Source: JBDRED01 sp043820025 [NCBI: Elusimicrobiota bacterium]
GTDB taxonomy: Bacteria; RUG730; JBDRED01
Direction: 5' to 3'
Assembly: GCA_043820025.1 (NCBI GenBank)
Contig: JBDRED010000040.1
Coordinates: 1-38,098 of the forward strand
Length of the DNA stretch: 38,098 nt
Positions within the stretch are counted from its first letter, which is position 1, and each line of letters begins with the position of its first letter. The notes beneath the pieces were generated by a model that was given only the letters and a program-made list of their open reading frames with translations, was not told where the DNA came from and ran no database searches. The translations under genes were made by a program, and so were the position numbers. Below are positions 1-38,098 of the stretch, piece by piece.

Positions 1-1
1 C

Positions 2-151
2 AAAGATCAAAAAATAGCTTCAACAACAAATATGCTTGAGAACTTTTTCTCAAGGTTGAAGCAACATTATAGAAATCATAGGGGCATATCAGAGGCTCAT
101 AAGATTGCTTATTTGCAATGGTTTTGTTACTTCAAAAACCACTCAAATTAG
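2..151 (+). CDS. C-terminal fragment of a probable transposase (5' end outside window)
   Basis: An open frame runs in from the left edge and stops at TAG 149-151, giving 49 residues with no start in view. It contains a TTNMLENFFSRLK segment followed by RNHRGIS and an aromatic-rich tail (LQWFCYFKN). An Asn-x-x-Glu-x-(F)-(F)-x-x-(L)-K helix near the C-terminus, then a basic stretch with RG, is the usual ending of DDE/MULE-type transposases, with the Glu as a candidate for the last catalytic acid. I cannot name the IS family, and I do not see a clear terminal inverted repeat between the stop and the next gene. The call rests on motif resemblance only. The alternative is any other protein ending in a similar helix. 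Confidence 0.5.
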   Translation, partial: KDQKIASTTNMLENFFSRLKQHYRNHRGISEAHKIAYLQWFCYFKNHSN

Positions 152-194
152 CAACACTTTTTAACCTTTATGCCCAGGATGACATAAATTTTTG

Positions 195-560
195 TCACTC
201 CATCATTTTTAATGTTTCCTCAACCATAACTTCTGCCTTAACATTCCCTTCTCTATTGCAATACGCCCTGACTTCAATCTTATCATCCTTTGACAGGCTT
301 GGAACTCTGTAACTTACTGTCTGTGTTTCATTATTATCCTGCTCGCCAAAAAACTGTTCTATAATTACATTTCCATTTGCGCTCACAGTTACTCTATCTA
401 TAAAATGGTTTTTAGGATTTTTGACGTTATGATAAACAACAGCGTCCAGCATCATGGTGTTTTTATCATATCCGGTATCAATTCGTGATCCCGGATGCGC
501 GAATAAATTCTGCCCGAATAATAACATGCACACAATTAATAAACATGCAACCTTTTTCAT
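195..560 (-). CDS. Small secreted beta-sandwich protein, SORL/SoxZ-like (function unknown)
   Basis: This 121-residue protein has a clear signal peptide (MKKVACLLIVCMLLFGQNLFA, then HPGS). The ATG at 560 is preceded by a strong GGAGGT at good spacing. The mature part is predicted to be mostly beta strand. It has an HNVKNPKNHFI segment and an EQDNNETQTVSY segment that recall a family of short exported proteins related to the superoxide-reductase-like (desulfoferrodoxin) or SoxZ immunoglobulin fold. The full set of iron-binding His and Cys residues of a true superoxide reductase is not visible, so no enzymatic role is assigned. It is convergent with the transposase remnant and lies about 80 bases downstream of the CDF transporter stop on the same strand. 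Confidence 0.7.
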   Translation of the reverse strand: MKKVACLLIVCMLLFGQNLFAHPGSRIDTGYDKNTMMLDAVVYHNVKNPKNHFIDRVTVSANGNVIIEQFFGEQDNNETQTVSYRVPSLSKDDKIEVRAYCNREGNVKAEVMVEETLKMME

Positions 561-639
561 AATACCTCCGTCTTATTTAGTTTGTTCTGACAAAGCAGAT
601 CTATTGCAAACAAAGTCATTATTTTCCATAACTTAAAAC

Positions 640-1509
640 TTATTTCTCCGGTTCCACATGCACAATTACATCTTGAACTTCGCTCATATTTTCTAAAACG
701 CAATGTTTAATCCTCGCGGCTATCTCATGCCCCTCGAAAACAGTAATTTTTCCGTCAACCTGCACATGCACCTCAACAACAATAAATCTTCCAACATATC
801 TGGTTCTGCATTTGTGATAGCCCTTAACTCCGGCGCAGCTCATTACAAGGCCGCATATCTTTTGTATTATTTCCTCAGGCGCTGCTGTATCTACGAGCCT
901 GTGAATCGGTTTCCAAAACGATAGAATTCCAACCCTTGCAATAAAGACTCCTATAACGCATGCTATAACTGCGTCTAATATGTGAAGCGGCTCGTATATT
1001 AGAGCTGCTCCTATTCCTATCATAACTGCCAGCGACGTAAATGAATCTGACCTATGATGCCAGGCATTCGCTAAAAGCGCGTCACTTCCAATCTCCAGCG
1101 CAACCTTCTTTGACCTATAAAAAATAATCTCCTTGCCTACAACGCTTAATCCGGCAAAGACAATAACCCATACAGACGCTTGATGATAATTATGCCGGTA
1201 AATATCAATAAATGCGCGGTACATAATAACAAGCGCTACAGAAATCAAAGAAAGCCCCATAAGTATAGCAGCCATATCCTCTATCTTTTTATGTCCATAA
1301 GGATGGTTTTCGTCAGCCGGCTTTACAGAAAGTTTTATTCCTAAATACGCTATAACATCAGTAACAAGATCAGCAAAAGAATGAAAGCCATCAGCTATTA
1401 AAGCATAACTTTTCAGGCTGAATCCTGCTGTAATTTTCATAATACTCAGAAGTATATTTACAATACTGCCTATTACTATTTCTTTGCGTCCTTTAATAAA
1501 ATATTCCAT
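640..1509 (-). CDS. Cation diffusion facilitator (CDF) family divalent-metal/H+ antiporter
   Basis: This is a 289-residue membrane protein with about six transmembrane segments and a C-terminal cytoplasmic ferredoxin-like domain. The family exports Zn2+, Fe2+, Mn2+, Co2+ or Cd2+ from the cytoplasm in exchange for protons. The metal-site motifs are in place: ADGFHSFADLVTD in TM2 (His and Asp spaced as HxxxD) and HHRSDS in TM5 (HxxxD). ENHPYGHKK is the usual loop after TM2. The C-terminal domain carries EVHVQVDGKITVFEGHEIA and ends HVEPEK, as in FieF-like transporters. The length fits the family. The TM2/TM5 set (D..H/H..D style) does not let me choose the metal. The ATG at 1509 has no Shine-Dalgarno; see the promoter entry just upstream. 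Confidence 0.95.
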   Translation of the reverse strand: MEYFIKGRKEIVIGSIVNILLSIMKITAGFSLKSYALIADGFHSFADLVTDVIAYLGIKLSVKPADENHPYGHKKIEDMAAILMGLSLISVALVIMYRAFIDIYRHNYHQASVWVIVFAGLSVVGKEIIFYRSKKVALEIGSDALLANAWHHRSDSFTSLAVMIGIGAALIYEPLHILDAVIACVIGVFIARVGILSFWKPIHRLVDTAAPEEIIQKICGLVMSCAGVKGYHKCRTRYVGRFIVVEVHVQVDGKITVFEGHEIAARIKHCVLENMSEVQDVIVHVEPEK

Positions 1510-1546
1510 GTTTATGATTGTATCAAAATTTTCCTTTATTTTCCAA
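1510..1546 (-). promoter_or_regulatory. Promoter of the CDF gene, likely leaderless
   Basis: On the minus strand, TTGGAA (1541-1546) and TACAAT (1517-1522) are separated by 18 bases. Only 7 bases lie between the -10 box and the ATG, so transcription should start at or next to the start codon. No Shine-Dalgarno is present. Confidence 0.5.
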
Positions 1547-1585
1547 TAAATTTCCGAAATTAGGGGAAAATGGGAACACGAGTAA

Positions 1586-1615
1586 CCGAATTTTGGGGTC
1601 TGTCCCTCAGTTCGG
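1586..1615. repeat. REP-like imperfect palindrome
   Basis: CCGAA (1586-1590) and TTCGG (1611-1615) enclose a GGGGTCTGTCCCTC core that can itself pair (GGG/CCC). It lies in the divergent spacer between the CDF gene and the giant gene. The GGGGTCTGTCCC-type core resembles a short intergenic repeat seen in many bacterial genomes; that resemblance is from memory. Confidence 0.45.
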
Positions 1616-1684
1616 ATATTCGCAAATTCTTCACAAAACCTTCTAATTAAATTCGCTTTTTTTCCTTTAATATCATGCTTTATT

Positions 1685-1690
1685 TATAAT
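1685..1690 (+). promoter_or_regulatory. Candidate -10 box of the giant gene
   Basis: A perfect TATAAT lies 43 bases before the preferred start at 1734. I see no good -35 at 16-18 bases spacing, so confidence is limited. A start site near 1697 would leave the alternative ATG at 1704 without its possible AGGGA ribosome site. Confidence 0.35.
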
Positions 1691-1733
1691 AGGGATAGCA
1701 TATATGCCTATATATATGTATGGGGACATTAAA

Positions 1734-4700
1734 ATGAAAAGATTAAACGCTAGAATATTATCATACATAACGCTTTTAACATTTGTAAGCACTCTACTGA
1801 ATGACTTTGCCTGGGCGCAAGCATTGCCGGCTCCATCCCAAACCCTGATACTGCCTGAGCAATATGGAAAAATCACAGAAAGATATACAGGCAAAAGCGC
1901 TCAAAGAATAATATGCGTCCAGGACCTGCACTGCCATCCTGAGGTTCAGAGAAACATAAACGAAATTATTAACTCTGTTAAAGAACAGTTTGGAGATAAT
2001 TTTCAGATACTTGGCCTTGAAGGAACACCCGGAAATGTTGACACATCATTATTAGGCAACATCCCTGACCAAGAAATAAAGAAAAAGGTTTTAGATTATT
2101 TTATTGATAAAGGCGACATAAGCGGCCCTGAAATTTACACCATACTCCACCCGAATACTATGCAGTTAATAGGAATCGAAGATGCTGAGCTTTACTTTCA
2201 TAACTTCGCCCTGCTCAGTAAATCATTATCCTACAGAAAATTAATAGATAATGTAATCAATAACATCAGGTTTGAATTAAACAGAATTAAAGTATACTTA
2301 TATCCTGACGACTTAAAGGCATTTGACCTAAGAAAAACAATCTATAGCGAGGGCAGAGAAACTTTGTTTACTTATGTAAGGTTTCTTAAAGAAACTGCCG
2401 CGCATTTGAACATACCTTTCGAATTAGAATATCCTCAGCTGGAAAACTATTTAAAAACAAACGAATACAAAAGAAAACTTAACCCGCAAAATATATCCAA
2501 GGAAGCGGATTATATATTTGCTCAGCTTCAAAAACTCTTAAACGTAAACGAACTCAGGACTCTGGAAAAGTACAGCAAGGGCGATGCCATGACTTACTAT
2601 AAATATTTAAATGATTTTTTAAAGAAACACAAAATTGACATTAGCCAAAACTATAAAGACATGTCGTTGTACTTCAGATATTTAGAACATAACGCGCAGA
2701 TAGATGAAATAAAGATTGTTGAGGAAAAAGAACAATTAGAATACAAAATTAGACGCAGTATGGTAGCCACCAGGCCTGACGCAACAAAGGTCATGGAAGC
2801 GGAACGTATTCTAAATCTGCTCCATGGTTATGTATGGAATAAATCAAGCTCCCAGGATGTAGAGGAGTGGCGCGCAAGTAAATACGAATTTTACGATCTG
2901 TTAACTCAAATAGGCAACCGTATGCTATCAGAAAACTATTTTCAAAAGAGCATTGATATTATTGACCGGGCAGAAGAAAATATGCTGGACTTTTACATTG
3001 ACGCTGTTAAACGAAATGAAATACTTACAAAAAACATACTCAGTAATGGAAATAAATCACCCATTAAACTAATAGTCATAGGAGGGTTCCACGCGCAAGG
3101 CATTAAGGATGCGCTAAAAAGCAGAGGCGTATCTTATGACCTGGTAATACCAAACCTTACAGAGATGGGCGAAGAAGATTTGTATTTAAAACGCGTTATT
3201 GAACAAAGAAACTGGCTGGAATCAGACAGAGCGCCAACACTGGCAAAAGAAATCATGCAGGAACGCGAAGCGCTGATGGTTTTAAGCAAATTCTATACAG
3301 GAGAGCTGACAGTAGAGGTAATGGAGCAGATTACATTAGAATTATTAAACACTTATGATTTTAAAACTGCCCAAGAAATCACAACGCTGTTCAACAGATT
3401 TATGAAAGAATACTTCAAAGACGATCCTGCTACAAAAATAGCCATCGAAATTAGAGAGTCCCTGACACAAACTAACAAAATAAATGTTGATATATCAATT
3501 ACCGGCAACTATGTCATAAAGGGACGATCTTTACCTGTTATTACAGTACATCGTGACTCCTTTGTAAAAAATGATGCAGGATCTTACAGCTTATACTCGC
3601 CCACACCAGAAGAGCCATTATCTATAGAAACTACCACAGAACAAATAGACTCAGAAGCGAGTGACTTCCTTCGCGCGTTAAACATCACTAATTTTCCTAT
3701 TTCAGAACTTTTATCACCAATAATCGGTGATAAAGTAGTATTAAGAGGCAAAGATATTATTTCACGCTCTTTTGAAATGAATGGTAATAATATACAAATA
3801 GTGGCTAGAGGACAATCAGGGGCTAATGAGTTAATACTTATAAATAATGATTTAGTTCTTCCTAAAAACATAGTAATCCAGATAACAACTAGTGGTGGAA
3901 GAGTCTTATCCGGGATTGCAAGAATAGATATAGTTGATAATAACCTCAGGTTACAAATAGGTTATCCCGGATCAGACTTAATCGGAACAAGAACCATTGA
4001 GAGCAGAGATATTTTACAAGCTGTAAAAGAATTCGAGAAGCGCTCAAAAACTGAGAAACCAGCCGCACCCGGAAGAACCCGATTAGAAGAGATTGAATTA
4101 GCTATTAAAGACATTCAAAGAGAAAAAGAAACACTCAGCATGAAAAGATACCTATGCGAATTAGTCGAAAAAATATTAAATTCTAGTCTAAAACTACTAC
4201 CCGCGCAAGAAAACGCCATAGCCAAAGACACAACAGCTGTTCTAATCGCAAATAAACTTCAGAAGATGCGAGAACAAGTAAAGGCATTTATCTTACAATC
4301 AACTACATGGGAAGGTATTGAAGTTGGGGGATCATTACACTTCCAACTTGAGTCATTAGCCGAAGAATTTTTAGACACAATTATTGCAGAAACAATTGAC
4401 GAAATTAGAAAAAGAGGCCCGGATAGCATATCTTTGGACGATATTTTCTTTTTAATAGATTCAAAACTAACCCCTGAATATCTAATAGAAAGAGGTGTTT
4501 CTAATAATAAACTAAACCAAGGATTACTGAGAATTGTTCTTACTGGCAGTTTACAGCAAGCGCTCACTGAGCAGATTATTCCACAATTATCTCCTGATGT
4601 TAATCTAGTATCACAAAACTTAGAATTTCAAAACACTATCAGAGAATTTTTTAAAACTAACATACGCGCATTATTATTAAAAAGCGGCGCCTCCCCTGCG

Positions 4701-7700
4701 CAGGCAGAAAAGATAATCTATGATCTTAACGCAGAGATAAACAAACTTATTTCACCAGAGCTAATTACAGAAATTCTTCAAGAAACATTGCGTTCGCTAT
4801 TAAAAGAATTACTAATTGATTATACACTGGAAAGAAGAACAGATAATGTTTTTAATGAATTATTATCCGGAATTATTGCCGAAGAAATAGAAGATCAAGA
4901 ATTACGAGAAATCATACAAGGAACCCGGCAGGATACTGAAGGCTTTGCCAAAGTAATTCGCACAATATCAACTAATCCGAATTTATTGGAATTAATATCC
5001 AAAAACATTCTAACAGAAGGAGCGCTTTCAGGATCATTAGAAACAGTGCTTTCTAGGGATAAGTTACAAAAAAGCTTAGGCCCGATTGTAGCATCTCAAA
5101 TGGCGCTTATAGCATCCGGCATGGAAAAAGATTTAAAGAAGGGCCTGCTTCCAGGGCAACAAGAATCTTTAAACGCTACTATGTTAAGCAGTTGGCAGCT
5201 GAGACAATTATTTAAAGAAACATCACTGGAATCAGTTATAAGCAATGCGAACTTACTATCTCTCTTTACCAGCGCCTCTTTATCTCCTAAAATATCCGAG
5301 GTAAATCCTGATAATATAACTAGCGCCATAATACTCCAACCTGAGAATTTGAGCGATTTATTATCAGGCACAAAAAACCTATTCTGGAGATTTTTTATTG
5401 CTTATACTGCAAAAGATAAGACTGATTCCATTCTAAGGGCCGGAAAAGATTTGCTTCCGGTAAGAATAATGAAAAACCCTTCTGTTGGTGAGTTTCAAAA
5501 TTCCTTACTTGCTAAATCAGCTAGAGGAGAAATTGGGGTTCTAAACCCGGGAAACACAATTGCAGGCTCGATTCTCCAACATGACCCATCTGCCAGACAA
5601 GAAGGAAACTTTATCTCAGAAAAAGAAACCGTTAGTCTTACAGGAGATTTAGACTCTCAAATATCTTCATTAGAGTCCGAAAAAAAAGATCTAGAAGAAG
5701 GACGAGAATACAGCGCGCCCGGTTTTACTATAGAAACAAAAGAAGGAACAATTAAAGGGTATATACTTGAAGATAATTTACATTTAGACATATTGGGCAT
5801 CAATCCTAACGCCGAAACCGCTTATCGCACAGACATCAGAAGAATCCCTGATTCAGCGCTTCGCGCATTTACTATCTCTCTCTTCAACAAAATAAGAGCC
5901 GGAGAAACTAGTCTTACAGATGAATTTATAAACCTTTATCGAATTCAAACAAAACAGCCTGCTTTATCAGATGATGATATACTTACACATGCGCTTTATT
6001 CTCCATCAAATATAGCCGCCACTCTGCGAGTATTATCAGCTGTTTTAATGCGCGATGTTTATGCAGATAAAATTATTGACGCCATTGAGGGTTTATCAAA
6101 AGATAGATATAATGAGCCAACTCTTAGCGATCCATATTATCTCATAAAGGCCGTATTATTAAGTCTAGGGGAAATTAAATTGAATGAATTTCAAAGTCTA
6201 GTAACCCAAGTAAAAAAAGAACAATGGATCGCAGAAAATGTTGTGCCTCTATACCAGTCTCAGATTCAAATCCCAACTTCGCAGATTGGATTATTTGAAC
6301 TTGAAATGTTAAGCAATTACTTTGGGATGAAGAAAATAATAACAACCAAGCAAGAAGAAAAAATGGTTATTCTTGCTGAAAATGATCTTAGAGGGCCAAT
6401 AAGCATCCTAGTCTACAAGAAGGGCCTTTTTAGCTATGTAGTACCTGAGGAAGAACGTATTATTCTTGAAGAAATAGGCAGAGGTGTTTCAAAGGGCATA
6501 GTAGGGGCGCTTATCGATATTCAAAATACTGTCACCACCTTATTCTCGCCTGTATCCAGCCCTAGGGGTAATGAATTAGTTAAAGTCCCAACTATTGGCC
6601 CAACAAAACGCGTTATAACAAGTATAACCAGGGCACAGACCGTTACTATTGAAAGCCTATTAAATGCCCTTGGCATGGAAATAATGGATTCAATCATAAG
6701 AAAGAAGATAACACTAAACTCTGATCAACACCGGTCATTTATTCAGGCTTTTGGGCAAGCGCTGGGAAGAGAAAATATGACAATAACGGATATTCAGTCA
6801 TGGCTGGATGAGAATCATATTATTGAAAACCAAGCCTTGCTAGGATCTATCCTTCGTAATACTATAAGCGCCCGGGCGCAAGGAAGTCAAATAGTAGAAG
6901 ATCCTGAAAGAATAATTGAATTTGTCGCTGTTTATTTTAATTCCGGAATTATTTTAAGAGATTTCAATACTAAAACAATATCTACCATCGGAGCAAAAGA
7001 TAGAGCTTCCCAACTCGTGATAGAAAAAGATAACACAGGGAGAAAATACAACCGCCTGGCAAGACTAACACCGGATGAGATTGAAGAATTGCCTCCTGCA
7101 GACAGGGCTGAGATCGCGGCGCAGGAAGAGGCAGAGGAAACAGGAGCAGAAGTCGAAATCGCAGAAGAAGAAGCAATAAAACCGGAATATAATGATGAAG
7201 TATTTAATTTACATAAAACAGCAAAACAAGGAAGTAAAGAAGAGTTTGAAGGCACATATGGGAAATTAATAAGAAAGTATCTAGATTATGGCGATCTACT
7301 ATCTATACCTGATAATAATGGAAACCTGCCAATGCACAATGCTGCCGGAGCAGGCAATAGCGCTGTAGCAGAATATTTACTGGAGAGAATTAATTTTAAG
7401 AAATTTACAAATGCGCAAAATGCAGATGGCCGGACACCTCTTATGTTAGCAATAATGAATGGCCGCATTAATGTAATACACCTGCTCTTAGATATTGACC
7501 AAGATACCACAAGGCCGCTTACTGATATATCTATCAAAGACAATGCAGGCAATACAGCTCTACATTATGCGGTTATGCACAATGATTTTAATACTGCCGA
7601 GAGGCTATTAGCGCTTGGCGCAAATGTTAATGCTCAAAATTCCGAAGGAAACACACCGATGCATCTAGCCTTACTAGCAGATACTATAAACTCGGATCTT

Positions 7701-10700
7701 ATAAAATTATTACTAGACCAAACTGATTCATCCATAAAAAACACTGCAGGCCAAACAATTAAAAAAGCTCTAGAATCTCGAGATGATAAAGTTAAAGGCA
7801 AAAAAGAAACCCAAACTGTATTTGAAACGCAAGAAACACAATCAATCGAACAAGAAGAAATCTATAAAAAAAATAAAGAATTGGTTTTCAGAGATATTGC
7901 TGATTATAAAAAACAACATATTATATCAAATCCCATATTGCGCGTATTATTTGACCCTTTATTTGTATTCGTCAGCTTTATGGAAAGATTTTTCTTATTC
8001 GCAGGACATTATATGCAGGGATTTTGGCGGGCTAAGCACATGCTGACACTACAGACATTCAGAACAGGAAAAAGCTATGACGCATTACAAGAAGACAAGG
8101 AAACCGAAGCATACAAAGGATTAAACTTTCAAGACTATGAAATAACTACGAAAGATGATTTTAAGATCAGAGGCCGTCATATTTATGTAGCCAATCCTAA
8201 AGGCAGTATACTAATATCAAACAACAATGCCGGCACATTTTCAAGCATTTCTGCAACTGTTAAATACTTTATTACTCAAGGCTTTGATGTATCTGTCTAT
8301 GATTATCCCGGATATGCCAAAAGCAAAGGAACGCCTTCGGAATCTGCCTTATACAATGCCGGCGAAGCAGCTTATACTCAGATGCAAAACGCTTATAGAG
8401 CAGCGCATGGCAACATTTTACCTGCTTCAAAAATATTACTCTTTGGCCACTCAATGGGAGCATCGGTTGCAAACTACTTAACGTATACTCTTCCTTCGGC
8501 AGGATTAATTCAAGCTTCAGGATTTACTGATTATCAAGAAGAAATCTTATATACATTCAATAGACTGCCGATAATAACGCTGCTGCCCGGAAGCTTAAAG
8601 AGATTTTTTAGTGAGTGGTCCGGCATTAGATTTAATTCAGCCGGGAGAATGGGCGCTATGAATATCCCTGTTTTCATAATCCACGGCGAAGGCGACATAA
8701 TGGTCCCAACAGAAATGGGAATAACCTTAACTGAGATGCTGCCACAAGGAAAACGCACTTTAGTTACAGTATCAGATCTAGCAGATCCGCATAATTCATT
8801 ATCAAACATGCTGAAAGCATCTTCAATCCAGTTAAACACATTCCTGAATAAGAATATAACAGGATACGCCGAACCCGCCGCAGCTCCTGAAGAAGAGGCA
8901 GTTGAAGAAGAAGTAATTGAAATTGACGAAGAACCTACACTCGCAGATTTATTAGCAGCTGCTGAAGTCTATGCAGACCAAGTGCAAATAACCCTGAGCC
9001 AACGCATAAGATTATTTTTCAATAGACAATTTAACCCGATTTTCAGAAAAAATATTTCCTTTCCAGGAATTTTCCAAAGAACAACAGGCATAATAAGCGC
9101 AGTTGAACCTCCCCCTTCTGAAGAATATCTTAACGCTATGCTTGAAGCTGAAGGACTTACCGTCTTTGGCCGCGGATTTGAAGCTACTGCAAGGAGTTTA
9201 ATATATTTTAGCGGAACGCAGGTTACGTTAAATACCTTGGCAGATGTTTGGACATATATTAGTAACAACTTTATAGAAGTTGATTGGGCATCCGAAGAAC
9301 CGCCTAAAGGAATCCATCTAAGCAAAGTTAACTTTTTAAAATACAGATATGTTGCTGACGCGCTAAGAAAGGCAGCTCCGGGGATGAGTCTGAAAATAAC
9401 ATCCGCAAGAGGAGATATTTTAGCAAGGCGCATTCAAGGAAGAGAAGACACGTTAGCAGTATCTATTGATATGCTGGAAGCTTTGGCAATCTATAGAGCC
9501 GGCCTTGATAATGACGGATTATTTTTTAAGCTGTGCCAAGAATTAACCTCAGGCACAGAAGAGAATAAAGGCCATGAAGCAAGAGAAGCTGAAGAACTAG
9601 AGAAGATACGAGCTGATACTAAAGAAATGGATAACGTAAGATCAAGATTTGCCTATATAACAGATATTGCTCAACGTAATGAAGCAATCGAACAGGAAAT
9701 TTTGGAAATAGCCCATCAAAGAGCTTTGGCTGAGTCAGGAGACATGCAAAGATTATTTTACGAAACAATCCTGCACATCGAAGCTCTACAGCTTATAGAC
9801 CTTCGCAACCGCGAAGACACTTTAAACATGAATGAAGAGCTAAGAACAGTTCAGCAAGCGTTAAATACAGCGCGTTCTTCAACACAGACATTATTAACAT
9901 TTGAAAATACGCTTACTCTTTTTCCATCCGCTATGCAGCAATACGGAAACGAAGTTTTAAATGAAGACTTTTCACCGGCAACAGCGGATAATTTTAGAGG
10001 CGAAATCATTATGCCTGTTTCAGGTATGCAGTCATCAGAAATATTGACTGACCTTGAAACAAGAGGAGTAATGACAGACGGAGAAGTAAAACCGGGAATA
10101 AAAATCGCATTTGTAGGAGACGCATATCCAATCGGAGCGGCTGATGATGATAAAATCAGAGAGATGGCAGAGGCAGACAAAGTATTTAGCGCTTTAAAGG
10201 AACAGGGCGTAGATGAAGCAAGAGTGTTAGGCCCATTGGGATTGCGAGAAATCCTTAACAAGGGACTTGCAGATGAGGATATTGATAGAGTGGCTTATAT
10301 TAGCAGTGACAACAGATTAATTACAGGATCCGGTTTTATTAGCCCTGAAATAATTGATAAGACTGCAGAAATAAGAAAGGTTGGAAGGCCTACTGAGAGA
10401 GAGGTATCAGAAGTCCTAAATGACACTGCGCTGTTTATTTCAAGAGTTGTTAAAGCGCTTGGCGCAGAAGTAATTACCGGTATGCTCGAAGAGTTAAAAC
10501 CTGATGAAGACTGGGTTTCAAGAACGCAAATATTTACATCAAGAATAACTCAAGATAAGGAACAAGCCTTAAGAGATATTGGGCTTACTCCTCAGACAAT
10601 AGTCCAAGTACTTAGCCTGGGCTGGATGATATACGGGAACAAAGGCATCTTAAATAATACGAGCAAAGAGGCTTATAAAACTATGCTGCAAAATGAAAAA

Positions 10701-11093
10701 TATAACCGGCTGCGCCAAATACCATTCGGCCTTGCACTTGAGATAGAGGAAGTTAAAACACAGGCTGAGACGGTAGCTATACAAAGAGAAAGCAATATTA
10801 CGCCTGTTATACATATATTGCCGGAAGGAACTATATTACGATTTGAGCTGGACAGCGAAACAAAAGCTGTAACAAACGCCGGAGTTTTAGATAAACCTGT
10901 AACACGTTTAGACGCAATTCCCGAAAGCGCTCTTGCAAAAATGCGAAGTGGTAAAACGCTTCATGAACTAGTTAATTCACTAAATCCTTTCTTGGGTATA
11001 TTTGAAGACGCATTAAAACGTATACGAGAAACATTACATCCTGAAAGCAAAAATCTTGAAGAGAAATTTAAAGCAATGGCAGCAGCAGCGTAA
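1734..11093 (+). CDS. Giant exported multidomain protein: TIKI/EreA-like domain, helical regions, ankyrin repeats, alpha/beta-hydrolase
   Basis: The protein is 3119 residues from the ATG at 1734, chosen because GGGGAC precedes it by 7 bases and it opens a signal peptide ending AWA-Q near residue 28; an in-frame ATG at 1704 would add 10 residues. Residues about 55-480 look like a TIKI/TraB/EreA-ChaN-type domain: H66 in VQDLHCH, E96 in GLEG and a GGFH motif (450-453). A beta-rich stretch (about 590-760) and long amphipathic helices (about 780-1780) follow. Between two acidic linkers (about 1785-1821 and 2376-2407) sit ankyrin repeats (about 1857-2013), a possible membrane helix (about 2063-2103) and a BEM46-like hydrolase (about 2125-2375) with GHSMG (Ser2240), Asp2321 and His2353. 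The C-terminal 700 residues are helical and unrecognised. It stands alone on the plus strand. I infer a role at or outside the cell surface; the substrates are unknown. Confidence 0.9.
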   Translation: MKRLNARILSYITLLTFVSTLLNDFAWAQALPAPSQTLILPEQYGKITERYTGKSAQRIICVQDLHCHPEVQRNINEIINSVKEQFGDNFQILGLEGTPGNVDTSLLGNIPDQEIKKKVLDYFIDKGDISGPEIYTILHPNTMQLIGIEDAELYFHNFALLSKSLSYRKLIDNVINNIRFELNRIKVYLYPDDLKAFDLRKTIYSEGRETLFTYVRFLKETAAHLNIPFELEYPQLENYLKTNEYKRKLNPQNISKEADYIFAQLQKLLNVNELRTLEKYSKGDAMTYYKYLNDFLKKHKIDISQNYKDMSLYFRYLEHNAQIDEIKIVEEKEQLEYKIRRSMVATRPDATKVMEAERILNLLHGYVWNKSSSQDVEEWRASKYEFYDLLTQIGNRMLSENYFQKSIDIIDRAEENMLDFYIDAVKRNEILTKNILSNGNKSPIKLIVIGGFHAQGIKDALKSRGVSYDLVIPNLTEMGEEDLYLKRVIEQRNWLESDRAPTLAKEIMQEREALMVLSKFYTGELTVEVMEQITLELLNTYDFKTAQEITTLFNRFMKEYFKDDPATKIAIEIRESLTQTNKINVDISITGNYVIKGRSLPVITVHRDSFVKNDAGSYSLYSPTPEEPLSIETTTEQIDSEASDFLRALNITNFPISELLSPIIGDKVVLRGKDIISRSFEMNGNNIQIVARGQSGANELILINNDLVLPKNIVIQITTSGGRVLSGIARIDIVDNNLRLQIGYPGSDLIGTRTIESRDILQAVKEFEKRSKTEKPAAPGRTRLEEIELAIKDIQREKETLSMKRYLCELVEKILNSSLKLLPAQENAIAKDTTAVLIANKLQKMREQVKAFILQSTTWEGIEVGGSLHFQLESLAEEFLDTIIAETIDEIRKRGPDSISLDDIFFLIDSKLTPEYLIERGVSNNKLNQGLLRIVLTGSLQQALTEQIIPQLSPDVNLVSQNLEFQNTIREFFKTNIRALLLKSGASPAQAEKIIYDLNAEINKLISPELITEILQETLRSLLKELLIDYTLERRTDNVFNELLSGIIAEEIEDQELREIIQGTRQDTEGFAKVIRTISTNPNLLELISKNILTEGALSGSLETVLSRDKLQKSLGPIVASQMALIASGMEKDLKKGLLPGQQESLNATMLSSWQLRQLFKETSLESVISNANLLSLFTSASLSPKISEVNPDNITSAIILQPENLSDLLSGTKNLFWRFFIAYTAKDKTDSILRAGKDLLPVRIMKNPSVGEFQNSLLAKSARGEIGVLNPGNTIAGSILQHDPSARQEGNFISEKETVSLTGDLDSQISSLESEKKDLEEGREYSAPGFTIETKEGTIKGYILEDNLHLDILGINPNAETAYRTDIRRIPDSALRAFTISLFNKIRAGETSLTDEFINLYRIQTKQPALSDDDILTHALYSPSNIAATLRVLSAVLMRDVYADKIIDAIEGLSKDRYNEPTLSDPYYLIKAVLLSLGEIKLNEFQSLVTQVKKEQWIAENVVPLYQSQIQIPTSQIGLFELEMLSNYFGMKKIITTKQEEKMVILAENDLRGPISILVYKKGLFSYVVPEEERIILEEIGRGVSKGIVGALIDIQNTVTTLFSPVSSPRGNELVKVPTIGPTKRVITSITRAQTVTIESLLNALGMEIMDSIIRKKITLNSDQHRSFIQAFGQALGRENMTITDIQSWLDENHIIENQALLGSILRNTISARAQGSQIVEDPERIIEFVAVYFNSGIILRDFNTKTISTIGAKDRASQLVIEKDNTGRKYNRLARLTPDEIEELPPADRAEIAAQEEAEETGAEVEIAEEEAIKPEYNDEVFNLHKTAKQGSKEEFEGTYGKLIRKYLDYGDLLSIPDNNGNLPMHNAAGAGNSAVAEYLLERINFKKFTNAQNADGRTPLMLAIMNGRINVIHLLLDIDQDTTRPLTDISIKDNAGNTALHYAVMHNDFNTAERLLALGANVNAQNSEGNTPMHLALLADTINSDLIKLLLDQTDSSIKNTAGQTIKKALESRDDKVKGKKETQTVFETQETQSIEQEEIYKKNKELVFRDIADYKKQHIISNPILRVLFDPLFVFVSFMERFFLFAGHYMQGFWRAKHMLTLQTFRTGKSYDALQEDKETEAYKGLNFQDYEITTKDDFKIRGRHIYVANPKGSILISNNNAGTFSSISATVKYFITQGFDVSVYDYPGYAKSKGTPSESALYNAGEAAYTQMQNAYRAAHGNILPASKILLFGHSMGASVANYLTYTLPSAGLIQASGFTDYQEEILYTFNRLPIITLLPGSLKRFFSEWSGIRFNSAGRMGAMNIPVFIIHGEGDIMVPTEMGITLTEMLPQGKRTLVTVSDLADPHNSLSNMLKASSIQLNTFLNKNITGYAEPAAAPEEEAVEEEVIEIDEEPTLADLLAAAEVYADQVQITLSQRIRLFFNRQFNPIFRKNISFPGIFQRTTGIISAVEPPPSEEYLNAMLEAEGLTVFGRGFEATARSLIYFSGTQVTLNTLADVWTYISNNFIEVDWASEEPPKGIHLSKVNFLKYRYVADALRKAAPGMSLKITSARGDILARRIQGREDTLAVSIDMLEALAIYRAGLDNDGLFFKLCQELTSGTEENKGHEAREAEELEKIRADTKEMDNVRSRFAYITDIAQRNEAIEQEILEIAHQRALAESGDMQRLFYETILHIEALQLIDLRNREDTLNMNEELRTVQQALNTARSSTQTLLTFENTLTLFPSAMQQYGNEVLNEDFSPATADNFRGEIIMPVSGMQSSEILTDLETRGVMTDGEVKPGIKIAFVGDAYPIGAADDDKIREMAEADKVFSALKEQGVDEARVLGPLGLREILNKGLADEDIDRVAYISSDNRLITGSGFISPEIIDKTAEIRKVGRPTEREVSEVLNDTALFISRVVKALGAEVITGMLEELKPDEDWVSRTQIFTSRITQDKEQALRDIGLTPQTIVQVLSLGWMIYGNKGILNNTSKEAYKTMLQNEKYNRLRQIPFGLALEIEEVKTQAETVAIQRESNITPVIHILPEGTILRFELDSETKAVTNAGVLDKPVTRLDAIPESALAKMRSGKTLHELVNSLNPFLGIFEDALKRIRETLHPESKNLEEKFKAMAAAA

Positions 11094-11138
11094 AGAGGTT
11101 AATGAGCTAAAGAGTTATTATCCCCCCTCACCTTCATC

Positions 11139-11157
11139 CTCTCCCCACAGGGGAGAA
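11139..11157. repeat. Short GC-rich hairpin after the giant gene
   Basis: CTCCCC (11141-11146) and GGGGAG (11150-11155) form a tight stem with an ACA loop in an otherwise AT-rich spacer. There is no T-run after it on the plus strand, so it is not a canonical terminator for the giant gene. It looks like a dispersed intergenic repeat. Confidence 0.5.
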
Positions 11158-11217
11158 GAAAATTTAGACTACAGATTCTATAAAATATATTAAACAGCCT
11201 ACTTCTTCCCTTTGCCG

Positions 11218-11239
11218 GACGGGGTTTGTAACCCCGTTC
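11218..11239. repeat. Hairpin repeat, copy A (GACGGGGTTTGTAACCCC core)
   Basis: CGGGGTT and AACCCCG pair perfectly around a TGT loop (11220-11236). A diverged copy lies at 11636-11657 in the same orientation, 17 of 22 bases identical, so the two bracket the small membrane-protein gene. This copy could also act as a T-less hairpin terminator for the minus-strand run ending at 11248. Confidence 0.6.
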
Positions 11240-11247
11240 ATTTCATA

Positions 11248-11496
11248 TTACTTCTTCTCTATTTTTGACAATCCTACAATGACTAAAATATACGCGATTG
11301 TGCGAATACTTATTAAAAACCCTGTCAAATCTCTTTGCATACCTGCGAACGTAATAATGTGCGATACACAGAATATTGTAAACGCCAGCCCAATGAGCAT
11401 AAACGCTTTCATTCCGCTCTTACTCGCTCCCTTAAACCCTAATACGCTGATAATCGCGCATAAAATAATGTTCACTACATCAATCGGATCACCCAT
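11248..11496 (-). CDS. Small three-helix membrane protein, function unknown
   Basis: The protein is 82 residues from the ATG at 11496. That start is preferred over a TTG 15 bases upstream because GGAGGT (11504-11509 region) sits about 7 bases before it. It has three predicted transmembrane helices (about residues 5-22, 30-50 and 58-77) and a short basic tail ending KIEKK. I recognise no family. It is the last gene of a long minus-strand run, 189 bases after the GT2 gene, and is bracketed by two copies of a hairpin repeat. A flippase role like GtcA is conceivable from context, but GtcA proteins are longer with four helices, so this is not claimed. Confidence 0.7.
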   Translation of the reverse strand: MGDPIDVVNIILCAIISVLGFKGASKSGMKAFMLIGLAFTIFCVSHIITFAGMQRDLTGFLISIRTIAYILVIVGLSKIEKK

Positions 11497-11574
11497 AACA
11501 AATACCTCCAAAAATATAATAAATTTTATAATGCAGATTTATTATGCCATGTCAAATTTACATAAATTTAACAA

Positions 11575-11606
11575 GAATTCAGAAGCCGGAATTCAGGATT
11601 CAGAAT
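11575..11606. repeat. Heptanucleotide tandem repeat (GAATTCA type)
   Basis: Units of seven bases in a row: GAATTCA, GAAGCCG, GAATTCA, GGATTCA and a partial GAAT. The period is exact, with substitutions in the second and fourth units. It lies in the spacer between the small membrane gene and the GT2 gene. A second heptamer array, with a different unit, is at 35582-35602. Confidence 0.55.
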
Positions 11607-11635
11607 ATTATAATAATTTTCCAATACCTTTTATT

Positions 11636-11657
11636 GACGGGATTTGTAATTCCATCC
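11636..11657. repeat. Hairpin repeat, copy B (diverged copy of 11218-11239)
   Basis: It has the same orientation as copy A, with five transitions. One stem pair is changed on both sides (G-C to A-T), and another becomes G-T, so most of the stem is preserved. It sits between the end of the GT2 gene and the small membrane-protein gene. Confidence 0.5.
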
Positions 11658-11685
11658 GCATGTTTATTTCTTTTGATAATAACAA

Positions 11686-12627
11686 TTACTCGTACTTCTT
11701 TCTTATTAAAAATATAGGCCTTTGTTTTACCTCCAGATAACTCTTTGCTATATACTCGCCTATTATTCCAATAAACAAGCTCTGTAATCCGCCAAATATC
11801 ATAACAGTAAGAGCAATAAACGCCCATCCGGGAACATTAACGTTTCTAAACAGCTTAACATATAAAATAAAGGACATACCAAAAACAGACACGAAAAATG
11901 ACACAAACCCAAACAATGCAATAATTCTTATAGGAGTATTGCTGAGCGATGTAATACCATCCAAAGCAAATCCAAATAACGCGTGAATCTTAAACTTTGT
12001 CTTCCCGGCCTTTCTTTTTCTTCTGTCATAATACACAAGCGCATACTTTGACTCCAGATTAAGTATCATACCGCGCAAATATCTATTTCGTTCAGGAAAC
12101 TTTTTTAGGTCTTCAAGCGCGCTGCTGCTTAGTAATCTAAAATCTCCATGATTATATACTGACGGAGCGCCCATCTTATCCAAAAACCAATAATATAAAT
12201 GCGCAGTCCACCTCTTTAAAAAGAAATCAGCTTTTCTTTTTTTGCGCACGCCAAGCACCATATCGTAACCCTCATAGTATTTAACGATCATATCCGCAAT
12301 ACTTGCCGGATCGTCCTGCAGATCAGCATCAATACTTACAACCATCTCCTTAGTTGCGTTAAACAATCCTGCTGTTATAGATCCTTGATACCCGAAATTT
12401 CTTCTCAAATCTAAAATCACAATATTTTTATCTTCGTTTTTTAGTTCAATCATCTTTTCAAGCGTATCATCGGTTGACCCGTTATTTACCATTACTATCT
12501 CATATCCATCCATAATTTTACCCTGCCATTTATCTAACAGCGTCTTAATTTCAGCATAGGTGTTTTTAATAACTTCAGATTCATTATGACAAGGTATTAC
12601 AATTGACAGCGAAGATAACTTATTCAT
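11686..12627 (-). CDS. GT2 family polyprenyl-phosphate-type glycosyltransferase (GtrB/CsbB/DPM1-like)
   Basis: This is a 313-residue membrane glycosyltransferase. The family moves a hexose from a nucleotide sugar to undecaprenyl phosphate on the cytoplasmic face. An N-terminal GT-A domain opens with LSIVIPCHNE. It carries NNGSTDDT (48-55) and the metal-binding DADLQDDP (100-107). Two C-terminal transmembrane helices (about 230-255 and 268-292) complete the standard GtrB/CsbB architecture, and the length is typical. It overlaps the rfbH stop by four bases (ATGA) and has AGGAG ahead of its ATG inside rfbH, so the two are translationally coupled. With two YfhO-type proteins upstream in the same run, a lipid-carrier glycosylation route is a reasonable inference. 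The sugar is unknown. Confidence 0.92.
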   Translation of the reverse strand: MNKLSSLSIVIPCHNESEVIKNTYAEIKTLLDKWQGKIMDGYEIVMVNNGSTDDTLEKMIELKNEDKNIVILDLRRNFGYQGSITAGLFNATKEMVVSIDADLQDDPASIADMIVKYYEGYDMVLGVRKKRKADFFLKRWTAHLYYWFLDKMGAPSVYNHGDFRLLSSSALEDLKKFPERNRYLRGMILNLESKYALVYYDRRKRKAGKTKFKIHALFGFALDGITSLSNTPIRIIALFGFVSFFVSVFGMSFILYVKLFRNVNVPGWAFIALTVMIFGGLQSLFIGIIGEYIAKSYLEVKQRPIFLIRKKYE

Positions 12628-13946
12628 TTAACAAACTCCTTTAAAACTTCAATTATATAGTCCAGCGCTTCTTCTTTCATTCCGGGATACACGCCGAACC
12701 AAAAACTATCATACATAATCTTATCTGTATTTTTAAGCCCGCCCGCGATTCTGTAATCTTTGCCTTCAATTAGATCGTCAAAAACCGGCTGTTTTACAAG
12801 ATTCCCTCCGAAAAGATTGCGCGTCTGAATATTATGTTTCTCTAAATATTCAACAACATCATTGCGCGTAAACGAAAGATTATCCTGTAATGTAATTAGG
12901 AATCCAAACCAAGACGGCTCAGCGTTTTTAGCCGGTTCAGGCAATATAAAATATTTTTTTAAATCCTTTAGGCCGTCGTATATTTTCTCATGATTCTCTC
13001 TGCGCTTTTTTATAAATCCTTCGAGTTTATCTATCTGCGCGCATCCAATAGCAGCCTGCATATCTGTTGTTTTTAGATTAAATCCAAAATGGCTATAAAC
13101 ATATTTATGGTCATAACCAAAAGGAAGTTTTCCAAACTGCCCGGAAAATCTATTCTTACATGTATTATCAACGCCGCTCTCACACCAGCAGTCCCTGCCC
13201 CAATCGCGCATAGAAAGCATTATTTTTTTTAACATTGGGTCGTTTGTATATACAGCTCCGCCCTCTCCCATAGTCATATGATGCGGCGGATAAAAACTGC
13301 TTGTCCCAATATCGCCCCATGTTCCTGTATACCTGCCGTCATATTTACTGCCTAGCGCGTCACAATTATCTTCAATAAGCCACAAATTGTGCTTGGAACA
13401 AAAAGCTTTTACCTCGCGAATATCAAATGGATTGCCTAATGTATGCGCTGCCATGACCGCTTTTGTCTTTTTTGAGAGAGCAGATTCTAAATGTTTGGGA
13501 TCAATATTACCATTAACGTCAACATCAACAAAAACCGGCACAGCGCCATATTGAATAATTGGCGCAATAGTAGTAGGGAATCCGCAGGCTATGGTTATTA
13601 CTTCGTCTCCTCGATTTACTCTTCTTTCATCTAAAAGGTGCGATGTCAAAGCCATAAAGGCTATGAGATTAGCAGATGATCCGGAGTTTACAAGCAGGCA
13701 ATATTTAATTCCAAGAAACTCAGCAAGCTTTGTTTCAAATTCCTTTGAATATCTCCCATAAGTCAGCCAAAACTCAAGACTGCTGTCAACAAGATTAACC
13801 AGCTCTTTATCGTCAAACACCCTGCCTGCGTAATTAACCCGCGACTTTCTTTTTATAAACTCCCGCTTTGTCTCAGCCTCAAGAGCCTTATAATATTCCT
13901 TTGTCATATCAAGTATATTTTTTCTTATTTCATCTTTCTTACTCAC
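12624..13946 (-). CDS. rfbH: CDP-4-keto-6-deoxy-D-glucose 3-dehydrase (E1), PMP and [2Fe-2S] dependent
   Basis: The protein has 440 residues, the normal length for RfbH/DdhC/AscC. It removes the C3 hydroxyl of CDP-4-keto-6-deoxyglucose, the defining step to 3,6-dideoxyhexoses. The fold is that of the DegT/DnrJ/EryC1 aminotransferases, but the catalytic Lys is replaced by His (H222 in PHHMTMGEGG), as in characterised E1. The iron-sulfur motif known for E1 (C-x57-C-x-C-x7-C) is exact: C195, C253, C255 and C263. The start is GTG at 13946, with GGGAG upstream. The four-base overlap with the GT2 gene suggests coupling. The partner reductase E3 (ddhD/ascD/rfbI) is not in the window. Confidence 0.96.
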   Translation of the reverse strand: MSKKDEIRKNILDMTKEYYKALEAETKREFIKRKSRVNYAGRVFDDKELVNLVDSSLEFWLTYGRYSKEFETKLAEFLGIKYCLLVNSGSSANLIAFMALTSHLLDERRVNRGDEVITIACGFPTTIAPIIQYGAVPVFVDVDVNGNIDPKHLESALSKKTKAVMAAHTLGNPFDIREVKAFCSKHNLWLIEDNCDALGSKYDGRYTGTWGDIGTSSFYPPHHMTMGEGGAVYTNDPMLKKIMLSMRDWGRDCWCESGVDNTCKNRFSGQFGKLPFGYDHKYVYSHFGFNLKTTDMQAAIGCAQIDKLEGFIKKRRENHEKIYDGLKDLKKYFILPEPAKNAEPSWFGFLITLQDNLSFTRNDVVEYLEKHNIQTRNLFGGNLVKQPVFDDLIEGKDYRIAGGLKNTDKIMYDSFWFGVYPGMKEEALDYIIEVLKEFVK

Positions 13947-13990
13947 CTTTCTCTCCCATCATTTTTTTTTATTCAGATATTATTTCTATT

Positions 13991-14055
13991 TGTCATTCCC
14001 GGTTTGACCGGCAATCCGAATTTTTCTGTCATTCCGGGCTTGACCCGGAATCTTC
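13991..14055. repeat. Two tandem copies of a GTCATTCC...GGAATC palindromic repeat
   Basis: Copy 1 begins at 13991 and copy 2 at 14027, 36 bases apart. Each starts TGTCATTCC and can fold; in copy 2, ATTCCGGG pairs with CCCGGAAT around a five-base loop (14031-14051). They lie in the 126-base spacer between rfbH and the reductase gene and may act as a weak attenuator there. They belong to the same broad family as the repeats at 14973-15038 and 28811-28830. Confidence 0.65.
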
Positions 14056-14072
14056 GATAATTAATACACTTT

Positions 14073-14954
14073 CTATAACTTCATATATTCTATTGTTTTC
14101 ATTAGGCCATCTTTTATGCTTGTTTCCGGCGCCCATCCGGTAAGAGCTTTTAAAGCTTTTGTGTCTGCGCGCGAGTCCATTATCTCTCCGTCTCTATAAG
14201 TCAAAGCTCCAAAATTTATTTTACTCTTACTTTTTGTGATTTTTAAAACTATCTCAATAAATTCCTTTATTGAATTGCTGACGCCTCTGCCAATCCCAAA
14301 TTCAATATAATTCTCTTTAATCTTTGAAATATTATCTAAAACTAATTTAAAAGCAAGAGCCGCATCCTCGATAAATAAAAAATCTCTTTTTTGCGAGCCC
14401 GGCGTCATATCAATGCTTAATTCATTTGAAAGTATTCTATGAATTATATTTACAACAAATTTATTCTTCCTGTCCAGCGGGCCATAAATATGCTCCATTC
14501 TCATATTAAGTATTTGAGTTTTTCCCGCATATTTTTTTAATTTTTCAAGAAGATGTTTTTTTGAGAGAGAATAATCTAATAAATGCGTATATTTAATGTC
14601 GTCTCTATTAAAAAATGTATCTGTATTAATAAAACATTTTAATCCTTTTCTTATCCCTGATTCTAAAAGAGCAATAGGCAGTTCAATATTTACTTTATTA
14701 ATCTCATCTGCGCTCTTCCCATTTCCATATTCAACAGCTGTGTGCGCTATCACATCAATTTTATTCTCATCAAATATTTTATTAATAGCGGTCTTATCAA
14801 TATCGTAAAATTTTACTTTATTAATTATTTTTTCTATACGCCAAGTATCAGAAAAACTCCGTTTAAGAATTATTACATTATAATCATTTATCAAAGCTTT
14901 TAGTACATAACTTCCTAAAAACCCTGTTGCGCCGGTTAATAAAATATTTTTCAC
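14073..14954 (-). CDS. NAD(P)-dependent reductase resembling CDP-abequose/CDP-paratose synthase
   Basis: This 293-residue extended SDR is predicted to reduce the 4-keto group of CDP-3,6-dideoxy-4-ketoglucose, the last step to a CDP-3,6-dideoxyhexose. The nucleotide motif GATGFLG (8-14) and YSLSK (Tyr128/Lys132) are present. Segments INTDTFF, NMRMEHIYGP, KRDFLFIEDAA and GALTYRDGEIM match my memory of Salmonella RfbJ (abequose synthase), including Thr where many SDRs have Ser. The start is GTG at 14954, with AGGAG six bases upstream. It sits between rfbG and rfbH, the expected place. Abequose and paratose synthases are related and differ in the stereochemistry they give at C4, so I do not assign the product or a gene symbol. 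Confidence 0.85.
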   Translation of the reverse strand: MKNILLTGATGFLGSYVLKALINDYNVIILKRSFSDTWRIEKIINKVKFYDIDKTAINKIFDENKIDVIAHTAVEYGNGKSADEINKVNIELPIALLESGIRKGLKCFINTDTFFNRDDIKYTHLLDYSLSKKHLLEKLKKYAGKTQILNMRMEHIYGPLDRKNKFVVNIIHRILSNELSIDMTPGSQKRDFLFIEDAALAFKLVLDNISKIKENYIEFGIGRGVSNSIKEFIEIVLKITKSKSKINFGALTYRDGEIMDSRADTKALKALTGWAPETSIKDGLMKTIEYMKL

Positions 14955-14972
14955 TTAAACTCCTGCCGCTTA

Positions 14973-15038
14973 GTCATTCTGAGCATAAATTCTCTGCCAT
15001 TCCCGCGTCTTTGTGTTATTCCCGCGCAGGAGGGATCT
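14973..15038. repeat. Degenerate copies of the GTCATTCC/CCATTCCCGCG-type repeat
   Basis: Three short, decayed segments (GTCATTCTGAG, CCATTCCCGCG, TTATTCCCGCGCAGGAGGGATC) follow one another in the 89-base spacer between rfbG and the reductase gene. They resemble the better-kept copies at 13991-14055. The last can pair CCCGCGC with parts of its own 3' half. Confidence 0.4.
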
Positions 15039-15043
15039 ACACA

Positions 15044-16123
15044 TTACTTTATATAATCCATTATATCATCAACACTATTAATTCTATTCTCTTTATAATA
15101 ATTCTTATACCATACTACAGTTTTCTTAATTGTTTTTTCTATTCCCCACACAGGCTTCCAACCAAGCATTGTTTTTGCTTTATTATTATCAAGACTCAAA
15201 AATCCTGCTTCATGCGGATTATTATTATCACTCTTGATTTCATAACTAATATCATTCCATTCTTTATTCACAAGCTTTACAATATTTTCTACTGTCATTA
15301 CTTCGTTATTGTCAGGCCCAAAATTCCAACCGGAAGCAAACTCCTTTTTCCCTTCCAAAAGTTTCTGCCCAAGCATTAAATATCCTGATAAAGGTTCTAA
15401 TACATACTGCCAGGGCCTTGTTGCCTGAGAATTTCTTATAATAACTTTTTTCCCTCTACTGACAGCGCGCATTATATCCGGTATCAAACGATCTTCCGCC
15501 CAATCGCCTCCGCCTATAACATTACCTGCGCGGACACTTGCCAGAAGAGTGTTATGCGCTTTGCCATATTCATTAATATTAAAAAATGAATTTCTATAAC
15601 TTGCAGTCACAAGCTCTGCGCATCCTTTTGACGCGCTGTATGGGTCATACCCGCCCATTGGATCGCCTTCCTTATACGGCCGCTTATCCTCTTTATTCTC
15701 ATAACACTTATCGCTTGTAATATTAACAATAGCTTTTATATTTTTCACTTTGCGGCATACCTCAAAAACATTTGCAGTTCCTATAACATTTGTTCCGAAT
15801 GTTTCAAGAGGCTCTTTGTAAGAATATCTGACCAGCGGCTGAGCCGCCATATGAAAAACAATATCAGGCTTTGCGTTCAGCAAAGCATTATTTAATTTAT
15901 CTTTATCTCTGATATCGCCTATTATGCCGTTAATATTTAATTTAAGAAGTTCAAAATGATTTGGGGTAGTCGGAGGTTCTAAAGAATATCCTGTAACATC
16001 AGCGCCCATTAAAGTCAGCCACAACGCAATCCACGATCCCTTAAAACCTGTATGACCTGTTAGAAATACGGTTTTATCCTTATAAATTCCATTAAATAAT
16101 TTTTCTTTTACCAGATCTTCCAT
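15044..16123 (-). CDS. rfbG: CDP-glucose 4,6-dehydratase
   Basis: The protein has 359 residues, as expected for RfbG/DdhB. It converts CDP-D-glucose to CDP-4-keto-6-deoxy-D-glucose with bound NAD. The Rossmann motif with the family-specific form TGHTGFKGSW lies near residues 22-31. Other hallmarks are FHMAAQPLVRYSY, NITSDKCYENKE (Thr/Asp/Lys of the active site), PYSASKGCAELV (Tyr-x-x-x-Lys) and RAGNVIGGGDW. The ATG at 16123 is preceded by GAGG and overlaps the rfbF stop by 16 bases, so the two are tightly coupled. The product feeds RfbH, encoded two genes on. Confidence 0.97.
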   Translation of the reverse strand: MEDLVKEKLFNGIYKDKTVFLTGHTGFKGSWIALWLTLMGADVTGYSLEPPTTPNHFELLKLNINGIIGDIRDKDKLNNALLNAKPDIVFHMAAQPLVRYSYKEPLETFGTNVIGTANVFEVCRKVKNIKAIVNITSDKCYENKEDKRPYKEGDPMGGYDPYSASKGCAELVTASYRNSFFNINEYGKAHNTLLASVRAGNVIGGGDWAEDRLIPDIMRAVSRGKKVIIRNSQATRPWQYVLEPLSGYLMLGQKLLEGKKEFASGWNFGPDNNEVMTVENIVKLVNKEWNDISYEIKSDNNNPHEAGFLSLDNNKAKTMLGWKPVWGIEKTIKKTVVWYKNYYKENRINSVDDIMDYIK

Positions 16124-16881
16124 TTAGCCTCGCCTTTTTCCCACAAATTATTTAAATATATCTTATCGCGCAAAGTGTCCATACACTGCCAAAATCCATT
16201 GTGTTTATATGTCACCAGCTGGCCGTCCTTTGCCAAATTTTCTAATGGAGCGCGTTCAAAAACAGAAGCGTCTCCGTCTTTAATATAGTCAAGCACCTTT
16301 GGCTCACAAACAAAAAATCCGCCATTTATCCACGATGATTCGCCTTCTGTTTTTTCCATAAATCTAGACACGCGATTATCCTCTTCAATATGCAGAGCGC
16401 CAAACCTGCCCTCAGGCCTTACAGCTGTGATTGTTGCAAGTTTACCGCGCGATTTGTGAAACTTAACAAGCTCATTAATATCAACATTCGCCACTCCATC
16501 TCCATATGTTAGAAGAAATGGCTCGTTACCAACATAATCCTTTACCCTTTTTATTCTGCCGCCTGTCATAGTTCCCTGTCCTGTATCAACCAATGTGACC
16601 TTCCAAGGCTCGCTCGAATTTTTAATTGTTTCCAGCTTATTACGCGCTAAATCTATTGTTACATCGCTTTGATGCAGAAAATAATTAGCAAAATATTCCT
16701 TAATAAAATATCCCTTATAACCGAGCATGATCACGAAATCATTAAAGCCGTAACTTGAATATAATTTCATAATATGCCACAAAACAGGCTTTCCGCCAAT
16801 CTCAACCATAGGCTTTGGCTTAATTTCTGTTTCTTCTCCAAGACGAGAACCTGTCCCGCCCGCCAAAATAAATACTTTCAT
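16108..16881 (-). CDS. rfbF: Glucose-1-phosphate cytidylyltransferase
   Basis: The protein has 257 residues from the ATG at 16881, the usual RfbF/DdhA length. A longer open frame to 16959 exists, but its extra 26 residues are not part of the family, and AGGAG precedes the 16881 start. It makes CDP-glucose from CTP and glucose-1-phosphate, the first committed step of the CDP-dideoxysugar path. Motifs: MKVFILAGGTGSRLGEE (nucleotide loop), KPKPMVEIGGKPVLWHIM, a YGDGVANVD metal-binding segment, and INGGFFVCEP. It is followed with a 16-base overlap by rfbG, and preceded by the LamG-type membrane protein gene 50 bases upstream. Confidence 0.97.
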   Translation of the reverse strand: MKVFILAGGTGSRLGEETEIKPKPMVEIGGKPVLWHIMKLYSSYGFNDFVIMLGYKGYFIKEYFANYFLHQSDVTIDLARNKLETIKNSSEPWKVTLVDTGQGTMTGGRIKRVKDYVGNEPFLLTYGDGVANVDINELVKFHKSRGKLATITAVRPEGRFGALHIEEDNRVSRFMEKTEGESSWINGGFFVCEPKVLDYIKDGDASVFERAPLENLAKDGQLVTYKHNGFWQCMDTLRDKIYLNNLWEKGEAKWKIW

Positions 16882-16931
16882 ATATATACTCCTATTTAAC
16901 AAAAAGATTCCTTGTAAATTTATTATCTTTG

Positions 16932-17855
16932 CTAAATACTTCTTCTTATTTGATTCCAATTTTTAATTATATCTGAATCATTTAAAGCAATACCCTGGAT
17001 TAAAACTTCTCTAATAATACCGTTAAAAGGCCTGGTTCCAACAAACCAATTTCCAATAGATATTTTCTCTCCGGAATCCTGAATAGGCAAATTCGCTTTT
17101 GTATAGGATACGTTTTTCCCGTTTAAATACACATTTATGCCGTTTGTGTTTACAACTATTGCTATATAATTCCACTTATCGCTCTTTAAAGCAAACATTT
17201 TGCTGGTATTCCATCTCTTCCCATCGCCATAAAAAAAGTTAAAATTCAAACCCTGAGTATTATCCTTTTCAACTGTGAATCCTTTAAAGTCTTTGTGTGT
17301 TGATATTATATTAGAATAATTTACCTGGTCCTTAAATGGTTTTACAATAAGCTCTATTGTAAAATCCGCGTCTAAATTAATAGGGTCATTAAAGACTTTT
17401 TCACTCTTTGGATTTGCATTATAAAATAGATGCATTACCGGCTCAGATTTTCCAATCAGCGCTTCTCTCTGAATAGTATCCGAAGAAGAATTAAAAATTA
17501 GATTATTGTTTGGGAAAAAAAGGGAAATTGTTGTCAAAATAACAACAATCAAAAAATATATTCCCCAATCTTTCATAATACCCTGAATCATTAGAGAAAA
17601 CTCTGTTTTTAAATTTTTAAATAACATTATTATTGAAACAATCACTGTCAAAGCCATAGCAAACTGTAAAGCGATAGATATTTTTCCAAAGAACAAATAA
17701 CCTATCAGCATTAATACTCCAAACCCGCAGACAGATAAAACGAAACTTACTGCCGCGCCTTTATTTTTTAACATTCCCTTATTTAACGCTCTAGCGCAAA
17801 GCACTATTATTAAACAAAGCGCAGAAAAAAGACATACTAACTTAATAACTATCAT
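16932..17855 (-). CDS. Membrane-anchored LamG/concanavalin-like protein
   Basis: The protein is 307 residues from the ATG at 17855. That start overlaps the upstream YfhO stop as ATGA and has GGGGGAA about eight bases ahead; a GTG two codons earlier is a weaker option. Four hydrophobic helices fill residues 1-120. The rest (about 145-300) is a LamG/concanavalin-like jelly roll: DADFTIELIVKPF, a WNYIAIVVN segment, INVYLNGKNV, ISIGNWFVGTRPFNGIIREVLI, then IKNWNQIRR. These are typical strands of LamG_3 carbohydrate-binding domains. The last helix places the domain on the outer face. Coupling to the YfhO gene suggests it binds or presents the glycan that YfhO handles. No catalytic residues are recognised. 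Confidence 0.85.
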   Translation of the reverse strand: MIVIKLVCLFSALCLIIVLCARALNKGMLKNKGAAVSFVLSVCGFGVLMLIGYLFFGKISIALQFAMALTVIVSIIMLFKNLKTEFSLMIQGIMKDWGIYFLIVVILTTISLFFPNNNLIFNSSSDTIQREALIGKSEPVMHLFYNANPKSEKVFNDPINLDADFTIELIVKPFKDQVNYSNIISTHKDFKGFTVEKDNTQGLNFNFFYGDGKRWNTSKMFALKSDKWNYIAIVVNTNGINVYLNGKNVSYTKANLPIQDSGEKISIGNWFVGTRPFNGIIREVLIQGIALNDSDIIKNWNQIRRSI

Positions 17856-20521
17856 AACCACTTCCCCCTTTTAAACAATTTTGTAATTGTTTTTTTATTG
17901 TTTTGTTTGAACTTTATTACCATTATAACTATTATGCAGCTAAAAATAATAAAATACACTAAATAAAATATATTAAATAAACTTAACAGCGTATTTTTAT
18001 ATTTTATTTTTACTTCATGCGCGCCCGGAGGAACAACAAATACCATCTGTTCCTTTTCAAGCTTATAAGAACGCTCCTTATTATCTATATACAGCCGTAA
18101 ATTTCTGCTCGGAAAAAGCAAGTAATATACGGTCAATTTATTATCGCTCTTTGTATTAAATGATATTTTATTCGCGTAATTCGCGTAAAAATCAGTCACT
18201 GCCATTTTATCAGAAAGATTTGGGATCTTTATTATTCCATTATTATATGAATTTTCCGGATATAAATCCACATCCCAATATCTGCTGATTCTAAGTAATG
18301 TTTTATTGCCGTTTAAATCTCTGATCCAGCCGTCAGGCACTACCTGAACAGGTGAAAAAGATTTGTCAAAATCTATTAATTCTATTGGTATATATTTAAT
18401 ATTTTTATTCTCATCATATCCGCGGATATATAAATTTTTTATGCTGACAGGATTATCATTATTTTTAAATATCTCCACATCTATATATTCTGTGTCTGTA
18501 TCTGTGATAAAATCAAACTGCGTAACAGTAGAATTATTACCGCTATTAACAACATATTCCCTGCCTTGTATTTTTATTGTGAGCAGAGTATTATTTTGCG
18601 AAGAAGCTTCCAACGCAAACATATACGCGCCTTTAGGAAACTGTTTTGTCATTGGTTTTAGTTTATAAATACGGCTCCCGTCATGCAATCCGTAACTTAA
18701 TGTATCATCAATTGCCAAATTAATTTGTTCTTTATGTTTATTCCGCGCTTCTGCGCCGCATATAACAAAATCTGCGCCTGTCCTCCACAGCCAATCATAA
18801 TCAATTTGTTCATAGTATGGAAATTTAGCTCTAAACCGCAAATCAGAAGCCAGATGGAGTTCATAACCCAAATAATTAGACAGCTTAATATTTTTTTCCA
18901 CAAACCATGGATAATTTCTAGGCACATAAACATTCCTTTCATTTGGCATACAATTTATATATTTTGGCAGATCCTTTGCGCAATTTTTCTTAATAAATTC
19001 CGCCATTCCCTTTTCATCATCTTCATGAAGGAAGATATAGTCCTTAGCATAGATAAAGTTCGCGTCTGTGAAGTCGTAAAAATATGTAGTATTCAATATG
19101 AAAATAAATAATATTGCAGTATATATAATTACCTTCTTTTTATACGCCGAGTATACAAAAAGAAAGATAAGAAGAAATAACAGTTCAATAAGTATATTAT
19201 TCCAACGAAACATATGCCATCTGGGCGCAGGGCCTATGTAAAGAAAAAGGCCTATGAGCGAGAATAATCCAAAAGCCGCTATAAATATCCGCCGGACAAT
19301 TGTTTGATCCTCTTTCTCTACGGCAGAAATGAAATATATGGTTACTATGATAGAGAAAAAAACATTTGTAATTAGAAGATGCCTGAAATACAGGTGCATA
19401 TTTCCTAAAAAAGGAACAATCGAGTAAAATATATCGCTTAAGCCGATAGAGCTTCCAAATGATATTAGAAAAGGCATGACTGCTAATGGAGAGCTGATAA
19501 GAATTAATTTTTTATGAGCCTCTTCAATCCTGCCGTTCTTGCTATTGGACAGGATGTAAAGCAATATCATACTCAGAGGAATTAATCCTAAATACAACGT
19601 AGGCATCTCTGATTCGTTAAATATATGGATTCCATAGGATAAAGATGTTATTAAATCCGCCATCTTTAAAGACACCTCGTGCGCGATTGACTTTAAATTA
19701 ACAGGAACTGTTGATGCAATTTTATTATATTTTAAAATAGCCAGATAGAACGGCGCTGTAACAAAAGAGGCTATTGCAGGAGGAATAAAAAGGCTGATGA
19801 TAGCTTTTTTTGACGACTTCCAATCCCCTTTATTCATCATATATACACAATAAAGCACGCTAAAAATAATTACATAAACAATTGCTGAAACAGAGAGCGG
19901 AATATACCCTGATAAAAATACCGGTAAATACATACCTGATAATAAAAATAATTTAAATCTATCTTTGACTGATAAAGAAACTAATGCAAAGTACAATAAG
20001 ACAGGGATTAATGCTACAATATAAAAGAACGGTGGAAAAAGCTTTGCTATAATAGTCTTTGAGGAATATACAAGAAATACCGAGAAAAACAGAGCGGATA
20101 TTCTATCAAATCCAAAAAACCTTTTAGCGAGTAATTGGCTGAAAAACACAGCGAATACAACATGTACTGCTCCTAAGAATATCATGATAGAAAAAAACGC
20201 TTCTAAATTTGAGAGTTTGACAATAGAAAACAACAAATGATGCAGAGGATAAGCGGTAATAATATTCGGCCTTAAGAAAAATTCTGAAGATCCATTTGCA
20301 GTAAGAAAATCTACGCCTGAGAATATACCTCTTTTAAATAAGTTGTAACTATGTATAAACTGAGGCCCGTACAAACAAAGCTCATCTATAAAAAAATAAT
20401 ACAGCTTTTTATTACCGCGCCCCAGAATTCTTAAGTATGGGGAATAAAATATAAAGGATGATACTAATGAGGCAATTAATTCAAAATTATACTTTTTAAT
20501 TATGCTTAGGATTTTTTTCAT
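17852..20521 (-). CDS. YfhO-type GT-C membrane protein, downstream copy
   Basis: This is an 889-residue polytopic protein with roughly a dozen transmembrane helices in residues 10-480, a large extracytoplasmic beta-rich region (about 490-840) and a last helix near 845-875. The layout is that of YfhO (bacterial membrane protein) family members, which belong to the GT-C glycosyltransferases; B. subtilis YfhO is implicated in sugar transfer to lipoteichoic acid. An acidic residue in the first extracellular loop (FFIDELCLYGPQ) is the candidate catalytic base, as in GT-C folds. The extracellular part includes VEIFKNNDNPVSI, VVPDGWIRDL and FVVPPGAHEVKIKYK. It is a clear tandem paralogue of the upstream gene, four bases away. 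The acceptor and sugar are unknown. Confidence 0.85.
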   Translation of the reverse strand: MKKILSIIKKYNFELIASLVSSFIFYSPYLRILGRGNKKLYYFFIDELCLYGPQFIHSYNLFKRGIFSGVDFLTANGSSEFFLRPNIITAYPLHHLLFSIVKLSNLEAFFSIMIFLGAVHVVFAVFFSQLLAKRFFGFDRISALFFSVFLVYSSKTIIAKLFPPFFYIVALIPVLLYFALVSLSVKDRFKLFLLSGMYLPVFLSGYIPLSVSAIVYVIIFSVLYCVYMMNKGDWKSSKKAIISLFIPPAIASFVTAPFYLAILKYNKIASTVPVNLKSIAHEVSLKMADLITSLSYGIHIFNESEMPTLYLGLIPLSMILLYILSNSKNGRIEEAHKKLILISSPLAVMPFLISFGSSIGLSDIFYSIVPFLGNMHLYFRHLLITNVFFSIIVTIYFISAVEKEDQTIVRRIFIAAFGLFSLIGLFLYIGPAPRWHMFRWNNILIELLFLLIFLFVYSAYKKKVIIYTAILFIFILNTTYFYDFTDANFIYAKDYIFLHEDDEKGMAEFIKKNCAKDLPKYINCMPNERNVYVPRNYPWFVEKNIKLSNYLGYELHLASDLRFRAKFPYYEQIDYDWLWRTGADFVICGAEARNKHKEQINLAIDDTLSYGLHDGSRIYKLKPMTKQFPKGAYMFALEASSQNNTLLTIKIQGREYVVNSGNNSTVTQFDFITDTDTEYIDVEIFKNNDNPVSIKNLYIRGYDENKNIKYIPIELIDFDKSFSPVQVVPDGWIRDLNGNKTLLRISRYWDVDLYPENSYNNGIIKIPNLSDKMAVTDFYANYANKISFNTKSDNKLTVYYLLFPSRNLRLYIDNKERSYKLEKEQMVFVVPPGAHEVKIKYKNTLLSLFNIFYLVYFIIFSCIIVIMVIKFKQNNKKTITKLFKRGKWL

Positions 20522-20525
20522 ATTT

Positions 20526-23171
20526 TCATCTCTGTTTTTTATAAATATATCTTGTTATTATGATATATAAAGCCAGCAAAATATATGTTAATAAATATAA
20601 TCCGAAAATAACATTGAAGATGCTGAGCTTATAATTTCTATAAACTATCTTTACCTTGTGTTTCCCTGCAGGAATTTCAAATACTGCAAGCCTATTTTCA
20701 AGATTATACTTAATACGTTTGCCATCAACATAAACTTTCATAATACTTGCCGGATACAATTGATACAGCGCAGTTAAAGATTTATTGTTATCCGTATCAA
20801 ATTTCACCTTGTTCGAATAATTCGTATAGAAATTCTTAACTGAATTTGTATTTTCCTCGCCTAAAATCTTAATTATTCCATTATCAAAATTCTTTTCTTC
20901 AATAGGCCCTATGGACGGAACTTTATAAACGCTTATTTTGCCTGAATTACCTGTTAAATACCGTCTCCAACCGTCAGGTAATGACTCAATATTCGAATAA
21001 TTAGAATCAAAGTCTATTTTTTTAATAGGAATCCATTTGTCCGCATACTCGCCCAAGAAAACATTCTTAATCATTATATTTTTAATGCCGTTGGACTGTA
21101 AATTAATATCAAATGTATCGCTGTCATTTTCAATTGTAACGCTCAAATCCACAACTTTAACTGCCCTTCCAATACTAATATCATAGTTTTTACCGCCAAT
21201 AATTAATCTGATTATACCATCCCGGTCTGCGGAACATGTAAATCTAAAGAAATAACCGCCTTTTGGAAAGTTATTTACAATTCCTTTTTTTATCGTCTTA
21301 TACATTCTATCGCCGTTCCTAAACGAAAACTTTATTTTTTCATTTATATTCCCGGCTAACGCCTGTTTATATTTATTTTCAGCCTCATTATTGATAATAA
21401 TAAAATCACAGCCTGTAAGCATTGCCCATTCAAAATTTATGTTCCCATAAAATGGACATATATTTCTGTACCCCCGCTCGGAAGCCAAATGCAGTTCATA
21501 ACCATAATAATTTGAAAGTTTAAATCTCTTTTCTATTAACCATGGAAAATTCCTCGGAACATATGAATGAACCTCATTAACGCAATTAAGATATTTAGGA
21601 AGAACCTTGCCGCTGTTTGTTTTAATAAATTCCAGCATACCGGAAACTTCATCATCATGGAGAAAGATAAAATCCTTCTTATTGGCCTCATTTGAACCAA
21701 ATGTTTTATAAGCAAAGGTAGTGTTTAATATAAATGTAATGCCGATCAAAACGTATAACACAAATTTCTTATCCAATTTAATGTACGCGGCTAGAAAGAC
21801 TGCAAACATTACGAGTTCAAAAATCACATCATTTAAATCTATATACAACAATGGCCGCGCTAACCCCATATAATTTAAATAAATTCTTACAATAAAAAAT
21901 GCCGTAAGGGCTAATGATACAATTAGGCTGATTTTTGCAAATTTAATTAATCTTAAACTCAAAAAATAATTAATAATAATAACCATAAAAATTGAGAAAA
22001 AGAGATTTGTGATAAGCAGATACCTGGAGTATACATGCATATCTCCCAGCCCGGGCGCTAATGTATAAAACATATCGCTAACGCCAATATATAAACCAAA
22101 AGAAATGAGTAATGCGCTTCCGAATATGCCCAGGCATATATAAAGCATACGCTTATCTATTTCCTGTATTAAATGTTTCTTAGCAGTATTAAAAGCAGAG
22201 GCAACTAAGATGACTACAGGTATTAACCCGACATACAAAGTCCCCATTCCATTATTAGCAATGCATCTTAAGCCGTATGAAAGCGCGGTAAAAATATCTG
22301 ACGGCGTCAAAGAAAGATGCCGGACAACATTTCTTAAATCAGCCACAACAGTTGAAGCAATCTTATTATATGACATTATTGCCGTATAAAACGGGAATAT
22401 GACGATAAATGCAATCGCTATCGGAACAAAAAGCATGAATAAACCATTCAAAGATTTCTTAATAGACCCGTTATTTTCAATAAAAATATGATAAAGCGCC
22501 GCAAAAATAACCGAGACTAGAATTCCTGCAGCAGCCAGAGGTATATAGCCGCTTAAAAAACCTAATATATAAACTCCTGATAGAAAAAACAGCGATACTT
22601 TACTCTGATTTTTTAAAGAGATTAATCCTGTATACACAAGTAAAGGAATTAATAATACTATATACATAAATGGCGGGAATGGTTTGGCAAAAAGAGTTTT
22701 TGAAGAAAACACAAAAAACACCGCCAGGAAAAGCGCCTGTATTTTATCAAATTTTAAATATTTCACAGCTATCAACTGCGAAAAAAACATAGCAGGCACC
22801 ATATGTAAAAACTCAACAATAATTATTAATGAGAAAAATGATTCCAAACTACAAATATTTGAGAACAAAAAGGATAAATAATGCAAAGGATAGGCTGTAA
22901 TCAGGTTGGGCCTTAAAAAAAACTGAGACGAACCATTCGCTGTTAAAAAATCAACTCCTGAAAAAATAAAATGCTTAAACGCATTATAACTATGCATAGT
23001 TTGAGGAACATATAATGAAAGTTCGTCTAGAAAAAAATAGTAAAGCCGTTCATTCCCTCTGCCAAATACCTTTAAATACGGAGACAAAAAAAGAAACGGC
23101 AGTATTACTGACGTGATTATTTGATAAGCATTTTTTTGTATTACTTTCAGAAATTCGCGACTGGTTTTCAT
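20526..23171 (-). CDS. YfhO-type GT-C membrane protein, upstream copy
   Basis: This is an 881-residue paralogue of the next gene with the same plan: many transmembrane helices, then an extracytoplasmic beta-rich region (about 490-845) and a final helix. Matching landmarks include GRGNERLYYFFLDELSLY with the candidate acidic residue, GVDFLTANGSSQFFLRPN, SLPDGWRRYL, FYTNYSNKVKFD and FEIPAGKHKVKIVYR. The shared HDDE and YVPRNFPW segments show the duplication covers the full length. The ATG at 23171 has GAGGT five bases upstream. It lies 60 bases after the VTC gene and four before the other copy. The two probably transfer different sugars or use different acceptors; the sequence alone does not tell. 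Confidence 0.85.
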   Translation of the reverse strand: MKTSREFLKVIQKNAYQIITSVILPFLFLSPYLKVFGRGNERLYYFFLDELSLYVPQTMHSYNAFKHFIFSGVDFLTANGSSQFFLRPNLITAYPLHYLSFLFSNICSLESFFSLIIIVEFLHMVPAMFFSQLIAVKYLKFDKIQALFLAVFFVFSSKTLFAKPFPPFMYIVLLIPLLVYTGLISLKNQSKVSLFFLSGVYILGFLSGYIPLAAAGILVSVIFAALYHIFIENNGSIKKSLNGLFMLFVPIAIAFIVIFPFYTAIMSYNKIASTVVADLRNVVRHLSLTPSDIFTALSYGLRCIANNGMGTLYVGLIPVVILVASAFNTAKKHLIQEIDKRMLYICLGIFGSALLISFGLYIGVSDMFYTLAPGLGDMHVYSRYLLITNLFFSIFMVIIINYFLSLRLIKFAKISLIVSLALTAFFIVRIYLNYMGLARPLLYIDLNDVIFELVMFAVFLAAYIKLDKKFVLYVLIGITFILNTTFAYKTFGSNEANKKDFIFLHDDEVSGMLEFIKTNSGKVLPKYLNCVNEVHSYVPRNFPWLIEKRFKLSNYYGYELHLASERGYRNICPFYGNINFEWAMLTGCDFIIINNEAENKYKQALAGNINEKIKFSFRNGDRMYKTIKKGIVNNFPKGGYFFRFTCSADRDGIIRLIIGGKNYDISIGRAVKVVDLSVTIENDSDTFDINLQSNGIKNIMIKNVFLGEYADKWIPIKKIDFDSNYSNIESLPDGWRRYLTGNSGKISVYKVPSIGPIEEKNFDNGIIKILGEENTNSVKNFYTNYSNKVKFDTDNNKSLTALYQLYPASIMKVYVDGKRIKYNLENRLAVFEIPAGKHKVKIVYRNYKLSIFNVIFGLYLLTYILLALYIIITRYIYKKQR

Positions 23172-23231
23172 ATCAACCTCATATATTATTAAAAAAAGAT
23201 TTTTAACTATTACCCCGGTATCTGCCTTAAG

Positions 23232-23927
23232 TTAAATACCAAGAACCGATTGAACTCCCATTACATACTTAGACACCTTTGAAGGAGAAACCTCTAAATT
23301 TTCCATTGCCTTTTCCGCAAGATGTAAATCATCTGCCGCGAACTTAAACTCTAAAATTACTATTTCAGGACTTGCGCCTCTATATTTTTTATTCGCATAA
23401 CTATAAAATCTTTGGTCATAAAAATAAATATTTCTATCTAAAGTAATCCGTATTTTATTATCACACGACACAAAATAATCTCTTTCATAACTATTGATAA
23501 GCACAGGCGCATCGCTTAAATGGAATCTCTGTTTTAATTCAGGAGATGCATTCGACTTTAATTCATTAATAATATCGTTAAAATTTAAATCGCAAATATT
23601 TTTATTAAGCCTTATATTTTCCTGCGACTTCCAGCCTAATTTATTTCGCTTTATCTTTAGTTCGAGCACAGTATCTTTTGTATTCATATTAGAGCCATAC
23701 CATCTTAATCTGAATTTTGTCCTGGATGACTTCCCCGTTAAATTCTCCCAGTATGATTCCAATGCGTGATTATCAAAATAAATATTATTAACCACACGAG
23801 AAGGATACGCTTTTCGAAACATCATATCATGCAATAAAATCCATTGTTTTAATCTATTATACATTCCAACATTTGTTACGAATTTTATCTCGCATCTGGC
23901 TTTTTGCAATATTTCATCCGGAATCAT
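23232..23927 (-). CDS. VTC-domain (polyphosphate polymerase-like) protein
   Basis: This is a 231-residue stand-alone VTC domain of the triphosphate tunnel metalloenzyme fold. The yeast Vtc4 domain makes polyphosphate from ATP; the function of bacterial single-domain versions is mostly not established. Tunnel residues are all in place: R11, E13, K15 (RCEIK), IYFDN (49-53), K71/R73/R75 (KFRLR), E89/K91 (ELK), YERDY (147-151), R160/T162/D164, E193/K195 (ILEFK) and SKY (219-221). It should therefore be able to bind a polyphosphate chain and a divalent metal. The ATG overlaps the CotH stop (ATGA), with GAAGGA upstream. No SPX domain or membrane helices are present, so it is cytoplasmic and probably partners the CotH and DUF4956 proteins. 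Confidence 0.92.
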   Translation of the reverse strand: MIPDEILQKARCEIKFVTNVGMYNRLKQWILLHDMMFRKAYPSRVVNNIYFDNHALESYWENLTGKSSRTKFRLRWYGSNMNTKDTVLELKIKRNKLGWKSQENIRLNKNICDLNFNDIINELKSNASPELKQRFHLSDAPVLINSYERDYFVSCDNKIRITLDRNIYFYDQRFYSYANKKYRGASPEIVILEFKFAADDLHLAEKAMENLEVSPSKVSKYVMGVQSVLGI

Positions 23928-26689
23928 TTTTTCATGTATCCTTCTTTATATAGTTTATCAATATCAACCTTTCTGCTCATAATCTTTTTATTATCTATAA
24001 TTAATATACTCTTCTTTTGCGCAATTAAAGCGTCCTTAGCATCATCATAAGTAATATTTCCGGCCACAATCTTTGCGCCTCCATACTCAGGCTTTTTCAT
24101 ATATGCCATTAGCACAGAATGCTCAATATTTAAGAACTTTGAATTTTGAATATACAAAACAGAGCCGTCCTTGCTTGCGGCTCCGGTACCTGCTTTATCA
24201 ACAAATATATTATCAACTGACAATAATGACATCTCTCCTACTGACACTGCCTTATCGGAAATAGACTTAAACACAGTATCCTTTACCTCAATAACAGACC
24301 CGCTGAAATCAATGCCGTCGCCTCCTGAATTTTCAAAACTGCAATTCAATATTGTTCCGCTCGAGAAATCGCTGTCAAATGCGTCTGATCTTGTATTATG
24401 TATCTTTACGCCATCGAAGAAAAACGCGCTATTTGCGACGTTAATTCCATCTTCTGCGGAACTGGTATCAAATGTTACATTCTTTAACCTTACATTAGAT
24501 TTATAAAATGTTACGCCGCCTGTTATCTTCCATAAGCCATATTCGGCAAATGTTGTATTCCTTATTATGACATTATTCAGAACAGACTCTTTTTTGCTGC
24601 TGTAAAAATTTGCATTCAGCGCTGTGATACCTTTCCATGATCCGTCTATTCCTTCAAATATAACCGGTTTTTGAGAGCTTCCGTCACAATTTATTGTTCC
24701 TCTGATAATTAAACCTGCCTGAGGCATAAACTTAAGCATTGTTCCGGAATCTATAACCAAATCCATATTTTGCGGGAGTATAAGCATCTGTTTAACAATC
24801 CATTCGCCTTTCTTTATTCTTAAAGTCTGAGAATCTTCCGGAACAATAAATCTATTTTCAGCAAGAATTTTCTTGAGTGCATCCGGAGCGATTGGATTTT
24901 TTTTCAAAGCCGGAAAATAATCTAACGCGGAAAAATCATAAATTATATTCTGGCTTTTTGGCCTTGCGGTGCCTTTAACTACAAGCTTGGAACTCTGTGG
25001 AATATTTTTAAGATATACGCGCGCATAATTCGGTTTTTCTATAGTATATGTCGGAGGAAGCGTAATAGGGAACCCGGATTCGCATAGATCGGAAGTCTTC
25101 TTATCTACGCCATCAACATTGATCACTAAATTATTAATCACTGTTTCTTCACTTAAAATATTCGCAAATTCCATATATATTTTATCATTATCCTTTATTA
25201 TATAGGCGTTTACTACTGCCGGCAGTTTCACGTCTGATTTATATTTTGATGTCCCGGCAAATGTTTTTTTCCTCAACGATTTATCAATAAAAAATTTATC
25301 GGTAATAATCCTTGGAAAGTTCCTTTTCTGTTTCTGCAGATAATCCTCAAAATTAATATCCGGCAAAGCAGTGAACTCCTGATGAAGAGTAGTAAGATAT
25401 CCGTCTTCTTTATTTTTTAACGTTTCTATAAACGAATTATCATTAATTAGTCTTTCTATTTTAATCATAGCCTTCTTATATTCATCATATATAATTTTAT
25501 CTTGAAGCATTAACGCTGTAAGCTCTAAATTCCTGGAGATGCTCGCAGATTCAAGAGAAATGGGCATCTCTCCATTATAATCATAGGCAATCGGCTCTAA
25601 CTTAAATGACAATGGATCTAAATAAAACCTTAAATTAATAGACATTATCGGGTGATTTGTTTCAAAAAATGTAAGCAGGGCTAAATACGCGGCTGTTCTT
25701 TCTATATCAAAAACTTCGGACGGCTTAATATACCCTTCCATTACTCCGCGCAGCATCCCAACTCCTACCCTTTCCTGGTTAGATAAGACCTCGGATTTTC
25801 TTACCGCTTTCTCGTTAAAGACCAATATCGGGACATTGAGTCCGTTTAAATACATAGCGGTCGGGACAGTCTGATCCGGCCCCAGCCATCCAAATTTCTC
25901 AATCGCGCGCCATAAATCATTCTCATAAAATTTAAATATTACGCCTTCTTTCCTTCTGTTATGTTCTAGAAGCTCCTTAGAAAAACTTTCTTCAAAAGCC
26001 ATAATTCCAATAGGATCTCCATTTATCGTAACATTCACGAAAAAATATCTGGGGCATAGGACATCAAACATTCTAAATGCGTCAGAAATAACCGGTTCAT
26101 ATTGGAACCCTCTAACCTTTGGATGCTGAATAGAGAAGCTTCTCATTCCGAACAATGTTTTATCTTTTTTAACATTAAACTTAAATGACCATTTCTTCGG
26201 GTCATCCCTATGATCACCTTGATCGCCCTTTAACCGCATTTTTGCTTTAACGGTTTTCCCTTTGTATTGGATACTTACCGGCACATTATCATCGTCTGCC
26301 GCAAAGAGATAACCGGACATAGCGTCAAGCCTGCGTTTTTTTATTTTTTCAAAAGACATAAAATCAACATTAATATTAATTGTATCTACCGGATATTTGC
26401 CGAGAAGAGCAAAAAATTTGGTTTTATAGGAAGCTCTAAACGATTTCTGAAACACCTTTGAAAAAATTGTTTTATCTTTAGATGGATTATATCTTACCAT
26501 CATGCCATTATATTTTTTATCATTATAAAATTTTTCAATATCCTTATCGGAAAATTTTGAATATTTTTTTACATACAGATTAAACATCAGCAGAACGATC
26601 ACAGATATTATACAAATTATAGAAAGAGTTATGTAAATATATCTCTTTTTATTTACTTCATTGTGAAGATTTTTTTCTATAAGAACCAT
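23924..26689 (-). CDS. CotH-family kinase fused to a right-handed beta-helix domain, membrane anchored
   Basis: The protein has 921 residues. One transmembrane helix (about 18-38) leaves the rest outside the cytoplasm. Residues about 100-470 are a CotH domain: MRLKGDQGDH (151-160) with the conserved Arg-x-Lys-Gly, WSFKF (about 167-171), FMAFEE-type strand GIMAFEES, and the metal-binding end INLRFYLDP...PIAYDYNGE (Asp370). CotH is an atypical secreted protein kinase in spore formers. Residues about 620-900 are short repeating strands with stacked Asn, Ser and Gly turns (NNVIIRN, LKNVTF, ILNCSFENSGGDGI), a parallel beta-helix as in carbohydrate-active or adhesive proteins. It overlaps the VTC gene by four bases. 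The best Shine-Dalgarno is 14 bases from the ATG, longer than ideal. Confidence 0.9.
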   Translation of the reverse strand: MVLIEKNLHNEVNKKRYIYITLSIICIISVIVLLMFNLYVKKYSKFSDKDIEKFYNDKKYNGMMVRYNPSKDKTIFSKVFQKSFRASYKTKFFALLGKYPVDTININVDFMSFEKIKKRRLDAMSGYLFAADDDNVPVSIQYKGKTVKAKMRLKGDQGDHRDDPKKWSFKFNVKKDKTLFGMRSFSIQHPKVRGFQYEPVISDAFRMFDVLCPRYFFVNVTINGDPIGIMAFEESFSKELLEHNRRKEGVIFKFYENDLWRAIEKFGWLGPDQTVPTAMYLNGLNVPILVFNEKAVRKSEVLSNQERVGVGMLRGVMEGYIKPSEVFDIERTAAYLALLTFFETNHPIMSINLRFYLDPLSFKLEPIAYDYNGEMPISLESASISRNLELTALMLQDKIIYDEYKKAMIKIERLINDNSFIETLKNKEDGYLTTLHQEFTALPDINFEDYLQKQKRNFPRIITDKFFIDKSLRKKTFAGTSKYKSDVKLPAVVNAYIIKDNDKIYMEFANILSEETVINNLVINVDGVDKKTSDLCESGFPITLPPTYTIEKPNYARVYLKNIPQSSKLVVKGTARPKSQNIIYDFSALDYFPALKKNPIAPDALKKILAENRFIVPEDSQTLRIKKGEWIVKQMLILPQNMDLVIDSGTMLKFMPQAGLIIRGTINCDGSSQKPVIFEGIDGSWKGITALNANFYSSKKESVLNNVIIRNTTFAEYGLWKITGGVTFYKSNVRLKNVTFDTSSAEDGINVANSAFFFDGVKIHNTRSDAFDSDFSSGTILNCSFENSGGDGIDFSGSVIEVKDTVFKSISDKAVSVGEMSLLSVDNIFVDKAGTGAASKDGSVLYIQNSKFLNIEHSVLMAYMKKPEYGGAKIVAGNITYDDAKDALIAQKKSILIIDNKKIMSRKVDIDKLYKEGYMKK

Positions 26690-26707
26690 ATAATTAGTTA
26701 TACTCTC

Positions 26708-27634
26708 CTATTTCTTAACTCCCTTAGTATAAAACCATTTATCTGTAAACGGCACAGGCAGAGTTTTAACAATAACATTGTAATTGCCATTATTAATATC
26801 CAGTACTGAATAAGACAATAACGGCGATCCCGCTGTTGTAAGCTGGGCAGGGCATGTGCCAAAGGAGTTTCTAAAATATGGAATATTATCCAATTCAAAA
26901 TAAGGAGCCGGCCCGAATTGGCTCCAGTCACCGCTAAAAACCGCATTAATTTTATTTTTAATCAACGGCCTAACCTTATCATTCCATACCTTTGAGTGCC
27001 GCATGACATCCTGCGCATAACTCTCCGGGGTATCATAGGCGTATTTTTCATATTTGCCATAGGACATGCCGTTAATATCCGGATGATGATGCATAAAAGT
27101 AAATCTTAATTTATGGTTTACTGCTGTATCTGCGGGAATCGCAGATAAGAGTTTTAAACTTTCCTTATCCAATCCATAACCTTGAATAGTTCTTGTCCAG
27201 TCATAGGCATCATTTCTGCCTTTAACTGTATTTAATAGATATAACTCAACATTGTTCAAATCAACTTTCTTAGAAGTATACCCAACATTTTTATACCAAT
27301 TTTCTTCGGCATTCTCTCCTCCTTCTCTTTGCAGGTCATGATTGCCGGGCGCAAAATAACAAGGCGCTTTTATTTTTGATAAAACATTATCATTCAAGTC
27401 TGCCCAATCTTTCATTGTTCCTGCAGATGTCATATCGCCCATAAATATTACAGCATCCGGCTCCATAGCATTTATTTCATCCACAAAAATCTTTCTGACT
27501 TCAGGGAAATTTTGAATTGAATAGAAATGGCCTACTGCCACAATTCTTGTATCAACATCCTTCCCGTATAATCCTGCCGACAAAATACTCATTAATAGCG
27601 CAAAAAAAACGATTATCCTTTTAAAATTATTCAT
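26708..27634 (-). CDS. Secreted calcineurin-like metallophosphoesterase with degraded metal motifs
   Basis: The protein has 308 residues, with a signal peptide (cleavage near residue 24, before KDVD). The five family motifs appear in order but two are altered. Motif I has Val34 where Asp is expected before His36 (VAVGHF). Motif II GD (66-67), motif III GNHD (97-100) and motif IV MHHHPD (about 181-186) are intact. Motif V is GDWS (235-238) instead of GHxH. A two-metal phosphatase needs the motif I Asp and the motif V His residues, so activity may be lost, reduced to one metal, or changed. It lies 18 bases before the CotH gene and 57 after DUF4956. The ATG has AGGAG upstream. Confidence 0.85.
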   Translation of the reverse strand: MNNFKRIIVFFALLMSILSAGLYGKDVDTRIVAVGHFYSIQNFPEVRKIFVDEINAMEPDAVIFMGDMTSAGTMKDWADLNDNVLSKIKAPCYFAPGNHDLQREGGENAEENWYKNVGYTSKKVDLNNVELYLLNTVKGRNDAYDWTRTIQGYGLDKESLKLLSAIPADTAVNHKLRFTFMHHHPDINGMSYGKYEKYAYDTPESYAQDVMRHSKVWNDKVRPLIKNKINAVFSGDWSQFGPAPYFELDNIPYFRNSFGTCPAQLTTAGSPLLSYSVLDINNGNYNVIVKTLPVPFTDKWFYTKGVKK

Positions 27635-27691
27635 CCAATGCTCCTAAAATATTTCTTATTTGGGATTTATTATATGGCTTTACTTAATCTT

Positions 27692-28366
27692 TTATACACC
27701 GGGTATTCTGCTTTGATCAATAAATGAAACTTGCAAATGAGGATATTTATCTTTTAAATGTTCGACCAGCCTAAATATTTTGTGAGAATCATCAACATTT
27801 ATCATATACATAATATGCGTTGATGTATCTGTATGATCAAGCCTTTTTAGATCGCATGTTTCGCTGAAATCAGCGATAATCCCGCTAATCTCTTCAGCAG
27901 AGACCTGTTTTTCCTTTCTATCCCAATGAACAGAAACATATAAATCCTTACTATCAGACTTATTAAACTTCCATTTAAATACTGCGACTACTATTAAGAT
28001 AAATATAGCAGCTGACGAAGTAAGAATCGTCTGATTAGCGCCCAGGCCCAGGCCTATAGCTATTGCCATAAACAAATATATTAATTCTTCAGGCTCTTTT
28101 ATTGGCGTTCTAAAACGCACAATTGACAGAGCGCCGACTAATCCGAGTGATAATGCAAGCGATGATTTAACCACTGATATAATCAAACATACAATTAAGA
28201 TTAGAAAAGGCAATATTCTACTTAACTCTTTTTTCCCTGACAATGTAGATGAAAATCTCTCAAAATGGTATTTTAACATCAAAGAAAGAATAAGCCCGAC
28301 AAATAAATTTAAGAAGATTGTTGAAAGAGCTAATGGATCTTCTGCAAAACTAAAAAGATTATTCAT
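27692..28366 (-). CDS. DUF4956 membrane protein
   Basis: The protein has 224 residues, with four to five helices in residues 12-131 and a cytoplasmic ferredoxin-like domain (about 140-224). The family signature LSIVRFRTPIKEPEEL (about 80-95) followed by a Gly-rich helix (IAIGLGLGA) is clear. From memory, DUF4956 genes are often next to VTC-domain and CotH genes in other bacteria. Here all three lie within 5 kb in one direction, which supports a shared pathway. The biochemical role is unknown; the SIVRFRTP segment resembles that of MgtC-like membrane proteins. The ATG has AAAGGAG at good spacing, and this is the first gene of the 13-gene run. Confidence 0.92.
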   Translation of the reverse strand: MNNLFSFAEDPLALSTIFLNLFVGLILSLMLKYHFERFSSTLSGKKELSRILPFLILIVCLIISVVKSSLALSLGLVGALSIVRFRTPIKEPEELIYLFMAIAIGLGLGANQTILTSSAAIFILIVVAVFKWKFNKSDSKDLYVSVHWDRKEKQVSAEEISGIIADFSETCDLKRLDHTDTSTHIMYMINVDDSHKIFRLVEHLKDKYPHLQVSFIDQSRIPGV

Positions 28367-28394
28367 AAAATTCTCCTTTAATAAAATGAAATAT

Positions 28395-28422
28395 ATTATA
28401 TAAAATACGTGTTAAAAGTAAA
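28395..28422 (-). promoter_or_regulatory. Promoter upstream of DUF4956 and the 13-gene run
   Basis: On the minus strand, TTTACT (28417-28422) and a perfect TATAAT (28395-28400) lie 16 bases apart, with the -10 box 28 bases before the ATG. The ATG has its own Shine-Dalgarno, so this would be a leadered transcript. Confidence 0.5.
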
Positions 28423-28496
28423 GCAACATTTTGTAAAAGGGATGGATTAGTCAACACATGTAGACACCCCTAATGTTATACTTAAATATTAAATCA

Positions 28497-28747
28497 ATAT
28501 AGGAATTTAATGTTTTTGCTCTGCTTTTTCAGGAGCGGTTTAGAAGTACTGCGCAGTAAAAAATACAGCGCTGCGCTGTGTGAGCCCTGCCGCATCTTCA
28601 AATAAGGCCTGACTTTAGTCAGGGCGTAACTTGGCTTGGTTTATTGTTAACTCCGGCAGGGCGAGTAAGGGCGCAGAGCATTTTTTGCAAGTTAGTAATT
28701 CTTAACCGCGTATGCTTTAAGCGGAGAAAAATATTAAATTCCTATAT
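28497..28747. other. 251-base structured element with perfect 15-base terminal inverted repeats (MITE-like or ncRNA)
   Basis: This fills most of the only gene-free stretch over 300 bases (28367-28924). ATATAGGAATTTAAT (28497-28511) is perfectly inverted at 28733-28747. Inside are further matched arms: GCTCTGC/GCAGAGC (28518-28524 and 28673-28679), GCCCTGCCG/CGGCAGGGC (28584-28592 and 28654-28662), and hairpins TACTGCGCAGTA (28547-28558), ACAGCG-CTG-CGCTGT (28565-28579) and CCTGACT-TT-AGTCAGG (28608-28623). Six T residues (28681-28686) follow the GCAGAGC arm directly. It has no significant open frame. I do not recognise a known RNA family. Confidence 0.6.
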
Positions 28748-28810
28748 CAAGATATATTCATTTAGAGCTGCTCATAAATGATGTTTTGTTTGGATGTTAA
28801 TTTATCATAG

Positions 28811-28830
28811 ATTCCTGCTTTCGCAGGAAT
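28811..28830. repeat. Palindromic GTCATTCCTGC...GCAGGAAT repeat
   Basis: ATTCCTGC and GCAGGAAT form an eight-base stem with a four-base loop. Extended on the minus strand, it reads GTCATTCCTGCGAAAGCAGG, the widespread intergenic form whose translation gives FVIPAKAGI. It may serve as the transcript end of the secreted-protein gene at 28925. Confidence 0.7.
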
Positions 28831-28924
28831 GACAAAGAGAAAGCAGGGTGTCACATGTATTTCCGCATTCAAACATTTTGTAAAAGGGTGGGATAGAGCT
28901 GATTGGTTTCCCATGCAATTTCTA

Positions 28925-31726
28925 CTAAAACTGCCTGCTTCCATTAGGCTGATATGCCCATTGGAATCTAAAACGTGTCTTAGTAGAGCCGCTGATTGTT
29001 GTCTTTGTGAATCCCAAAACATATATTTTCGCGTAAGTTCCGGTACGCGTTTTAACACATAATGTATGGCCTATAAACTGTGTTCCTGAAAGCCTTGTAA
29101 ATGCCGCTTCATATCCGGAAGCAGGCGCTTCGGTTACCTGTGAAAATGGTATAATTCCCATATCGCGTATGCCTCCGGCGCTCGTTGTCTGCAGATAATC
29201 GCCTGCATTTGCCATATCAGATATCGTTAAAACCGGCCATGTTTCATTTAATACTTCATTACCTGCAAATAAAATTCCCTCTACGCTTAAAGAACCTGCC
29301 TGGTCTAATATTGATTCAAGAGTTTCAGTTCCTTCCAAAACATTTGGCCCTGATCCAATATCCACAACCTCGCCTATATCATACATTCCAAATATTCTAT
29401 CGCCCTGTATATCAACTATCTTCCAGCCTGCGTCATCAGTAAATATAATTTGTGTCCTGCCTGTCTGCCTTTCACTCATTGCCTGCATGATCTTACGCCA
29501 AGTCCTAGTCCAGTTTGTCTCTACCACAAGCTCATTTCCCTCAATACCCATTTTAAGAATATTTATTCTTATGTTTATATTATTATAATATTTAAAATCA
29601 TTCTTTATAGAATCTTTTAAACTGTCATAATTACCTCTATAAAATGGCGAAACATTGTTCATGAGCATAAAGGTATTTTCATCTGAAAGAGACTTTGATA
29701 TGTTATTTAATATTTGGTTAATCACGCTTCTGTATGATCTTTTATCAAACTTAACAATTGAAGGATAAGCCTGAAGAATCTCATTACCGGCTTCATCAAG
29801 GCTTCTGATAGCAATGCTATATTCTTTTTCTTGATCAGGCTCAAAGGCAAATCTAAATCTTTTCTCAACATCAGCTAATTCAATTGCCGCAGTCTTCCAG
29901 CTGTTTTGATTATCAATACTAACCTCTATCTTTTCAATAGGCATGCCTCCGGGCCGCGCTATGCCGGATATTACTATTGATCCTTTTTCAAGATCGTCGG
30001 AGTACAGCATAGAATGATCTGAAAGATAACGAATATCTCTTCCGGCAATTTTCACTCCGAATATTACAGGCGCGCGCCTGCCTCTACTGCGCAAATCCTG
30101 TATTCGATACATGATATCTCTATACATTAAATACAAACTTTCTATCTTTTCTAACCGGGCAAGGTCATATACCGAAACAGCCAAATTATCACAAAGCCTT
30201 CTCATATCATTTTCTTTTTCAAATAATACTGTATAGTCTCTGAGCGATAAACTAAATATTCTTTTTGTATCCTTCTCATTTAAATAAAAGGCGTATAATT
30301 CTCTATACATACTTTCCATATTGGCCATACCTGCGCTTAGATAATCTTCCTGTTGTACGCCGGATACCGGCTGACTTTTTTTCAAAATCAAATCATTCAT
30401 TGCATTTAAATTTGAGCCGCTTAGCGGCCGCCATGAACGATCCGCCCATTTCGAAAAAATGCTTGGCTGTTTTGAGTATGAATATTCAGCTAAACGCTTA
30501 TATGAAATCTCACCTCCCAAAAACTGTACTGCTTCCCATATTGATTTTGGCGCGCATAATCGTTCCATATAATTATCAAAATGCTGCTGTATTAATCCTT
30601 CCTCTTCCTTGCTGTTTTCCATTAAAAATTTTAAAGCTTCTGAAAAATATTTAATTTCTTCCTCGTTAACCGTTTCATTTCGCTTATATCTATCCAAAAT
30701 CTCTCTTCCGGAATTATAAAGCTCTGCTCTAAGATTAAGATTAAACTTTTCAGAAAGCTGTTTATCTGAATTATAGGATGCAAAGTATTCCTGAATGAGC
30801 CGGTCAGACCTTTCCTTTTGTTTCATATTTGCATAATCTATCATTTTTTTGTAAACAGCAATATTGGTTTTGAGCGCATCCTGATCGCATTTAAACAGCG
30901 CGTACCAATACCGTAATTTTGAATGGACATCAAGTATACCCGGATAACCCTTATCATCTTCTTTTTTTGTCTCTATTGGAAAAAGATCTCTGAAATTTCC
31001 AAAAAATGCATTTCCGATATTCTCAACTATATACTTTTTTCCATACTCCAAATCAGAGTCTTTGACAATAATATATACTACTCCATAATTATCTGTCTTT
31101 GTTATACGGCTTCCTGCAGCAGCCATCCATTCTTCTACTGTATAACTTTCATAAATTTGTTTAAACGCGTTTATTGCTTTTTCATACGCGTCTATAAGTT
31201 CCTTTCTTTTCGACTCATATGTTAAAAGCAGTTCTGAAAAATTGGCAACTATATTATCAATATACTGAGATATATTATCTATCTCCATACAAACAGAGTC
31301 AATATGCTTTTTATCAAGTTTTAGCGCATTCATCTCGTCTTCAAGATCCTTGCTTATCAATGGAACAGGGCTGTATCTTTCACCGTCAGTACTTACAGTT
31401 ACCTTAGGCATTGTTAAAACATTTTTCAAAAATATATTTATTCTTTTTTCTAAATCTTCCTCAAGATCAGCGCCAACTATTTTTTGTTCGCGCCTTAACT
31501 CTTCACTGCAATATTTCAAAACATCCTTGCTATACGGAGCATTTAATTTAACAAATGTTTCTTTGTACCCCAAGACAATCGATCTCATTTTTTCCAGGCC
31601 TTCATCCGCTTTCTGTTTTGGCATATATTCCGGCATTTTCGCTGAATCAGCGGCATTAAGAAACACTGTCCTCATGATTACTGCTGTTAAAAAAATTATT
31701 AAACTTATTTTAAACTTAATCTTCAA
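28925..31726 (-). CDS. Large secreted protein with Ig-like, NTF2-like and C-terminal beta domains
   Basis: The protein has 933 residues. The start is a TTG at 31726, chosen because AGGAGG sits eight bases before it and it opens a signal peptide (cleavage near residue 25, AADSAK). Residues about 30-560 are mainly charged helices with coiled-coil character. At about 590-670 a SIDNQNSWKTAAIEL strand set looks like an Ig/FnIII-like module. Residues about 675-790 (LNNISKSLSDEN, VVETNWTRTW, IIFTDDAGWKIVDI) resemble an NTF2/SnoaL-type cone fold. The last 120 residues are beta-rich and end RFRFQWAYQPNGSRQF, with a KTRTGTYAKIYVLG strand. It starts 12 bases after the beta-barrel gene, so the two are co-transcribed. 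I do not recognise the whole protein. Confidence 0.8.
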   Translation of the reverse strand: MKIKFKISLIIFLTAVIMRTVFLNAADSAKMPEYMPKQKADEGLEKMRSIVLGYKETFVKLNAPYSKDVLKYCSEELRREQKIVGADLEEDLEKRINIFLKNVLTMPKVTVSTDGERYSPVPLISKDLEDEMNALKLDKKHIDSVCMEIDNISQYIDNIVANFSELLLTYESKRKELIDAYEKAINAFKQIYESYTVEEWMAAAGSRITKTDNYGVVYIIVKDSDLEYGKKYIVENIGNAFFGNFRDLFPIETKKEDDKGYPGILDVHSKLRYWYALFKCDQDALKTNIAVYKKMIDYANMKQKERSDRLIQEYFASYNSDKQLSEKFNLNLRAELYNSGREILDRYKRNETVNEEEIKYFSEALKFLMENSKEEEGLIQQHFDNYMERLCAPKSIWEAVQFLGGEISYKRLAEYSYSKQPSIFSKWADRSWRPLSGSNLNAMNDLILKKSQPVSGVQQEDYLSAGMANMESMYRELYAFYLNEKDTKRIFSLSLRDYTVLFEKENDMRRLCDNLAVSVYDLARLEKIESLYLMYRDIMYRIQDLRSRGRRAPVIFGVKIAGRDIRYLSDHSMLYSDDLEKGSIVISGIARPGGMPIEKIEVSIDNQNSWKTAAIELADVEKRFRFAFEPDQEKEYSIAIRSLDEAGNEILQAYPSIVKFDKRSYRSVINQILNNISKSLSDENTFMLMNNVSPFYRGNYDSLKDSIKNDFKYYNNINIRINILKMGIEGNELVVETNWTRTWRKIMQAMSERQTGRTQIIFTDDAGWKIVDIQGDRIFGMYDIGEVVDIGSGPNVLEGTETLESILDQAGSLSVEGILFAGNEVLNETWPVLTISDMANAGDYLQTTSAGGIRDMGIIPFSQVTEAPASGYEAAFTRLSGTQFIGHTLCVKTRTGTYAKIYVLGFTKTTISGSTKTRFRFQWAYQPNGSRQF

Positions 31727-31738
31727 TTTCTACTCCTC

Positions 31739-33370
31739 CTAAAACATCAACATGAAAATCACTTTAAAGACATATTCGTTATAATCATTTAACGAAATAT
31801 TTCTATCCGCATACTCCATAGCGCTGTAATCAATCCCTATTCGTCCCTGCTCCTCTTCCATGAACATGTATGATATACCTAAATTAAAAAGCGTTCTATC
31901 AAAGCTCACATTGCTTATGGCTAATGTATTATTATTTATGCTGTATCCCATAAATATATTCCACACAGAAAATAACGCGGCGTTCATATCCATGTTAATT
32001 GTAGCGCTTTTATCTTTATTCGTCGTAGCTATTTCCTTTTCTGCGCTTCGTTGAAAACCAATGCCGGGAGACAATGTAAAATCATTTAATATAAAATCTT
32101 TTGTTAATCTGAAATCATAATATAAGTTTTCAAAATCATTATTCAGACTCGCTTCGTCTCTATCAATTGAAAAGTCGCTGTTAAAATATAATTTATAGCT
32201 TTTATAATCAATTAACGAACTGAGCGCAAGCGCGTCACGAACGCTATAAACTGTTTTCGGAGCGTCGTTTGTGGATATTCTTCTTTGGCTATATTCAATA
32301 TCCATCTCTGAAAAATCCGTAATAGGCATAGATAATACAATCTTATTAATTGATGTTTGTTTCGTTAATTCGTTAGCATTATCAACATTATCATGATAAG
32401 TCTCAAATCCATAAGATAGATATGTATTATCCAAGATATTCCTGCCAAAATTAATCTTTACGCGTTCTCTATCAGAATACGCCCAGCCGGATAATGAAGA
32501 AAATGAGCTGGTGGTTATTTCATACTCTAAAGACGAATTCAATATTTCATTTCTATACATTGCCTGAGTCCTGAATGCCGATCCCTTAGTCTCGTCATGA
32601 ATATATTTATCCACCGCATTATCAAACTGTGAATATTTGGAAAAAGCGGCTTCAGATTCAACAAACAATCCTCTTAACGGATACGCGGTTATACTTGCGC
32701 TGAAAACCCTGTCCTTTTCTCTGAAAGGTATTCCTGTATCAACAGTAACGCTGAATTCATCATCCATTGTTGAGACATACTGCATGCTTATGACTGTATT
32801 TTTTCCAAGATCTTTCTTAACAGCTGTTCCTGTCACATAGCGCGTATACCTTACATTATCCTCTCCCCTCCACTTCCGGCCATACAGTGGAATAAATTGA
32901 AATCCGCTATAGTCTATATTCGCTCTTACAGCATCTAATCTTTGGCTCAAGCTATATTTGGAAAAGAGCGTATATAAATTGCCGATATCAATTCTCGCGT
33001 TTTCCTTCTTAAAATACATCTGATAATCCTGCAAAGTAAATTCATTTTCATTAACAGTTTTATCATCAGTAATTCTAAGATTCATTAATACGCCATAATC
33101 AGTGTATAGGTCAAGTTTATCACTAATTTCTAAATATACGTCATGCGTATTAAAAATTCCGTTATCCAAATATGATTGATAAGTAGCGCCTGTGATAAGA
33201 TTTCTATAAATTTCGTAGTTGTATTCAAATCTGGCAGTTCCACAATCGGATTCGATTACCTTAGCTGAGGAAAATGACACAAACAAAAGTAAAAACAAGC
33301 CGCAAATAATATAATCACGGCAGATTTTAAAAACATTTATTACATTATTAAATATGTCTTTGGAGAACAT
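31739..33370 (-). CDS. Outer-membrane beta-barrel-type protein
   Basis: The protein has 543 residues, with a long signal sequence (hydrophobic core IICGLFLLLFVSFSS, cleavage before KVIES). The mature part is almost entirely alternating polar and hydrophobic strands with Tyr/Phe girdles (for example LYTDYGVLMNLRI, YKLYFNSDFSI, FTLSPGIGFQRS) and ends YVFKVIFMLMF. The C-terminal Phe and aromatic last strand are what the outer-membrane assembly machinery recognises. No enzymatic motif is seen. The ATG at 33370 has GGGGAG upstream and a good promoter (33393-33420). Its stop overlaps the Shine-Dalgarno of the secreted-protein gene. A surface conduit or anchor for that protein is a plausible but unproven role. 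Confidence 0.8.
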   Translation of the reverse strand: MFSKDIFNNVINVFKICRDYIICGLFLLLFVSFSSAKVIESDCGTARFEYNYEIYRNLITGATYQSYLDNGIFNTHDVYLEISDKLDLYTDYGVLMNLRITDDKTVNENEFTLQDYQMYFKKENARIDIGNLYTLFSKYSLSQRLDAVRANIDYSGFQFIPLYGRKWRGEDNVRYTRYVTGTAVKKDLGKNTVISMQYVSTMDDEFSVTVDTGIPFREKDRVFSASITAYPLRGLFVESEAAFSKYSQFDNAVDKYIHDETKGSAFRTQAMYRNEILNSSLEYEITTSSFSSLSGWAYSDRERVKINFGRNILDNTYLSYGFETYHDNVDNANELTKQTSINKIVLSMPITDFSEMDIEYSQRRISTNDAPKTVYSVRDALALSSLIDYKSYKLYFNSDFSIDRDEASLNNDFENLYYDFRLTKDFILNDFTLSPGIGFQRSAEKEIATTNKDKSATINMDMNAALFSVWNIFMGYSINNNTLAISNVSFDRTLFNLGISYMFMEEEQGRIGIDYSAMEYADRNISLNDYNEYVFKVIFMLMF

Positions 33371-33392
33371 TCACTCCCCTTTAATCAGGCAA

Positions 33393-33420
33393 ATTATACT
33401 CTAACTTTATTATAATACAA
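33393..33420 (-). promoter_or_regulatory. Promoter of the beta-barrel/secreted-protein pair
   Basis: On the minus strand, TTGTAT (33415-33420) and a perfect TATAAT (33393-33398) are 16 bases apart. Transcription would start about 16 bases before the ATG, leaving room for the GGGGAG ribosome site. Confidence 0.6.
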
Positions 33421-33501
33421 CATAATAATTATAGATTGCAAGCGTTAACTCTCTCAAACATTCTCTCTTTTCCATATTTTCCATACTTTACATATTTACC
33501 C

Positions 33502-33536
33502 TAGACTTTTACCTTTCTCTTTGTTATCTTTTAAAC
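33502..33536 (+). promoter_or_regulatory. Candidate leaderless promoter of the TPR-SpoIID gene
   Basis: TAGACT (33502-33507) and TATCTT (33525-33530) are 17 bases apart, and only six bases (TTAAAC) separate the -10 box from the ATG at 33537. No Shine-Dalgarno is present. Each box matches consensus at four of six positions. Confidence 0.4.
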
Positions 33537-35576
33537 ATGAAAAAGATCCTCACAATCTCAATATTTTTTATATTTTATGCTTTAGGCCTATGCGGCCAAA
33601 TAGACGAAGCTGATAACGCCTGGCTGTCCGGAAACTTTGAATCAGCAGAAATTAAATACACTGATCTTATTAATCAAACCCCGTCAGATATTGCGCCATT
33701 TCTAAATCTAGCCCATATTTACAGAGCAAAATGCGAATATCAGAACGCAATAAATATTTACAAAAAAGCGCTTACGCTAAGCTCTAATAATAATGACTCG
33801 CTAGCTTATATATATACTGCCCTGGGCGAATCGTATTATTACAATAACGGCCTAAAAAAAGCAAAGAAATTTTTTAACGACGCATTAGAAATCGCGCCGG
33901 CAAATTTCCATGCTAATTTTGGACTGGCGCGTACGCTCTATGAACAAAATAAATTAAAACAAGCGGAGACTATATTCAACAATCTAACAGAACAAAACAA
34001 AAATTTTAGCGGCCTATATTATTACCTGGCTAAAATATACGAAAAGTATCATAACCTTGAAAAAGCGGCTGAATACTATTCTAAGTGCGTAACAAAAGAC
34101 AATCACTTTGTAGAGGCAAATCTACCTCTTGGACAAAACTATTTGGAACGAAAACTATACGAATCCGCTTATAAGCAATTTTATAAATTAGCAAATATAG
34201 ACAAGGACAATACCTTTGTTATTGCAGAAATAGAGAAGGTCAAACCATATTTAACGAGAAGCGATGAAGAAATAATTCCAAAAAGAAACCAAAAAGATTT
34301 TTTAAAATTTAAAACCTCTCCGCAAAAAGACATCCCTCTTGTTCGTATTGGACTTAACAGCGATAACAGAGGCGACCTAATACCTGTATCTGAAATTACA
34401 ATTAAATCAAACTTGGATTTTAATTTAATTCAAAATAACAACATTTTGCTGAGCGGCAAAGCCGGCCGGCATTACTCAATAATCTATAAAGAAGGCACAA
34501 TACTTATTAAAGACAAACTTTCTAACAAAACATTATTAGATTTAAAAAATGCTTTTACTCTTAAACCAAAAAAACTTGCTTACAATTCATTCATAATTGA
34601 AAACATTGAATTTGCAAGAGGCTATCCTTGGGCAGGAAAGGAAGACAGACAATACAGAGGACAACTCGAGGTCAATCCGGATAAGGATGGACTGATATTA
34701 ATAAACCAGGTCAATATTGAAGAATACCTTTACAGCGTTCTTCCGTCGGAAATGCCTTCAAACTGGCCTGCAGAAGCGCTAAAAGCGCAAGCAATCATTG
34801 CGCGAAGCTATCTATTACATAGAAAGAAATATTTTTTAGGGCATAAGAAAAACGGATATGATCTTTGCGATGGCCAGCATTGTCAGGTGTATAGCGGTAT
34901 ATACTCTGAAAACACAAACTCTAATAAGGCGGTTGATGATACAAGAAAAAAGGCGCTCAGGTATAATAACACAGTAGTAAACGCTCTGTTTCATTCAAAC
35001 TGCGGCGGACATACTCAATCCAGCAATGAATTGGAAGGATGGGGCAATGTGTCTTATCTCACAGGCGTTTTTGACGGTAAGGAAGGCGCTCTTGCTCCAT
35101 ATTCCCCTCTTACTTTTGAAGTATGGCTTAAAAATTATCCAAAAATTTATTGCGCCTATCCGGAAGGCTCCAATAACCCTTCTGTCAGATGGTTTAGAAT
35201 AGTTCCGGCTGATATTATTCAGGAAAAGGTAGATAGGATAAAACAAATTGGCAGTATAGAGAAGATCTTTGCGTCAAAACGAAGTGATTCCGGACATGTA
35301 AATGAACTGATTATTTATGGTAAAAAAGATACGCTAAAAATAACTCTCGAATACCGGATCCGGCGGATATTAGGCCTTGGCCCTCTTAGAAGCACACTTT
35401 TTTGGATTGAAACAAAATTAAAATCCGGGAAACCTTATGAATTTGTAATTTATGGCGGCGGATGGGGGCATGGCGTGGGTATGTGCCAGACCGGAGCCGC
35501 AGGCATGGCAAAAGAAGGAAAAACCTGCGAAGAAATCCTTAAACATTATTACAAAGGCGCAAAAATCACAGAATAA
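33537..35576 (+). CDS. Secreted TPR protein with SpoIID/LytB domain
   Basis: The protein has 679 residues, with a signal peptide (MKKILTISIFFIFYALGLCG). Residues about 22-245 are five or six tetratricopeptide repeats (for example NAINIYKKAL, ALGESYYYNNGLKKAKKFF, LEKAAEYYSKCV). Residues about 290-675 are a SpoIID/LytB domain. That family includes SpoIID, a lytic transglycosylase that cuts denuded peptidoglycan glycan strands. Key residues are present: catalytic-type Glu405 in LPSEMP, the QAIIARSYLLHR helix, HSNCGGHT (486-493), and the C-terminal GHGVGMCQTGA (His645). A cell-wall cleavage or binding role in the periplasm is likely, with the TPRs recruiting partners. It is divergent from the beta-barrel gene and convergent with pcm. 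Confidence 0.93.
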   Translation: MKKILTISIFFIFYALGLCGQIDEADNAWLSGNFESAEIKYTDLINQTPSDIAPFLNLAHIYRAKCEYQNAINIYKKALTLSSNNNDSLAYIYTALGESYYYNNGLKKAKKFFNDALEIAPANFHANFGLARTLYEQNKLKQAETIFNNLTEQNKNFSGLYYYLAKIYEKYHNLEKAAEYYSKCVTKDNHFVEANLPLGQNYLERKLYESAYKQFYKLANIDKDNTFVIAEIEKVKPYLTRSDEEIIPKRNQKDFLKFKTSPQKDIPLVRIGLNSDNRGDLIPVSEITIKSNLDFNLIQNNNILLSGKAGRHYSIIYKEGTILIKDKLSNKTLLDLKNAFTLKPKKLAYNSFIIENIEFARGYPWAGKEDRQYRGQLEVNPDKDGLILINQVNIEEYLYSVLPSEMPSNWPAEALKAQAIIARSYLLHRKKYFLGHKKNGYDLCDGQHCQVYSGIYSENTNSNKAVDDTRKKALRYNNTVVNALFHSNCGGHTQSSNELEGWGNVSYLTGVFDGKEGALAPYSPLTFEVWLKNYPKIYCAYPEGSNNPSVRWFRIVPADIIQEKVDRIKQIGSIEKIFASKRSDSGHVNELIIYGKKDTLKITLEYRIRRILGLGPLRSTLFWIETKLKSGKPYEFVIYGGGWGHGVGMCQTGAAGMAKEGKTCEEILKHYYKGAKITE

Positions 35577-35581
35577 CGAAA

Positions 35582-35602
35582 TAAGTTCTAAGTTTTAAGT
35601 TA
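35582..35602. repeat. Heptanucleotide tandem repeat (TAAGTTN type)
   Basis: Three seven-base units in a row: TAAGTTC, TAAGTTT, TAAGTTA. It lies in the short spacer between the convergent SpoIID and pcm genes. Confidence 0.5.
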
Positions 35603-35634
35603 CATTTATTTTGTCTAAGTCTACATCGGAAGAT

Positions 35635-36348
35635 TTACTCTTTTGATTTTTCTTCTCTTGTTAGCGGCACAAACCTAACCTTTGATATAATTTTCTTTAT
35701 AATCTTTCCATCTTCTGTTTTCTTGAGCACCTCGAGATCCTGAGCGCCAAACACATCATCAACCGGAATACACATAACACCGCCAACTTTTAACTGTTCA
35801 ATAAGCGGAGACGGAATATTATCTGCGGCGCATGTTACTATTATTCCATCATACGGCGCGTATTCTTTCCATCCTATATACCCATCGCCATATTTTGTAT
35901 AAACATTTTTATAACCAAGTTCTTTAAGAATTTTTGCTGCCCTCTCATATAAATCTTTAATAATCTCGATCGTATAAACCTTATCTGCTATCTCTGCCAA
36001 TACAGCAGTTTGATAGCCTGACCCTGTGCCAATCTCGAGCACTCGCGATGATTTATTGAGATCTAGAGCTTCAGTCATTAAAGCGACTATATACGGCTGA
36101 GAGATAGTCTGACTGTGTCCGATTGGCAAAGGATAGTCTTCATACGCTAATTTTTGAAATTCCTCAGGCACGAATTTATGACGCTGAACCTTACGCATAG
36201 CGCCAAGCACAGCTTTATCCTTGATACCTCTTGCAATAATCTGCTTTTCTATCATAAACTCCCTCGCATCTTTATAACTCTCATAACAAAATGCCCCGGA
36301 TATTAGAATTGCAAAAAAAACAATAATAGAAATATTTTTTATAACCAC
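35635..36348 (-). CDS. pcm: Protein-L-isoaspartate O-methyltransferase with export signal
   Basis: The protein has 237 residues. The catalytic part (about 30-237) is a normal PCMT: MIEKQIIARGI, the active-site loop GHSQTISQPYIVA (77-89) and the SAM motif VLEIGTGSGYQTAVLA (103-118), followed by GDGYIGW and IIVTCAADNIP. It methylates isoaspartyl residues in damaged proteins to start repair. The first 22 residues (NISIIVFFAILISGAF) form an export signal or membrane anchor, so repair would take place in the periplasm, where SAM supply is not obvious. The start is GTG at 36348; no in-frame ATG lies upstream before a stop, and the promoter ends seven bases before it. The first internal Met (residue 32) would give a cytosolic form. 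Confidence 0.92.
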   Translation of the reverse strand: MVIKNISIIVFFAILISGAFCYESYKDAREFMIEKQIIARGIKDKAVLGAMRKVQRHKFVPEEFQKLAYEDYPLPIGHSQTISQPYIVALMTEALDLNKSSRVLEIGTGSGYQTAVLAEIADKVYTIEIIKDLYERAAKILKELGYKNVYTKYGDGYIGWKEYAPYDGIIVTCAADNIPSPLIEQLKVGGVMCIPVDDVFGAQDLEVLKKTEDGKIIKKIISKVRFVPLTREEKSKE

Positions 36349-36384
36349 ATTAATTATTTTAGCCTCATTAACGCAAAATGTAAA
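36349..36384 (-). promoter_or_regulatory. Promoter of pcm, likely leaderless
   Basis: On the minus strand, TTTACA (36379-36384; five of six to consensus) and TAAAAT (36356-36361; five of six) are 17 bases apart, and the -10 box ends seven bases before the GTG. The nearest GAGG is 14 bases away, too far to help. Confidence 0.55.
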
Positions 36385-36573
36385 ACCTATAAACTGCGAA
36401 CCTTAAGAATATATACCTTCCCGACTTCAGATCATTTGTTGTAACCGCAAAAAGCAATTACTTAATATGCTCGCCCGGCATTATAAATATAATTAAATTA
36501 AATTGAGGTACCGGGGAATTTTATTTAGTAAGCTGCAATTTTAAAAGAGCATCGCGCTTTATTGATTGTGAAA

Positions 36574-38098
36574 TTATTTTTCATCTTCTTCTGTACTGAG
36601 GAAAGTAGAGGCAAGATCTTCCTGTATTTTATCATAAGTATCGAGAATTTTTAAAAAGACATCAACAATATTTTTATCAAACTGTGTGCCTGCTCCATCT
36701 TTTAACTGTTGTTTTGCGTCTTTTAATTCAAGTTTTTTCCTATATTTTCTATCTGTAGTCATAGCGTCAAACGCGTCAGCCACAGCTAGTATTCTTGCTA
36801 ATAAAGGGATCTCTTCTCCTTTTATACCAAAAGGATATCCGTTCCCGTCAATTCTTTCATGATGGCTTTTGATAATAGGTACAATTTCTTTAAACATAGA
36901 CATAGCAGAAAGTATATGCGCGCCCTTTAATGGATGCTTTTTTATTTCATCATACTCTTCCTTGTCTAGTTTCGATTCCTTAAATAAAATATCATCCGCT
37001 GTTCCAATCTTGCCAACATCATGGAACACGCCGCTGATTTTTAATTTTTCAATATCCCCATTATTTATACCCATAGCTGCGCCAATTTTTACTGCATAAT
37101 ATGATACCCTGTCTGAGTGTCCTCTTGTATATATGTCTTTCGCATCAACTGTTAGCCTTAATGCTTCGACTGTATCAAGATATCTTTTACGCAATTCTTC
37201 ATAAGTCTGATTAAGCTCCTCATTTTTTTTATTAACCATGGAATGTAAAAATGCGTTATTTAAAGATGACGCAGCTTGATTTGCGTATATCTCGAGTATC
37301 TTCATCCCATCATCAATGTTCCTGCTCTCAACAAAAATAACGCCTATCGTATCTTTCAGCTCATTAATAAGAGGGAATATCACTCCTCCGTCAGCAGTTG
37401 TGACTATTTTATCCTCTCTTGCTTGTCCGATAAGCTCCATGAATGAAGGCTCTAACATGTTAAAAAACTTTTTTATATCAACATGATATTTTCCTAATCC
37501 TCTAAAAATACTTTTCTTTTCTTGACCGCTTTCACTTATATCATCAATCATAATAAAAGCGTTCTTGCTGTAAACAAGAGCTATAAGCTCTCTTAAAATA
37601 TCTTCCATAATACTATCAATTGGCTGAAGCTGATATATCTTTGGAACGGATTCTAAGATTTTATTCAGACCATCTCTAAACTGCTTAATAGTTTTCATCA
37701 TAGATATTGATTTTAGGCCTGACTCGACAAACACCATAAGTTGATTAAGATCATCTTGTTTTTCACAATAGCCCTGAATATCCAGCGCTCTTAAGCTTTG
37801 CAAAGGCGGAGCAATATCTTTATATCCGGTAAGTAAAAGTATATATACATCTGTGTTAAATTCTCGAATTTTTTCTACTACTGTGTTTCCATGGATTGGA
37901 GTCATTAGGTAGTCTAGTACCAATAGGTCAAACCCTTCGTCCCGAACGCGTTCAATAGCGCGTTCCGGATTTGTTTCTCCTTCAATATTGTAGCCTCTAC
38001 GCCTAAGTTCTGAGGTAACTATTCGAACAATACCGGGCTCATCGTCAACAATCAGGATTTTGTATTCAGAGAAAGGCGTTTTTTCAATTTCTTCAACA
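36574..38098 (-). CDS. Response regulator with GAF-like and HD-GYP domains (5' end outside window)
   Basis: Only the last 507 residues are in the window; the gene continues past 38098. Counting from the first visible residue, a receiver domain fills about 12-130: acidic pair D18/D19 in LIVDDE, phosphoacceptor D62 in VLDYLM and LLLTGY. A GAF-like sensor region follows (about 150-285), a short coiled coil (about 285-310), then an HD-GYP domain (about 315-485) with HDVGKIG (His359/Asp360) and HHERIDGNGYPFGIKG (GYP at 420-422). HD-GYP proteins hydrolyse cyclic di-GMP, and the key residues are intact, so activity is expected. The protein probably joins a phosphorelay to c-di-GMP control. The gene begins upstream of the window, and 225 bases separate its stop from pcm. 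Confidence 0.95.
   Translation of the reverse strand, partial: VEEIEKTPFSEYKILIVDDEPGIVRIVTSELRRRGYNIEGETNPERAIERVRDEGFDLLVLDYLMTPIHGNTVVEKIREFNTDVYILLLTGYKDIAPPLQSLRALDIQGYCEKQDDLNQLMVFVESGLKSISMMKTIKQFRDGLNKILESVPKIYQLQPIDSIMEDILRELIALVYSKNAFIMIDDISESGQEKKSIFRGLGKYHVDIKKFFNMLEPSFMELIGQAREDKIVTTADGGVIFPLINELKDTIGVIFVESRNIDDGMKILEIYANQAASSLNNAFLHSMVNKKNEELNQTYEELRKRYLDTVEALRLTVDAKDIYTRGHSDRVSYYAVKIGAAMGINNGDIEKLKISGVFHDVGKIGTADDILFKESKLDKEEYDEIKKHPLKGAHILSAMSMFKEIVPIIKSHHERIDGNGYPFGIKGEEIPLLARILAVADAFDAMTTDRKYRKKLELKDAKQQLKDGAGTQFDKNIVDVFLKILDTYDKIQEDLASTFLSTEEDEK

What the first reader, a model, noticed from the sequence alone, without database searches (positions are those of the whole stretch)
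11248..28366. Thirteen-gene surface-modification island: DUF4956, CotH, VTC, two YfhO, LamG, CDP-dideoxysugar and GT2 genes
The genes run one way, with four overlaps (three of 4 bases and one of 16) and mostly short spacers. The set combines nucleotide-sugar synthesis, a lipid-carrier-type GT2, two GT-C-type proteins, a glycan-binding-type domain, a secreted kinase-like protein and a polyphosphate-polymerase-like domain. I know of no described system with this full set. Inference: a pathway that makes a 3,6-dideoxyhexose-containing glycan and phosphorylates or polyphosphorylates a surface partner.
Basis: partly seen in the sequence, partly recalled or inferred. Interest (0 to 1): 0.8.

Follow-up and report, generated by a model that had tools for sequence, protein, structure and literature searches.

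The report
Envelope sugar-and-phosphate modification gene island
A run of thirteen bacterial genes joins a known kind of gene set for putting an unusual sugar on the cell surface to a known but unexplained set that probably handles phosphate or polyphosphate at the cell surface; each half is familiar, the join is uncommon.

Summary
The supposedly undescribed core, CotH + VTC + DUF4956, is in print as an accessory set of Gram-positive Pel clusters. VTC and DUF4956 lie within 100 bp in 24 of 27 loci examined here. The sugar half works like known GT2 + GT-C transmembrane glycosylation, fed by a CDP-3,6-dideoxyhexose route whose first three enzymes pass curated cut-offs. New here: the CotH has histidine where CotH kinases have their catalytic aspartate, and a C-terminal beta-helix. 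PMT_2 genes lie near VTC more often than chance (3 of 17 genomes, 0.2 expected). But RfbH and YfhO are never within 10 kb of VTC on a contig in 20 sampled genomes, so this exact set was not found again. Most likely an envelope-decoration operon; the phosphate chemistry is inferred. New variant of a known kind. Source organism unknown.

The parts
27692..28366 (-). DUF4956 membrane protein, first gene of the island; helices plus ACT-like C-terminal domain
   Evidence: Pfam 61 bits; AlphaFold model mean pLDDT 73.5 with five helices and a ferredoxin/ACT-like C-terminus; R84 and R86 invariant in 26 of 26
26708..27634 (-). metallophosphoesterase with N-terminal signal-like segment
   Evidence: Pfam Metallophos 39.6 bits; hydrophobic segment 4-22; a relative follows CotH-VTC in L050
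23924..26689 (-). CotH-like protein with one N-terminal hydrophobic segment and C-terminal right-handed beta-helix; His346 at the position of the catalytic Asp
   Evidence: Pfam CotH 27.3 and Beta_helix 28.8 bits; topology; profile alignment and 16 comparison sequences
23232..23927 (-). VTC-domain protein, polyphosphate polymerase-like, no hydrophobic segment
   Evidence: Pfam VTC 111.9 bits; Vtc4 by profile E 7.7e-19; R73, R75, K91, R149, R160, E193, K195, K220 and others in 27 of 27
20526..23171 (-). YfhO-like polytopic membrane protein, copy b (GT-C candidate)
   Evidence: hhalign 98.4% in a one-pair comparison with a YfhO profile; 43% identical to copy a
17852..20521 (-). YfhO-like polytopic membrane protein, copy a (GT-C candidate)
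   Evidence: as copy b
16932..17861 (-). N-terminal membrane segments plus C-terminal LamG/ConA-like domain
   Evidence: Pfam Laminin_G_3 62.4 bits, residues 162-298; hydrophobic segments within residues 4-122; start more likely ATG at 17855
16108..16959 (-). RfbF, glucose-1-phosphate cytidylyltransferase (likely start ATG at 16881)
   Evidence: TIGR02623 410.6 bits, cut-off 300.25
15044..16123 (-). RfbG, CDP-glucose 4,6-dehydratase
   Evidence: TIGR02622 498.3 bits, cut-off 278.45
14073..14954 (-). NAD-dependent sugar epimerase/reductase, probable 4-keto reductase (inferred)
   Evidence: Pfam Epimerase 96.8 bits; no NCBIfam cut-off reached
12624..13946 (-). RfbH, CDP-4-keto-6-deoxy-D-glucose-3-dehydrase
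   Evidence: NF011936 720.6 bits, cut-off 423; 3bcx and 3bb8 at 514 and 510 bits; motif at residue 217
11686..12627 (-). GT2 polyprenyl-phosphate sugar transferase (GtrB/PgfS-like)
   Evidence: Pfam 89.4 bits; sll0501 211.8 bits; PgfS model E 1e-64, 218.7 bits, below its cut-off of 500
11248..11511 (-). 87-aa small membrane protein, weakly DUF5985-like
   Evidence: 23 bits, cut-off 27.3; hydrophobic segments

Best explanation
An operon that decorates one envelope acceptor in two ways. Sugar half: RfbF, RfbG, RfbH and the SDR make a CDP-3,6-dideoxyhexose in the cytosol. The GT2 loads it on polyprenyl phosphate, and the two YfhO-like proteins transfer it outside the membrane to a glycan or protein; LamG and the beta-helix of CotH are extracytoplasmic binding parts. 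Phosphate half: VTC on the cytosolic face makes polyphosphate, DUF4956 is its membrane partner, and the membrane-anchored CotH-like protein and the metallophosphoesterase act outside, adding and trimming phosphate on the same acceptor. Shown: gene content, order, families, conserved residues, predicted hydrophobic segments, and recurrence of the phosphate half near GT2/GT-C-type genes in some lineages. Inferred: shared transcript, shared acceptor, sidedness, all chemistry, DUF4956 as exit path.
For: Genes are colinear and partly overlapping. Three pathway enzymes pass equivalog cut-offs. GT2 is closest to sll0501 and ArnC among solved structures. YfhO likeness 98.4% by hhalign. VTC keeps the conserved charged residues and matches Vtc4. 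VTC-DUF4956 gap at most 100 bp in 24 of 27 loci: 23 plus L049, whose VTC was seen only with the Pfam model. CotH within 10 kb of VTC in 13 of 17 genomes, 0.18 expected, plus G037 by direct search. G037: CotH-VTC-phosphoesterase-MdoB-like-PMT on one 6.8-kb contig. PMT_2 within 10 kb of VTC in 3 of 17, 0.20 expected. GT2 beside the triad with DUF6056 (L001), with PMT_2 (L053, L055) and with GtrII (L010). In print: mutants of two of three trio genes lower Pel-dependent aggregation (PMC12345266, passages); the S. mutans pgf operon (GT2, two paralogous membrane proteins, epimerase) modifies surface proteins (PMC5856776, passages).
Against: RfbH over cut-off (4 of 20 genomes) and YfhO (10 of 20) never lie within 10 kb of a known VTC on one contig. 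A relative of window CotH was found in 1 of 198 genomes and of window YfhO in 1 of 198, the same genome but another contig and only a C-terminal segment. In ten other triad loci the one to three neighbours scanned were of unrelated kinds. Of the three PMT_2 cases one (G196) is below the Pfam cut-off, and G193 and G196 look related. In the window VTC and DUF4956 are 3.8 kb apart. G037 has no DUF4956 hit, though its contigs are short. His346 at the catalytic Asp makes kinase activity doubtful. No CDP-6-deoxy-glucoseen reductase and no GtrA-type flippase were seen among the 21 window proteins scanned. Promoter and terminator scans are at chance. The GT-C fold was not verified: model pLDDT 34.6; plain hmmsearch with the YfhO profile found only a C-terminal segment.
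Confidence: 0.45

Rival explanations
1. Two independent modules side by side: a glycosylation operon (RfbF/G/H, SDR, GT2, YfhO pair, LamG) and a CotH/VTC/DUF4956/phosphoesterase operon that became neighbours without a shared role.
For: RfbH and YfhO are never near VTC in the 20 genomes sampled; the neighbours scanned in ten other triad loci are of unrelated kinds.
Against: The boundary between the modules is only 60 bp (VTC 23232 to YfhO 23171). PMT_2 genes lie near VTC beyond chance, and in G037 a PMT gene lies on the same contig as the same CotH branch.
Confidence: 0.3
2. CotH, VTC and DUF4956 regulate rather than modify: VTC/DUF4956 sense phosphate or nucleotides through the ACT-like domain and control polymer synthesis, with CotH as a non-catalytic (pseudokinase) scaffold.
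For: ACT/PII-like C-terminal domain of DUF4956; His at the catalytic Asp; a regulatory role was suggested in print for the Pel-linked CotH (PMC7112168, passages).
Against: VTC keeps its conserved charged residues. The 16 other CotH sequences compared keep the catalytic Asp. CotH here has its only hydrophobic segment near the N-terminus, so its bulk is probably outside.
Confidence: 0.2
3. A teichoic-acid or glycerophosphate-like surface polymer pathway in which the phosphoesterase and CotH process phosphodiester groups and VTC is a side store.
For: G037 has an MdoB/LtaS-like sulfatase-fold protein next after the phosphoesterase.
Against: No such gene is in the window, and the MdoB model is matched far below its cut-off (42.1 vs 574).
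Confidence: 0.05

Closest known systems
CotH / poly-phosphate polymerase / DUF4956 accessory genes of Gram-positive pel clusters (PMC7112168; SIR_1592-1594 in PMC12345266)
   Same: The same three families together; secreted CotH, polyphosphate polymerase domain, four-TM protein with ACT domain (that SIR_1592 is the DUF4956 member is my inference from its layout); linked to surface polysaccharide
   Different: No pel-type family among the window proteins scanned; different order; an added metallophosphoesterase; CotH with beta-helix and His at the catalytic Asp; linked to GT2/YfhO/rfb instead
pgf operon of Streptococcus mutans (PMC5856776)
   Same: GT2 (PgfS is the best NCBIfam model for the window GT2), two paralogous large membrane proteins, a sugar epimerase
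   Different: A Gram-positive operon without CDP-dideoxysugar or phosphate genes; the window GT2 is below the PgfS cut-off
Multi-component transmembrane glycosylation systems, CsbB-GtcA-YfhO type (PMC8035078)
   Same: GT2 plus YfhO-like GT-C candidate
   Different: No GtrA/GtcA flippase seen; YfhO likeness only by profile comparison
rfbFGH CDP-3,6-dideoxyhexose genes of O-antigen clusters (setting recalled)
   Same: RfbF, RfbG, RfbH above equivalog cut-offs
   Different: No E3 reductase seen in the window; the SDR is not assignable
Yeast VTC complex (PMC9911596)
   Same: Polymerase domain matched by profile; a membrane partner with conserved basic residues
   Different: No SPX or fused TM domain; DUF4956 is not known to be related to Vtc1; polyphosphate synthesis untested

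Membership tests
CotH kinase family (PF08757) | Pfam match above gathering score | tested here: met
   27.3 vs 23.8 bits, residues 158-427
CotH kinase family (PF08757) | catalytic Asp (B. subtilis D228; change abolishes activity, PMC7821199 passages) | tested here: not met
   H346 aligns with D351 of A7, invariant in its ten sequences (hhalign 64.9%, E 6e-5); A7 aligned to B. cereus CotH 5jd9; Asp in 16 of 16 sequences, which include those ten. His also in G037, but as the second residue of a protein cut by the contig end. Equivalence to D228 is by alignment and spacing
CotH kinase family (PF08757) | second Asp (B. subtilis D251; metal-binding role recalled) | tested here: met
   D370 aligned with A7 D374
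VTC polyphosphate polymerase | VTC domain with conserved charged residues | tested here: met
   111.9 bits; R73, R75, E89, K91, K100, R149, R160, D164, E193, K195, S219, K220 in 27 of 27; R73/R75 align with the RLRWYG of Vtc4. That the others line the tunnel is recalled
VTC polyphosphate polymerase | polyphosphate synthesis from ATP | not testable with these tools
   no assay
DUF4956 (PF16316) | Pfam match above gathering score | tested here: met
   61 vs 30.6 bits
YfhO family (PF09586) | Pfam match above gathering score | tested here: not met
   no hit at E up to 1 for either copy
YfhO family (PF09586) | distant profile similarity over the membrane region | tested here: met
   hhalign 98.4%, 501 columns, one-pair comparison with a profile of ten ORFs (eight used by hhalign) that have PF09586 hits; plain hmmsearch found only a C-terminal segment
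GT-C glycosyltransferase | GT-C fold | tested here: inconclusive
   model of the pair failed, mean pLDDT 34.6; no fold search made with it
GT2 + flippase + GT-C transmembrane glycosylation | polyprenyl-phosphate GT2 | tested here: met
   sll0501 211.8 bits, ArnC-type 122 bits; DAD at residue 100
GT2 + flippase + GT-C transmembrane glycosylation | GtrA-type flippase in the cluster | tested here: not met
   no such Pfam hit among the island proteins; it could lie elsewhere in the genome
CDP-3,6-dideoxyhexose pathway | RfbF, RfbG, RfbH equivalogs | tested here: met
CDP-3,6-dideoxyhexose pathway | E3 reductase (DdhD/RfbI) | tested here: inconclusive
   none among the 21 window proteins scanned; the rest of the genome is not held
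Pel-linked triad | pel genes alongside | tested here: not met
   no Pel-named family among the 21 window proteins scanned with Pfam

The most novel reading that the evidence does not exclude
VTC plus DUF4956 is a bacterial two-part polyphosphate synthase and export path, and exported polyphosphate is the phosphate source for CotH-like enzymes outside the membrane, where there is no ATP. In the branch seen here and in G037 the catalytic Asp is replaced by His, fitting a phosphotransferase that uses polyphosphate rather than ATP, on a surface glycan or protein made by the neighbouring GT2/GT-C genes, with the metallophosphoesterase as its eraser.
Probability: 0.13. Interest if true: 0.85.

Novelty: new variant of a known kind. 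Interest (0 to 1): 0.48.

Why it matters
CotH, VTC and DUF4956 travel together in Bacillota and Spirochaetota-type genomes and in bifidobacteria (PMC7112168), and in the papers opened here nobody has shown what the trio does. This window and G037 add a phosphoesterase, a CotH branch without the catalytic Asp, and glycosyltransferase partners. That makes the question concrete: is polyphosphate made and sent out to modify the surface glycan or protein? If so, polyphosphate would be an extracytoplasmic phosphate donor in bacteria. If not, the trio may be a regulatory unit and this CotH branch a pseudokinase.

Tried and rejected
Search of the window's own genome: none held. Viral contigs with VTC, one YfhO copy, A1 and A2: no relatives. 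Plasmids with window CotH, window YfhO and L050 CotH: no match. Window CotH in the class of G037: 1 of 3, G037 itself; window YfhO in 60 relatives of G037: 1 of 60, G037 itself. Structure of the YfhO pair: too poor to use. Fold search with the DUF4956 model listed matches of its C-terminal ACT/ferredoxin-like domain; no membrane-domain match stood out, which is not evidence of a new fold. Rfam and tRNA scans were empty. Considered and rejected: CotH as an ordinary CotH kinase (catalytic Asp missing); the triad as undescribed; 11217-11239 as the island's terminator, because no T-run follows the hairpin on the - strand. The source organism was not identified.

Rows dropped: L007 (close to L006), L040 (the same place as L005) and L057 (as L011) before the counts. 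G151 (VTC below cut-off) and the three Bacillota genomes were left out of the 17-genome test. Limits: in that test contigs are short and genomes related (G193 and G196 have near-identical DUF4956), so its P values are optimistic; G196's PMT_2 match is below the Pfam cut-off. Among the 27 loci, L058 was chosen by a DUF4956 hit, several are close relatives (L043, L044, L047, L048), and L003's gap is distorted by stop-to-stop ORFs.
Full report
What is there. The window carries thirteen - strand genes between 11248 and 28366. In order of transcription they are DUF4956, metallophosphoesterase, CotH-like, VTC, two YfhO-like proteins, a LamG protein, RfbF, RfbG, an SDR, RfbH, a GT2 and a small membrane protein. 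The shared transcript is an inference: a promoter-like pair lies just upstream of DUF4956, but promoter-like and terminator-like counts are not above shuffled sequence, and the hairpin at 11217-11239 has no T-run on the island's strand.

The sugar half. RfbF, RfbG and RfbH pass their curated cut-offs. RfbH is closest to the solved CDP-4-keto-6-deoxyglucose-3-dehydrases 3bcx and 3bb8, 514 and 510 bits, and carries the stretch YPPHHMTMGEGG; that a His replaces the usual PLP lysine there in this family is recalled. A DdhD/RfbI reductase was not seen among the 21 window proteins scanned, so the 3,6-dideoxyhexose is likely, not proven. The GT2 is closest to sll0501, with ArnC next. The two large membrane proteins are 43% identical paralogs. 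Pfam finds no YfhO in them. A profile from ten ORFs with PF09586 hits in other genomes matches them at 98.4% over 501 columns by hhalign, while plain hmmsearch shows only a C-terminal segment. An AlphaFold model of the pair failed (pLDDT 34.6), so the GT-C fold is not shown. This half works like the GT2 + GT-C transmembrane glycosylation systems reviewed in PMC8035078 (passages read) and resembles the pgf operon of S. mutans, a GT2 with two paralogous membrane proteins and an epimerase that modifies surface proteins (PMC5856776, passages read). No GtrA-type flippase was seen.

The phosphate half. CotH, VTC and DUF4956 are a described set: PMC7112168 reports CotH, a poly-phosphate polymerase and DUF4956 beside streptococcal, clostridial and bifidobacterial pel genes (passages read). 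PMC12345266 reports reduced aggregation in mutants of SIR_1592 (four-TM protein with ACT domain, which I take for the DUF4956 member) and SIR_1594 (CotH) of S. intermedius, and says its analyses failed to find the three genes in this order outside the Pel locus (passages read). The trio, or VTC with DUF4956, is seen here without pel-type families among the window proteins scanned and among 40 chosen neighbour proteins of other loci; pel genes were not searched for as such. VTC and DUF4956 lie within 100 bp on one strand in 23 of 27 loci by single-sequence search, 24 with L049, whose VTC was seen only with the Pfam model. The exceptions are L041 (2.1 kb), L008 (VTC at a contig end) and L050 (short contig). 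VTC is over cut-off in 17 of 198 genomes sampled from the phylum of a Treponema genome. CotH lies within 10 kb of VTC in 13 of these 17, 0.18 expected, and in G037 by direct search; G085 has CotH far away, G170 and G178 have none. In the 14 control genomes VTC and DUF4956 ring in the same three; CotH rings in two of those three and also in B. subtilis, which has neither.

What is different here. First, the CotH-like protein. Its Pfam score is above cut-off, but profile-profile alignment puts His346 on the Asp that is invariant in ten other CotH proteins (hhalign probability 64.9%, E 6e-5). That Asp aligns with B. cereus CotH (5jd9) and is present in 16 of 16 comparison sequences, which include those ten. 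By alignment and spacing it corresponds to B. subtilis D228, whose change abolishes activity (PMC7821199, passages read). The second Asp is kept (D370). The only other protein of this branch found, in G037, also has His there, but as the second residue of a protein cut by the contig end. Two sequences are few. Second, the metallophosphoesterase: G037 has CotH-VTC-phosphoesterase in a row, then an MdoB/LtaS-like protein and a PMT-type gene. G037 shows no DUF4956 hit; its contigs are short. Third, the link with glycosylation genes: PMT_2 proteins lie within 10 kb of VTC in 3 of 17 genomes, 0.20 expected, one of the three below the Pfam cut-off and two probably of one lineage. GT2 plus DUF6056 flank the trio on a Pseudobutyrivibrio plasmid, GT2 plus GtrII in a Butyrivibrio locus. 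Against this, RfbH over cut-off (4 of 20 genomes) and YfhO (10 of 20) are never within 10 kb of a known VTC on one contig, and in ten other loci the one to three neighbours scanned are of unrelated kinds. The exact combination in the window was not found again.

How it probably works. VTC has no hydrophobic segment, CotH has one near its N-terminus, the phosphoesterase has a signal-like segment, and DUF4956 has several. In a usable model (pLDDT 73.5) DUF4956 has five helices and an ACT-like C-terminal domain, with two arginines invariant in 26 of 26 sequences at the end of the third helix. In yeast, the VTC polymerase feeds a membrane channel lined by basic residues (PMC9911596, passages read). 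By analogy, VTC would make polyphosphate in the cytosol and DUF4956 would be its membrane partner, perhaps its exit; the CotH-like protein and phosphoesterase outside would add and trim phosphate on the acceptor that the GT2/YfhO half glycosylates. Everything after the word "would" is inference. A regulatory reading, with the ACT-like domain as sensor and CotH as pseudokinase, is the main functional rival; chance neighbourhood of two modules is the main structural one.

Novelty. Searches for the trio and for CotH with polyphosphate gave the papers cited. Of 47 papers that hold both CotH and polyphosphate, 20 were listed and one was opened, in passages; it does not propose export of polyphosphate to CotH in the passages seen. 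Most subscription papers are not held, so this is no proof of absence. The parts are known and the join is uncommon, so I file it as a new variant of a known kind. The source organism remains unknown: the genome is not held, and the nearest system found is only 27% identical in CotH.

Noticed in passing
window 1704-11093 (+): A 3129-aa protein, convergent with the island, with a signal-like N-terminus, ankyrin repeats around 1856-2004 and an alpha/beta-hydrolase region around 2160-2280; NCBIfam hits are weak and far below cut-off. Its style reminded me of giant proteins of Omnitrophota, which is recalled and untested.
   Followed up: partly
window 28925-33370 (-): Two genes upstream of the island, a 933-aa protein and a 543-aa protein that looks like an outer-membrane beta-barrel (by eye), separated from DUF4956 by about 560 bases with terminator-like hairpins. 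They may be a separate operon of a two-membrane bacterium.
   Followed up: no
Both contig ends cut genes, so the rest of the cluster is unseen.
   Followed up: partly
L043 11204-12568: The CotH gene downstream of VTC-DUF4956 in G090 is split by a stop codon; the other CotH copy there is intact.
   Followed up: no
L058 14045-15853: A Na/Pi-cotransporter with a PhoU domain lies about 4 kb downstream of a CotH-VTC-DUF4956 set in the genome of the Roseburia locus L006, a hint that the trio may be tied to phosphate supply.
   Followed up: no
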